A DNA stretch of 64,000 nt, taken from Sinohyriopsis cumingii (Eukaryota > Mollusca > Bivalvia > Unionida > Unionidae). The notes below the pieces were generated by a model. That model saw only the letters and a program-made list of their open reading frames with translations. It had not been told where the DNA came from and made no database searches. The stretch spans positions 48,684,227-48,748,226 of the forward strand of contig CM068830.1 in NCBI GenBank assembly GCA_028554795.2, in the 5' to 3' direction. How positions within the stretch are numbered: position 1 is the first letter of the stretch; each line of letters opens with the position of its first letter. A program made the translations under genes and the position numbers. Shown piece by piece: positions 1 through 64,000 of the stretch.

Positions 1-926
1 TTAAAGTCTTTCCCTCGAAACAACAGAGGCCCACTCACTTCTTGAGGGTGCACTTTCAAGGTGTAGCGTGGAGCTAGGACATCTTGCAATTTTTGCATTT
101 CAGGAATGCCACAGGGTGTGTCTTTGGACAGGCCAGCTTGTTGCAACAGGAGTTCTGCTTCGTTTCGTTGTTTGGCTCGGTCGGATCGTTGAATAGTTTT
201 CCAGGCTCTTTTCCATTCTGTCGTGTCGTTCTCGTTGGCATAGGTTCGTCCCACCACGATGGCTCGGGCTAAACACATCTGGTCTTGAGGGTTGTTAATT
301 TGGACGAGACTCTTTTTGGTACTGCGAAGGTCGTTCACCAATAAGACCTTTTTGCGTCCTGTCCCTTGAGGAAGAGAGACGTGGGCCATTTTCAGTGTGG
401 CTTTACCATCGGTGATGTCAAACTGGTCATTAGATTGTTGTACGCGTTGAATCTTGTCCATGACTTTGGAAGGGGTAAGTTCTGCGGGTCTGCTAAACTC
501 GATCCAAACAGGGGATTTCAAGCTGTCGTGATCTATGGATAGTGTCAAGCGATCGTCTTCTTTGGGTTGACATTGTCGCTTGAGTGCGGTGAGCAAAGAA
601 TCCCACATCTCGGTGATAAACCCTTCTGCTTTCTCCAATGGTACGTCGGACTTGAAATCTTTAAACTTCACTGTGTAGGTGTAAGCCGTGGTTCTAAATT
701 TTCTAGAGGAGCGCTTTTCCGTCTCTCGAATGGAATAGTACTTTTCAGGGTTGACTAAGGGTGGTGAACTTTGTTTAGAGGGTTCAGATTCTGGTTCACT
801 CATGTCCTCTTCAAAATCACTGGCATGAATTTGTGCCAAGACTTCAGCTCTGGTACGAGGCGATAGATCACGTTTCTGCCTCTTACTTTCTTCTTCTTTC
901 TTCTCGAATGAATAGGATCGTTTCAT
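1..926 (-). CDS. Protein-primed DNA polymerase B, N-terminal part (runs off the window)
   Basis: An uninterrupted reading frame of about 308 codons starts at the ATG at 926-924 and is still open at base 1. It opens with a Lys/Glu-rich leader (residues 1-35) and contains, near residues 214-225, DQMCLARAIVVG. This matches the N-terminal exonuclease-side motif (D-x-x-C-L-x-R-A-x-V-V) of Polinton/Maverick and adintovirus family B polymerases, which replicate linear DNA from a protein primer. The catalytic half would lie left of base 1. The start is supported by a minus-strand TATAAA at 980-975, about 50 bases upstream, and by a following ORF on the other strand. The related C-terminal polymerase piece at 29.9-30.7 kb supports the family call. 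Assignment rests on motif recognition, not a search. Unlike that second piece, this one has no stops or frameshifts. Confidence 0.72.
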   Translation of the reverse strand, partial: MKRSYSFEKKEEESKRQKRDLSPRTRAEVLAQIHASDFEEDMSEPESEPSKQSSPPLVNPEKYYSIRETEKRSSRKFRTTAYTYTVKFKDFKSDVPLEKAEGFITEMWDSLLTALKRQCQPKEDDRLTLSIDHDSLKSPVWIEFSRPAELTPSKVMDKIQRVQQSNDQFDITDGKATLKMAHVSLPQGTGRKKVLLVNDLRSTKKSLVQINNPQDQMCLARAIVVGRTYANENDTTEWKRAWKTIQRSDRAKQRNEAELLLQQAGLSKDTPCGIPEMQKLQDVLAPRYTLKVHPQEVSGPLLFRGKDF

Positions 927-1060
927 CTTGAGTGCAAAACGTCAAATGACTCTAGTTTAAACACCATATACTAATTTATAGTCATGGCAAACCAGCGTAT
1001 ATAAAAGGGTGTGTGTCTTGTCCTTTCACTATTCATTTCACTCTCAAACCGAGCACAACG
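927..1060. promoter_or_regulatory. Divergent TATA promoters between polymerase and zinc-knuckle gene
   Basis: The 134-base gap between the two divergent genes holds a TATA box on each strand: TATAAA read on the minus strand at 980-975 for the polymerase, and TATATAAAAG on the plus strand at 998-1007 for the zinc-knuckle gene. The plus-strand box lies 54-63 bases before the ATG at 1061, leaving a 5' leader of roughly 30 bases if initiation is about 30 bases downstream. Inferred from sequence only. Confidence 0.6.
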
Positions 1061-1477
1061 ATGGAAGAGACTAACCAAATCGAACGTTTCATCAGAACTT
1101 TGCGAGGGGTCATTAGAAAATTCTCTTCAGACCAGCCGACGGACTACTCTCCTTCCTTTCGAGATAAAAGTCAAGATACTTGCTATATCTGTCAGAAGAA
1201 AGGGCATTGGTCTTCAGAGTGTCCAGACCGTCAAAAAAGAAAAAAAACAGGGACTAGAAAAGACAAAAGTCAAGATACCTGTTATTATTGTCAAGAAAAA
1301 GGACATTGGTCTCCAGATTGCCCAAAAAAGAAACAAGAGGAGTCAGAAGAAAAGAGGGATTCTTCAGAAGAAGAGAGAGATTCTTCAGAGGAAGAAAGCA
1401 GCCAGGTGAAGAAAAAGAAACAGGAGAAGAAAAGAAGAGGAAAGAAAGTGAGGAGGAAGAGGAGGGAAAGACTGTGA
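1061..1477 (+). CDS. Small CCHC zinc-knuckle protein (138 aa)
   Basis: Two perfect retroviral-type zinc knuckles (C-x2-C-x4-H-x4-C) are encoded at 1181-1222 (CYICQKKGHWSSEC) and 1280-1321 (CYYCQEKGHWSPDC). Such knuckles bind single-stranded nucleic acid. The two copies lie in a direct duplication of about 100 bases starting at the shared AAAAGTCAAGATAC. The C-terminal third is an alternating Glu/Lys/Ser-rich tail with repeats of RDSSEEE type, ending in a basic stretch. The ATG at 1061 is preferred over an upstream in-frame ATG at 1013, because 1013 lies only six bases beyond the TATA box and would precede the expected transcription start. No histone-type hairpin follows this gene; 1478-1730 is A-rich and holds no gene. 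Function is unknown: perhaps a nucleic-acid-binding accessory protein of the Polinton-like element. Confidence 0.7.
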   Translation: MEETNQIERFIRTLRGVIRKFSSDQPTDYSPSFRDKSQDTCYICQKKGHWSSECPDRQKRKKTGTRKDKSQDTCYYCQEKGHWSPDCPKKKQEESEEKRDSSEEERDSSEEESSQVKKKKQEKKRRGKKVRRKRRERL

Positions 1478-1731
1478 CGGTGAAGAAATTGAAAAAACAG
1501 AGAGAGTAAAAAAAGAAACAAAAAACGTGTATGAACTTTATGAAGTGTTCTGTTGTAAATTGTGAATTGGATTGTAACTATGGAGAAAAGAATACATTAA
1601 TTATATAAGGTAAGTGTCTTTGAGTTTTGATTTTAAATAAGAAGTTACACTCACGCACTCATACACAGACACGTACTATAAGGGTGAAATGGGGTTTTTT
1701 TTGTTGATTTTTTAGTTATTGGCAAATTGAA

Positions 1732-1777
1732 AGGTTATCTCTTTTCGAGAGAAGTGGGTGGCCCTGAAAAGGGCCTT
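1732..1777 (-). terminator. Histone-type 3' stem-loop plus downstream element (SL1)
   Basis: Read on the minus strand, just after the stop codon of the gene at 1798-2355, the sequence is AAA then GGCCCTTTTCAGGGCC (1775-1760) then ACCCAC. This is a 6-bp stem with a UUUC loop and the flanks of metazoan replication-dependent histone mRNA 3' ends. About 10 bases on is TCTCTCGAAAAGAGATAACC (1751-1732), a purine-rich block in the position of the histone downstream element that pairs with U7 snRNA. No AATAAA follows. The motif is seen directly; use of the histone processing machinery is inferred. Confidence 0.85.
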
Positions 1778-1797
1778 TATTTGGTGTAGGGGTGAGT

Positions 1798-2355
1798 TTA
1801 AGCAATCAACTTTAACTGCCTTAAGCCTTTGCCACGGCCGAGGCCTACTTCTGATGATGATGATTGGGTTGAAATCACTAAGGGTGGTACGGTAGGCTTA
1901 GTCACAGGGTTGGCGTGTTTAGCTCGGGAAGGTCGTATTCTCTTCGGTCGTGATAAAGAAGTCTGATACATTTGTTTCAGACTTCTTAACTCCGCTAAAA
2001 TGTCCAACAGTACCGTGACCGTTTGATTTTCACCCTCTTGTTTCTTTGCTGCTACTTCTTCTTCTTGTTGTTTTTTTCTTACCTCTTCTTGTTGCTGTTG
2101 CTGTTGCTGTAGGAGAAAAGCTTGTTCCGCTTCCTTTTGTTGTTGCATAAATTTCTCCAATTCTTCTTTCTGTCTCTGTCTAAAATTCTCCACTTGCGGT
2201 AATGAAGAATGAGACGAAGGTTCCGGAACAAATTCTTGCGAGGTAAGAAAATCCACAAAATCCCAATGTACCTCTTCTGAAAGTAAGTCCGGGTTCCCTT
2301 GGGCGGTCTCCACTGCTGGTGCACCCCAGTGAATCGTTTTCTGAGTTTCCGTCAT
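1798..2355 (-). CDS. Gln-rich coiled-coil protein of the Polinton-like element (185 aa)
   Basis: An intact 185-codon frame on the minus strand starts at the ATG at 2355. The first ~55 residues are acidic and hydrophobic, with WDFVDFL. Residues 55-110 are a Gln/Glu/Lys-rich helix, including a run of seven or more glutamines, that should form a coiled coil. Residues 115-130 (LLDILAELRSLKQMYQ) look like a second short helix. The C-terminus is basic (PKRIRPSRAKH, then GLGRGKGLRQLK). It is driven from a TATA box (CTATATAG, about 2410-2402) in the shared divergent promoter and ends in a histone-type hairpin 22 bases after the stop. No family recognised; the layout (coiled coil with basic tail) would fit a DNA- or core-associated structural protein, which is speculation. 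Confidence 0.65.
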   Translation of the reverse strand: MTETQKTIHWGAPAVETAQGNPDLLSEEVHWDFVDFLTSQEFVPEPSSHSSLPQVENFRQRQKEELEKFMQQQKEAEQAFLLQQQQQQQEEVRKKQQEEEVAAKKQEGENQTVTVLLDILAELRSLKQMYQTSLSRPKRIRPSRAKHANPVTKPTVPPLVISTQSSSSEVGLGRGKGLRQLKLIA

Positions 2356-2574
2356 GTTGAATCACTGTCGCATAGATTGACTGCACACAGGCGCTAGCGA
2401 ATCTATATAGACCACGTGACGTCACAGACTGCTCTCTTCGGATTGGATGCGGGCTGACTGAATTTTGTCACGCGTGTTTGGATTGGTCAATGAACTCAAT
2501 CCGTTTCAATCCTTCCTCTCCCTATAAATAAGCTCAGTTCAGCGCAATCACTCACCTGTTTTCGGAGCCTCAAG
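2356..2574. promoter_or_regulatory. Divergent promoter with CRE, E-box, two CCAAT boxes and two TATA boxes
   Basis: The 219-base gap separates the divergent genes starting at 2355 (minus) and 2575 (plus). In order it holds a minus-strand TATA (CTATATAG, 2402-2410 region), CACGTG overlapping a perfect cAMP-response element TGACGTCA (2413-2424), two ATTGG boxes (inverted CCAAT; 2442-2446 and 2482-2486), and a plus-strand TATAAATA (2523-2530) 45 bases before the ATG. TATA plus CCAAT boxes between two divergent short genes is the arrangement of metazoan H2A-H2B pairs. Sites are seen; factor binding is inferred. Confidence 0.65.
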
Positions 2575-2805
2575 ATGTGGACCGACGTTCAATCTTCCAC
2601 CCTTGTGTCAACAATGATGTTCAGGACGGACATACCCATGTATGTCTGGTCCAAGTGGACTGTTGTCGATAGGACAGATACTAGTCTATGGATGAGAAGA
2701 GTTTACATAGAAAGACAAGGATGCCTCAAGAGGGTACTTGTGTATGGACCTGCAGTTAGAAGGAGTTTAAGAAGAAGAAGATGTGACAGATGCCGTCTAT
2801 GTTAA
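2575..2805 (+). CDS. Small protein with Arg-rich Cys-containing tail (76 aa)
   Basis: An intact frame of 76 codons begins 45 bases after a TATAAATA box and ends 19 bases before a perfect histone-type hairpin. The N-terminal ~50 residues are mixed, with two Trp and several Met; the C-terminus is RRSLRRRRCDRCRLC, a short arginine cluster with three cysteines that resembles protamine-like or viral core peptides. No family is recognised. Its placement as the outermost gene of the Polinton-like piece and its histone-like control suggest an abundant, S-phase-linked, DNA-associated product, but that is inference from context only. Confidence 0.6.
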   Translation: MWTDVQSSTLVSTMMFRTDIPMYVWSKWTVVDRTDTSLWMRRVYIERQGCLKRVLVYGPAVRRSLRRRRCDRCRLC

Positions 2806-2820
2806 TATTAACATAAAACC

Positions 2821-2861
2821 AAAGGCCCTTTTCAGGGCCACCCACATTTCTCGAAAAGAGA
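2821..2861 (+). terminator. Histone-type 3' stem-loop plus downstream element (SL2)
   Basis: CCAAA precedes GGCCCTTTTCAGGGCC (2824-2839), which is followed by ACCCA; ten bases later comes TCTCGAAAAGAGA (2849-2861). This agrees at every conserved position with the metazoan histone hairpin and its ACCCA flank. It lies 19 bases beyond the stop codon of the gene at 2575-2805, and there is no AATAAA in the 300 bases after it. Confidence 0.88.
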
Positions 2862-2910
2862 CTGACTTTCCATTGCCTACCCTTTATTTTAAAAAATGTT
2901 TTTTAAAAAA

Positions 2911-3262
2911 ATCCCATGTTCAATTCCCCTTGTCCCTAAAGTAGTTTTTTTTTCTAACATGTTCAATTCCCCTTGTCCCTAGACAAACCCAAACTCTATT
3001 CCCATGTTCAATTCCCATTGTCCCTAGACAAGCCCAAACTCTATTCCCATGTTCAATTCCCCTTGTCCCTAGACAGACCCAAACTCTATTCCCCATGTTA
3101 AATTCCCATTGTCGCTAATCTTACCCAGGGTTTTTTGCCCATGTTAAATTTCCATTGTCGCCAAAGTGACCCAGGGTGGTTAATGTTAAATTTCCATTGT
3201 CGCCAAAGTGACCCAGGGTGGTTTTTAATGCTAATTCCCATTGTCGCTAAAGTGACCCCATT
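2911..3262 (+). repeat. Minisatellite at the end of Polinton-like piece A
   Basis: About seven to eight imperfect copies of a roughly 45-55-base unit built on CATGTTCAATTCCCCTTGTC-like sequence followed by CCTAGACAAACCCAAACTC or, in later copies, GCCAAAGTGACCCAGGGTGG. The unit drifts from left to right. Related words (CATGTTCAATTC, ATTGTCCCTA) recur at 43955-44040, beyond the last gene of piece B, so the array probably marks the terminal region of the element family. Confidence 0.65.
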
Positions 3263-3959
3263 CACTACTGTCATATGCTTCTGTTAATACGGGCTAATAC
3301 GTATAGCGGCCTTGTTTTGACTTTAAATATCTGGCACTGTCGAGGTGCTATTAAAATTATAAACAATACATATTCAAATCAACTTGTGAGATTTATTATA
3401 TACATCTCATTCATGTCATTTATACTGCCATTAGTTTTTTGTTCAGGATATGCCTTTCAAATGAAGGAAGTTATAAATATAAAAAAGAATAAAGAAAGAA
3501 TGTTAATTATAACAAAGAACATTTATTACTAATTGTGTATATCATTAGATGTTGAAACTAAAGTGAAACACAGGGATAATCATATTCGTGAATTGGGCTG
3601 CATGATAGGTTCGGTAATTGTCAGTCTGAGATTAAGACTGCATATTACATGTTAGACACTCAAAACATTATACAAATAGTTATCAAGAAGAAACGTTCTG
3701 CTTGGCAATGCTCAAAAACGTTATCAAACAAGTACGACACTACAACAAAAAGACATTTCATAAGGGTCTAACGCTTTACTGGGCGAAAAGAATTTCCACC
3801 AATGACAGATAAAATCACTCCTTCCTTTTAACGTGTGAGTCAAATTAGCTGCCGTGGTAGACGTATTGGAAATGAGAGTGGCACTATTTTCATTTAGGAT
3901 AAAGTACACATCATAAAAGTGTTTTGGCGAAAACCACATGTCATAATGATTATACATTT
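3263..3959. other. No gene recognised
   Basis: AT-rich sequence right of the terminal minisatellite. Short frames here have no recognisable domain or splice context. Confidence 0.5.
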
Positions 3960-5990
3960 ACAGGAAGTAGTGACAACAAGCTTTTTTAAAATAGTAGTCA
4001 TGGCAGTCCTATTGGATATACGAGTGGACGATTCCCATTTAGGTCCCACTTGGTATAATAATAGGTATACTTCTGAAAACCCCTTGCAGATATAACCATT
4101 AATTTTGAAGAAGTAGAGATAACAATATGTGTAAGATATGACTTTGCATGAACGAGTAGTAATAAGAAGATTTTCAAGATGGCTGCCTTGGCAGTCATAT
4201 TGGACGCAAGATCAGAACAATTTAAATTTAGAACCCTCCAGACATCATATGAAATCATTTAGTGAAAACACTAAGTTGATATAACGATCTATGTACGAGA
4301 GGTAGGAGTAAAAACAAAATTGTGACTGCGGCAGTAATATTGGTGGTCAGATAGGTACCATTGTCATTTAAGACCAACTAGACCTGATAAGAAACCTTTC
4401 AGTGAAAACGCAATGCTGATATGACCATCCATTCCGGAGAAATAGCAGTAAGAACATTTTCAAGATGCTACCATAGTAGCTATAATGGACGGCATATCGG
4501 TACCATTTTAATATAGTCGCGACATCAGCGAAAATTTAATTTTTATATTACCATCCATGAATGAGAACTAAGAAATAAGAAGACTTTCAACACGGATGTC
4601 AGATTGGAACCATTTTCATTTTGGAGCAAGTGAACATTATAAGACGTTTTAGTGAAAACCACGTGTCGTAGACCATCCATTCAAGAGGAGTAGGGATAAC
4701 AAGGTTTTCAAGATGGCTAGATACGGTTGTCTGCAGCAACATTTTCATTTCGGGAGAGGTAGACCATGAGATAAATGTGTATGTAAAGTTTCATGACAAT
4801 ACTCCAATTAGATTAGGAGTAGCGATTAAAAACTTGTTCAACCATTTATTCAGGAGGACTAGCGGTATAAAGATTTTCAAGATGGATGTCGGCCATACTG
4901 GACGCCCGATTTACACTATTTTCTTATGTGACCAACATAAGAAGTAATCTGTGTGAAAACCCTATGACGATATCATCAACCATGTAGAAGAAATAACAAA
5001 AACAAGATTTTTAAGAGAGCAGCGGCTACAGCCATATTGGACATCAGACTGACCATATTTTCGTTTGGACCAATTAGACAGCATAGTAAGTTTTTTTATA
5101 TAACGAAAACCGCGTGTTCAGATGACCATCCTTTCAGGATGAGTAGTGATAACAATATTTTCAAATTGGCCATTGTAGGGGCCATATTGGATGTGCACAC
5201 AGCACGATTTTCATTTAGGGCCATATAAACCATAAGATGAGTGTGTATGTAAAGTTTCATGGCAATTCTCGCAGTAGTTCAGGAAGAGTAACAATAACAA
5301 ACTTGTGCCAACGAACGGACGGACAAGGGAAGTCGGACGACGGGCGACAGACGACTGACAATGGGCAATAGACTATCCCATAAGCTCTTCTGATCTATGG
5401 CCAACACCATTTCATTTTGAACCGATTAGAAATCGTAAGAAGTCTTTTAGTGAAGACGCCATTTTGATTCAGGAGAAGTAGCGATGACAACATCTTCAAT
5501 ATGGCTGCCATATTAGACAAACTATCAGAATCATTTTTATTTATTTATTTATTTATTTATTTATGTATTTATTTTATTATGATAAATATACATTTTCACA
5601 AGAAGTGTTTCAGTTAAATCCATACGGCGATATGACCATCCATGCAAGAGTAGCAGCGATAAGAATATGTTCAAGATGGCTACCATTGCACCATCTTCAT
5701 TTATGACCAGATAGGAGTCATAAACAGCCTTTTAGTAAAAACGCCAGGTTGATATGACTATTCACTGAGTAGCGATAACAACAGTTTCAAGATAAATAAG
5801 GTGGTGGCCATATTGCATGGGCGACCAGCACCAATTTCCTTTTGAACCATGTAGACCATGGGATGAACGTGTATGTAAAGTTTCATGGCAATCATCTAAG
5901 TAGTGAAGGAGGAGAGGCGATAACAAACAGGTGGTAACGGACTGAGGGACGACAGATGGCGGAAAGCAGACCAGTACAAAAGATTTTCTG
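3960..5990. repeat. Degenerate tandem repeats, unit about 170-190 bases
   Basis: Diverged copies share the ordered words TTTTCAAGATGGCTGCC, CATATTGGAC, CATTTTCATTT, AAGAAGTCTTTTAGTGAAAAC, ATGACCATCCATTC and GAGTAGCGATAACAA. Copies can be followed from about 3960 to 5960, with TGTAAAGTTTCATGGCAAT and ACGGACGGACAAGGG near 4780, 5260-5330 and 5875-5945. No coding potential. This looks like an old non-coding satellite-like array of the host. Confidence 0.6.
5534..5571 (+). repeat. (TTTA)n microsatellite
   Basis: About nine units of TTTA/ATTT lying inside the degenerate array. Confidence 0.9.
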
Positions 5991-6407
5991 CTCTATGGCT
6001 AGTCAAGTAAATACAAAAAATATTTGGAACCATCTTTATGTACCTTACGCTTTTCTAAATGGTACGGGGAAATAACAGAATACAGAAAATACTTCCAATT
6101 TATGAAGGTGTGTGTGTGTGATTTAGGTTTTTAACGTAGCTTTAACAACTTTTCAGCTATATCGCTACGATGTCTGTAGTGTGGCAGTTTAGCACTGGGG
6201 CATCATTCCGCAGACATGTAGCATGATGTTCCACCAAGTCACATTATCCTGACACCAGGCCGACCAGTCCTAACACTAACCTCGTAATGCTGAGCGTCAA
6301 GTGAGGCAGCTGTTAGTACCATTTTTGTAAGTCTTTGGTATGACTCGGCCGTGTATCGAGCAATTTATGAAGGAACTCAATAATAATAATAATAATAATA
6401 ATAACAA

Positions 6408-6445
<38 letters not shown>

Positions 6446-9400
6446 TCTCCATTACGACCACCTGAATACAATTTCGTTGTGGCTACAGATACAGATTGAT
6501 TGGTTTCCATTAATATACATGCTGCGTATTTTTCTTCCCGTTTATTATGTGACGAGTCCGTGTTTAATATTTTTATAGCCAAAATGATTCAAGCGAACGA
6601 ATAAATTCCTCACAGGAATTCTGCATTTTTCTTTCTAATTCCTAATTTCTAAAGGAGTATTAAATGGTTTCACTTGTGACGTTTCATGAGTATGTAGTCA
6701 ATAATGGGCGACACTAGGCAACTCAGAGTAAAATACAAGTGTACAAGGACGCAATGGAAATTAACGTATGCAGTTGTTTTTTTTTTTTAAAAGTTACTCG
6801 ATATGTTGTCCTGACGTATAAAAATTTTAGGAAAATGTACATATGTACATTTTAGACAACTTCAGTTTATGACTAGAATTATAATGGTTCAAATGAATAT
6901 GTATATGGACAAATATGAGATCTTTTGGTATTGTAACCTGTCGGTAGCTATCTGCTAGCGTAAAACTGCATATTACTCGCCAGTTTTGTTGTGGATTCAA
7001 TCAACATCGGTATCTTCTCTAGTGTTAACCTGCCCTCAGGTAGTCTTTAAGCCCATTATTATATTGTATATTTGACCTAAACGGACGAGACATTCCATTT
7101 ATGTATCCCGAATGTTTTAAGTAGCTGACAACATGATGCAGCATATGGTCATGTATTTATTGATGGAGTGGCTCTTGAGGAGATATTATTTTAAACATAT
7201 TTTGCTGGTTCTAATGTTACCTAAATATGGCGGCAATGCATGATCGTCACACGACTTATGTGCAATTAAAGGCCATTTAGAGACGGATGAGCCATACAAA
7301 ATAGCTAAAATCGCTAAAATGGGTAAAATAGATCATAACGATTCTAGAACATAAAACAAAAAGAAAACGTACAGAGGACTATCGACGAAGCGCAAAAGAA
7401 GTAAGACCAGAATTTCACTTGGCCATCTCATATAGAGAGATCTCATATAATGCAGTAGGTGCAATCAACAAAAAAGCAAACAATAGTAGTAATAACCTTT
7501 GTATCAATTCGTACAAAAGGAAACACGAATCCTTCTATGATATATACTGCTCGAAGCAATATAGAATCTCCATGCGCGAGGAATAATGACCTTCGCATCT
7601 ATTATCTTTATCTTTATATATTATATAGTTTTAGAACTATGTACACATCAACAGTATGTATGTATGTATGTATGTATGTGTGTGTACAGTCAGAGAGAGA
7701 GAGGTGTACTCACATGATTACTTATAACTGCGATGATCCAACTACATCTTTGTTATAACTGTGATGTAGGTTTCCTCCCGCTTTCTTGCTAATATAGAGA
7801 ACAGTGTAATTGGGTTCAGACGAACAAATAAATAAACCGATAGGCTATCAGAGAGGTGAATTGTTCTTTCTAATTTATTACTGCGCAATGAATGTTAATT
7901 GGTTTTACTTGTGAAGTAACAGAGAGTTGTACATGCACACATTCGAACAAAATGTGTACACGTACAAATCTCTATTACTTCAATATGTTGATCCGTCACA
8001 TATAAAATGTGTACATGTACAAATTCATGTTACTTTGATGTTGTGTTCTGGCGGCCACTATCGGCCATCGTAGAAACGTGACCTGGTTCTGTCTTTCATG
8101 TGGTTTTCGCAGTCTTCCCAAACGTGTGAAATATCGAGTTTGCTTGATAGATGCTGATTTGCTTTCGTCAAGAGTCAAGTATCAGGGTTTTAACAAAATC
8201 ACTCGGACAAGCTCTGATACTGTGGTAGGCATGAGCATTAAATGTCTATTGTTTTCCGATTTCTTCAGTTTCTTTAAAGCTTGCCATTTTCTGGTGCCAG
8301 TGGCAAAGTAGCTAGTAATTTTCTTCCAAAAAGTAATTCAGCAGGGCAGTATCCATTCAGTAATGATGTTGCACGATAATGTCAAAATAGTTTTGTAAGG
8401 ATCGTCTGTCTTTTTCAGCATTCTTGTCATTATTTGTATATGTGTTACATACATACATACATACATGCAAACATATATACATACATACAAGTAGAGTGTG
8501 TTGATTTCTTTCAATACCAGCTTGTTTACAAGGAACAATTTGCCATAATGTAATAAATAAGAAAAATATAATTAACAGGGCTAGGAATTAACCTTTCATT
8601 ACTAAGTGAAGGATAATATTTATGAATTTCTTATGTATGCGATTTGCTGTATGCAGTTGACCAACAATCTTTCTTATACAGTTTAAATCCTTCGTGTCCA
8701 GGTCTAATTATGCATACTTTCAGCATCAAGACCCGGCTAACATGCTTTATAGGAAGAATCTTAGTAAAACAAATCAAAAGCCGCCGAGACCTTTACTCTG
8801 TGCATTGTATCAGACAACGCTGCAACTTGCCTGCATCTGTACATTATGCCTTAGGGTTAGACAGCATTTACACAAGATAGTTCATATGTACCTTTGTGTA
8901 ACTGTCTACAGGAGCTTTATTCATAATGTAAAGCATTTATATACTGGTCTCCTCAATCGTCGAAAGTCGATGCCATTTTGTTCACTCCAGTAACTCAGAG
9001 TTACCTACAGATTCCCCACTTCCAAGACCTCACGTTTCTAGTCATGAGCACTCCGTTTTTGACACGTTGTCTACACTATTCTACGTATTTACGGATAGAT
9101 TTGATAGACATGAGGCTACACACACACACACACACACACACACGCAAGCACGCACACACACACACATGCATACATACATACATACATACATACATACATA
9201 CATACATACATTATTACGACTCTGTCGTTTTAAATATGTAATAGAAAGTGTGAGAAGCAACAGACTTTGAAAAATTCAACAAAGATTTTATTTCCCTTGA
9301 TTACAAAGTGAAAATAAAGAGAAAGAACTTATGATATTGCGAATTAGATCCCAAAATAATCATAGAATTGCAAACAAAAGTTCCGATGATAAAAGGAATG

Positions 9401-10179
9401 AATAAACTTTAGTGGAAATCCAAATTAAATCCAACACTGAAAGGGTTGATGTGCCTGCGATGGCTCGTAAAGTGTTGTTTCGTCAACAGTCTTTTGTTGG
9501 ATTATAATAATACAATCCGAGATTATATCCTTTTTTGTATTTCACTATAAAGCCAAGTCTCTATTTCCAAGAATGTTATTAGAGCACGTTTGTATTTCCA
9601 GAGAAGAAATTATTGGAATAACTAAAATTCCAGCCCATATGAACTACTGGTCACAACAATAATACAGACTAATTCTACTAAGATTTTAAAGCACAAATGA
9701 ATAATTTTTCCATTGACAATATTATATAGTCCACTACTTGACCTCCGGTCACAATTAGCATTTTGTCATAAAAACCCTTACAGAAGGCTTCTAATGTTTA
9801 CAAAATAAAATCTATGTTGTAATTACTTTAACTGTATGTATAACTATTTCTAAAAGTATAATACAAAATGTAGTAAACAACAGGTAGACCTGGCAATTTA
9901 TGCGGAAATTTCCAATAACCTAGACAAAGACCCAAATAAACATGTTTACTTCTGTTGATAGTGATTTTAATATCAAGCCCATATACAAAGAGAATATTTT
10001 AGTCATATATTAGTTGTTCACTGTCTTTAAAAAAATCAGTAATTAAAGTCGAACAGAAAATGAACTTGAACTTTTACAGGGTTAAGTCCAACATACAATA
10101 TTACATTACAATAGTATAAAGTGAAATAAGATTTTTAAAGCAAAATTAACAAGCAAACAATACAAATTTAAACATACAT

Positions 10180-10235
<56 letters not shown>

Positions 10236-10362
10236 ACACATTCCTCATTGTGACAACCAATTCATTGATATTACAGAACAGAAAACGATTCATATAAGCA
10301 CCTTGCACGCAAGTACTGTTTATGGCGTTCCATAACTATTACCAATTTTGTTCTTATTTCAG
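5991..10362. other. Gene-poor spacer with microsatellites
   Basis: No exon or transposon was recognised in this 4.4 kb. It holds (AAT)n then (ATT)n at 6379-6443 (a self-complementary pair), (TATG)n at about 7652-7682, (ATAC)n at 8444-8490, (AC)n then (CATA)n at 9117-9211, and (AC)n at 10184-10241. Short frames across these tracts are low-complexity artefacts. Confidence 0.55.
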
Positions 10363-13300
10363 ACATGAGTACAAACCTTGATGATGCCATATCTATCTTG
10401 AGGAGGGTCGCAGACCAGATTTTCTCCACATCATCATCACTTATATCTTCTGCATCTGGTTCATCTGCGAGTCACACATCATCTTCATCGGTATCGGAGG
10501 AACACAGACCTTGTTTAGTAGAACAATGGCATATAATTTCAACAAACTTCTCCATTTTGCACTGTTTAATTCCATGAGCTACATCACTGTCATCACGGTG
10601 TTTCGTCTTTCTGTCTGTCATCCTGAGTTGTTGATGCCACGAAGATTTTAAAATTGAATTTTAACTTAATTTTATGCAACTGAAACATTTAATCAATTTA
10701 ATTAAGTTTAGCGGATTCAACAGCCAATAAATTGAATTAAATGCTATGCTAAAAACAATGAAACTATTAACACCGACTAATTTATATTTTTGCCTATCCT
10801 TAACTTGCTAATGTCCTATTGCTAATGTGTAAAAATGTAGCATCCGCTAAACTTTAATTAAATGTTATGATTCATAAAGTGTGTTTCCGTACACAAGCCC
10901 TGTAACATTCATAGAAGCCTAGTGAATCAAATAGGTCTTCTTTCAATAGGAGAGTACACGAATATCACCATGAAATGTTATTGATTTCCTCCAAAATATA
11001 ATGACCTAGGCATCATCTTTTCTTATATGAGAAAAACCCACTTCATCTTTTTTCTGTACATTTAGACTTGTCACATGTTCTTTTTGTTTTGCACAGAGAT
11101 TAAATCCATATAGGTCAAGAACTGGTAGGACTGATAACAATTTGGTCAGGATTGATGGAAGAATTAAAGGTACCCTTCATTATCACTATATATCACTATT
11201 TTATATAGTTGCTTTATTTCTGTTTTGTTTTTTGTTTTTGCCATATTCAGCACCCAATACAACACTTATGAATGGCAAAATACATTTCATACAATGCATC
11301 TAATAGAACATGTACACACAGACACACAAATACTCTCACACAAATAGGTTATCCCATGTATGTAGTCAATATATAGCCTTTATTGTCTTGATGTGACACC
11401 AGCACCACAGCACTTCAACATTCAAGTTAACCACTAGAACAAGGCACAATGTTTGTTTGTTTTTAAATATTCTGTACTAGTATTAGTTTGAATATAAAAT
11501 AAGTACCCCAACTATTGTATTGACTGTCTGCGTGATGTGTGTCTGTCTTATGATGCACTACGTGTTTGTTTCTCCCCTCTTTTGTTGTTGTTGTTTTTGT
11601 TCTGCTATCTCTTTTCGTTAGTGTGTTTGACGATTCACAAATTTACCTTGTTACATTTTGATGAAATGCCTACATTTAAAATTTACAAAATGCAATTTAT
11701 CACATTTTTTCACACACAATTGCAACAGAGAATATGAAACCTAAGTATGATTTATAAATACATGCATATTTATTTCTTCCTTGAATTTTTGTCCAACAGG
11801 AACGTGTGGGCATCCATGTCTTACAAACACATACCTAGATGATTCACTCGTGCAACATAAACTTATATAAAGTTTTAGGAAATATTGCTCATTTTTATTT
11901 TCTGATTCTAGTCATCAAAACAAGTAAACTGCGGTGATACATATTTCTATTTTAGGTCGCACTATGACTCGATCTTTTGTTTGTCTGAGTTCCAATACTT
12001 CTACTACTATTCCATCTCTGGAAGAAAGGAGAATCCTACGTAAAAATGGCCTTTGGGAAAAGAAAGTTATTATTCCTGCTGATGCTTTGCATGACTAAGT
12101 GAGACAGGCCATACTAAGGTAATTATGTTTTCGAAAAAGTAATGAAAGGTGATCGGCAAATTTTTGGAATGAAGGAAACGAGTGAAGTGCATGCGAATAA
12201 ATGCTTGTATGTTACGTTCTAAATCTATAGAGAATGAACTGTAAAAAAAAAAAAAAAGCTCCAGCAGGTAGGCACTATGCAACTCGGTTTCCGCCTCTAG
12301 GTTGCTCATCTAGTTACAGTTGAAGTCATAATAGACAAGATACACCATCGCTTGTTGATGTGAGTTATATCTACTGTTTTTCTTGATGCAAATATCTCAT
12401 TCAAATTGTATCTCTATGTGCGCTTCTATTTCACAATATACAGATTTGTTGAGTCATAGAAATTAACTTCCTCTCAACAATGCGAACATGTACAAATTCA
12501 CATCTTCAAGTTGTTCCAAGCCTTAACATGAAAAGAATATTCCAGCTGGAAATGTTTTTCTCTTATGTTTACTTAGAATATTGTTTCTTGGCAAATCAAA
12601 CAATTAAATACTTATTGCTAAACCATCAAGCTTATGTGTGAGTGGGAGTGGTGGAAGCTAATATCTGTTGGACCATAAATTATGCGTTAAGCTCCTATTG
12701 CATTTTTAAATAGAATATTCCACAAAATAAAAGTTCAGAAACACTATGTAAAATTTGAAATGTACAGATTCAGTAGATATTTTATTTATAGACTTAACTG
12801 TATCCCTTTTTGCGATTAGTTTTAATACTGTACTTGTAAGACCAGGTGTTTTTCTTAACGTTTATGTGGACAAGTAAGATTTGGTTGAACAAGCTATGTC
12901 CTACGGTTTACTTGTCAAAACCAAGTAAAAGTATAAACCAAATTTTAGATACGTTCACAAAACAATATTATCTGAGTAAAACTAATTGAATGATATTCAA
13001 GAATTTACTGAAATATAAGACTCGATGACGATTCCTCTCAGTACTCAACATCATCCATTCAATATTTTCAGCTTGAATCAACCTTCTAAATAAATTTAAC
13101 CATATCTTTAAGCCTGAAATCCTAACGCCAGACAAACACATTACATAATTGTTTTAAAGTTTTAGAGTGAACATTGATATAAAACTGTTATCCGTACTCT
13201 AAAATAAAAAAATGTCATATTCATTATCTGCTTTCCAGCTCTTTTCCGGCTTTAGATCAGTGTGGTGGTTTTGAGCTGTTAACGCTAAAAAGCAACTCCA

Positions 13301-16300
13301 AAATTTTTTTAACCACAGTAAATCACGGAAGCTGAAGTGCAGAAGACATTAGGGAGTTCGGTGCATGTCGCATATACATCAGGCCGATTCAGAAGAGTAT
13401 CGCTATAATTGACATAGAAGACTCCTTTGAAGAGCAAGAAAAGTGTTTGTCTTGTTCAAGCATGGTACATATAAAGGATCTGAGAGAACACATGCAAACT
13501 TGTCGGGTAAGGTAGTCTGATTATCAGTTAATTGTATCAGGTATTTTGCTCATGTTAAAGCTTTAAAATTAATCCAACAGTGTGTTACCTCCGTTTATAT
13601 ACAATTCATGTATATTAGACAAAGGTGCAATTTCTAAGAGCTGTCATCTTCGCCAGGCAAGGTTCCGATATGATAACCTATCACCGTCTCGGCGTATCGG
13701 GCAGATATTTCTGTGTTTCATGTCTATGAATTTCACTGGATGCAACGGCAAGCCACCGCATCCAATTAAAATTAAGTTGTTCAAATTTGAACACTGTTCC
13801 TACATGATCGGTACAAGGGGAACACACAGCTCGAATGGACTGATAAGTAAGCAATTTTCTAGTCCCAGTCCGTGTTTGCACAATTTCCTTTCTCTCAAAT
13901 ATACCTGTAATGGCTTCACTCTGGTACATAGTCATACTTTCGAGGTTAAACATCCTTTTAGGTCAATTGCCTTCATTGTTTTCGGCCAATGTAGAATGCA
14001 CCACGCTATTGGTTACTTGGCATTATGTACGATTGGAGGCAGTTCAGGAAATCCAATAGATGTCGCTAGGACAAAGCACCAGTATATATGTTCGATCCGC
14101 CAAGGTGTAGATAGGATTATCATATCGGAACCTTAGCTAGCGAAGATGAAGTGCTGTGTAAATGAAATTTTGCTTTGCTTTTCTGTTGAGAGTATTTGTC
14201 ATAAACTTTACTGATACCTAGACAGAATCAAAGGGTATGCATTTCATTTAGTTAGAAAGTGCCTGATGTTTAGATCACTAAATTTATACGATGGTATCTT
14301 GTGTGCAGAGTATTTACATAATGTTGGGTATTGAGAGTGTTATTGCTAAAAACGTACCCACATATTTTTTATGATTTTCAGAAATCGGGAGAAGATGCAG
14401 ATTTAATTGAAATTTTCAAGTAAGTTGTATGTCTTTGAACCTAGGTTTTAGATCTACTTGACTCAGGACCAGATAATTTGTGTGACGGTCTTATGTCCAT
14501 CCTTCAGTACTGGATTATTTGCCTTAAATGATTCATATTTGTGTAGAGTGTGTAACTAACTCCCTGTACATTTGATAAATGATTCATATTTGTGTAGAGT
14601 ATAGTATAGTTGCATTCACAACTGACATATGATTTACATTCGTACAGTTCCTGCAAACTTGATATGTAGTTTACTCGAAGTAGACTGCATATAAATGTAT
14701 GGAATCCACTAAACGTCACAATAGAGCATCACTTTAGTGAAAAAGAAAGTGAGGCTCCAGTGCAGACTGATCATGCATTATACATTGTCCCCTTTACTCA
14801 GTCCACTGGTCACTACCCATGTAAACTAACTAAATGTCATGTTGGTGGATTATATTATGCGAGGTTTTGCTTCATTGTCAATCCTCTTGCATGTTACAGA
14901 GTCTGATGATGGAATTTAATTATCCTTGATTAATAACTATGCCACTTGATAGTCATTCCAGTTGTGTCCTACATAAATTTCAACTATTACAGTACAGTTC
15001 TTATTTAAAATATATGTCTTGTAGAATGCATGTGCTTTTTTTTAACTTAATGGAGGACATAAATCTGAATCGATATATAATCATCTGATTTGTCAAATGT
15101 TGTAAATATAGTTCTGTGTTTTCATCGATGATCCAGCTAACGTTAGTGAGCAGCCTAGTATTGTAACAACACACAACAACACCAATACTGTAGCCCCACT
15201 TCTCAACACTGGTGCAATGTACAGTAATGTATCCACAATTCCAAATATCAGACAACAGGATACTGTCGTGGCCACGTTTCCCAGCTCTGGGACTAGCGAG
15301 CATGCTGGTATAGTTGCATATAGTTGCAACAGTAGACCGTACCACTGAAGAGCATGGTGCTGGATCAAGAAACACTGAACATCATAATGATGTAACCGGA
15401 CATCCCAACATTGGTGATCTGCATCATACTGTAATAACAAATTACAGGTCTTCTTGTTTAGTTGACAACATGGCTGTGATTTTGGAAGGAGTGTAAGATG
15501 TTTAAAAAAATTTTTTGGGAAAGATCCAATTATGAGATGCCATGTTGTATGGTTGCTGTATACATTCATGCTTTGAAAAAATTCGATCAATAGTCTTTGA
15601 TCAAAGTATATGAAAAACAAAATTTCCTTCTTGAGGCCAATCTGTGCCTTTTCAGCAATACACTACTTTATATGAGATAGTGGAAATTCTTTTGTCTAGA
15701 TGAGTCATACTAACGCATAATAAGATGCAGGTAACTCTAATTAGTTCATTTTACATGCTGGACTACGTATTGTTGTGCTAAGTGACCTGTTTAATTTTCC
15801 ATCGGCAAAAAGGTAACTATTTTCTTAATATTAAAGACTGGTTTAACACAAACACACGCACACCAATAAGCAATATTGCTAATATGTCTATCAACTAGTT
15901 AATCTTGTTGGATATCTTCTACTTTGTCATCCAAGCAAAATATATTAATTCATGTGTATAGCTTGACTTCAATTACATGTTTTCAGTGGATATCTTTATT
16001 TCTCACTGCCACATGCATATGAATGAGTGTTTGCCCTTTGAATTAGGAAAGTTAGATACAACTGACAAATTTTAAGATTCTTAAACTCCGTTGCTTTTCT
16101 TTTCTCTTGTTTCATTATATATTGATGCCTTCTTAGTTTACAAAATTCCACCTGAATTCAGTAATTGAAGTACCTTGACTTGCTCTTTTTTGTTGCCACA
16201 GCAAGGACATTCATGACCCAGTAGCTGTCTTGCATTATTTTCAAAAATCTGTAATGACTGGAAGACAATTAGACCAAACATCACTAACAGAATCGCTGGA

Positions 16301-17854
16301 GGGCGAAACCCAACCCATCTATGTGTAGCGGATGAATATGTTTGCAACAGGAATGGAGATCTTGGAAGCGCCAAACCTTCTGGTACCCCTTGAGGTGACA
16401 TTTTATGGAGAAGAGGCTTCCAACCTAGGGGGACCAAGGAAGGAGTTCCTCACTCATATGATGCAAGAGATAATAGAAGAATGGACACTTTTTTAAATGA
16501 CTGGGGATGGTACATACACACTGAAAGATGACTCCGGTGGACTTAAAAGGAAATACTATTTTGGTGCAGGACTAGATTGTGGTAAGCGTTATATTTTCGT
16601 TACTTGTTGTAGATTTAATTTGTACTATGCTGGTCATAAATCGGCTATCAATGGACAACATATTTGCGATGTGAATATTAGGCAGAGCACAATATGCTTT
16701 CATGTTAATTTTTGTGGTAAATAGCTTTGATCTACAATTTGGTAAGCAATCGACAAAGCAAATCGTTTGTCGTGTAAATGAATGGTATAGGTATTTCATT
16801 CTGTTATTGAACGAAAGTATACTCTCTCTCTCTCTCTTGACATAAAAAGCGATCCTGTTTTAGCAAATATATGTTGGTCATTCTTTAACTCCTGTACCTC
16901 AGTTTACACGACATTGTTGCATGCATGGTCAATACATTGCTATTTTTGGCGTGCACTCATGTGTCACGCGTATTTCAACACTAGTAAGATGTGATTGTGA
17001 TGACCCACATTTCTTGCTTAACAGGCTGTGCCTCGTTTTTGGAGTTAATAAGCGTGAAACAGAAAAATGATTCATTTGGTTTAAATATATCTTTCATTTA
17101 ATATCACGCGCGCGTATCTTTTCTAAAGTACCCATTCTATTCTTATTAACAATATTTTTAAGTTTGTCGTTGATGCAGAACGGGCCTCTACCATGTTTCC
17201 TAACAGAAGAAGAATTGGAAACGCTCCTGTCCCAAAACTTAACACCAGTCCAGGCACAATTTAGAGATGGCTTAAATCGGCTTGGTTTTGTTGATGTAAG
17301 CACAAATGAGTATCTAAACTTTCCCAAACATGCAGCTGTAACCCGGACCTATGAAACTCTTGTAACCTGTTATCATTATACACTAAAAATCTTGGCAGTG
17401 ATTTTGGGACCACAATATACAATATAGCTTGTTTATTAAATAAGGAGTGTAAACATTGTTAAGGTTATTTTAAAAGCATAAGTTTATCATGTATTAGATT
17501 ATGTGAATATCAACTAATCTCATCAAGCTTTATAAATTTAGTACCCCTCATATTTTCCAATTCTTGAGAGGTAAACTGAAGATGCGCAGTACAAAGTCCC
17601 GTTTGTTATTGCATCCTTGCCAATGAAACAGTTTGGGTCAATTACAACTTTTTATGCATTGAAATGTTACTTTTCAGTTAATGCGCCGAAAGCCGTGTAT
17701 TAAATATCTCTTCAGGCCTTCTGCAAGGTCAACTCTGACACAGAGAAAATTGATCCATATCCTAAAACCATTATTCTCAGATATCGGATCTAACAGAAGA
17801 TTAAAAGAGGATGGTACATATCAAAACTTCTAGCATACCTTAAAGACGTTTCAG
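10363..17854 (+). pseudogene. G2E3-like HECT-type E3 ubiquitin ligase gene, decayed, multi-exon
   Basis: Exons with consensus splice sites and compatible phases can be followed: 10363 (start ATG 10365, MSTNLDDAI), 11097-11169, 11956-12118, 13239-13506, 14382-14419, 16202-16581, 17179-17295 and 17716-17854. Recognisable parts are TRSFVCLSSN then LWEKKVIIPADALHD, CGGFELL, GACRIYIRPIQ, a C-x2-C...H...C finger at the end of the 13239 exon, and the HECT N-lobe signature VTFYGEEASNLGGPRKEFL in the 16202 exon. This order is typical of the G2/M-phase-specific E3 ligase-like proteins expanded in aquatic animals. In-frame stops lie at about 12097 (TAA), 13333 (TGA) and twice in the HECT exon; the 17716 exon changes frame. 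No HECT C-lobe with catalytic Cys was found. A 500-bp MITE sits in the intron after 13506. Best read as a pseudogene. Confidence 0.6.
13645..14148. mobile_element. Non-autonomous DNA transposon (MITE) with ~50-bp terminal inverted repeats
   Basis: The left end TCATCTTCGCCAGGCAAGG (13644 on), continuing TTCCGATATGATAACCTATC, is matched in inverse by 14096-14149 (…GATAGGATTATCATATCGGA, then ACCTTAGCTAGCGAAGATGA). The arms are about 50 bases and roughly 85% identical. The interior encodes no transposase; a 184-codon frame spanning the element on the plus strand has no recognisable domain and is probably fortuitous. A clear target duplication was not found. Confidence 0.65.
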
Positions 17855-18318
17855 GTAAATATATAACATCTGTAAAGATAACAAGAAAGGGGTAGTTCTG
17901 ATTTCATAGATTATAGATATACATTTATCAAAATGAAATACGGGGTAAATGTTTTTCCTTTGCGCCATGGTTATAATGGAACTAGTTTCTTAAAGATTAT
18001 TATTAATATAATGATATTACATGTTTACTCCTGAATTACTCCATACTATCTAAATTGTATCTGTGTTCAGTCCGTTGTACCTATGTTGTGTTAGATTAGG
18101 ATGATAACTAGGACTCCAATATGTACACATTTTGAGAGACGTTGGATGCGAAAGGTTTATATAGCCTCTAAAGAGAGGTGGACATTTCTTCTTTTACATT
18201 CACATTTCTACGATTTATTGTAAAACAATATGTTTAGTCCTTCTTGTGGCAGCTAGCGGAATGGCCACATAAAGTTGTTATATCAAAGATCATGAATTAT
18301 AAGGTTTGCATAAATGAT
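17855..18318. other. No gene recognised
   Basis: AT-rich intergenic or intronic sequence following the last recognisable HECT-gene exon. Confidence 0.5.
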
Positions 18319-18456
<138 letters not shown>

Positions 18457-18643
18457 ATTTTTGTCTATTATCTGCATATTATCAATGTCAACTATATAAA
18501 GCGATAATGATTTTAATTCATTACGATAGTACAAACTTCATAAAATAAGACTTTCACGATGCCTCACAATTTCATGCGCACCTAGAAATAAGATTTTCTT
18601 ATCAATATTATTTGGTAAATGAATAATATTGTTACATTATCAT

Positions 18644-18804
18644 CAGTGGCGTAGCTATCTCACCACGGGCAACACAGAAAACGTTTTTCACCGCCACCCC
18701 CCTTACTGTCACTTTAAATGATTTTTTCCTGGTTGGGCCGTACCCAAAACACTTCCGGGCCCCACAGAACGGCTGTACCTGCTACCAAGGTAGTTACGCC
18801 AATG
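18644..18804. mobile_element. hAT-type MITE, 161 bp, with 8-bp target duplication
   Basis: Terminal repeats CAGTGGCGTAGCTA (left) and the inverse of TAGTTACGCCAATG (right). Flanks are ATTATCAT (18636-18643) and ATTATCGT (18805-18812), an 8-bp duplication with one mismatch, as expected for hAT transposition. It belongs with the MITE at 47374-47583, which has near-identical ends. No coding capacity. Confidence 0.75.
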
Positions 18805-18812
18805 ATTATCGT

Positions 18813-21002
18813 GGTACAATCTAATACTATGTATTGCCTACTTATATGAAATCCGGGCAAATGAAAATATGAAAATCTAAAATTTGGCTTACTAAGAAAT
18901 AACAACATCCTGTCAAATCAAATTTATTAATGTTATTAAAGAAATATAACAGATAGTTCGTTACTTACATATATTTATCAATAGTATTTCGTAGAATTTT
19001 GTTTTGACCAATGCTTACACAATTATACTCTATGGAGACAACCAAGGTTCTCTGATTCTGGTGCTGGTGCTTAGAAAGGTAACCACCTCGCGCTCAGTAA
19101 CAAAGAATGCTGGCAACAATGCCGTTATTACAAACGTACAGTAGCATCTTCCGAGAGCTAGCAATACACGAAAATACATAGTAAACAAAGTACCATAAAT
19201 ATTGTTTTTTCTGTAAGGTACCTCCAAAATTAAAAACAATTCGCTTTGACATCGAGAAAACCGTGGGAGTGGGGAGGCGTTAGGGAACTGGGCTGTTTAC
19301 TAACTGAATCCTCATTTTACAATCACGTCTGTAATACTTTTCAATAACGCGCTTTTTCTAATGAAGTTGTTCGTTATTTTGTATACATTACATTTATTTT
19401 CAAAATGTCCAACTTGTAAAAGATCGTTCCAACTGGTTTCAACAACCATCACACGTACGCGAAAAATCTGTGTAACACGTCACTGCTTTTTATTTTCTTG
19501 ATGAGTCTAATTCCCATAGTGGCGTTTAATAGTATCCTGCCAAATCGGGAGTCCACAGAGCAGGGAACTAGTCTAAATGTTGATACACCACCAAACAAGA
19601 ATCCTTTAAAAAACAAAAAAAAAAAAAAACAACAAAAAAAACCCCGCCACATTTATTTCGTGAAACGATCTTCTATGTCGAAACTCAATTTTTGTATTGT
19701 TCATTTAGTACAATATTGATGTCGTGATTCCATTGGAAGTATTAATGAAACTTCTTATCATCCTTGAGGATATCTCTAAGTGCCAGTTCATGAATTCTCT
19801 GAAACTCGCTTGCCCACAATGGTCCGTATCTGTGAAAACAAGCTCTTTATTTTACGAAGTATTCATTTCGCTTGGCTGCATTGCTATCTTTGATAACAGT
19901 TATGAAAGAGTTGGTTAATTTAAGGTAGTTTATGTTACATACACAATAACATTTATAACAGTGTTCGATTGATCAAATGAAGCGAGTTCGCACGACATAC
20001 GACCGGGGTCACTAGATTTTAAGTTTATAAGATTTTTGTGCCTTTTAACTTTTCTTTTATTCCACCTCCTTTATTTGATCCAAAAGACAGAATTAACGTG
20101 ATAATACAAAGGGGGCCAGCTTTTCATTCAATGCAACAATACAACAAATACTTCCGCAAGTCAGTTATCAAAACACAGTCGGCACTTAATTAGGTTCTCG
20201 GAGAAACGCGCGCGGACATAGCTGTTAAGAAAGATTGACGCATTTTACGTTTAATTACAAGAGGACACGTTGCATTTATGATGATTACACTTAAAAGAAA
20301 CTAAAAGATAGAACTAGAACACAAATTTCAGTTGATTAAGAAATTATTTAATTTGTATTTATTTATTAAAGTACTGCCTCCACTCGGCGTAAGTGACATT
20401 TTCATTGATCGAAATTACCTTAGACAGAAATCCAGGTAGATAATTGCAATCATGGAGGATTACAAATATACACCAAACAGAACGGAAAGTGCTGTCCCTG
20501 AATTCTACAGAAGAATGCTTGATAATACTGACAGAATTTTTATAAATACGAATAAATAATATTATCATACAGGTAACATGCGTACTCTGCGGAGATTTCA
20601 GTCGAATTCAATCAAAAGCTTGTTCTATTACTGATTATTGGATTTTTTATAATTAAAAAAAACTATCAACACTATTAATTAGATTTTAGTACAGTCGGAC
20701 ATACCTGTTAGGAGTAGATTTGATACTCAGATTTCAGTTGACGTGAAGTCTTGCGCAAGTTATTCATTTATTATTTTAAACATAAAGCTGTATTAGATCA
20801 CAGTCTGTTTAACAAGGAACAAAGATTATGTTATTAATACATTTGTAATCTTACAAATAGGGAGTTAAGATGAATTTAATTACAAATGGAGGAATGAAAG
20901 AAAGTTGTCACTGATGACAAGATACTGCTTTGAGCAATTGCAGAAAGTAAAATCGCACAATATAATCACTGGAAATTTAGTAGAGTACATGAATTATCGA
21001 CT
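18813..21002. other. No gene recognised
   Basis: AT-rich spacer with an A-rich tract around 19607-19645. Short frames on both strands have no supporting domain or splice signals. Confidence 0.5.
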
Positions 21003-22522
21003 TCAAACTTCCAAAATCTCATCTACACAATCTAAAGCATGCAAATATGGTTCAATGTCAGAAAGGTCAGCTACTTGAATTCCACGCATTTTGGCACTGA
21101 AAGAATGCAACTGTTCTTCATTAAGTAGCTCTGTTGATGGCACGTCGATATTGACATCATCACCTGGCGCAGGTAACGGTGCATCTGGATCCATTTCATA
21201 TTCTGGTAGAGCGTCCTAAATGAAGAAAATAATACTATTTTATCTGCAATGTATTCATTCATTTTTTATAATAAAAAAATGATTCAAAGACAAAATTACG
21301 TTTGGCTCTTAAGAACTGAATTCGGCTAAGAGAATGAACTACGGTGGCTCAGTTCTAACTTCCAAACATCACCAACAAATGTTAGGCTAAGAGAATAGCA
21401 TATACTATCTTGCAGAACCGGCAATAAACAAATTTGTAATTTGGTTTCTGCATGGTAAACTCATGAAAGTTTTCCGTGCTAAAAAAAAATTGTTTCTTGA
21501 TATTGGACAAATAGTTTTCTGAAATTCTAAACATTTTGTCGACTACTGTCTGTTAACCGATGTAAATCATAAATGTTACAAACAAATGTCCTTTAAATGT
21601 TATTTATATTGACATGCATGGAATTTTGCTTCTTTATATTGTTATTGTAATGTTTCGCTGATTGTAAATTTGGTATGTTTTATGAGCTTGATAGAATATA
21701 TTTCGAAAATACAGGTACTTTCCGCTTAACGAAGTAACACATTGTGAAGTTGTAGTCATTTGTTATGACTTACTTGATTTGACTTTGGTAATCACATACA
21801 CTGCTAATTAGAAGCACACACACACACACACACACACACGGACATTGATAAAATAATGGTAGGTATTTTAAGGAACTTGCAGATTGTATAGTGTTCAGTT
21901 TCAAATATCTTCAGTCTTTCTGGTTTCTTTCTTTACCAATAGGCCACATTGCTTAATACGAGGCAAGCTGCTCACCTGGTCTAATTCTTCGAAGTATTCG
22001 TTAGCAATTACTTGATTCTCGTTAAATATACGCTGCAGTCCAAGTATGAATAGCTGGCAGGGAGTCTTGTTCTCAGTTCTCAATTTATGATTGTTCCATG
22101 AATTAATAGACTGGAACAGTCTGTCATTGATGACGTTTCTGTAATGCAAGCAGAAGACATGTTTCTCCGAATCTAGATAAAAAAAGCCTTTGACTTCGAA
22201 TGATACGAAAAGCTCATAAAATAAAGAAAGCACAGCATTATACACATCACGCCATAACCTCTCTATCCTCGAATTATGGACACTTTTTCCGACGAGGGTG
22301 TGAGAGCATGTGCTGAGCAACTTCACGGTTTTCCACACCCATGTTCCCTCTCACTCGGGAAGGAAGGCCCCATTTGGAAACGGCTTCAGTGAAATGGTTT
22401 AAAACGGTTGAAGCTCTATTATCACAGTTGCAAGCTAGGTAGACAATAAGTCTTGTGAAACCATCGATGCATCCGTGTATTACAAAACACCATCTGCAGA
22501 CTATATGTATATCGCTTTCCAC
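21003..22522 (-). pseudogene. rve-type integrase-like transposon gene, broken
   Basis: Minus strand. The first part (22522-22274) contains RWCFVIHGCIDGFTRLIVYL and a following GLPSRVRGN, the beginning of an RNase-H-fold integrase core common in metazoan transposon-derived genes, in which the position usually occupied by the second catalytic Asp (…RTDKG…) reads N-M-G. A frameshift near 22300-22330 leads into a second frame with HNSRIERLWRDVY, the usual catalytic-Glu region, and on to about 21910. A likely intron (donor GTAAAG after CGLL; acceptor TTTAG before 21215) joins the 3' exon 21215-21003, whose LPEYEMDPDAPLP and acidic tail match the usual C-terminus of these genes. The frameshift and altered residue indicate an inactive copy. 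Confidence 0.6.
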
Positions 22523-23659
22523 GTTATACTTAGAATTTCAAAAAGTATTAACGTGACTTTTTTTTTAAAATGCACATTCATTGAAATTAAAAAAGCAGGT
22601 GCATCATTCTTTGAGACCGACAAAATTACAATATGGGATGTAACAACATTTACATGGTCTATTCATAAAACCATTTAAAATGTTTATATGTGGCTGGAAG
22701 AACAAAAAAATGAAGTAATAAGCCTTTATAGTAATGAAATGCATATAAAACGACACTTATCATATTGTCCAAACACTTGCTTCAATTGCATGTTTGGATG
22801 TTCTGTGAACTATTAACCGGGTGCATACAGTAGTTTACACCCGCCTGGAAGAACTCATCAGGCTCACACAGGCATGGAGCTGGGATGTTAATAGCAGAGG
22901 GCCATTCAGCTGGGGTGTCATATAGACCAGCAAGTTGCAAGTTGTTCTCCACCTTTTTTTTTTTTTGTTTGACTGGCGGCGGAGACCAACGTTATTCTGC
23001 ACCACTCGTACTGAGACGTTCGCGCTATGTAACTTCGGATGATCGGACCGCGCGCTATTAATTAATAAATTTATTTAGACTAACCTTTGTATCCAGACGG
23101 TAAGTATAATCCCTCTTCTAATGATCCACAGCATTAAATCCTTTAGAACACACATTTTTTTAGTATAAATCCCTGTCAGAACAGAACACCTGTGTATTCA
23201 TCGGCTGTTGACCTCATATTTGAATTACCCACGCATGCGTGTAAAGCAGCATCACCACGAGGCAAGAGTAACGAGTGAAAACCGTCTAGCGAGGCATAGA
23301 TCACTGGGAATTTACTGATGCTTGGATGGGAGCTGTGTCGTTACGGCAGAAATTTAGGAGATCTTTTCTTTCTTGATAATTGCATACTTAAAGTTGTTTT
23401 ATTTTGGCTAGTACTCCCCTCCTTAGGCATTACACCTTTCGGCTGGTTTCCTTGTCATGTTTGAAAGTAAAATTTCTAGTGATCCTTGCCATGGATCTAT
23501 TGTATAATGTGTGCTATAGGTGTATGTTGGTATACTGTTCTGTATTTGCTATAAACCTTTTGTGTTTTTTGTTTGGACTGGCTGCATGTTTCTAATCGTT
23601 ATAGTTATACTCTGCTCTTCCCCAACCTCGATTTCTATTGGTTTTTAATTATCTTGGTT

Positions 23660-25079
<1,420 letters not shown>

Positions 25080-25251
25080 GCCTAACATTTTCCTAGACAT
25101 TACTGAAACATCTGCAGACTGTGAAGAAGAACTCAAGTGGTTTCTTCATCACATCAAAGAGACGAGGCTATCAGCCAAAAAGACAATTCTTTATTGCAGG
25201 TACATATATATAATACCACCAACACAAATGCGACAGGAAATATATATTATT

Positions 25252-25330
25252 ATTAGTAGTAGTAGTAGTAGTAGTAATAGTATTGTTGTTGTTGTTGTTG
25301 CTGTCGTAGTAGTAGCAAATTTCTTTCTTT
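25252..25330. repeat. AGT/TTG trinucleotide tracts
   Basis: (TAG)n, then (TTG)n, then (TAG)n repeats in the helicase-fragment intron. Confidence 0.85.
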
Positions 25331-25388
25331 TCATAATTAATCATTGTCTTTTTCATAGACATAGTAGTCGCAGCAGTATGCTTTAGGA

Positions 25389-25454
25389 GCACGTATTACC
25401 CCACGTTTGTCACGTATTACCCCACGTTTGTCACGTATTACCCCACGTTTGTCA
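25389..25454 (+). repeat. Three tandem copies of a 21-bp unit
   Basis: The unit CACGTATTACCCCACGTTTGT is present three times without a mismatch. It lies in the intron between the two helicase exons. Confidence 0.9.
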
Positions 25455-25544
25455 GTAACTCAGTCTGATATATTCAGCAAGTTTTGATATGTTGTTCCTA
25501 AAAACTGTCTGTTTTCTTTGTGTATTTCATGGCTCTCTCTGTCA

Positions 25545-25548
25545 CCAT

Positions 25549-25586
<38 letters not shown>

Positions 25587-25793
25587 TTAACGGTCCTTTA
25601 AAAACATCAATAACTATTTCATGCTGAGGGAGCGAAATGCCTTTCACAATGACGCATTGAGGCAGTCGACCCGTGCTGGTCTGCTATATTGAATTAGCTA
25701 CCCTTGAATTACGAGTCTGACCCTTTAACAACCGAGATACCACGGCTCTGGTCAAATACACATCAATGACAATGTGTGTGTGTGTGTGTGTGT

Positions 25794-25846
<53 letters not shown>
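25545..25846 (+). repeat. Two (GT)n microsatellites
   Basis: (GT)n at 25545-25584 and again at 25771-25846, the second with one TCTG interruption. Both lie in the helicase intron. Confidence 0.92.
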
Positions 25847-25848
<2 letters not shown>

Positions 25849-26654
25849 CGGCTTGTTTCGCGAGGGATTAAAATATGAAGGAGAAAGTTTATATTTGCAG
25901 TCAAAACAGGAGATGGGGAAGTGAGTCGGATGTACATGGTCTGATACCAGCAGTGCGGGGGAATATTTCATATGAAAAGGATCGTTATTATTATTATTAT
26001 TATTATTATTTCAGAACATACAGTGCTGTATTTAATGTTTGGTCCTGGTTGATTGAAGAAATGGGAGACCAAGTATGCAGAGGCGAAAAATCAGCAAAGA
26101 CACGTTTGATTGAAATGTATCATTCTTCCACGGATAAAGAGACACAGGACAGAATTATCAAGGAATTTCGAAGACCCGAAAGCATAATTCGCTGTCTCGT
26201 TGCTACGGTAGCAATCAGAATGGGGATCCAAATCAGCGATGTAGATATCGTTATTCTTTGGGGATGCCCAAAGAGCATTCTGAGCTATTGGCAAGAGATT
26301 GGGAGATGTGCCAGAGATGGTAGAAAAGGTTATGGTTGTCTCCTACCTTACAGGACAAGCATGATGAAGACAACAACAGATGAAAACATGATAGAAGTTG
26401 CGAAAAATCGTCAAGTCTGTTTAAGAAGAAAAATTCTTGAGGCATTGTGGATCCCCGAAATGGATAAACTTCCCGCTGGCCTAAAAGAATGTTCCGCGGG
26501 AAGTTGCAGTATATGCTCTTGCGGCAAATGTAATTGTTGTGTAAATTGTTGCAACACTTGTCAATGCAGTGGTCAGAAGGGAAGAAGAAACTATTGTTTT
26601 TGATTAAAATATAACATTATCCATATGTTATAAGTTATGGTGTAAAAGTATAAC

Positions 26655-26975
26655 AGACGTATATATGTATGTATGCATGTATGTTTGTATTCATAAATAC
26701 CATTGTAAATGTTATTAATAAAGTTCATCATACTAATCATGTTATAAGTAATGTATGTATGTATGTATGTATGTATGCATTCATTAATACCATTGCAAAT
26801 GTTATTAATAATATTCATCATAATAATCATGTTCTTCTTATAAGTAATGTAAAGTATTAATATGTAGATATGTATGTATGTCATAAAATCCATTTATACC
26901 ATTGTAAATGTTATTATATATGATTGAAGATACTACCACTAGTAATATTATTATTATTATTATTATTATTATTGT
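26655..26975. repeat. (GTAT)n repeats and a short duplicated block
   Basis: Tracts of GTAT at about 26660-26690, 26753-26780 and 26868-26880, each followed by a similar block around CATTAATACCATTGCAAATG, so the block is repeated about three times at ~95-bp intervals; an (ATT)n tract follows at 26945-26975. Confidence 0.7.
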
Positions 26976-27535
26976 GTAGCATATTTTCACATCTGAATAC
27001 AGTTTGTGGCCTTTTTACAATTTATTTATCATTCACTCTATCTCACATTTCTGACATGACGTCTCTCTCTCTCTCTCTGTCTATCTCCTAAATTTCTGCC
27101 GTAACGACACAGTTCCCACCCAAGCATCAGTAAATTCCCAGTGATCTATGCCTCGCTAGACGGTTTTCACTCGTTACTCTTGCCTCGTGGTGATGCTGCT
27201 TTACACGCATGCGTGGGTAATTCAACTCTGAGGTCAACAGCCGATGAATACACGGGTGTTCTGTTCTGACAGGGAATTATACTAAAAAAGTGTGTGTTCT
27301 AAAGGATCTAACGCTGTGGATCATTAGAAGAGGGATTATACTTACCGTCTGGATACAAAGGTTAGTCTAAATAAATTTATTAATTAATAGCGCGCGGTCC
27401 GATCATCTGAAGTTACATAGCGCGGACGTCTCAGCAAGAGTGGTGCAGAATAACGTTGGTCTCCGCCGCCAGTCAAACAAAAAAAAAAAAAAAAAAAAAA
27501 AAGGTGGAGAACGACTTGCTGGTCTAGGGTGTCAT

Positions 27536-28699
27536 GTTACCTTGGATAGAAACTATCCAAATTTTTGTGGCCTGTCCTATGAGTACACAGGGGAGAATTA
27601 GCAGTAAATGGCCTGGAAATAGAGCAAAAAATACAAAATAATTCTTAAACACAGGGCAAAACAAGAGCTAATGAAACTTAGCCAAAAAATTTCTTGATCA
27701 TGCCTACAAAGAAACAAACCAAAAAATCATCTTGTCTCCGGAAAGCCATCTTAGGTGGCTAGTAAAATTACACCAGAGACTCTTTTGATCTGCATATTTC
27801 CCATCACGTCCGCATGGAAAAATTTCAATCCCATCCCAGGGCAAAAGCAACAGAAGCTTGCTATCTAAATAGAACCCACATGAGTTGATGTAATTAATAA
27901 CAATGTCATCCTGGCCACTTTGGTCATGCATAACTACATATCAAACAAAATATTTGAAAAATGGCAAATCAGGAGCAGGACTCCCCGAGAGTGAGAGTCT
28001 TGCAATAGTAATACAATAAAAGAAAAAAAATGGTAAAATATAGAAAAAAAGAAATAAAACAATTTGTGACATAATAGTAAAGGGAAGCAGGACTCTACAG
28101 TGAACAAGCCACTCAGAAGTGGCACTCCAATTAGAATTTATGAAAGAATTCTGGAACCGTCCAGTTAAGAACTAATGACAATAAATAAACAAAAATGACA
28201 TCTCTTCCCCTAGACGATCTCAATATGGACATGACGACAGACTGATGGCAATATCCACTTTAACAAGATGGAAAATTTCAATCCCTTTTCTGGGAGAAAG
28301 CAACGAAAGCAACGAAAGTTTTGATCTATAATAGAACACTCATATGACGATTTATTAAAGTTGATGTATTACTAATATGTAAAGCAAAAAAAACTGGAAA
28401 ATATAGAAATATGGAACAAAAGTGAGCAGAAAGCCCAAGCTTAGACCGTTCTAGACGGTGGAAGTTTCTGGAGGAGATAATGAGATGAACCAGACAGAAC
28501 TCAGTTACAGTAGCCAAGTCTTGAAAGTACTAATGAACACACAAGTGTTTTAGTGGCATCAACTGAAAGATATTTGCGAACTGAGCTGATGCGTCTCACC
28601 TCAAGATATGCAGCCATGCATATGTTCATGACATGTTGGTGAAATGTGAAGGTACTGAGAGGGTAATGTCCAGAGTAACACCTAGTTGTCGTACTGACT
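27536..28699. other. Non-coding, probably LINE 3' region
   Basis: No gene. A diverged direct duplication with ~450-bp spacing is visible: 27820-27900 and 28270-28350 share TTTCAATCCC, AAAGCAAC, AATAGAAC and AGTTGATGTA in order. It lies on the 3' side of the minus-strand LINE. Confidence 0.45.
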
Positions 28700-29911
28700 G
28701 TGTGAATTTAATGTTGGTGTTGCTGATATTTATTGTTTGAGGTAAAGGATGTGAATGAGAAAGTCATTGTGTTATGATCAGAATGGCCTCAGTTTTATCA
28801 TCATTCACCTGCAGCTTGTTACATGTCATCCATGATTTCACATCAGAAACGCACCTCTCTACACCTTGGATGGTAGCATCAACTTCAGTTGGGTGGCTAG
28901 ATTTGTATATTTGGGTGTCATCAGCGTACAATTGGTGAGACACTGGATGATGATCTATGAAAATTGAGAGCGGCTGAGTATATAGAATGAAGAGAACAGA
29001 TTCAAGAACAGACCCCTGTGGAACATCACAACATAGATTAACTGGATTCGAGTGTATTCCATATGCAGACACAATTTGTGTCCTGTTGACCAAGTAGGAC
29101 TTGAACCACAGAAAGGCTGTATCATGAATGCCAAATACATGCTGGAGACGGTGAAGTAATATATCGTGATATATGGTGTCAAATCATTCAGACAAATCAA
29201 GGAGGGTGAGGACTGTAATCTTTCCGCTATTCAAAGCAGAGATAATGTCATTAACTACTTTTAGAAGAGTAGTTTCAGTACTGTGGCAAGGGCGATATGC
29301 AGATTGTACATTGCTAAAAGACTGTTTGAATTCAGATGAGATACAAACTGGGATAGAACAACCTTGTCTAAGATTTTTTAAATGAAGGGGAGATTAGAAA
29401 CTGGGTGGTAGTTCTTTAAATCGTTATGGTCTAGTGTTGGTTTCTTCAGCAAAAGCTTTACAATGGCAGTTTTGAAAAATGATGGGAATTCCCCGGATGA
29501 GAGAGAGGCATTAATAACATCAGCTAGTGAAGGCAATACTGGATCTAAGCACTCAAGCGGCAGTGATGTTGGAACTGGATCAAGTTCACATGACTTTGGT
29601 GCACTCTTTATCACGATTGTACGTACTAAATCCATAGAGACAGGTTCAAATGCTGCTAATGGTTGCCGCTGAAATTCTGTATCCCAACTCTATGGTGGCG
29701 ACGAGTCAATTGAAATTGTGGTGTCAAGCTTATCTCTAATGGTTTGCATTTTGTCACGGAAGAAATTTGCAAACAGGAGATTCGGAAACTGCTCCAAAAA
29801 GAGAGATTCTGTCAGCTTGTTTTTTCTACTAGGAGGAGGGCGGTATAGGCAGAAAAAGATGTTTCCTTTGTGACTTACTTGTGCATAAACGTGCAACCAA
29901 GACCGACCTTG
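28700..29911 (-). mobile_element. CR1/L2-like LINE fragment, 5'-truncated and internally deleted
   Basis: Minus strand. From 5' to 3': an endonuclease-side remnant (29920-29830, NIFFCLYRPPPS then LTESLFLEQFPNLL), a jump without the rest of the endonuclease domain to FANFFRDKMQTIR, then reverse transcriptase with KSCELDPVPTSLPLECL and LKNYHPVSNLPF (29635-29378), and after a frameshift DVPQGSVLESVLF and LYADDTQIY (29093-28764), the latter holding the catalytic YADD. Several frames are needed, so it is inactive. Its 5' edge abuts the Polinton polymerase remnant at about 29911, which probably explains why that element starts mid-gene. Confidence 0.75.
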
Positions 29912-30688
29912 TGAATACACACCCAGGAAGAGCGCGCCACGATGGGAACTTGGGTCAGCGTGGAATTGTTCAGAGGTCTAGACCTGGGGTATCAACTGTT
30001 AGAAGTGCACGAAATTTACAACTTTCCTAAGAGAACAAAAATACCACAAGGGCGACGAGACTCAGAAAGGCATTTTCGCAGACTACGTGGATACCTTTTT
30101 GAAACTGAAACAAGAAACAGCGGCTATCCTTCCTGGTGCCGTATTCCCGAAGATCAAAATAATTTCAAAGAGAAATACTCAGAGCAGTAAAGCATCACTT
30201 TAGATCACGTGGAGAAAAACGAAGGAAGACGGTCGTTTGCCAAAGTGATGTTGAATTGGTTGTGGGGCAAAATGGCACAGCGACCGTGTTTACCCAGGAC
30301 GGAGTATTTGACAGAACCTTTCCGTTACTTCCAGACGATTCACGACAAAACTAAACACATGAAACACGTATACTTCGTTCGTGAAGACTTGATCCTGGTC
30401 AATTACGAAAAACTGGAGTTTATAGAAGCCGACGAATTTGGAAATGTCGTCATTGCGGCTTACGTGATGGCCCATGCTTGTTTAAAATTGTACGAAGTTT
30501 TAGAACAGTTAGGAGAACGTTTGCTGTATTTTGACACGGACAGTTGCATCTACATTGATCGCCTGGGTCACTGTTACCCTAAAATTGAAGGAGACCCTTT
30601 AGGAGCCTGGTCTTTTTGTGAACTTTATGGCGTACTGAAACAATCTTTGCAGTCTGGACATTGTCCCGTCATCGAAATGAGTCCGTGA
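29912..30688 (+). pseudogene. Protein-primed DNA polymerase B, C-terminal part, broken
   Basis: Begins in mid-gene just after the LINE. It contains GTWVSVELFRGLDLGYQLLE, the thumb-side signature of Polinton polymerases (29942 on), then RRSFAKVMLNWLWGK, the template-binding helix region, and YFDTDSCIY, polymerase motif C with the two metal-binding Asp (about 30526-30550). A TAA at 30188-30190 interrupts the frame, which then resumes in the same phase. After DPLGAW (about 30610) the expected C-terminus is replaced by unrelated codons, so the end has been lost or shifted. Together with the N-terminal piece at 1-926 it shows the full gene was present in the family. Non-functional here. Confidence 0.8.
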
Positions 30689-30945
30689 AAGACGAATAAT
30701 CGTTCCCTGTGCGTTTGCCTGAATACCGCAACTTTGTAAATCAGTTCCAAACCGTCAAAGGAAAATGGCCTAAATATAAGAGAGGAACTACCCGCGAAGA
30801 ATTAGCCAGATCTAGATTTATCTCCTTGAGCGAAGGGGATACAGACAAGTGCTTCAATTGCGATGTGTCACCTCACGAGTGGGAGCATAAAGATTCGGCT
30901 TAAAAGAAACATGCTCGATGGTCTCCGGAGTGTCATTAATTACCA
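30689..30945 (+). pseudogene. BIR (inhibitor-of-apoptosis) domain, interrupted by a stop
   Basis: The frame through 30709-30900 holds a BIR-type start (FVNQFQTVKGKWP, then TTREELARSRFISLSEGDTD) and CFNC. A TAA at 30901-30903 follows, and the same phase continues with KKHARWSPECH. Counting through the stop, the zinc ligands at 30850, 30859, 30910 and 30931 are spaced exactly C-x2-C-x16-H-x6-C, the BIR signature. BIR proteins block caspases or other apoptotic partners, and large DNA viruses of invertebrates often carry them. Here it sits just after the polymerase. Whether it was a separate protein or part of a longer one including the repeats at 30977-31301 is not clear. The stop probably disables it. 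Confidence 0.8.
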
Positions 30946-30976
30946 TTAGTGGGACCACCTCATTAATCTCTGGATG

Positions 30977-31556
30977 AATACTTGCAAGAAAACATTCGTT
31001 GTTTTCCCGTGGAGTTGAGAGAACGCATTTACCGAGAACTGGTCAAAATACAAGTGAAATGCAAACTCAAAATCATTTCTCCATTTTTAAATTATGCTCT
31101 TTTCCAAAGTAAGCGAAGACTGATTATGGGAGGACACTACTCCAGTCACCAATATAAACGAGGCTATTGGCCACGACCCAGCGATTCCTGATTCTTGGAG
31201 GACACTAAATGGATACTTTATAAGAAAACATTCGTGGTTTGCCTGCGGTGTTGAGAGAACGCATTTACCGAGGGCTGGTCAAAATACAAGTGAAACACAA
31301 AGAACAATCGCATCCATCACGTCACCGATGTTTAAAACACTGGTACCTGAATGCTATAAGAGGATTGATTCAGATGAAAGTGTTCCAGTGGTTAGACATT
31401 GTTAAACTGAACGTGGGCGAGAAGGATCGGTTTGTTGTTACTGTTTCGTTTTACTACAAGGTAGATATACTGCAACGAATTCCAGAGAAAGAGTTAGAGG
31501 ATTACCTAAAATGTTTAAATAATGTAAACTTAGTTCAAGAGAAAACTTCTGAATGA
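30977..31556 (+). pseudogene. Unknown ORF with a duplicated RERIYR block
   Basis: Two copies of one segment, about 244 bases apart (30977-31060 and 31210-31301), each encode LRERIYR followed by LVKIQVK. The first copy runs to a stop at 31191; the second continues as a 105-codon frame to 31556 ending in a Lys/Glu-rich helix (RIPEKELEDYLKCLNNVN). The segment follows the BIR domain directly and may have been its C-terminal part. No family recognised. The duplication is one of several local tandem duplications in this element. Confidence 0.5.
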
Positions 31557-31675
31557 TGTGTTGTGATGTACAAGTTAGTGACTAAGCCATTTAGATTCGC
31601 CACTGATGACGATTATATCTGTGCAGAAAGTACACTTATTGCCTCCGACAAATAGAGGTATAAAAATGGTGTACC

Positions 31676-32085
31676 ATGCCACGAGCTTTACCAGTGGTGA
31701 TACAACAGAGTCCTTGGAAGGAAATCAATGAGAGTATTCAAACGGTGGAGAATTATCAACACCTATTAGGACAACTGTGCCCCATGAATTGGGGTAGACG
31801 TGAGGTGTGTGTCTTAGTGACTTGCTTTCTGGGATTTCGTTAACCAGTCGATTCCCTGTGGGCTTGGTACGATGTGTACTGTACAAAAAAAAAAACATGA
31901 CGATGTTTCCTTTAAATGAGCACAAGAAACTCGTTCTGCTAAAAGCCTTGCGCTTTCATCTACAAACTTGTCGACCTCTGTTTGAAGAAAAGTTTCTTTG
32001 TGAACTTTTAGTCTCTCCGGATGCTTACGAAGATGTGTGTATAGTTTGTGACTTACACTCTCACTGGAAAGATGTACGCGACTGA
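31676..32085 (+). pseudogene. Unknown ORF broken by a stop and a poly-A frameshift
   Basis: An ATG at 31676 opens a frame (MPRALPVVIQQSPWKEINES) that meets TAA near 31841. After the A-run at 31886-31896, coding-like sequence resumes in another frame and runs to 32085, with HLQTCRPLFEEKFLCELL and a C-x2-C pair (CIVCDLHSHW). TATAAAAA lies at 31659-31666. No family recognised; homopolymer slippage explains the frame change. Confidence 0.4.
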
Positions 32086-32127
32086 AACGTTGAGGTTTCG
32101 AGGCCTGGACAAAAGAAGTGGCTTACA

Positions 32128-32373
32128 TTGCCAGAGATTTGTGTGATGCATTCAAAGGAAAAAGTGAACTTAAAGTGTTCAGTGACTTTTAAACTTGTGT
32201 TAACTGCTGTGCTAGAAGACCCCGTCACCGTGGAAAACCATTCCCTTCAGGACAAGGCTGTCATAGAAATTCCCAAAAGGATTTTTGGGAATACTCATGT
32301 GACTGTTCCCGGAGGACTCCTGTGTGACTGTACCCAATGCAGAGTTTGTACGAATATTACACGCTGTCCCTAG
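32128..32373 (+). CDS. Small cysteine-containing ORF of the element (81 aa), unknown
   Basis: A 81-codon frame with a hydrophobic first half and a Cys-rich end (CDCTQCRVCTNITRC) that could bind zinc. It is followed by a poly(A) signal at 32515-32520. No family recognised. Codon usage resembles the neighbouring element genes. Its short length means it could be a fragment; the region between 32086 and 32127 in the same phase has no convincing upstream continuation. Confidence 0.4.
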   Translation: MPEICVMHSKEKVNLKCSVTFKLVLTAVLEDPVTVENHSLQDKAVIEIPKRIFGNTHVTVPGGLLCDCTQCRVCTNITRCP

Positions 32374-32514
32374 GACACCTCTGTTGCCAAAAACAAGTTG
32401 TACAGAGGCTTGTTTACCACTCTGATCGTTTTGGTGTGTATTTTATCTTTGTTACTTAACCATTTGGCTTTTATGTGTTTTTGTCTTTCGTTTTTTTTTC
32501 TATTTTAAAAGATC

Positions 32515-32520
32515 AATAAA
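32515..32520 (+). terminator. Poly(A) signal AATAAA
   Basis: AATAAA preceded by a T-rich tract, about 140 bases after the ORF at 32128-32373. It shows that this part of the element uses ordinary polyadenylation, unlike the small genes. Confidence 0.6.
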
Positions 32521-32599
32521 CGTGTCCTGAGAAAACCATACAAACCATTGTCTTCTTTGTCTTCGTGCTGAAAGTGACATTCACTGCACTACGGCTACC

Positions 32600-33320
32600 T
32601 CTACTGTCTCTGCTCCCTTTGCCTCCATATTCAAAGTCGTCGACGAACACTTAGATAGTACCAGTTGGGAGGCCTTGTATCTCCGCCATACCTTTAACAT
32701 GTTATAATTACCGGACCCAGCGGTTCAGGCAAAACCGAATTTGTCAAGCGTATGATCGAACATAAACATCATTTGATCGATCGTCCACCTCAACGGATCG
32801 TGTGGTGTTACAAAGAGTGGCAATTGGCGTACAGTCTTTTGCGAGAAAGTCAAGGCGATTCCATTGTGTTTGTGAAAGGTATTCCTGGCGAAGACGATGG
32901 GATCGTGTCTGACCCCAGTCAAAACCATCCGATCATTTTCGACGACATGTTATGAGAAGACGAAGAAAAAATTAAACTGTGGTTTACGCGCAAAAGGCAT
33001 CATCGTAATGCCAGTGTCATTTACATCAACCAATTTCTTTTCAACAAAGTAAAACGCATAGCAATATCAGTCGCAATGCTCATTATGTGGTCTTGTTTAA
33101 AAGCCCCAGAGATAAATCGCAAGTGCAAATCTTAGCCAAACAGTTAGGAACGCATTGGCTGACTCGTGCGTACGACGATGCCAGTCAAACCCCACACGCC
33201 TATTTACTCGTGGATTTAAAACATATACCCCCCCCCCATTTGCAATTTCGTACCCATCTGTTTCACTACTGGTGCCAAGACAGAGGGCCTGTGGTATACA
33301 CGTCCCCGTCATTGACATAA
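32600..33320 (+). pseudogene. A32/FtsK-type DNA-packaging ATPase, frameshifted
   Basis: Walker A GPSGSGKT is at 32713-32736 and Walker B PIIFDD at 32929-32946, followed by a TGA at 32953-32955. The same phase then gives FTRKRHHRNASVIYINQF, the arginine and sensor region. A frameshift near 33060 leads to FKSPRDKSQVQILAKQLG and AYLLVDLKH, the usual C-terminus. The start is also disturbed by a one-base shift at about 32703-32708. In Polintons and related viruses this ATPase drives genome packaging into the capsid. Walker motifs are intact but the frame is not, so no full product can be made. Confidence 0.82.
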
Positions 33321-33548
33321 CAAAAACAATCCATAGAAACCTCTGATACTTTGGGTCTGTTTCAAACCCCACACGCCTATTTACTCGTAGATTTAAAACA
33401 TTTTACCTATCGCCCATCATTTGCGATTTCGTACCCATCTGTTTCACCACTGGTGCGGTGCCAAGACAGAGGGCCTGTGGTATACACGTCCCCGTCATCG
33501 ACATAACAAAAAAATCTATTAAAACCTCGGATACTTTGGGTCTGTTTC
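33187..33548 (+). repeat. Tandem duplication of ~175 bp at the 3' end of the ATPase gene
   Basis: Copy 1 (33187-33362) and copy 2 (33363-33548) both run from CAAACCCCACACGCCTATTT, through GCAATTTCGTACCCATCTG-like sequence, to ACTTTGGGTCTGTTTC. They differ at a few positions, including a C-run in copy 1 (33230-33237) and small insertions in copy 2. Confidence 0.88.
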
Positions 33549-33561
33549 TTACAGAGTCAAC

Positions 33562-33771
33562 ATGACGTCCATTCTGTCTCATCTTACCGCGAAATTGATT
33601 CGTGCCTTGTACGGCATCACTTGCGAAGAAAATTCACAAATACGTGCTCGTGTCTTAGAAGCCAGTCTCAGAGAAATCTTACGATGGTTTACGGAGACAG
33701 CACGTCAATTGCTACAAGGCATCATTCACATTCCACATGAAACCAAACACTTTTTGACAGAAACAAAGTAG
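33562..33771 (+). CDS. Small helical protein of the element (69 aa), unknown
   Basis: An intact 69-codon frame, largely amphipathic helix (LRALYGI, RVLEASLREILRWFTETARQ). It is the first frame after the ATPase gene. In other Polintons this position often holds small minor-capsid or core proteins. No family recognised; it may be the N-terminal piece of a longer, now broken gene, since the following sequence has stops in all frames. Confidence 0.4.
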   Translation: MTSILSHLTAKLIRALYGITCEENSQIRARVLEASLREILRWFTETARQLLQGIIHIPHETKHFLTETK

Positions 33772-33779
33772 GCTTGACG

Positions 33780-35560
33780 CAACTGGCCGATCTCCGCATC
33801 ATATCTCAAACCTTAAAGCAAATCTGGAGGAAGCGGTTCTCTAAGAGGTGTCATCATTCGATGCCTCTTAAAATTGGATCGCAATGCCCCCAAAGTCATC
33901 CCCAAGAATAAGCCACTGCCAAAAGCCAAACGGATCCAGAAGAAGAAAAAGAGTAGTGGCATCTTGACCAGGTCACAGCAAAAGTAAAAGAAAAGCACAG
34001 AAAAAGAAGAAAAAGGACCCCAGAAACATCGCCCACAGCAAAGAGCTTCTTGCAGCAAGAGGCCACTAGCCACAGTGATGGTGACCGCGTCTCCAGTAAC
34101 ATCAGGTTATTCCACTTCAACGTTGCCTTTGGTGCCTTCTAAACCCAACCTGACACCCGTTCTTCCTCATTTGATGAAACAATGGAAATCCGCGTCTCCA
34201 AATCTTCTCAAGCGGTGACACCCTCCTCCTCTATAGTTGCAGTGGCAGCTGCTCACAAAGTACCTGCCCCCAAAATTAAAGTCCAAGAGAGATCGGGCAT
34301 GTTACAGATTTTTCTGGATTTGTCCAGTCAAGAACTGTTCCGATTTAGTCCGTTGTGAACCCTTCCACGACGCGTGATGCCTGTCATCAAGTTGATACGA
34401 TGTAAAGACAACCAGTGGCGACGCATTCCAGTATAAAAAAAGACCATCACCAAAAGATGGGAATCAGTGTTTTAGTGCTCCCGAAAGCCAAAATTTCCAG
34501 TAAAAAACCCACACCATAACCATCGTCGTACTCCTATCCAAAAGGGAGAAGGAAAAAGACAAGGACAGTCTCGTCATCAGAAAAAAAAAAACGCTTAACC
34601 AAGCATCGAAGTCACCCCCAGAAAAGACCGTATCGTCCAAAGAAAAGGAGAATTCAGCAAAGGGGGTGGATTGTTTGGTATATCAACCCCAGAAAAGACC
34701 GTATCGTCCAAAGAAAAGGAGAATTCAGCAAGGGGGGTGGATTGTTTGGTATAAAACATATGGTCAATCAATTTAAACAAAACCTTGAACAAAAACTTGT
34801 ATTAAAAAAATATAAATGGACGCGTGTGAAGCCATGGACATCGGTGTATTTTTGTGTGTGCTCCTAAACGCCCCAAAATGTCCCCTCAAAGAAGAGCACA
34901 TTGCCACCATCGTCGGTTTCCTGTCCGAAAAGGAAAAGGAAAAAGACAAGGACAGTCTCGTTATCCGGAACAACGCTCAGCCAAGCATCGACGTCATCCC
35001 AGAAAAGACAAAGTCGTCCAAAGAAAAAGAGGAGCAATCAAAGGAGAGGATTATCCAGCGATTTTGAAAAATACATCTCAACCTTTTTGACTCAGCGATA
35101 GAAAAAGAGAGATAAAATGGCGTGTGCCAAGTCATCGACGTTAGTGTATTTTTGGTGTGTGCCTTGAAACAGACAAACAAAGATGTCATCCCCCCAAAAA
35201 CGTCTATCTTCACTCCCCAAAATAAATAAAGGAAAGGACTTCCTCCTCGTTTAGTCAGAAGCTTCTCCACCCATGCGGAAAACCACCAAATCAAACAGCA
35301 TCCAAAGGCGTCATCGATACCGTGTGCGAATGTTGTTTGAACGTTTTGAAAGGCACGAAACCTTTGTCTAAACACTAGAAAAAAAATGCTCAGCCAAACA
35401 TCGTCACGTTCTTCGCCAAATGGTTCAAAAGAAAATACCTATCCGTCAAAAGAAAAAGATGCTGGTCCAACACGAAGGATTTTTATCCCTGTTAGGAACT
35501 CTTTAAAAACGACTGACGTTAGGGTTCCTGTGAAGTGTTTTACCCATGCTTCGACGTAGA
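33780..35560 (+). pseudogene. Basic core-protein genes, duplicated and fragmented
   Basis: This stretch codes in fragments for very Lys/Arg-rich sequence: PKAKRIQKKKKSSG near 33915, PQKRPYRPKKRRIQQ near 34620, PKRPKMSPQRRAHCHHRRFP at about 34866, and IRQKKKMLVQHEGFLSLLG near 35440. Basic clusters followed by a hydrophobic glycine-containing segment (GFLSLLG) resemble the core or precursor-X/VII type proteins that condense DNA in adenovirus-like virions, so a core-protein role is inferred. Blocks are duplicated: CCCCAGAAAAGACCGTATCG at 34615 and 34686, and the segment following TAAATGG or AAAATGG at 34815 and 35117. Many stops in each frame. Confidence 0.5.
34612..34752 (+). repeat. Tandem duplication of ~68 bp in the core-protein region
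   Basis: Two adjacent copies beginning ACCCCCAGAAAAGACCGTAT or AACCCCAGAAAAGACCGTAT and ending GGGGTGGATTGTTTGGTAT. They are almost identical. Confidence 0.9.
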
Positions 35561-36057
35561 TAAAAGGGACCTCTGGAATCAAACGATCTCAGACGTGACC
35601 ACTAAAATCGAATATAAGGACGAAAAATGGCTTTAGTACCTTACAAATGATGGACGGAATGTCATCGATGGCAAGAATAACGTATCCCGCATTTGCTTCC
35701 CAATCCTCATTTGACCGAGATATCCACTTAAAACACAACTTGCAATTGCCAACTATGAAAGCTTTTAAGACCCTGACGAAAAGTACACCACCACCACTAC
35801 CCCCAGAGTAAGTACACAAGTTAACAACACCACCTACCTCCAGAATTGGACGGATTAAAAAGATGATGGCCACACCTTCTTCCACAGAAGATAAAGGAAG
35901 ATGAAGACAAAAGTGAAACAAGAGCCGATTACTCTTGCTCAGACATCCTCTTTCTCGACTCCTATCGCTCGCCGGACACGCAAATCATTACAATCCAAGA
36001 ATATACCACACGAAAAAAAGAGTAGCATCAGTGAAGAGTGGGTAAAATATTAACAAA
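35561..36057 (+). other. Decayed coding-like sequence before the integrase
   Basis: Starts with an ATG at 35627 (MALVPYK) followed at once by stops. Short pieces such as PPPLPPE suggest an eroded Polinton ORF, but no assignment is possible. Confidence 0.35.
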
Positions 36058-37170
36058 ATGAGAGGTGTTAGCCAGCATTTACTACGATCCATCCCATTAT
36101 GCGGGATACTGAGGAGTTCAGAAATTGTATTATGCTGCCAGAATCCGTCCGAAAAGTCTCCGTTTACCTCAAGTGCAACGACGGCTACAGGAACAAGCCA
36201 CGTACACTTTACACAAACCTATTCGACGAAACTTTTCCAGACGTTACACCCGAGTGGAGGGCATCGATCAGCAATGGCAAGCCGATTTAGCCGATGTCTC
36301 TCATTTGGCCACCTACAATCGTGGCTACAAATATTTGTTTTATGTCATCGACGTCTTTTCAAAATTTGCCTGGGTCGTGCCATTAACTTCCAAATCGAGC
36401 AGTGAATTAGTGCGAGCCCTCAAACTGGCGTTGAAACAAAGTGGTCGTCACCCTCTTCGATGTCAAACCAACAAAGGCACCAAATTTCTGAACCAAGCTT
36501 TCCAAAAAGAATTAAAGAAATTTGACATTAATTTTTTCACCAACGAGAATTTCGAAACCAAAGACAGCATCGTGGAACGTTTTCAACATGCTATGAAAGA
36601 ATGCATGTGGAAATATGTTACACATCAACATACTCTCAAGTGCATCGACGTCTTACCGCACCTTTTTCAAGCCTACAAGCAATCTTACCATCGGAGCATC
36701 GGACATGCCTCCCAAGAAGCGACTCCCGACAATAAAGTGACTGTTTTTTATCGCCTGTTTGGTATGTCCCGCGACTGTAGCTGTCCCCAAGAAAAGTGGA
36801 GTGTTATCAGCAGGAGCTTGGGTCTGCATTGGCAAAACCAAACATACTTTCGAAAAAGGTTATGTACCCAACTGGACCACTGAATTGTTTCGTGCCACTG
36901 GATGAGTGAGAGTCCGTCATCTTGCTGTCCATAAATTGGAAGACATGAACGGGGAAGTGTTAAAAAGAACGTTTTGCTTACCCGAGTTACAACGCGTAAC
37001 CAAAAACGAAGACAAATTTTAAGACATCGAAAGCATTCTCGAACGATGAATCCGTAAAGTGGAAAAACGTCGTGTCAAAGAAGTCAAAGTGCGTTGGAAA
37101 TTATATCCTACCAGTTTTGATTCTTGGATCGAGGCTTCGCAAGTCATCGAATATAAAAAGAAGTCACCAT
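36058..37170 (+). pseudogene. Chromodomain integrase (c-integrase), catalytic residue lost and frame broken
   Basis: The RNase-H-fold core is clear: the first Asp in QADLADV (36284-36286), then CQTNKGTKF with Asn (AAC at 36470-36472) where retroviral-type integrases have the second Asp, then SIVERF with Glu (36575-36577). Spacing from the Asn to the Glu fits D35E. A TGA interrupts the N-terminal part near 36099 and the frame shifts near 36790-36840. Further stops follow, but the C-terminus still shows a chromodomain (VEKRRVKEVKVRWKLYP, then FDSWIEAS, about 37060-37132). This architecture is typical of Polinton integrases, which insert the element DNA. Asp-to-Asn loss plus stops makes it inactive. 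Confidence 0.85.
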
Positions 37171-37583
37171 CATGCCCTTCCACACAGCTTCAGCTACCAC
37201 TACTACCGCAGTGATCAATCGTTCATCCAGTTCTTCTCTGAAAGATCTATAAAAGCAACCCTTGTGTGTGGGTGGTGGAGAACGAGTGCCTTAAACATAA
37301 CTCGTCTTTTTCTGCCAAATCTTTGTATGGTATTGTGTCATCGGTGCGGCCATTGCCAATTTGAGATTGCAACAAGAATACCAACAATTGTGGACAATTT
37401 TACTGAGCAATTGCATCGGTTCCATTCGCCCCAATTCTTTCCTGAAATACTTCTCGAACTGGAACAACGGGAGCCCTGCGAGCAACGTCAGTCACTCTCT
37501 CAGCAGTCACCACCCAACAACAATCCTCTTTTAGACACTCCTCTGACCTCGAGTGGCCCCTCGGACAGCAGAACTCTAGAAAT
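37171..37583 (+). pseudogene. Unassigned coding-like stretch between integrase and penton genes
   Basis: Frames change several times. Short plausible pieces include IGAAIANLRLQQEYQQLW and a Ser/Pro-rich end. No family recognised; it may be an additional small capsid-associated ORF. Confidence 0.3.
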
Positions 37584-38480
37584 ATGAACAACATCAACCA
37601 GCCTTACTTAACGTTATCCAGCGACAGTTCCATGGAGGTGTTTCCCAACAAATATGTATGCTGTTTCACGACCAAATTACCTCAGGCTATCCAATTGGAT
37701 CACGAAGCCCTTTGGGAAGTGGCTTTGGTGGAAATAATTCACCCTACACAAATAAATGTCGTCGAAAATCAAAACAGTTTTGAGGTCGAAATCTTTAATG
37801 ATTAAATTCGACAATATTTGATAGAGAACAAACCTACAGATGCCGCTAAGGTCACCGATGTTTCACGTCGCACCTATATCTTGTTCATTCGTCCAGGGTA
37901 TTGTTTTAGTGTCCAAGATTTGGTGGACGCAATTGCTGAAAAAGTCAAGGAAGCGTTTGGCGAAGCCCTGGACAAATTTTATTTAAAAAAGTAACGAACG
38001 AGTACCATAAAGTGGATCGTCGCCTAATGATGAAATTTCAGAATGACAAAGTTTTAGGTATTGTATTTTGTCCTGAATTGTTTGACATTTTGGGTAGGGA
38101 CATGATGAGGAAGAAAGCAGAGGATAAAAGCGAATTAGCAATCGTTTACGACAACCCGAGTTTCGCAAATTGGTTTCGTTCCCCGGTAGAACTGAACCAA
38201 TTTGATCTTTGTGTTCTCCGATGTGGTGGAGTGGAGTACAACGTGGTGGGACACATCTCCGTACCGTTACTGCGTGTCATTCCTTTCAAAGTGGATTCTG
38301 CCGCGAACGTTGACGATTAAGGCGGAAACACCTATCGCGTCCACCGCGAATATGTACACTATTTGTCCGTCAGCAAGTTTTATTTTCACACTGTCAACAT
38401 TTCTTTTAAAATGAGATGTGGGACAAAATATTGCGTTCACCAAAGGGAAAGTCACGGTGAAATTCCATTTTCAAAAATAA
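37584..38480 (+). pseudogene. Penton-like (minor, single jelly-roll) capsid protein, broken
   Basis: The start at 37584 gives SDSSMEVFPNKYVCCFTTKL and WEVALVEIIHP, the conserved N-terminus of Polinton penton-type proteins. TAA at 37803-37805 ends the first frame; the same phase continues as coding-like sequence to stops near 37992. From 38012 a second frame gives VEYNVVGHISVPLLRVIPF, then a further stop at 38318-38320 and a frame change before the C-terminal beta-strand words (HYLSVSKFYFHTVNI; VTVKFHF at about 38452-38472). In capsids of this lineage this protein occupies the vertices. Gene order (before the minor and major capsid genes) fits. Non-functional here. Confidence 0.72.
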
Positions 38481-38499
38481 TTTTGTGACGAATCGTTAG

Positions 38500-38825
38500 T
38501 CATTTATCCTGTGTACCATGAGGTCGATCGACATCGAGGACATGGTTTAGGAGATATGAAGAAATGGGCCTTTCGTTCGGTGTCTCTGGTTTTGAAACTG
38601 ATGATGACACAAGGATTGCATGCCTTGAAATACGCCGCGCTGACGCAAGGAAAAGAATTTCTCCAAAATGTCATCATCGACAAACTAAACCATAAAGTAG
38701 CTTTCTTGAGAGCAAGCAAAAACGTCTTGCTTCAGACGGGCAAAGACATTTTGGGACGACGAGAAACGCCTATAAATGCCCTGGACACTGCCGAGTCAGG
38801 CATTCCTGCTTCCCTTACTCCATAG
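38500..38825 (+). pseudogene. Minor capsid protein (GHGLG type), near-complete frame
   Basis: The frame contains YHEVDRHRGHGLGDMKKWAF, matching the Gly-rich start (GHGxG followed by a helical hydrophobic segment) of the small protein that precedes the major capsid gene in Polintons and is thought to act like adenovirus pVI. Residues 25-75 are helical; the end is Ser/Pro/Thr-rich. The frame stays open for 104 codons to 38825, the longest continuous piece in this part of the element, but its true start is uncertain because sequence upstream of 38511 is also in frame without an ATG. Confidence 0.55.
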
Positions 38826-38949
38826 CAAGGACAAGGCAGAGACGACGATAACACCCCTTCAGAGTACGTCATACCCCCAGAATAGAAGAACCTTCCGAGA
38901 CTTAGAAGTTTTTGATTGTTACAAAAATCAGAGAGAAAAAGAAAGAAAG

Positions 38950-40266
38950 AAAATTATGCACCGAAAGTCTTGCGCCTCTCCAAAGTCGGAACTGGATCTG
39001 TTTGCCATGCCACCCACTATTATTTACAATGTAAGAATCCCAATGGGTCGAATTTCACCCCGTCTCCTCTTTGTCCGATTCAGTTCCCATCGAGTCTGAA
39101 ATCAAAAGACAGCCCGAAGATTAAATTGATCTGAACAGCAGTTACTTAAACCTGAAAGTAAAAGTTCAAGATAAGGATGTAAAAGTTCGAGATAAAGATG
39201 TAGGTCCTATAGAATACAGTAAGAAAGTAGCTCCCGTCAACAATTTCATGCATGTCTTGTTCAGTTCAGTGGATTTGTACTTGAATAACAAACTGGTCAG
39301 CAGCAGCATGGATACTTACCCTAACCGCGCCTACCTGGAAAATCGCTTGACGTACGGAATAGACGCCAAGAAGACCCATCTGTGCGCCTGCATGATATGG
39401 GAAACTGACGAGGCGGAAAGGTCGACACATTATCGAAAGATAATAATAGAGTTGAAAAGTAACGAAACATAAACAAGGATGGACGTAATTTAGAACTGAT
39501 GGATTGCTTGTATTTGGAGATATGATTGCAAGGGAAGTATTTACTTAGCGGCGTGGATGTCCGCCTGAGACTGAATCTTAGCAGTACCGCTTTCCATTTG
39601 ATGTCTGATGCTACTGATTACAAAAACAAACTCGAGGAAGCCAGACTCTACGTGCGTCTCGTAGAAGTGTTACCCAAAGGGAGAAACGATATCAGTCACA
39701 CTTTGAGCAGAACGACTGACAAATATCCGACACGACGCGTGGAAGTGAAAACCTTCATCATTCTCAGGAATCATCATTCCATGATCGAAGATAATCTGTT
39801 ACAAGGACAGTTACTCAAACGTTTAATCATTGATATCGTCGAGAACGAAGCCTTCAACGGAGCCTTAGGAAAAAATCCTTTCCCCTTTCAGCACTTCCAC
39901 GTGAAGAAAATTGAATTCAGTCAGGATGGCAAGACCTTCAATACCCGACCTTTCAAACCTGACTTGAAGAAGAAGAGTTACTTGTGATCGTACTTGTCCC
40001 TGTACGAAGCCACCAGACAGTTAGCTACCAACACCAGTCACGGTATTACGTACGATGATTATACAGAAGTCTGTGCTTTGTGGGCTTTTGATTTTACTCC
40101 AGACCAAGGCAGTGACAAGGGACGTTTCCACCCTATGAAATCCGGCCAAATTCGTATCGAAATATAGTTTTCTGAAGCCTCAGACGAGACAGTGAACGTT
40201 ATCTTGTATGTCGAATTCGATAATGCCATAGAAATCAACAGTTTCAGAGAAGTTATTCTAGACTAG
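38950..40266 (+). pseudogene. Hexon-like double jelly-roll major capsid protein, broken
   Basis: Recognised by position and motifs: SELDLFAMPPT at the N-terminus (38986-39018), then after a frame change IDLNSSYLNLKVKV, VAPVNNFMHVLFSSVDLYLN, YPNRAYLENRLTYG; then a further break; then LLSGVDVRLRLNLSS, KYPTRRVEVKTFII, LLQGQLLKRLIIDIVENEAF and FDFTPDQGS, ending in FDNAIEI. Stops include TAA at about 39122, TAA near 39470, TGA at 39985-39987 and TAG near 40166. This set of words, in this order, is that of Polinton/adintovirus major capsid proteins, which share the adenovirus hexon fold. The four breaks rule out a full product. Confidence 0.85.
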
Positions 40267-40423
40267 TAGAAGCTATTGAAGTCTAATACCTCTTTGAACA
40301 GTTGAGAATCTTTGGAAATGGAATGGGAGGATACCGTGGAAACATAACCCAAAGACAAAGACGAATAGGTCATAGTGATGAAGTCCAGATGATCAGAACA
40401 AGAACAAGATTTAGTCTCCTGTT

Positions 40424-40612
40424 TTGCCAAACACTTGGCAGAAAAAAGTTACGGAACTGATCAAGAAAGATTGCTTTGGCTGTCAAAACGATCATCACAT
40501 TCAACTTCAGCACGACAAATGTCTGATTATGAGTCAAGAAGAAAAACTGGACGAGTATCGGGACGAAGCTTGGAGTCTATATCGAAAGAAGCAGTTTGCA
40601 TCAGTGGTATAA
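40424..40612 (+). pseudogene. Cys/His-motif ORF between capsid and protease genes
   Basis: The frame gives TELIKKDCFGCQNDHHIQLQ then HDKCLIMS, a C-x2-C...H...H-x2-C arrangement that could bind zinc and recurs in Polinton ORFs near the capsid or protease genes. It is preceded by heavily decayed sequence from 40270. Function unknown. Confidence 0.45.
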
Positions 40613-40689
40613 AGACTTGCTTGATCATTCCTCTCCTCCACTTATGGTTTTAGATAAACAAAGAAACGGTTGCTTGTCAGACATTTTCA

Positions 40690-41285
40690 AACACAAAGTT
40701 CGGATTGAATAGATTACTTATCATTACCTGTGAAAAAAGAAGAAGAAAAAAATCGATACGTGGGAGCGTTGTTACTTTTTGAACCACAGTTCGTACACTG
40801 CTTTTTGGAATCCTATCATGTGTGCTAAAGATGAGCTGTCTAATCGCAAACCTCAAGACCACCAAGTTTGTGTCATCAAAACGGACGACAGTCAACTCCC
40901 AGGAACCCTCTGGGTAGCCGTCTACTTTCCTAAATAAGGTTGTTTGGAGTATTTTGATTCGAATGGATTGCCACCTTTGGAAGACGACATCATAAACTTT
41001 ATGAGACGAAATGCTCAGACGACACGATTCAATAATGTGAAATTACAAGGCAAATATTTAATGGTGTGCGGACAATATTGTGTGCATTTTCTTTATCAAT
41101 GTAGTCTTGGATATTCTTTAGAACATTTAGTGACTTATTTTGAATGTCACTCTCCTAGAAACGATGACAAAGTAGATCGATGGTTTTCTGACCATTATGG
41201 TTATCTTTTATCTTTAGCTAGGAAATGTAGTGTACACCAATGGCCCAATGACTTCCATCAGAGGAAGTCTATCCTTACTTCATAA
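40690..41285 (+). pseudogene. Adenain-like (C5) cysteine protease, catalytic His replaced
   Basis: The C-terminal 113 codons (40944-41285) hold EYFDSNGLPP, with the Asp that orients the catalytic dyad, KLQGKYLMVCGQYCVHFL, with the nucleophile Cys at 41067-41069, and a Gly-Tyr-Ser helix. Upstream in the same phase, before a TAA at 40935-40937, lies PGTLWVAVYFP. In this family the equivalent is G-T-H-W-V, so the catalytic His is Leu here (CTC at 40908-40910). These proteases mature virion precursors in adenoviruses and Polintons. Two independent lesions, a stop and a catalytic change, indicate an inactive copy. Confidence 0.82.
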
Positions 41286-41372
41286 CGTTGTCAACCTAGT
41301 CAAAGATAGTGTGTTATTTGAAAAATGTTTGCTTGTTTGAAAAATTGTTAATTGTTAGTTTTTAGTTATTTT

Positions 41373-41378
41373 AATAAA
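41373..41378 (+). terminator. Poly(A) signal AATAAA after the protease gene
   Basis: TTTTAATAAAAATGTTGTGT, about 90 bases after the protease stop. The block of core and capsid genes thus ends in a polyadenylation signal. Confidence 0.6.
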
Positions 41379-41510
41379 AATGTTGTGTTTTGAAAAAATT
41401 GTGCCTGTCGTTTGTTTTCATATTTTATCATTATACATGCTCTTTGACTTCTCTATATCCCTCACCCTAAAATCAAACTATCACAGCGTTCCAACTCTAA
41501 ATATTGTATG

Positions 41511-41550
41511 GATGTTTTCTATCGCGTCCGCGCTTGAACTATATAAAGCG
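41511..41550 (+). promoter_or_regulatory. Promoter with shared upstream element and TATA (small gene 1)
   Basis: GATGTTTTCTATCGCGTCCG then CGCTTGAACTATATAAAGCG. The TATA box (CTATATAAAG) is at 41539-41548, 46 bases before the ATG at 41594. The upstream element is shared with the two promoters at 42281 and 43231. Confidence 0.7.
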
Positions 41551-41593
41551 AAGCAGTCTCCAGTCTGACCATGCATTGTTGAATCCTTCTTAT

Positions 41594-41944
41594 ATGAAGA
41601 TGTCTTATAATTTAGCTAAACTAAACGAAGCCTATGTGCATCTGCACCTTGTCAGCCATCGCCTGATATCCAAGTCTGAAGAGATAGAGAATGTCAGAAT
41701 GCTGAAATTAGCCGGAGACCTGATAGGAGAGGTCTTCAGAGAGGAAATCAAGAAAGAGCAAGAAGAGTGGACTGAGAAGTACAGACTTCAGAAGCAGAGA
41801 CAGCATCAGCAACAGCAGCAACCAAACAGATGTTTTGTGGATTGTCGTGTGGACACGAAAGAGTTCTCCTTCTCTTTGCAAAGAAGAAGACCCTATCCGG
41901 TGGGAAAACCTGTCGCCAGATGGGGACGCAATGTTAGACGATAA
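41594..41944 (+). CDS. Small coiled-coil protein with basic tail (116 aa)
   Basis: Intact. Start at 41594 (MKMSYNLAKLNEAYVHLHL) chosen because it lies 46 bases after the TATA box; an upstream in-frame ATG at 41504 precedes the promoter. Residues 1-75 are largely helical and charged, followed by a Gln run (QHQQQQQ), a short CFVDCRVD segment and an Arg-rich end (QRRRPYPVGKP, RWGRNVRR). It ends 31 bases before a histone-type hairpin. No family recognised. The N-terminal helix with alternating Leu/Met resembles the next gene (MSRISKLWELQMRLEYSMRL), so the two may be diverged paralogues. Confidence 0.65.
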   Translation: MKMSYNLAKLNEAYVHLHLVSHRLISKSEEIENVRMLKLAGDLIGEVFREEIKKEQEEWTEKYRLQKQRQHQQQQQPNRCFVDCRVDTKEFSFSLQRRRPYPVGKPVARWGRNVRR

Positions 41945-41975
41945 AAGATTGCCATAACTCCCCGCCCACAAAAAC

Positions 41976-42014
41976 AGTCCTTTTCAGGGCTACCCCAATA
42001 CTCTAGAAAAGAGA
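41976..42014 (+). terminator. Histone-type 3' stem-loop plus downstream element (SL3)
   Basis: AGTCCTTTTCAGGGCT (41976-41991) pairs over 6 bp with one G-U, keeps the TTTC loop, and is followed by ACCCCA and then TCTAGAAAAGAGA (42002-42014). The stem differs from SL1, SL2 and SL5 at two outer positions that still pair, i.e. compensatory-type change. Confidence 0.8.
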
Positions 42015-42280
42015 TACTAGTTCATTTGCCAATTGTATGTTAGCAAGTTGAAAAATAGGAGTGTGTCTATATGCACTTCATTTCTTTGTTTTAAGTATAA
42101 CAAAAAAAATAGTATGGTGAATATAAGCACTTCGTTTCCGTAGTTTGTATTAATAAAATCGTCTATATGTGTTTGTTTTGTAGTTCGTGTTTGTATTCAA
42201 AAACGAAATGATTGTTTCTTTTAAGTCTTGGCGTTCCATGTTTTTTGTGATAATATGGGTCTTCTAAGTTTTGGTAATGG

Positions 42281-42321
42281 GGATGTGTTCCTTCACGTCT
42301 GCGCTTCACATATATAAAGCG
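42281..42321 (+). promoter_or_regulatory. Promoter with shared upstream element and TATA (small gene 2)
   Basis: GGATGTGTTCCTTCACGTCT then GCGCTTCACATATATAAAGCG. TATA (ATATATAAAG) lies about 52 bases before the ATG at 42371. TTCCTTCACGTC is shared with the promoter at 43231 and, less exactly, with that at 41511. Confidence 0.7.
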
Positions 42322-42370
42322 AAAGCGTTCGTCAATCTGGCTACACAGCGTTCGTTCGTTAACATTCAAG

Positions 42371-42891
42371 ATGAGTAGAATCAGCAAATTATGGGAGCTT
42401 CAGATGCGTCTAGAGTATTCCATGCGTCTCCTGGACGAGCTGGCCATGGATGCAATCCAGGAAAGTATCAGCTTGAAGAAGAGTAGGAGAAGAAAAGGAA
42501 TGAACAGGAGAAGGAAAAGAAGGAAATTATCCTGCCTCACCTGATGCCAAGACAGAGCTGTAAAGTGAAGCCGATGGCGACGACAGCTCCACAGAAACAA
42601 GCACCACAGCCACAACCAGCACAGAGACCCAGGGTCTCACAAATAGAGAACTGGGACCAAATGTTGGGGAGGCAAGAGCGGGAGCCTCAGCGACCGCCTG
42701 AGGTAGGGAGGCAGCTTCCACGGCTGCAGAATAGGAGAAAGAGGGAAGGCTTCAGGGTCCCTCAAAAAGAAGCTTGGGATGATGAGGCCACTCTAGCTGC
42801 CCCCGCACTCCCAGCAGGTACATTCAATTGGGACAATGACTGGAGTCGCTGCTGTGTCTGTGGTACCAGGCCTGGGCGATGTAACGATTAG
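42371..42891 (+). pseudogene. Small coiled-coil/Pro-Gln-rich gene, probably frameshifted
   Basis: The ATG at 42371, properly placed after the TATA box, opens a 57-codon frame (MSRISKLWELQMRLEYSMRL) that ends TGA at 42542-42544. A second frame in another phase uses ATG at 42544 (overlap TGATG) and runs to 42891. It is rich in Gln, Pro and Arg and ends WSRCCVCGTRPGRC, a possible zinc-binding tail. In the second phase, coding-like Glu/Lys sequence extends upstream of 42544 to a TAG at 42484-42486, so the two frames more likely come from one gene broken near 42470-42486 than from two overlapping genes. The following histone-type hairpin is also degenerate. Confidence 0.5.
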
Positions 42892-42917
42892 CCAGGTAAA
42901 TATGAGCTAAAAACAAC

Positions 42918-42933
42918 AGTCGTTCTCAGGGAT
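42918..42933 (+). terminator. Decayed histone-type stem-loop (SL4)
   Basis: AGTCGTTCTCAGGGAT lies 27 bases after the stop at 42891, in the same position as the others. It matches SL3 at 13 of 16 bases, but the changes break stem pairs and the loop, and no ACCCA or purine-rich block follows. Confidence 0.5.
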
Positions 42934-42949
42934 AATATATTTGGGGTTT

Positions 42950-43205
42950 GTTTTCCCTCCCTTCTGTGTGGATAGTAGAGTGTGTGTTTGTAGGAGTTCA
43001 CGTACGTTTGTGTGGATAGTCCATTTTAGCTTTTGTTTACTCTTCCCGAGTGTGGATAGTATATTTCGGGTTTGTGGATAGTATACAAAAGTTTTTTCTT
43101 CTTCCCGTATGTGGATAGTATATTTGTGATTGTTTTTTTGTTCTTCCCATGTGTGAATAGTAGATTTGGGGTTTGTATGGGTTTGCGTACGTTGTGTGGA
43201 TAGTA
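42950..43205 (+). repeat. Degenerate repeats built on GTGTGGATAGTA
   Basis: About seven copies of GTGTGGATAGT(A/C), each followed by TATTTGGGGTTTGT-like and CTTCCC words, at uneven 25-60-base spacing. They fill the gap between small genes 2 and 3. Confidence 0.75.
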
Positions 43206-43230
43206 GATAATATCTGAAGTGAGTGTAAGG

Positions 43231-43269
43231 GATGTTTTCCTTCACGTCCGTGCTTGATATAATGTCAAG
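43231..43269 (+). promoter_or_regulatory. Promoter with shared upstream element and variant TATA (small gene 3)
   Basis: GATGTTTTCCTTCACGTCCG then TGCTTGATATAATGTCAAG. The element is nearly identical to that at 41511 and 42281. The TATA box is changed to GATATAATG, about 45-50 bases before the ATG at 43309. Confidence 0.65.
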
Positions 43270-43308
43270 TGTCCGTCATTCGCGCAATTCAACATTGAAT
43301 AAACCAAG

Positions 43309-43695
43309 ATGGGAAGTAACCACCTTGAGAAGATGAAGAATCTGCGAGACGTTGTGGATAATTCGGGAATGACTGAAGAAATGCTGGTCAAACTCGATGG
43401 CGAGTTTTACTTTTATATTCCCCATCGAGTCAAGATGGAAATAAATAATCTGAGAAAGTCAAAGGACATGTTAAGGGAGGTGATGACAAAAGAAAAGGAG
43501 GAGAATGAGGATGAATGCGACAGAAAACAAAGAAGGGAATGGAATAAAACTATAGAAAAGGAAGAGGAAGAGGAGAAGGAGAAAGAGCAGAAAGATGAGA
43601 AAGAGGAGAAAAAGAGGAAGAAGACAACAGCAATAACAAAACTAAGAAAATTGGTGGAAGAAAAGAAGAATTTAGAAGAACAGGAAGAAGAATAA
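43309..43695 (+). CDS. Small acidic/basic coiled-coil protein (128 aa)
   Basis: Intact. The first ~50 residues are mixed (MGSNHLEKMKNLRDVVDNSG, then a Tyr/Phe-rich patch FYFYIPHRV). From residue 55 on it is almost pure Glu/Lys/Arg coiled coil. It ends 7 bases before a perfect histone-type hairpin. Such charged repeats are easily produced by low-complexity DNA, but the promoter, start, stop and hairpin are all correctly placed, which supports a real gene. No family recognised; other small genes of the element share the charged helical style. Confidence 0.62.
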   Translation: MGSNHLEKMKNLRDVVDNSGMTEEMLVKLDGEFYFYIPHRVKMEINNLRKSKDMLREVMTKEKEENEDECDRKQRREWNKTIEKEEEEEKEKEQKDEKEEKKRKKTTAITKLRKLVEEKKNLEEQEEE

Positions 43696-43702
43696 ACCCA
43701 AA

Positions 43703-43738
43703 GGCCCTTTTCAGGGCCAATCATATGTCTCGAAAAGA
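43703..43738 (+). terminator. Histone-type 3' stem-loop plus downstream element (SL5)
   Basis: CCCAAA then GGCCCTTTTCAGGGCC (43703-43718), identical to SL1 and SL2; the 3' flank is AATCA instead of ACCCA. TCTCGAAAAGA follows at 43728-43738. Confidence 0.85.
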
Positions 43739-44065
43739 TTTGCTTTCTTGCCTAATCACTTTTTTAGTCAGTTTTATAGTTAACGTATGAGAGATTGATA
43801 TTCATCAATCTTTGCATGCATATATGTATGTTGCATGTATTATATATGTATATGTCTATATCTCTCCTGTATTTGTCTCTCCCTAGAGTACCGCGTATTC
43901 AGGCCAGCCCCTTGCTACATTGATATCAATGTTCAGTATCGTGACGTCACCTCACCTGTTCCATTCCTATTGTCCCTATATAATAACCCCACTTTTCTTT
44001 GACGCTATACAGGCCCAATGTCCCCCATGTTCAATTCATTGTGACGTCTTTGAAATTATTATGAC
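43739..44065. other. Terminal region of Polinton-like piece B
   Basis: No gene. Contains ATTCCTATTGTCCCTA (43965-43980) and CATGTTCAATTCA (44029-44041), words of the minisatellite at the end of piece A. The exact element boundary is not resolved. Confidence 0.45.
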
Positions 44066-44190
44066 GGTTACTGCATTTGTGTGGGAAAATATGAACGAGT
44101 CTTTTGGATGGAATACTGCACGACCTTGGGAGTGCAGAATATCCATCCGACAAAATGAGTTGATATTTTCCCATACAAATGCAGTAACCT
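44066..44190. repeat. Foldback (long palindromic) element, 125 bp
   Basis: The left arm GGTTACTGCATTTGTGTGGG continuing AAAATAT is matched in inverse by ATATTTTCCCATACAAATGC and AGTAACC (44161-44190). Inside, TGGATGGAATACTGCA pairs with TGCAGAATATCCATCC. Almost the whole element can fold on itself. MITE or remnant at the edge of the Polinton-like element. Confidence 0.75.
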
Positions 44191-46964
44191 TTTTATCATA
44201 TGCCCATTTTCTTATTCTACCTAAGGCTTAATTATATAAACAAAATAAACTACAAGATGCAGCGTAAATGAATGTATGCCGTATTCCAAACTAAATACAC
44301 ATGCGCATATTCATCATTACACAACAACAACGTTATTAATGCGCACATAACTCAGCCCAGACAAATTTGAACTTGTCGCGCGCTATATATAAGTTTAGAA
44401 AGAAAATGGCGTTTTTGTCTACTTAAAATTGAAATTTGGAGCCATTTTGTGTATGAATGCACATTGCAACAAGTTTTCCATTTGATCTGGAATGAATAGA
44501 TTTTGGTATTTTTGTCGATTCTACGACATTTCGTGATTATATACTGGATTCGTTTGTGCAAATTATACACGAAATACATCGGACTGAAGCAGCGCGGGAA
44601 AAGTGTGTTTACATCTGCAAGTGTGTTTGTTCTGTCATTGACTATTGGAAATCAAATTGTGGGAAAAATATGAAGTGTTTCAATTGCAATTATCAAAACG
44701 GCGTTATTGAATTTAATGTTTATTTCATTTTGAGTGCAGTAAGGAGGATGCAATTTTTTGCACTTGGAATATGGTCGAAATTACAGTACAATTTCGAAAT
44801 GTATAATCAAGCTTGAGAACTCATGATATGGCTCATGTAATTCGGATTTGCAGAACCAAGAAAGTACATTTTGAGGAAATTCAGAATGTAAAACTGTAAG
44901 TATATTTTTTGCCATTTTTATTACCAGCTAAATAAGACATTTTATGCCCTTATAACTTGCATATTGTTTGTAGGTACCAAGCAATTTTATGCAATCTGAC
45001 GTCTATCGCCAAAATCCGAAACATTGTATCAAAAAGGTTAACGCGGAATGTAGGAAAGCAGCTGGTATGTGGCATTCCACGAAACATCTGCTTTAGTTCA
45101 TTCAGAAACAAATTTAATCAACCAAAACGAGAGTACGCGAGAGTACATGGTTTATTTACAAAGTAGTTGCAAGTACACTATTGGACACATGTGTCATGCG
45201 CATGAGAGCAATATGAAGGTGTGCAATATCGTAAAATACTGAACGATGCTGACAATGTAAAGTTAACGGAGAAAGAAAAAAATGAGCATATAATAATTAT
45301 AATTTCAAAGACGTTACAATGAATAAATCCGATATGACGTAATGAGTGGCCGAGAGGTCTAAAGCGCTCACCGTTACGGAGGACTGCCTTCTGATTATGA
45401 TAGCTAATGTAATTATTGCTTTGTTAAGTTCCTCTGAATACATAAAAATGATGTGTTCCTCTTTTTTATAAAAAGAAATTTTCTGGTTTAAAATATTCAA
45501 CATTACAAATCAGCTGACGTATCGAATTCATATTATAATTTTCTTATCGAAGTTGTGTTATAACTTTCTTAACTCGTATTATAAACGAACTACTAGCCTT
45601 GCGAAAATAACTGAGAAAAAAGGATATATCAACATATGAAAAATGCAAATTGTTGAGAATGTTTTCGTTAAGGTTATATAACCAAAAATGTGTAATAAAT
45701 GTTTAAAATCGGAGAGCAGAGTAAAATGTTCCTACAAACGTATCTGAAATTATGGATAATGAATTTATATTATCAGGTATGGACAGTGTATTTAATTTAA
45801 TTATTTGATATAATTTAAGCATGGAAAGTAAATATTATTTAATTATCTGATATAATGTAAGTATGGACACTGATTCTAATTATCTAATTTAATGTCTATA
45901 ATTATTCTCCTAGTATGAACAAAAGATGTTTGACATATATAATTGATTCATTGGTTTAACCATAATGATCTGTATAGTACAGCTAAGATACCTTCCTTTG
46001 TTGACTTTATGTTTTGCTAACCAAGTGTAGAACGGTGAACTATCCGGAACTGTAAAATTTATGTGGGCATGCACATTGGAGCTAAGGGAGGTAATTTTAG
46101 GCGCTACGATCAGTAACTCCGTTGTAACTGTTAACCCTCCCCCCATCACACTGGAAACTTCCGTTAAGCATGAAACGCGCATATGGACATAGTACACAAT
46201 TAATTTTACTATATGTTCTCTACATTTGTTTCTCAGTACTGACCTTTCCACTGTGTGACAATCAATGCAAATCATATGTTAATCTAAAATACCTTCAAAG
46301 ATGACTTCGCGGTGAAGTTCTGGCCAAAGGTTGACCAGCTCTTTTTTTACATGATTGACTGTCAACAGAGCAGCATGTAAACAGAACACAGATTTCACTT
46401 CCGGATCATCACTAAGGCCTTATTACTCACTGTGCACTGTCGCCAAAATACATACAGACAACAACACCCTGAGCTCATATTATCAAGAATAAACAGTTAC
46501 CTTTAAATCCCTACCAAAATTGCATAATAAAACTCTTCTGTCATGAGAGAGGAAAAAATGTTCTATAAATAGACTAGAACTACATATGATGATGGTGTTA
46601 GGGCCACTCTGCTCAGAGTCAGGTTAGAAACTATAAATCAATGCATGACTTGACTAAGTTCCTTGCATTTTGTTTATCACATTAAAGGTTTCCATTATTT
46701 AAATCGGTAAGGGGTACAAACAAACGGGTTAGTATTATCAGACTATAGATGTTTATATGAGCCTTTTCCACACATTGTCTTTTCAATCATTATTGATTCC
46801 AATGTACCATCTTACATGGATGATACTGAATTGTGAGCAATTTTATTTCTGAACTAAAAATCCTCTCACAATCAGCATTAGAGTGTGGTAGAGTAAGAAG
46901 TCCTAACATAAAATAACTCAGACGATCGTAAAGGATGTCTCCTCAGAATTATTTATATTTCTTT
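44191..46964. other. AT-rich spacer, no gene recognised
   Basis: Short frames near 44556-44816 and 44957-45166 have no domain. A SINE head is at 45341-45386. Otherwise nothing recognised. Confidence 0.5.
45341..45386 (+). mobile_element. SINE head (tRNA-like), fragment
   Basis: GAGTGGCCGAGAGGTCTAAA then GCGCTCACCGTTACGGA is the A-box side of a Leu/Ser-tRNA-like promoter, related to the longer SINEs at 50458, 59841 and 60521-60972. No intact tRNA can be drawn, and the body is missing. Confidence 0.6.
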
Positions 46965-47373
46965 TAGTAAAATATTAAAATAAACTAGAGACAAATTCTA
47001 CAAACATATTGATAAAAACCCGTCAATAGAAATTAAATCAAATATTTCAACATGCATTAATGAGATTGCTAAAAATAATAATTCCGTAATTGAGGAATTT
47101 GGTACTTTCCCTCTTAACATACGTACACCTCAATTCAACATATTACCCAAAACTCATAAAAATCCTGACCATAATTTACCTTTAAATTATCCAGGACGAC
47201 CAATTATATCAGGTTATAATTCATATACTGAAAACCTATCCAAATTTATTGATAGTGTTTTACAACCTTTAATGAAATCACTTCCTTCATACATTAAAGA
47301 TACCACTGATTTCATTAAAAAGTTGAAGTCTATTCCACAGCTATCTGATAACTCAATCCTTGTATCATCAGAC

Positions 47374-47583
47374 CAGAGGCGTAGCGGGGGGGGGGGGGGG
47401 GGGGCAGGGGGGTACATATGTCCCCGGGCGCCAAGGTACAGGGGCGCCAAAATGAGGCTTACAACGTTACATTATAATAAGTAAACAAGGGTAATATTCC
47501 AAAATGTGATTAAACGGGGAGGGGGCTGGGGCGCCAATTTTATAGCTCGTCCCCGGGCGCAAAATATCATAGCTACGCCTCTG
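47374..47583. mobile_element. hAT-type MITE, 210 bp, inserted in the Penelope RT
   Basis: Ends CAGAGGCGTAGC / GCTACGCCTCTG are perfect inverted repeats. The target duplication CATCAGAC is exact at 47366-47373 and 47584-47591. The interior holds a G-run (47386-47402) and two CCCCGGGCGC words. Removing it with one duplication copy restores the RT reading phase around the catalytic core. Confidence 0.9.
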
Positions 47584-49185
47584 CATCAGACGTAACATCA
47601 CTATATACCAACATTCCGCATGCAGATGGTATTGAAGCATGTAAATATTTTATTGATAACAATCTTAATAATAGCACACTATCTAGTGAAGATATATGTA
47701 ACATAATAAAACTTATCTTGGAAAACAATTATTTTCAATTCAATAATATGAATTACATACAAATAATGGGTACAGCAGTGGGTTGTCCCATGGCTCCTTC
47801 TTACGCTTCCCTTTTCATGGGTAAATTAGAAAAAGATTTTCTTCAAAACGAAAAGTTTAATCCATCTGTTTTGGTTTAGATTTTTAGAGGACATATTTAT
47901 GATCTGGAACCATTCAAATGAAGAACTGAAAAAATCGTCTGAATCATTTTCATCCGACAATTAAATTTACTTATACTGCATCAAGTACGCATGTTTCATT
48001 TTTAAATGTAAATGTAATAAAAAATATTGATAACACTATCTCTACAAATATTCATATCAAAGAAACTAATATCCACCAATATGTAGAATATTCTTCATGT
48101 CATCCCATGTCATGTAAAAACGGTATACCATATAGTCAGGCCAAAAGATACCGACACATTATTTCAGATGATTGTCAATTACAAAATTCTTTGAATAAAT
48201 TACGAACTTATTTCCAAAATAGAAATTATCCTACATACATAATTGATTCTGCACTGAACAAAGCCTTTAATCTTACTCAACATGAGGCTTTAAACACAGC
48301 AGAATGTAAAATAGAGAGAGATGTAATTCCTTTCACAATACAATATAATCCTTCATTACCTAATATAGGTCGTATAATTAATAAATATAAGTCTCCTAAA
48401 TTTATCCAATAAAACTAGCGTCAAATCACTTTTCAAAATTAAACCAGTTCTCGCTTATAGAAGACCCAAGAATTTGCAAGATTTTTTGATCAGAACTAAA
48501 CAGACAGAAAATAAAAAAATACACTTTTCGTCATCTAAATGTAACAGACACCGGTGTTCTCAATGTGCAAACATAAGAGAAAGTACTTCTTTCAGTAGTG
48601 CTAATACAAAAGAGATATTTTATCTTAGCGATAACACTAACTGCATATCAACTGATGTGATTTATTTAATAACCTGTAAAAAATGTAGCATGCAATATGT
48701 TGGACAAACACTACAACAAGTTTCTAAGAGAATGAATAATCATCGCTTTCATATAAAAAATTATAGAGATCCTCAGTTTTCCTCTAATGTTTCAGCACAC
48801 TTTAACACCAATAATCACTCTCTACTTGATTTTTCTTTCATGCCAATAGATATTGTGCATGGTGACATGAATAGATTCATAAAATAAACTTATTGGATTC
48901 ATAAGTTAGATACACTGTATCCTAATGGACTTAATGCTAATGCACTTTATAAAATTGTATAATTTAAATTGATATATTGTATATCCTTTATAACAATATA
49001 ATTATATGTATGACTGTTTGTCTCTAGTTTATTTTAATATTTTACTAATTCAAGTTTCATTAGAGACTCGTGTATCTTTTAGATCCTGTCATATATAATT
49101 GTTATGATGATGCATATCATTTATGACGTTACGTAATGACGTAATTGTTTTAAAATAAAAGACGTCATCCGTTACTTTCAAAACA

Positions 49186-49236
49186 TTTCGTGCCTGAAGA
49201 AGCATACATTAAATGCGAAACTAGTTGCACAGAATT
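49186..49236 (+). ncRNA. Hammerhead-ribozyme-like motif in the Penelope 3' region
   Basis: CTGAAGA (49194-49200, matching CUGANGA) is followed by GCAT…ATGC (49202-49205 with 49213-49216, stem II), GAAAC (49217-49221), a 2-bp AC/GU stem III, and GTT at the cleavage position; GTGC (49190-49193) can pair with GCAC (49227-49230) as stem I. Penelope elements are known to carry hammerhead motifs with very short stem III. One extra A between CTGAAGA and stem II departs from the consensus, so activity is doubtful. Confidence 0.45.
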
Positions 49237-49510
49237 TGCGGCGTTTGTGTTGTTTTTTATCACAATTCTTATATTTCTTTTTAAATCTAACTACGGGGGA
49301 AGGCCGAGATCATTCCGATTATTCAACTATCGTCCGTAGCCTTGAGCTCAAAGTTGCGAATGTGGAAAAGTCCGAAGACTGTCCGATTGTTGCATTGTTT
49401 GGTTTTAGACTGGTTAAGTGTCAGGGCGAATTTATTTTGAGTTGTTAAAACGAAGTCGAGGAAGACTTTCTCTTCCGCATAATTTCCGGAGTGTGAAAAA
49501 AATGTACAAA

Positions 49511-49764
49511 ATGGCGGAGGAAGGAAATTTTCTTAAGTATCAAACAAAGTACAAGTGCAAGCTGAAATATACAGTGTATAGTGTACTCCTCATCTTGCTG
49601 ATTATGATGTCAACCTGTTCAAAAACTGTATATGCCTTCACTTTCTGTAATAATCAGATGTGCTATCAGGGCGAATGCAAAGTTGGCAATCTAAACACCA
49701 CATTTTGTCAATGTAAAGATGGTTGGGGTGGTTCATCGTGCAGTTACTGCGTTGGACGAATTAA
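49511..49764 (+). CDS. First coding exon: signal-anchor plus EGF-like repeat (attractin-like?)
   Basis: ATG at 49511 (in AAAATGGCGG context; another in-frame ATG at 49502) opens MAEEGNFLKYQTKYKCKLKY, then a hydrophobic segment VYSVLLILLIMMST (signal peptide or anchor) and an EGF-like module with six Cys (CNNQMCYQGECKVG…CQC…GWGGSSCSYC). The exon ends at 49764 before donor GTGAGT. The EGF signature GWGGSSCSYCVGR resembles the first module of attractin-type proteins, which is then followed by a CUB domain. No further exon was found rightward in the window, so this is a partial gene with the rest beyond 64000 or missing. Confidence 0.55.
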
Positions 49765-49765
49765 G

Positions 49766-50457
49766 TGAGTAGAAACTGAAATGAGAAAAAAAAACTTCAT
49801 GTTACCCATATCGCATTCATTTATTCATGTAAGGTATTTGTTGCGTGTGAGTCTATGTAACGATTGTAACATCTAAAATGATAATTAAAGTAACCATACT
49901 ATAGTAAAAGTCACACAGGTCATGTAGCATTCAACACCGATTATTTCATTATTGAATGTCATTTTTATAATTTGATTCATCATACCTTTAAGTGACGAGT
50001 ATTCACTTCATTTGGATTCTTATACATCCATATTCCCTTAGAAGGTCATTATTTAGACGCCACACAAAGAGCATACGGCAAAATCAATGTTAATGTACGT
50101 ATACATTTTTGGGTAAAATGAATCTAAAAGTGTGACCCAGTACAATCCATATTGAATATTGTGCACTGTGATGTCGCAGTGAAAGCTAAGCATATTGATA
50201 AACAAATTCATACTGCCCTATATTGTGATGATTCCACTTTTTTATATGGGATGCAGAAAATCACTTATAATGCAGGAGTCCTCCGTAGACATACAATTGC
50301 TGGATGGAAAATTAAAGGGCTTGCCAGTTATGCTTCAACCATCTGCTGATTGGGAAGATGTGTTGATCAATTGATCATTTTAGCTATGCTGATATTTGCA
50401 ATGAGAAAATTCAGTGGCTGAAAGACCCTCATATGTACATGTTGTCATTGTAAGAGT
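49766..50457. other. Presumed first intron, no gene recognised
   Basis: AT-rich, no exon or element recognised. Confidence 0.45.
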
Positions 50458-50648
50458 TGTTGTTGTTGTAGGGTTTAAGGCCATTTTCAGTACATGATAT
50501 GGTGGCCAGTATTAGAAAGAACCACCGACCCTCAAGAAGCTACTGGCAAGCTTTCTCACATACCCACATTGGCCGAATCATAGACTCGAACCCACGCAGA
50601 CAGAGTAGTGATGGTGATTTAGACCACTTGGCCACTCGGGGTCCCCCC
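50458..50648 (-). mobile_element. tRNA-derived SINE copy (minus)
   Basis: On the minus strand: head ACCCCGAGTGGCCAAGTGGT with TCTAAA (A box, 50634-50618), GGGTTCGAGTCT (B box, 50593-50582), body with CTTGCCAGTAGCTTCTTGAG, and a tail ending in CAACAACA. Same family as 59841-60090. Confidence 0.8.
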
Positions 50649-51186
50649 TTGTAGGAGTACATCAGAAGAACATGACCCAATAGCTTTGCTGTAAGTTCAA
50701 AGACTTGACAAGCTGTCGAGTGGTGAGGAAAAGGTGCTGATATTTACAGTGACTGAATTCAGAGGTAGAAAGACCCAGTGATGTACATGTGTATCAGAGT
50801 ACATCAGATGAACAACTTTAGCTTTCATTATTGTGTATCCGAATAAGTAGTGCACGTGACCTTTAAATCGATGTGTTGAGAGTTAAACAAAATGCTGTAT
50901 GCAAATTTGGATAAGTATTTTGGGGTTAAATGGCAGAATGATGAAGACTTTAATGAGATTCAGCAGAGTGCTAAAGTGGCTAGAACGTATAGTTCGCAGG
51001 GACACTATGTGTGATGCCTAGCTTAGTGCTTGGAATAAGACCTGACATAACTCAGTCTCACTCTGATGGACAAACAAGAACTTATGTCATGGTGTAAAGA
51101 AGTTATAAAATTAAACTCATTGGCTGGTTCTAGTTCTGTTCATCTGGAAATTAGCTACTTCAGGTATGCACCAGAAATCTGTGTTA
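50649..51186. other. No gene recognised
   Basis: Spacer between a SINE and the hAT element. Confidence 0.45.
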
Positions 51187-53488
51187 CAGGGCTCGAATTT
51201 AACACAGATTTCTTTGTAGCCAGAAGGACTAGTATACTGAGAAATTTACTAGTCCTGCCAAATCTTTACTAGTCCTGTCCACTAATCAATGTCACACACT
51301 TGTATTGAGATTAACAACAATTTTATTTCATCAATAGCATTATCATATGAAATGCAGAAGTACAGAAGTATAAATCCCGCTTCAAATCATCAATCAGTCA
51401 ATTTATATTTCTTGTTTCTCAAGATAACCTGAATCCAATTCCAGAAAGGGATCAAGGTACCTTTCTCGTCCTCTGCCTGCACTCGGGGTCCATATGGGGT
51501 TTGTTCTGGTCTCCTTACCTGTCTCCATAAAACATTGCAGTGCAGTGGTAATCATCTTCAGGATCCCTTCTGCCGTCGCAACAATATCAATTGCCAGAAC
51601 GATTATTTAATCTCTCCTCCTTTGCGAATTCTAATATATGCAATTTCCTCCTCCTGAATTGGAGTTTCGGTACAACCGTCGCACACTACTGCAAGAAACA
51701 TTGTTTCATTCACACCTTTGAAAAATTTCATTTTCAACCATGTAGTGAGTAAATGTAACAACCTGTTTATCATTCCTGTAAGTCTCTCAAACATCAACTC
51801 CTTTCATCTCATCCAGCTGACACATTCATACAAAATCAGTGATGGGTCTTATGTTCTTTATGATAGCATGAGCATTTTAAACAAATTAACACTCTGGTCA
51901 AACACATTCCGATTTAAACTTTCCAAGATCTTACCAGCAGTCGATTCTTCTGGTGGTATCTGCATAGCTGCTTTTCTCTCTGAACTCACTTTGTGTTGCC
52001 CACAGCTTTCATGTATGTTTACCGATTCAGTTTTAAAGTTCGAACAATCGGCAACAAAACTGGATGTTTTCTCTGTGTTTGCTTTTGCGAATTTCGTACA
52101 CCAGTTAGACCGCATAACGTTCTTTTCCTCATAATAATTCATCCATTCCTTCTCTTTTGTCCATGTCTTCTGAAATGTTTGATTATGCTTTTCCTTATCA
52201 TAAGAATTATTCCTGTCTTTCGTGTCATTTTCATCAACTTTTGCTTTTTTTCCAGTAGCTAAACACTTTCTATAAAACGCCACATTTTGCCTGTTTTATA
52301 AGGAGGGAATTGTGCCTCCTGTTGAAATACGAAAAGTTACAGTATAGCTGTTGCAAATTAGTTAAAGTGAGAAAAGGAATGGCACAGTGTCCTTTATATT
52401 TGAAAGTCAGAGCAAGAAACATGTTTCAATACACGTGCCTTTGCACCAACTTCCCCTAAAATTAAATGGCCTCTCCCTAATAAAGACTTGACTTCAGCGG
52501 ATGTTCTGCAGGATCAAAGCAGTGGCTATTGTAAACACTGTTATAAAATATTAGCATCAGAAGATAATGTTACTTTCAGTTTGGAAAGGTGTGTTCCCGT
52601 TAAGCAAATCCATCTGACTTGTCGCGTTGTAATCAGCTCCAATTACGGTTTCCTAATTAATTGGACCTCAGTGTATTGCTGAATTAATAATAAGGATGAA
52701 ATTTTTTCAAATCTTGGATGCCCATGCTCAGAGATTTTAATTCCCAACAAATATATGGCATTCGGCTTGGATATTTTCACGTGTATCCAATTATTTGTTC
52801 ATTCTTGTAAGGGAAAAAAATATAAAAAGTATTCATATCATCATAGAAAAAGTAATTGTATGGAAAGAATATGTCGATAAAGTAATCGTAATAAATTGAT
52901 CTAATTCTTATAATTATTTCAATGCAAATGTAAAATATGCAGTGTTCCAATTGTGACTGTTTGAGTGTTTGGCAAGCGAGCCAAACAAAACAAAAAAACT
53001 TAAACAAACAAACATGCGAACTAATTTCTTTGAATAGTTTCTGCCGTGTTCTTTTGAAGGTTTACCCCTTTGTATTTTGTCACTGTCACTGTGGTCGATT
53101 GAGTAAAGTGTGATACCACATCATTTTTTATTTAATTCGTTATCAGACAAATTAGGATCAATTACCCAAGTCACGTTAATGACAGGACCATAATTGGCAC
53201 TGTTGAGCGAAATACATTATTGGTTGGCTTCTAACGCACATTTTCGAGGCAGAAATTGACTTCATTTTCTCATGTTAATATTTTATGACTGTGTTTACAA
53301 TGGTCATTGCTTTGATTCTATAGAACATCTGCAGAAGTCAAATCTTTATTAGGGAATGGCAACAACCAAACGCTGACTGTTGATAATTGAAACTTACTAG
53401 ACCATCGCACTATTAACATAATGAAAGGTACTAGTCCGACCAGAAATATAGTAGCCTCGGGCTAGCAGACTATTGCTAATTTTGAGCC

Positions 53489-53491
<3 letters not shown>
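51187..53491 (-). mobile_element. hAT-type transposon (ZNF862-like transposase), decayed
   Basis: Terminal repeats CAGGGCTCGAATTT (left) and the inverse of AAATTTTGAGCCCTG type sequence at the right (53484-53491), with sub-terminal matches TTTGTAGCC…GGACTAGTA / TACTAGTCC…GTAGCC. The transposase remnant is on the minus strand. No 8-bp duplication is seen: the right flank is a (TA)n microsatellite that may have erased it. Confidence 0.65.
51603..52283 (-). pseudogene. hAT transposase N-terminal fragments (TTF-type zinc finger)
   Basis: The minus-strand frame 52283-51858 contains WMNYYEEKNVMRSNWCTKFA, then FVADCSNFKTESVNIHE and H, a TTF-type zinc-finger pattern (W…C-x2-C…C-x-N…H…H-like) typical of ZNF862/hAT transposases; one expected Cys is Ser in SNWC. 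The frame at 51797-51603 contains ETMFLAVVCDGCTE, where the family has the first catalytic Asp (CDGSTD), and YIRIRKGGE. The catalytic C-terminal half and hAT dimerisation domain are missing. Confidence 0.6.

Positions 53492-53532
<41 letters not shown>
53492..53532. repeat. (AT)n microsatellite at the hAT edge
   Basis: About 20 AT units directly after the right terminal repeat. Confidence 0.9.
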
Positions 53533-53534
<2 letters not shown>

Positions 53535-54890
53535 CAGACAATCTGGTGTGACTTCTCCAACCACCCAGGGAGTGTCAAGATGGAGCGACTACTCTATGTA
53601 CCTCTTTTTTGCACCCAGGTTTAATAAATGACCACCATTGTAAAAGACCATAGTGATCAATAATTTTTTGCCTGGAAGTTTCTTGATGACAGTTAAGATG
53701 CAGAGCATTCAATAATCAGAATTGATTAGACTTTGGTTAAAGAAAAGCGTTAAATTTTAAAAGAACAATTTATTTTTAATTTAAAATGAGTAAGTGCGCA
53801 GACATACCCATGTGACTTTTACTATAGTTGTCTACATATGGTTTAGCAAAGGTAGTCCTCATATGTAAGACCTGTCCCCCAATACAGTAATACCTCGTGG
53901 ATTCGCAAAATTTTCATTGGTACCCTCTACATACATATTTTCTTTATTTTATTGAATTGTACCTTCGTTATATGACTTCTGTGACATATGAAGTTTACCT
54001 AGTTTACCTTCCTGACAATGACAAAGAAAACGTCAGTTATTAAGTTTACAGTCCCATTCGTTACTTGGTTTTACCTTACTGTGAGTGCAAAAGAAAACGG
54101 CAGCCAATAAATTAGTATAGGGGTAATATTAGTACATGTATACGTGTACCATACTGCAAATGCGCTAGTGTGGCAAATACCCATTAGGCGATTCTGTACT
54201 CTATTTTTACGTCAACCATTTATTTCTCTTTTTAAGGGTAATGTATTAAGCTAACTTTTAAATGAAATTAAAGTTCTTTGGGAGCATGATTTGGGTCATA
54301 TTTAGGGCTTAAACCCTACAAATAAGCATTTATTAGCATTTTTAGTGACTCATACCAAACATTCGCAATTCCTCCTGATCCGCGACTGGTTCTGGAACCT
54401 AACCTCGCGAATGTTCGAGGTATTACTGTATTTATGCTTTTAGGTCCCCATCTCACTGCTTAAGTAACAGCACCATGTAGCATGTTCTGAGGCTGAGTAA
54501 CATTGGAGTGAGAAGTCATATTTTCAGGAATATCTCACACATTTGCAGCCCATATTGCCATTTTTCTACAGATAAGAGTCATATTGATTTAGATTGACTT
54601 TACTTAATGTCTTTTTACTAATAAATTCAAATTGGATGTATTTTCAAGTTCCTTTTACCTTAACGTTAGTTGGCTGGAATACAAGGAAGCCAGGAATGCT
54701 GAAATCAGTTGAAGGGATGATAATTATCTTGAATGAAATGAAACTCTAAACACTTTCTTCAATATTAGTATATTTTTATTTATTTTGGTAAAGAAACATG
54801 CTTTGAATTAAACCAATTTTGGCATTCCTGGTTTCCTTTGCATTCCAGCAAAGAGTGTAAAGTATGAAGGTACGAAAACTATTTGCTGTA
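53533..54890. other. No gene recognised
   Basis: AT-rich. Words AATACAGTAATACCTCGTGG (53881 on) and the inverse of CCTCGAACATTCGCGAGG-like sequence near 54405-54430 (…AACCTCGCGAATGTTCGAGG, TATTACTGTATT) form a ~550-bp foldback pair, probably another MITE (53883-54431) with CAGTAATACCTCG-type ends and TA flanks. Confidence 0.5.
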
Positions 54891-56321
54891 CAGTAGTCCC
54901 CCTCTTATAAGGCCACCCCTAATGCAGCAGGGAAGTGGCCTTATAATGCGGGTGGCCTTTCTAGAGGGGGGATGACAAATGCGAATAGTAAATACATATG
55001 AAAAAAGTCACAAGTACATTTAATTTTAAATATTTAATATTTTAATTAAAAAATCACATACATGATGTGAAATAAATGTAAAACAAACTTTGTCATCATT
55101 TTCAAAAGAATGCTATGAATAACCATTGATATAGTTTTAAAACTGTCATTATAATTATGTTACAGTTCACATCATCTGTCACTTTGTTGGTAACAGTCTA
55201 AAAAACAAACCAGTGTCATCACATTAAAAATATCCATGCTGTCATATCCCCCGTATATATCGTTTAGTCTTTTGTTCCAATCTTCGACAACTTCATTATT
55301 AACATCAGCTGATTCGCCGCTAATGACAGAACACTTGATATTGTGTCGCACTTGAAATCTTTGCAACCATCCGTTACTTGCGGTAAAGTCGTCATATTCC
55401 AATTCAACTGACAAACTTTTTGCTTTTTCTTGTCTTTCAAATCAGGATACAAACATCTCCTGGCTCAAACAATCTTCCTTTCTCCGTCCATTTCACCTTT
55501 TCACTTCTGCAGAACTGTTTCATTATCTTTCACGATATTGTTTATCTTAGTCTTCCCGACGTTAGTTTTCTGCAAGGATCCTCGACAACTCCCCCACCTC
55601 CGTCAGTTGAATTACTTTCACGTTCTCCTCTAAACTGAGAATTTTTATTTTCCTCGATCACATGTTGATCTTTTTGCAGTAAGTTATTCATGTTGCCAAC
55701 TACAATACTGATAAAACAATTTTGTATGCATGTAAACAAATTGCCATGTGTTTTTAAAGGAAGTGATCTTGTCACGTGATTCGTTAGTCGCAGTCTGGTA
55801 CCCTATTGTTTTTTATACATTTCTTGAAACTAAGTGAGAGAAGCCAAAACGGCTTGGATATGTACCGTTAACTTCACGCAGATTTGACCTCGCGGCCGCT
55901 AGGATTCGTAATTTTGACAATTATTGTCAGTAGTAATAGCCACTGATTACCAAAGTAAACAAGCTCAACATCTTACTAAGGGAAGCCATAAAGGCTATTA
56001 ATCCATTTTCCTGCCGACTTGGGTATTGTACATCGGGTATTGTACATCGATACTGCCACTTCTCAGCTGTTCGATAATTGTAATCTTAACAATTATCAGA
56101 GTGACTAATCCGGAGATCTTATGATAACACAGCAGTAAAGCTAATTGGAGTACATGTACTTACCCTTTAATTTTGCACTAATATGGTGGCCGCTGGTCAC
56201 GTTAGCCAGGTGGCCTTTCGCGAGGTGTACTTTTGAACGCAAACTCGTCGGTGCCGACGGATTCTGGCCGTAATGAGCGGGTGGCCGCTGGTCAGGGGGG
56301 CCGTTCAAGAGGGGGACTACT
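54891..56321 (-). mobile_element. Tigger/pogo DNA transposon, decayed
   Basis: Left end CAGTAGTCCCCCTCTTATAA (54891 on), right end the inverse of TTCAAGAGGGGGACTACT (56304-56321); TA dinucleotides flank both ends (54889-54890, 56322-56323), as for Tc1/mariner-type insertion. Sub-terminal GGCCACC/GGTGGCC words recur. A pogo-type transposase remnant is on the minus strand at 55160-55780. Confidence 0.85.
55172..55780 (-). pseudogene. pogo/Tigger transposase, DNA-binding part only
   Basis: Minus strand. The best-preserved frame (55414-55172) has ELEYDDFTASNGWLQRFQVR, HNIKCSVISGESADVNNEVV and WNKRLNDIYGGYDSMDIFN, the CENP-B/Tc5-type second helix-turn-helix and the linker to the DDE domain. Upstream fragments in other frames (about 55640-55430) continue the N-terminal domain. 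The DDE catalytic domain is absent, so the copy is internally deleted. Confidence 0.7.
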
Positions 56322-56351
56322 TATTTATATTATATATTTACTATAACTTAA

Positions 56352-58706
56352 CCCTTTAGCTATGACTGCCGAATCTAAGCATCTCCTGTAAATAGCTCCT
56401 GAACCCCACTGATGCATATATGCAGTGCTGATAAGCCTAGTTTACTACCCCAGTGTAGCTTATGTGCGTCAAGTTCAGCAGTATTCGAAACCCCGTTGTC
56501 GCATCTATGCGGATGTGACCACTATATTAACTAAATGTTGATTGGTTGAAAGTACAGAAGTTTACGTATTTTTGATTGTCATAACCAATGAGTGGACTGT
56601 TTACTCAACATTTTGATACAAGTTCGAAAGCAGAGGTTAAATTTAGTAAAACTGTAAGAGGTTTTCTGTACTTTATGAAACACGTGTAGTTGAGATAAAC
56701 AAAGATGGATTCTCATTAAGACATGAGTGGCTTTGAAGGGTTCACTGCAAGCAATATTGAAGAGTTTAATGGATCATTCATAGAAAATGGATCAGATATT
56801 GATATTAGTCCCATGTCATCACCAGATTTAAGTGATTTTGAATCAGATGACGAGGAAGGCATAGTCCCACTTGCACAATGGAGTGATGACCTCGCCGTGT
56901 TCAAGATCAATAATTTTGATTCTCATGTTGGTTCAACAATTGAGCTTGGACCACTAAGCAGCGAGAAAGTTTTTTTCCTCAGGTTTTTTCCTGAATGTCT
57001 GGTGGAAAAGCTTGTGATAGAAACAAATGATTATGCAAAAAAAATGTTGGACCAAAAACAAGACCAGAAATGGTATGAAACCTACATCACGGAGATGTGG
57101 GCATATCTTGGAATATACATCGTCATGAGTATTATGCAGACACCCAATTATTCCATTGCCTGGATGACATCTGTATATTTTGGGAACTCATGAATACCCA
57201 AAATCATGACAAGAGAAAGGTTTGAAAAAATAGGGAAATATTTCCATGCCAAAGACAAGTGTCAACCCACCCAGAGGCCAACCAGGACATGACAAGAATT
57301 TCCATATAAGACCTTTCTACAACACAGTTTTGCATAAATGCCGGGAAAATTATGACCCTACCAAAAACCAGTCCATTGATGAAGGCTGATTGCTTATAAA
57401 GGAAGACAGTCATTTAAGCAATATCTGCCAGCCAAACCCACAAAATTTGGCATTAAAGTCTGGGAAAGAGCCCATCTACCAGCTACATCCATGAATTTCA
57501 AGTGTATGTTGGAAAGCCCGATGGACAGAGAGGAAGAGTGACAGAAGAAAGATTAGGATCTAGAGTGGTGAAAGACCTTACCAGAAAAATAATAAACCAC
57601 CACATCTATATCGACAATATCTTTTCAAATCCCCAATTATTTGAAGATTTATGTCAAGATGGACTCTTCTGTTGTGGTACCATCTGAGGAAATAGGAAAG
57701 GAATGCCAAAACCTTTAAAAAAAATCCAGTGGTATAGAAAGATAGGGGATATGAAAATTATGCATAAAGAGACTGATCTGTGTTACCTGAAAAGACAAGA
57801 AAATTGTCGTATTTTATTTGACAACATGGATCCCACACAGCTATCCAGTGTAACTTGAAGAGAAAAAAATCGGCCGACGAAAAGAAATAACTTGCCCAAA
57901 AGCTGCAGATGAGTATTCGATAGAAAAAAAGGCGGGGGATATTGCAGACCAAAACAGAATGCAATACAGTTCTTGCCGTAAAGCTAAGAAATGGTGGAAT
58001 TATCTTTTTTTCCCTCATTGATACAGCAATATGTAACGCCCAGATATGTATGAAAGAGTCACCAAACCACCAGATCAAAACCAAGTCCGGAAAAGAAAGA
58101 AAAAAAAACACAGCTTGAATTCAGAATGAACCTGGCCAAATATATGGTTGCTGGCTTTCAGGAAAGTAGGAAAAGAAAAGCTGTCCAATGTTGATACTGA
58201 AGGTTTAAGGTACTGGCCAGGACGGTTCCCAAAATGTGGGAGATGCAAGATGTGTGTTAGGGAAGGGAGGAGACATGAAGTTTTCATAGGATGCAAACAA
58301 TGCCAGGTGCATTTGGATGTGGATAATGACTGTTTTGAGAGGTACCACACTTTTTAAATAGAGTGTTATGTTTTTATATGTACATATGTAAATATTGGAT
58401 TTATTATTTGTGATTCAAAACAGTGTACATGACTGGGATTTCTTGTATGATGGGATGTAGGAGTGTATAAAGTGGAAATATATATGAATAACAGACACTA
58501 TACAAAGTAAGCTCGTTTTTTTTATTTCACTGAAATCCAGCAAAAACTAATGAATAATGAATATAAATGTAACCATATTTTTATTGTCAGTTTCTGTAGT
58601 CAGCCATGATGATGCTCTAGTATTCAGCCTAACAACCAGCCTCAGTAACTGATATGATAGCACTCAGCAGTAGTGAAACTGCACAACAGCTGTAGTAGCT
58701 AAAGGG
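56352..58706 (+). mobile_element. piggyBac transposon, complete ends, dead transposase
   Basis: Flanked by TTAA at 56348-56351 and 58707-58710. Ends are CCCTTTAGCTA (left) and TAGCTAAAGGG (right), perfect 11-bp inverted repeats. TTAA targeting is the hallmark of piggyBac. It lies only 26 bases right of the Tigger element. Confidence 0.92.
56723..58357 (+). pseudogene. piggyBac transposase, broken
   Basis: Start at 56723 (MSGFEGFTASNIEEFNGSFI), acidic N-terminus, then FFLRFFPECLVEKLVIETND and the DDE_Tnp_1_7 fold; TGA at 57191-57193 ends the first frame. Downstream in changing frames: RQSFKQYLPAKPTKFGIKVW, YVGKPDGQRG, VVKDLTRKI and HHIYIDNIFSNPQLFEDL (catalytic Asp region), then KAGDIADQNRMQYSS and KAKKWWNYLFF, and finally the Cys-rich C-terminal finger CGRCKMCVREGRRHE…CFERYHTF. 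At least five breaks, so inactive, but the gene is complete in extent. Confidence 0.85.
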
Positions 58707-58710
58707 TTAA

Positions 58711-59840
58711 CAACACAGATGTTGATAAATTAAAACAATAGTTTGTAGCAGACTCTCTCATCTTGTCCTTTTTCAATAAGAGCAACTTCCAATTTTTAAA
58801 ACAAAAATCTTGTTGTTCAACAGAAATATAGTATGATTTAGAAAATACACAGGCAGAGATGCATCCTTTGCATCAAGGTCATCTGAAAAAGAACTTTTTC
58901 CAATATTAGACCTCTTTTCAAGGTTTTTCTTGTTATTCAAAATGATGTAAACTTTTTCTAGCCACATGAAATGGATTCACCGCTAGACTGATTTTAACAA
59001 CAATTACCTAGCTTTTCCTGTGTCAAGAACATTTTTCTGATCTAGTTTGCCTTCTCATGTTTGTATGTGGTATTTCTGTCTTTTGTCTTGGTTTTTGCAT
59101 TAATTATATCTTTATTTACTTGAAACACATAAGTATATGAGCTATACACCCAGAATATGTAAATACACTTTCTGGCATCTCACACTCATAATCTCACTCA
59201 TATATTTTAAGTTCTGATCAATTTACCATTAGTCATATCTATCCATTCTAGTAAAATTAAGTACAACCACATGAATTGTGATAGAAATTGGTAAAAAGTA
59301 AATAATTTGTATCAAAATCACTTAAATCAAAGTTTGTTTTGGTTATTATTATTATTAAAACTATTACAAATCATAATATCAGGGTGTACAGCAATATATA
59401 CACATAAAACATGTAAATACTCTTGTATTTTAATGTTCCTAGTAGCCATGTATGCTGGCACAAGCTGGTGAATACTTACTGCAGTGTATTTCTGCTGTTA
59501 GAACGCTGCTTAGTTTGTGTAAAAAATGTGGATGCACTTTGAAAACATATGCTAAGGAAGTAAATGTTTATTAATGACAAAATAATAGACATGTACCCTC
59601 AGGTTTTCATGCATGGAATTTAAATTTGACCAATTTGTGGTTTTTTTTACAATCAGGTCAATGTAGGATAGAGCATCAAACCTAATTACCCTCCACATGC
59701 ATCTGGCATAATTTTATACTGAGTATATGTTATCCATTACAAATTGACTGTATCTCTAGACTATTGGTTTACACCGTGTACGCCAGTGTTATCATATCTA
59801 TGCAATAACAATATGAACTTGGCAGAGTTAACCTGTCACT
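58711..59840. other. No gene recognised
   Basis: AT-rich spacer; nothing recognised. Confidence 0.45.
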
Positions 59841-60090
59841 GGGGGCCCCGAGTGGCACAGTGGTCTAAAGTGCTCTCCATTATGGATCACTGCCATCTCA
59901 CCTCTGTCTGCGTGGGTTCAAGTCTCGGATTGGCTAATGTGGGTATGCGAGAAAGCTTGCCAGTAGCTTCTCGTGGGTCAGTGGTTCTTTCTGGGGTTTT
60001 CCCGGGTTTTTCCTCCACCATTAATACTGGCTGCCATGTATAGCCCATCCTGTGCTGAAAAATTGCGTTAAACCCAGCAACAACAACAAC
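59841..60090 (+). mobile_element. tRNA-derived SINE, full length, with target duplication
   Basis: Head GGGGGCCCCGAGTGGCACAG with TGGTCTAAAG (A box) and GGGTTCAAGTCT (B box), a body through CTTGCCAGTAGCTTCTCGTG and CTTTCTGGGGTTTTCCCGGG, and a (CAA)n tail. CTGTCACT directly precedes (59833-59840) and follows (60091-60098), a target-site duplication, showing retrotransposition. Confidence 0.88.
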
Positions 60091-60098
60091 CTGTCACT

Positions 60099-60520
60099 GA
60101 TGTCAGGCTTAGGTGGGCATAACTGAATGAAAATTACATTGGTTCATGCTCAAAGAAATTTGTTTTGACACAGGCACAGGACCAGTGACTAAAAATAATC
60201 ACAAGCACTGACTTCAGGGCTGACAAGTTGGGAGCAACCGGGGATATATCCCCTGATAATGGGGCCTGGCCAAACAACACTTTAAAGATTAAAAGAAAAA
60301 TTCAGTTTGAACAAGAATTAGGAGAGGACTGAATGTTTCTTACCCTGCAGCTCGGGATTGCTGTCCATGGCCATGCCTGTCACCAGTTTCCATATGCACA
60401 CAGATTAATCTTTTTTCATATTATTTGTCACACAACATTGCAAATGATACTCTTAAAATATGAAAACAAAAATAATTTTAAATTGACTTTCATCTTTATT
60501 TGGATCTCATAATATTTCAT
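60099..60520. other. No gene recognised
   Basis: Spacer between two SINE insertions. Confidence 0.45.
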
Positions 60521-60740
60521 GTTGTTGTTGTTGTTGTGGGGTTTAACGCCATTTTTCGGCACATGATAGGCTGTGTATTGCGGCCAGTATTAATGGTGGA
60601 GGAAGAACCTGGGAAAACCCCGGGAAGAACCACCGACCCACGAGAAGCTACTGGCAAGCTTTCTCACATACCCACATTAGTCGAATCCGAGACTCGAACC
60701 CACATAGACAGGTGTGAGATGGCATTGATCCGTAATGGAG
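60521..60740 (-). mobile_element. tRNA-derived SINE copy (minus), head-truncated
   Basis: Same family in inverse orientation: GTTGTTGTTG tail at 60521, body GAGAAGCTACTGGCAAGCTT, B box as ACTCGAACCC near 60692-60701; the A box is missing at the 60740 junction. Confidence 0.82.
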
Positions 60741-60970
60741 TGGTCTAAAGCACTCACTCTTACGGATCACTGCCGTCTCACCTCTGTCTGCGTGGGTTCG
60801 AGTTCGGGCTCGGCCAATGTGATTATGTGAGAAGGCTTGCCAGTAGCTTCTCCTGGGTTGGTGGTTCTTTCTAGGGTTTTCATTGGCTCTTTCTCCACCA
60901 TTTATACTGGCATCCATGTATAGCCATGTATATCTTGTGCTGAAAATGGCATTAACCCTACAACAACAAC
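60741..60970 (+). mobile_element. tRNA-derived SINE copy (plus), adjoining the previous one head to head
   Basis: Starts inside the A box (TGGTCTAAAG, 60741), has GGGTTCGAGTTC (B box), GGCTTGCCAGTAGCTTCTCC and a CAACAACAAC tail. With the preceding copy it makes a ~215-bp inverted repeat with almost no spacer. Confidence 0.85.
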
Positions 60971-61742
60971 TCCATCAAATTTGAGTTGTCTTCACATGGA
61001 ATTTTAGTACATGAGATCAGGAGTGGGTGGGGTATGTCTGATTTCTGTACTGCACAGAAATGTCCAAAATGTTTTTTTTTCCTGCCTCTGGTAGAATTAC
61101 ATATATGTTAAAGTCAGGTGATAATCCAGGTAGTCTTTTCTCCATTCATAGGTCACATATTTCACTTTGTACACAAAGCTTATTGCTTTTGGTAGAAGTA
61201 TGATAAGCAGATAATCTTCATAATTGTAAGAAGTATACATGGGGATAAATTAAAATAGTAATTATTTACTAGTCTTTCAACACCTTGAAAATAAATGCTT
61301 ACATTTCATCGGTGCGTTTTCTCAGGCAAATTAAATTATTCTTTTGACAAGCCCAATGGCACCTCACTTATAATACAGGAGGGGCCCTATCTGGAGTTGG
61401 AAGGGCATTGGGCTTTTTTTTTTTTCTTCTTCAGCACTGTTTTGAGATTATCTGATACATTTATGACAGAGGAATCAGTTATTGCTTGATGGGATATCAG
61501 CATTTATTTAGTTGCCCATAAACATACATCTGATTCTATCAGATGTATGATGTAAATACCATTTTAAAGGAAGTCAGCCTGGGTCCAACTTGGGTTTGGT
61601 TACAGCGTAATTGGTGTAATTGAGTAATTAATTACAATTACACTGTGTGATTGTAATTGACCTTACGCCAGAAGGTAGATCGCTCCACCTACCGAACAGG
61701 TGACTTGACAACCTCTTAACCTCCGACAAACATTCTGTGAAA
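60971..61742. other. No gene recognised
   Basis: Spacer with a T-run at 61414-61425. Nothing recognised before the possible exon at 61743. Confidence 0.4.
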
Positions 61743-61870
61743 ATGGCGGGCGTGATAACATTAAAAGATATACAAGACGATATTGGTGAGCAATATTTGC
61801 CATATGAAACAACACTGAGACAGAAAGTGAGAGCATTTATCCATCGCTTGCACTTTTCTAAGTTACGTTG
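61743..61870 (+). CDS. Possible first coding exon, unknown host gene
   Basis: AAAATGGCGG gives a good start context; the frame reads MAGVITLKDIQDDIGEQYLP and on to HFSKLRW, then meets GTATGC, a possible donor at 61871. Beyond it a tandem GGAGAACTCGCCCC/GGAGAAGTCGCCCC repeat (61876-61952) looks non-coding. No domain recognised and no second exon seen; weak call. Confidence 0.3.
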
Positions 61871-62104
61871 GTATGCGGAGAACTCGCCCCGTGGAGAACT
61901 CGCCCCCACATATCTGGAGAAGTAGCCCCAGAGTGGTTGGAGAAGTCGCCCCAATTGGTTGGAAAAGTCATCACAAAACTTGTCACCCAAATAACCTTTT
62001 TATAACAGAATTAAGTCATCTTTTACATGATACATATTTATATTTTTATATATAAGCGATCACAAAAGAGATACTAACTAAATTAAAGTAATAACATAGT
62101 AATA

Positions 62105-63060
62105 TTTATAAGGACGAAATTAAGTCTGTATATAATCTAATGAATGACGACAGTATAGTGATTAAAAAGGATAAGTCAAACACTATTATTATTGTGAAAC
62201 AAGATTATCATGTTAAAGAAGTTGAATGCAGTTAGAAGTTAAATAAAATATTTCAACATGCATTAATGAGATCGCTAAAAATAATAATTCCATATGTGAG
62301 GAATTTGATACTTTCCCTCTTAACATACGTACACATCAATTCTACATATTACCCAAAACTCGTACAAATCCTGACCATAATTTACCTTTAAATTTTCCAG
62401 GACGACCCATTATATCAGGTTGTAATTCATATTCTGAAAACCTATCCAAATTTATTGATAGTGTTTTACAACCTTTAATGAAATCACTTCCTTCATACAT
62501 TAAAGATACAACTACTTTCATTAAAAGTTGAAGTCTATTTCACATCTATCTGATAATTTCAATCCTGGTATCATTAGATGTAACATCACTATATACCAAC
62601 ATTCCACATGCAGATGGTATTGAAGCATGCAAATATTTTCTTGATAACAATCCTAATAATAGCACACTATCTAGCGAAGATATTTGTAAAATAATAAAAA
62701 TTTATCTTGGAAAATAATTATTTTCAATTTAATAAATAAATACGAATTACATACAGATAATGGGTATTAATATGGCTCCTATATACTCTTCCCTTGCATG
62801 GGTGAATTAGAAAAGGATTTTATTCAAAACGAAAAGTTTAATCCATCTGTTTGGTTCAGATTTTTAGATGACATTTATGATCTGGAAGCATTCAACTAAA
62901 GAACTGAAAAAAAATTATTGATCGCCTAAATCATTTTTACCCGTTGTTTAAATTTACTTATACTGCATCTAGTACTCATGTTTCATTTTTAGATGTAAAT
63001 GTAATAAAAAATAGTGATAATACTATCTCTACAAATATTATTAAAATAAGCGAAAACCAA
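62105..63060 (+). mobile_element. Second Penelope-like copy, heavily decayed
   Basis: Aligns by eye with 46990-48060. It begins earlier (SIVIKKDKSNTIIIVKQDYH, the RT N-terminal palm word) and shares the block from AAATATTTCAACATGCATTA through the RT core. Frameshifts at about 62530 and 62710 and a large shortening around GTA(M/V)G (62760-62790) disable it. It has no GIY-YIG part and no MITE at the position occupied in the first copy. Confidence 0.8.
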
Positions 63061-63234
63061 CATATTTTTTTACAATATTATTAAAATGCATCTAATGATT
63101 TGAAGAGCAAAAGGGACAGATAACACATATTTTTTGTTAAGTACAGAAGCGGAGTTGATCAAATGGAAAAGTTGAAAAATTGCAAATTTGATAAATTGTA
63201 TATCCATGGGACGAGTTCTCTGCTATTCAGTTAC

Positions 63235-63332
63235 GTCTTGGTTTTGGGAAAGGGAATAAACTGAACTCCTCCATTTTGACAATCTGGATAACAACTATCA
63301 GAATTGCAAAGCCCCCATTGACACCTCTTCAT
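63235..63332 (-). CDS. THAP-type zinc-finger first exon
   Basis: Minus strand, ATG at 63332. It reads MKRCQWGLCNSDSCYPDCQN and ends FIPFPKTKT before a possible donor GTAACT at about 63234. C-x-W-G-x-C-N-S-D-S and V-x-F-I-P-F-P-K are the start of the C2CH THAP DNA-binding domain in its first-exon form. The remaining ligands would be in the next exon, to the left on the minus strand, where none was recognised; it may be a gene remnant or THAP-transposon relic. Confidence 0.55.
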
Positions 63333-64000
63333 TGTGAATCGAAAAATTGCCAAACCGTTGCGAAATTTGTAAATATATACAATAGCCAAGTCGATATCGA
63401 CAGAAGCAGCTTGTTGGAGGAAAATGGCGGATGTAAACAGTGCCTGGAGGTGTGTATAATAGCGCTCTCTGATTGGTCTATCGAGCAGAATGATTGACAA
63501 CTGGCAATAGGTCAATTGAATGTCACCAGTATGATGTAATTGAAGGTCTGGATTGGCATAGTTGCTTAATTACAAAAGCAAAGATGAATGTGTTATCCAA
63601 GCAAATTATAAATATTTAGCTTTTAAAGAATTCAAGATTAGCAGTAGTAATAATAGTTATTATTATTATTATTATTATTGTTGTTGTTATTATTATTACT
63701 ATTATTTCAAGATTTAAAAAATCAGTACATTTGTGCATTCTGTCCTAATATAACATAAACCTATTGGAACCAGACTGATGGAGAGTATAGGCTAAATGTA
63801 GAATAATTGATAATGTGCTTTAAGTAATAAAGGGAGTTGCATTTTTATTTGCAGAAAAAATACAATGCATTATAAATGATTGTTCTTGGGATTCAAACTA
63901 ACTGTTGGTGTTTTTCCTGTAGTTGTGGTATTTGTTTATCCTGAATCATCAAAATAAATTTACTTGCATAATGTTTAAACTTATTCTGTTTGCTAACATA
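63333..64000. other. No gene recognised
   Basis: AT-rich, with (ATT)n/(GTT)n at about 63655-63708. A short ATGGCGG start at 63424 on the plus strand lies opposite the THAP frame but leads only to a short frame. Confidence 0.4.

Follow-up and report, generated by a model that had tools for sequence, protein, structure and literature searches.

The locus examined here raises the question of whether small, non-histone genes of a virus-like element in Sinohyriopsis cumingii could end their mRNAs in the way that histone genes do. In animals, such an mRNA end is regarded as essentially private to replication-dependent histones. The window, by which we mean the whole stretch of DNA analyzed, comprises 64,000 nucleotides (assembly GCA_028554795.2, CM068830.1, positions 48,684,227-48,748,226, forward strand).

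Histone-type hairpins follow four small genes in the window

An earlier note on this DNA had claimed that four small genes end, shortly past their stop codons, in hairpins of the histone type, each followed by a purine-rich block, and that a fifth hairpin is decayed. The features concerned are as follows (positions are those of the window).

1798..2355, minus strand: gene A (P0001), 185 aa, Gln/Glu-rich, with a basic stretch toward the C-terminus
1760..1775, minus strand: gene A stem-loop, RF00032 36.8 bits, 22 nt past the stop, outside the terminal repeat
1740..1746, minus strand: gene A purine block GAAAAGA, 13 nt past the stem-loop, a putative U7-pairing element
2575..2805, plus strand: gene B, 76 aa, pI 10.8, C-terminus Arg-rich
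2824..2839, plus strand: gene B stem-loop, RF00032 40.4 bits, at the inner edge of the terminal inverted repeat
2853..2859, plus strand: gene B purine block GAAAAGA, downstream of the stem-loop
41594..41944, plus strand: gene F, 116 aa, pI 9.9
41976..41991, plus strand: gene F stem-loop, AGTCCT-TTTC-AGGGCT
42006..42012, plus strand: gene F purine block GAAAAGA, 14 nt past the stem-loop
42371..42891, plus strand: decayed gene E, reading frame disrupted; by eye, its C-terminus DWSRCCVCGTRPGRC is like that of class E
42918..42933, plus strand: decayed gene E stem-loop
43309..43695, plus strand: gene C (P0004), 128 aa, Lys/Glu-rich, with homologous ORFs in other copies
43703..43718, plus strand: gene C stem-loop, RF00032 34.3 bits, 7 nt past the stop
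43732..43738, plus strand: gene C purine block GAAAAGA, downstream of the stem-loop

A scan with a hairpin pattern, allowing up to three mismatches, gave four matches in the window against 0.64 expected, and none of 100 shuffles reached four or more. Three of these hairpins (2824, 1760 and 43703) exceed the curated cut-off of 34 bits of the Rfam Histone3 model (RF00032); the gene F hairpin at 41976 was not listed at that cut-off in the window search. All four start 7–31 bases 3′ of a stop codon and have CTCGAAAAGA or CTAGAAAAGA downstream, so that both the hairpins and the purine blocks claimed by the note are borne out. The hairpin at 42918–42933 gave no match with up to two mismatches, consistent with its description as decayed, and in the gene F hairpin the stem changes that the note had reported for its hairpin SL3 do preserve pairing.

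The proteins encoded upstream of the window hairpins are non-histone. Neither PHROGs nor Pfam assigns genes A, C and F to a family, the scores being weak and below cut-off, and gene A has 20 database homologues (best E 4e-96). Genes A and B look constrained, to judge from median dN/dS values of 0.37 for gene A (30 intact genomic copies) and 0.14 for gene B (569 pairs from 45 intact copies). The product of gene B, judged from its charge alone, may be a DNA-condensing core protein.

The genes belong to Polinton-type insertions

The window also holds genes and gene remnants of a larger element, in what we label copy 1 and copy 2.

3..941, minus strand: N-terminal part of a type-B DNA polymerase, copy 1, running off the window
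1061..1477, plus strand: CCHC zinc-knuckle gene, copy 1 (PF00098, 6.9e-14), without a histone hairpin
2816..3269, plus strand: terminal inverted repeat, copy 1, ending in TTCACTACT and carrying the 3′ end of gene B; the start at 2816 was set by eye from the letters common to the B, C and D ends
32698..33317, plus strand: decayed packaging-ATPase-like pieces, copy 2, with Walker A GPSGSGKT (FtsK_SpoIIIE 0.0016, below cut-off)
36113..37211, plus strand: decayed rve integrase, copy 2 (PF00665, 2.7e-11), with, by eye, a chromodomain-like stretch in a different frame
37940..40280, plus strand: decayed penton-/hexon-like pieces, copy 2, one matching PF16903 Capsid_N at 0.11 and two without a match; tentatively taken as penton and hexon from their position
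40734..41282, plus strand: decayed protease-like pieces, copy 2, with AATAAA at 41373 and no Pfam match over cut-off; presumably a protease

The polymerase piece in the window has no Pfam match of its own, and the same gene at locus L074, where it adjoins genes A and B, and continued at L081, matches PF03175 (DNA_pol_B_2) at 2.5e-17 and 1.1e-23, both matches falling on open pieces of L081. An integrase homologue (P0025, 80% identical) carries both PF00665 and PF00385, and the integrase profile matches PDB integrases and chromodomains. The terminus TTCACTACT was present in 10 of 11 inspected copies, and the window terminus reads CACTACT at 3263–3269. A 6-bp target-site duplication is a further hallmark of Polinton/Maverick elements. 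The Polinton label given in the note holds for the polymerase, the integrase and the terminal repeats, with the assignment made at the Polinton level; the N-terminal 313 aa of the polymerase gave no Pfam OTU match.

Two parts of the earlier description need amending. It had placed the genes in two separate pieces of one element, which are best read as two insertions, with gene B as the terminal gene of the left one, because the left piece ends at the Polinton terminus at 3269. It had also given AATAAA as the ending of the core and capsid genes, which is clear for the protease-like gene and not clear for the others. The same protease-like pieces precede gene D at L044 and gene C at L065.

The hairpins recur at the same place in other copies

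When the genome was searched with the Histone3 model, just 75 of the 589,472 first-look candidates received a score; these hairpins are spread over 24 contigs, and all 75 exceed the RF00032 cut-off. In every case a tblastn match (23 to gene A, 29 to B, 11 to C and 12 to D) lies on the same strand and ends no more than 250 nt before the hairpin, and two further gene classes, E and F, also carry the hairpin. Since these 75 loci were themselves selected by hairpin score, we also counted gene copies whose own hairpin had played no part in their selection, defined as tblastn rows reaching the C-terminus with at least 100 nt downstream; the hairpin is present in 27/28 A, 19/19 B, 1/1 D, 21/21 E and 1/1 F of these copies, which do adjoin picked ones. 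The sole exception is a gene A copy at L031. Other copies of the element thus carry the hairpin at the equivalent place. Without the downstream filter, the distinct loci number 51 for A, 36 for B, 9 for C, 10 for D, 21 for E and 1 for F. The genome set comprised 160 hairpin-like matches, from which 10 with neither a gene class nor a purine block were dropped; a small number of the remaining 150 resemble chance hits.

Outside this genome, a strict hairpin pattern had no match in IMG/VR. A gapped hairpin-plus-purine pattern picked out four contigs, which we put down to chance, as none has a Histone3 match over cut-off. The integrase, its alignment and the gene A alignment found no relatives among viral contigs, nor did the gene A alignment among prokaryote genome contigs.

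The arrangement matches that of host histone genes

In the element copies, GAAAAGA with at most one change lies 13 nt past the hairpin in 50/51 A, 53/55 B, 13/13 C, 12/12 D and 13/14 E cases, and the class F block sits at 14 nt. One host histone repeat unit holds five modules of hairpin and purine block, spaced by 13 nt in three and by 14 nt in two (H2A and H1). The comparison with host histone 3′ ends that the note had proposed therefore finds the same arrangement, with the block at 13–14 nt in both. A search for the host U7 with RF00066 gave no match in the genome, a miss that does not show absence.

The host H2B hairpin is identical over its 16 nt to the element hairpin, as might be expected if the genes were debris of a histone cluster. 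The host histones, however, lie in separate tandem arrays of ∼8.27 kb, and the copies of genes A–F are non-histone and adjoin PolB, CCHC or protease-like genes; for the copies seen, the debris reading is refuted, and its overall probability is practically nil.

The terminal repeats suggest another explanation, in which the hairpin acts at the DNA level, as an integrase or terminal-protein site or as a replication or packaging signal, and is histone-like only in looks. The B-side and C/D-side ends are 92–96% identical over up to ∼450 bp when compared across loci, and the inner boundary of this repeat is where the B and C/D hairpins lie. Against this, the hairpins of A, E and F lie inside the element, outside the repeat. 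Flank matches between A and B come mainly from the chimeric locus L007 (50/87 pairs), and those between A and C/D mainly from L056 (50/67 pairs). All 75 searched hairpins stand in sense orientation after a gene, the near-constant purine spacing is that of host histones, and the Histone3 model fits the flanks as well as the stem. We regard a purely DNA-level role as quite unlikely, and favor a role in forming mRNA ends.

Conservation of stem, hairpin and purine block

Pairing in the stem is kept in 84/84 cells of a comparison of 14 hand-chosen sequences, five of the cells being changed on both sides. This count of two-sided changes was reached by 1/500 shuffles, and the number of base pairs so changed by 58/500. 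In class E, A-U replaces G-C in 12/14 hairpins, giving AGCCCT-TTTC-AGGGCT. Among B copies, identity is 0.994 in the hairpin and 0.982 in the purine block versus 0.75–0.90 in the surroundings, and among E copies it is 0.956 and 0.976 versus 0.86–0.90. The high identity of the B and C/D hairpins reflects repeat homogenization in part, because they lie in the terminal repeat.

These data bear on the possibility that the module is an old capture from a histone gene, kept by duplication and unused, with the real ends at downstream poly(A) sites. AATAAA or ATTAAA follows within 250 nt of the hairpin in 43/145 cases, so that some transcripts may have poly(A) ends, and the hairpins of A copies (0.915) do not surpass their flanks (0.83–0.96) in conservation. 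Capture of a host gene finds an echo in shuffle values of 0.018–0.038 between the H2A flank and three of seven viral flanks; these are weak, being the only 3 of 35 comparisons below 0.05, and we see no convincing similarity between viral and host histone flanks past the purine block. An unused module would, in contrast, hardly be expected to persist after six gene classes, to change its stem in ways that preserve pairing, or to exceed its flanks in conservation, as the B and E hairpins do. It is also retained in P0015, a relative of gene A from the database (65% identity), in which the frame continues into a translated hairpin and purine block whose score was reached by none of 2000 shuffled UTRs. 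On balance, we consider it unlikely that the module is an unused relic.

A proposed route to tail-less mRNAs

Our preferred reading is that this Polinton-type (Maverick) element carries at least six small genes (A–F) near its ends, and that their mRNAs are quite probably finished by the host histone pathway, a reading supported by the recurrence of the module and the exclusion of histone debris. Judging from the sequence, host SLBP would bind the element hairpin and the GAAAAGA block would serve as the pairing site of the U7 snRNP, with cleavage just 3′ of the ACCCA downstream of the hairpin. The product would be a short mRNA without poly(A) that is plentiful and translated during S phase and is degraded once DNA synthesis stops. 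Genes B and C/D would take their 3′-end module from the terminal inverted repeat, and A, E and F would each use a copy of their own. We think it probable that the element expresses a class of non-histone genes via SLBP and U7 with the module built into its terminal repeats, which would automatically make the genes beside either end S-phase-linked and tail-less.

With several hairpins per element and dozens of copies, the hairpins could instead sequester host SLBP as decoys and reduce the amount of host histone mRNA, rather than mainly shaping viral mRNA ends. A decoy would presumably need neither a purine block at fixed spacing nor one hairpin per gene past the stop, and we judge this very unlikely.

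If processing by SLBP and U7 is the correct reading, a mobile, virus-like DNA element would use histone-type ends for about six non-histone genes, an unusual route of viral expression that would link its proteins with DNA replication in the host and give molluscs a ready-made panel of SLBP/U7 substrates for testing. Such transcripts would be expected to escape libraries prepared by poly(A) selection.

Comparison with known systems

Polintons/Mavericks (PMC4028283) share with the present element the PF03175 polymerase, the rve integrase, the terminal inverted repeats and the chromodomain (here in a close homologue). The decayed pieces in the window also stand in the expected order ATPase-integrase-penton-hexon-protease, although the profile matches of the ATPase, penton, hexon and protease pieces are weak or absent and the capsid names are tentative. 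Adintoviruses (PMC11071296) likewise have an rve integrase with a C-terminal chromodomain and a type-B polymerase; an OTU-like domain at the polymerase N-terminus and a hexon are theirs, and no Pfam OTU match was found here. That paper contains no wording on stem-loops, SLBP or polyadenylation, and within the portion of the open-licence PMC literature covered we found no account of histone-type mRNA ends on the own genes of Polintons, adintoviruses or other viruses. The same paper describes 'Histoid' genes of adomaviruses and tailtomaviruses, also a histone-related feature in animal DNA viruses; theirs are histone-like proteins, whereas here the proteins are non-histone and the mRNA ends histone-like.

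Histone mRNAs are described, in the abstract of PMC12775136, as a unique class without a poly(A) tail. There is a close likeness to the 3′ end of metazoan replication-dependent histone mRNAs (RF00032; SLBP/U7), with which the element modules share a 6-bp stem, a UUUC loop, an upstream A-rich stretch, in most cases ACCCA after the hairpin, and a purine block 13–14 nt on. The difference is one of setting: here the module follows genes that belong to a mobile, virus-like element and do not encode histones, and at both ends the repeat supplies it.

Histone-type hairpins after small non-histone genes

The element sequence in the window falls into two pieces, with two reverse-transcriptase-like stretches beside them:

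Left piece, ending at 3269: start of a DNA polymerase gene, CCHC (zinc-knuckle) gene, gene A, gene B
Right piece, ~32.1–43.7 kb: broken copy holding an rve integrase and pieces resembling ATPase, penton, hexon and protease, followed by genes F, E and C
28767–29689: reverse-transcriptase-like open piece, between the two insertions
46984–48884: reverse-transcriptase-like open piece, right of both insertions

The names penton-, hexon- and protease-like are our assumption from position, and we likewise take the reverse-transcriptase-like pieces to resemble Penelope-like and non-LTR elements. Taken alone, the stretch of polymerase gene in the window matches no Pfam family; in another copy the same gene runs on into PF03175. 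The earlier note had described two separate pieces of one element. Two pieces are indeed present, but they are best read as two insertions, since TTCACTACT, the element terminus, closes the left piece at 3269; at the right end of the other piece, a broken copy, no TTCACTACT was found.

All four hairpins that the note had claimed were recovered where it placed them, each 7–31 bases after the stop codon of a small ORF that does not encode a histone, and three of the four score over the cut-off of the Rfam Histone3 model (RF00032). Pattern matching gave these 4 matches in the window against 0.64 expected, with none of 100 shuffles reaching four. Next after each hairpin comes CTCGAAAAGA or CTAGAAAAGA. 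A fifth hairpin, at 42918, is decayed, as had been noted, and sits after the remains of a broken gene that by eye belongs to class E; in other copies of this gene the hairpin is intact.

Recurrence of genes and hairpins

A Histone3 search of the 2.9-Gb genome yielded 589,472 first-look candidates, 75 of which were scored; all 75 lie over the cut-off, giving a lower bound of at least 75 sites, spread over 24 contigs, and the sequence of each was read. Every one has a tblastn match to an element gene on the same strand within 250 nt upstream (A 23, B 29, C 11, D 12), the gene being broken in some copies. No histone gene occurs among the scored sites, which removes the concern that they are histone-cluster debris. 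To guard against the bias of loci chosen by their hairpins, we instead counted gene copies adjoining the scored hairpins, and the hairpin stands at the same place in 27/28 copies of A, 19/19 of B, 21/21 of E, 1/1 of D and 1/1 of F. The single A copy lacking it (L031, minus strand) is 71% identical to the window protein. In 24 of the 75 loci, genes A and B are accompanied by CCHC and PolB; protease-like pieces precede D at locus L044 and C at L065.

Judged from their sequences, genes A and B look constrained, with a median dN/dS of 0.37 over 30 intact copies of A, whose pairs are not independent, and of 0.14 over 45 intact copies of B, whose pairs are not independent and in many cases near saturation. 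Public protein sets contain 20 relatives of gene A. One, P0015, is 65% identical and comes from a 1,150-base jgi/ena contig, possibly from the same or a related species. Its C-terminus (...WPISGPPTSLEKRYYVNCQFQ) matches one translated frame of the gene A 3′ UTR at locus L040 (RPFSGPPTSLEKR*TFNCQ; none of 2000 shuffled UTRs scores as high), a comparison at the protein level which, through the translation, indicates that gene A is followed by the hairpin and purine block in that relative too.

The 3′ module at the terminal repeat

In the window (2816–3269) and at four further loci (L021, L029, L057 and L058), the histone-type 3′ module is located where the terminal inverted repeat meets the interior of the element, which gives the genes at both ends one kind of 3′ end. 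The flanks of B (53/54) and of C/D (24/24) match one another, over up to ~450 bp at 92–96% in three of the four longest B versus C/D pairs shown and at 81% in the fourth. Beyond TTCACTACT the sequence differs between copies in 10 of the 11 inspected; the eleventh, L058, carries TATACTACT in its place.

Genes C and D swap at one position between copies (L044, L065, L043, L056) and by eye have the look of interchangeable modules whose C-termini are alike. At L056:1-1950, gene C takes the usual A/B place close to CCHC and PolB and has an A-like flank, and at L007 the flank of B is similar to those of A; we regard both arrangements as signs that copies have recombined. L041 and L042, two very similar copies separated by 9.7 kb (at 1.90 and 1.91 Mb of contig C8), are possibly a tandem duplication.

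A candidate route through host SLBP/U7

The simplest reading of these sequences is that transcripts of A–F would end at the hairpin: host U7 snRNA would pair with the purine block CTCGAAAAGAGA, the SLBP/U7 machinery would cut directly after the hairpin, and the resulting mRNAs would end without poly(A). A module inside the terminal repeat would confer a histone-type 3′ end on any gene at either end, which fits with C and D sharing one place in different copies. Were the hairpin instead to act at the DNA level, B and C/D would be accounted for, but A, E and F would not. Counting against SLBP/U7 processing are poly(A)-like signals after the hairpin in 43 of 145 cases and gene A hairpins no more conserved than their own flanks. 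A search for the host U7 with RF00066 gave no match, which does not show absence.

Among 14 hand-chosen element and host hairpins, pairing holds in 84/84 pair cells, five of which are changed on both sides. Of 500 shuffles, one attains that count of cells, but 58 attain the count of pairs changed in this way. In class E, A-U replaces the closing G-C in 12 of 14.

Comparison with known systems

In the host pathway, as PMC9756948 describes it, a hairpin, a downstream element and U7 pairing lead to cleavage without polyadenylation. The earlier note knew of no description for Polintons or adintoviruses, and among the items listed in searches of the open-licence literature none describes viral genes, whether of Polintons, adintoviruses or others, whose mRNAs have histone-type ends. 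Stem-loop, SLBP and polyadenylation wording is absent from PMC11071296, where adintoviruses are defined, as are the word 'histone' from PMC4028283 and the words 'histone' and 'stem-loop' from PMC8097293. The element and the 3′ signal are each known; their combination is not known to us from elsewhere.

Host histone genes lie in ~8.27-kb tandem repeats (locus L080; contigs C14, C310, C531 and others). The host's histone H1 is similar to mollusc H1 proteins: it shares 98% identity with one database protein, and the named matches, among at least 120 listed, include Mytilus, Saccostrea, Crassostrea, Haliotis and Liolophura, which makes the host a mollusc and probably a bivalve. As reference we read one repeat unit (8.3 kb) out of these arrays, which has five Histone3 matches. 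Downstream of the purine block, element and host showed no convincing similarity. The host H2B hairpin is exactly GGCCCTTTTCAGGGCC, with GAAAAGA 13 nt later; among the five host modules, three have the block at 13 nt and two at 14 nt. The element has it at 13 nt in A (50/51), B (53/55), C (13/13), D (12/12) and E (13/14), and at 14 nt in F, so that the 13–14 nt spacing of host histone 3′ ends is found in element and host alike.
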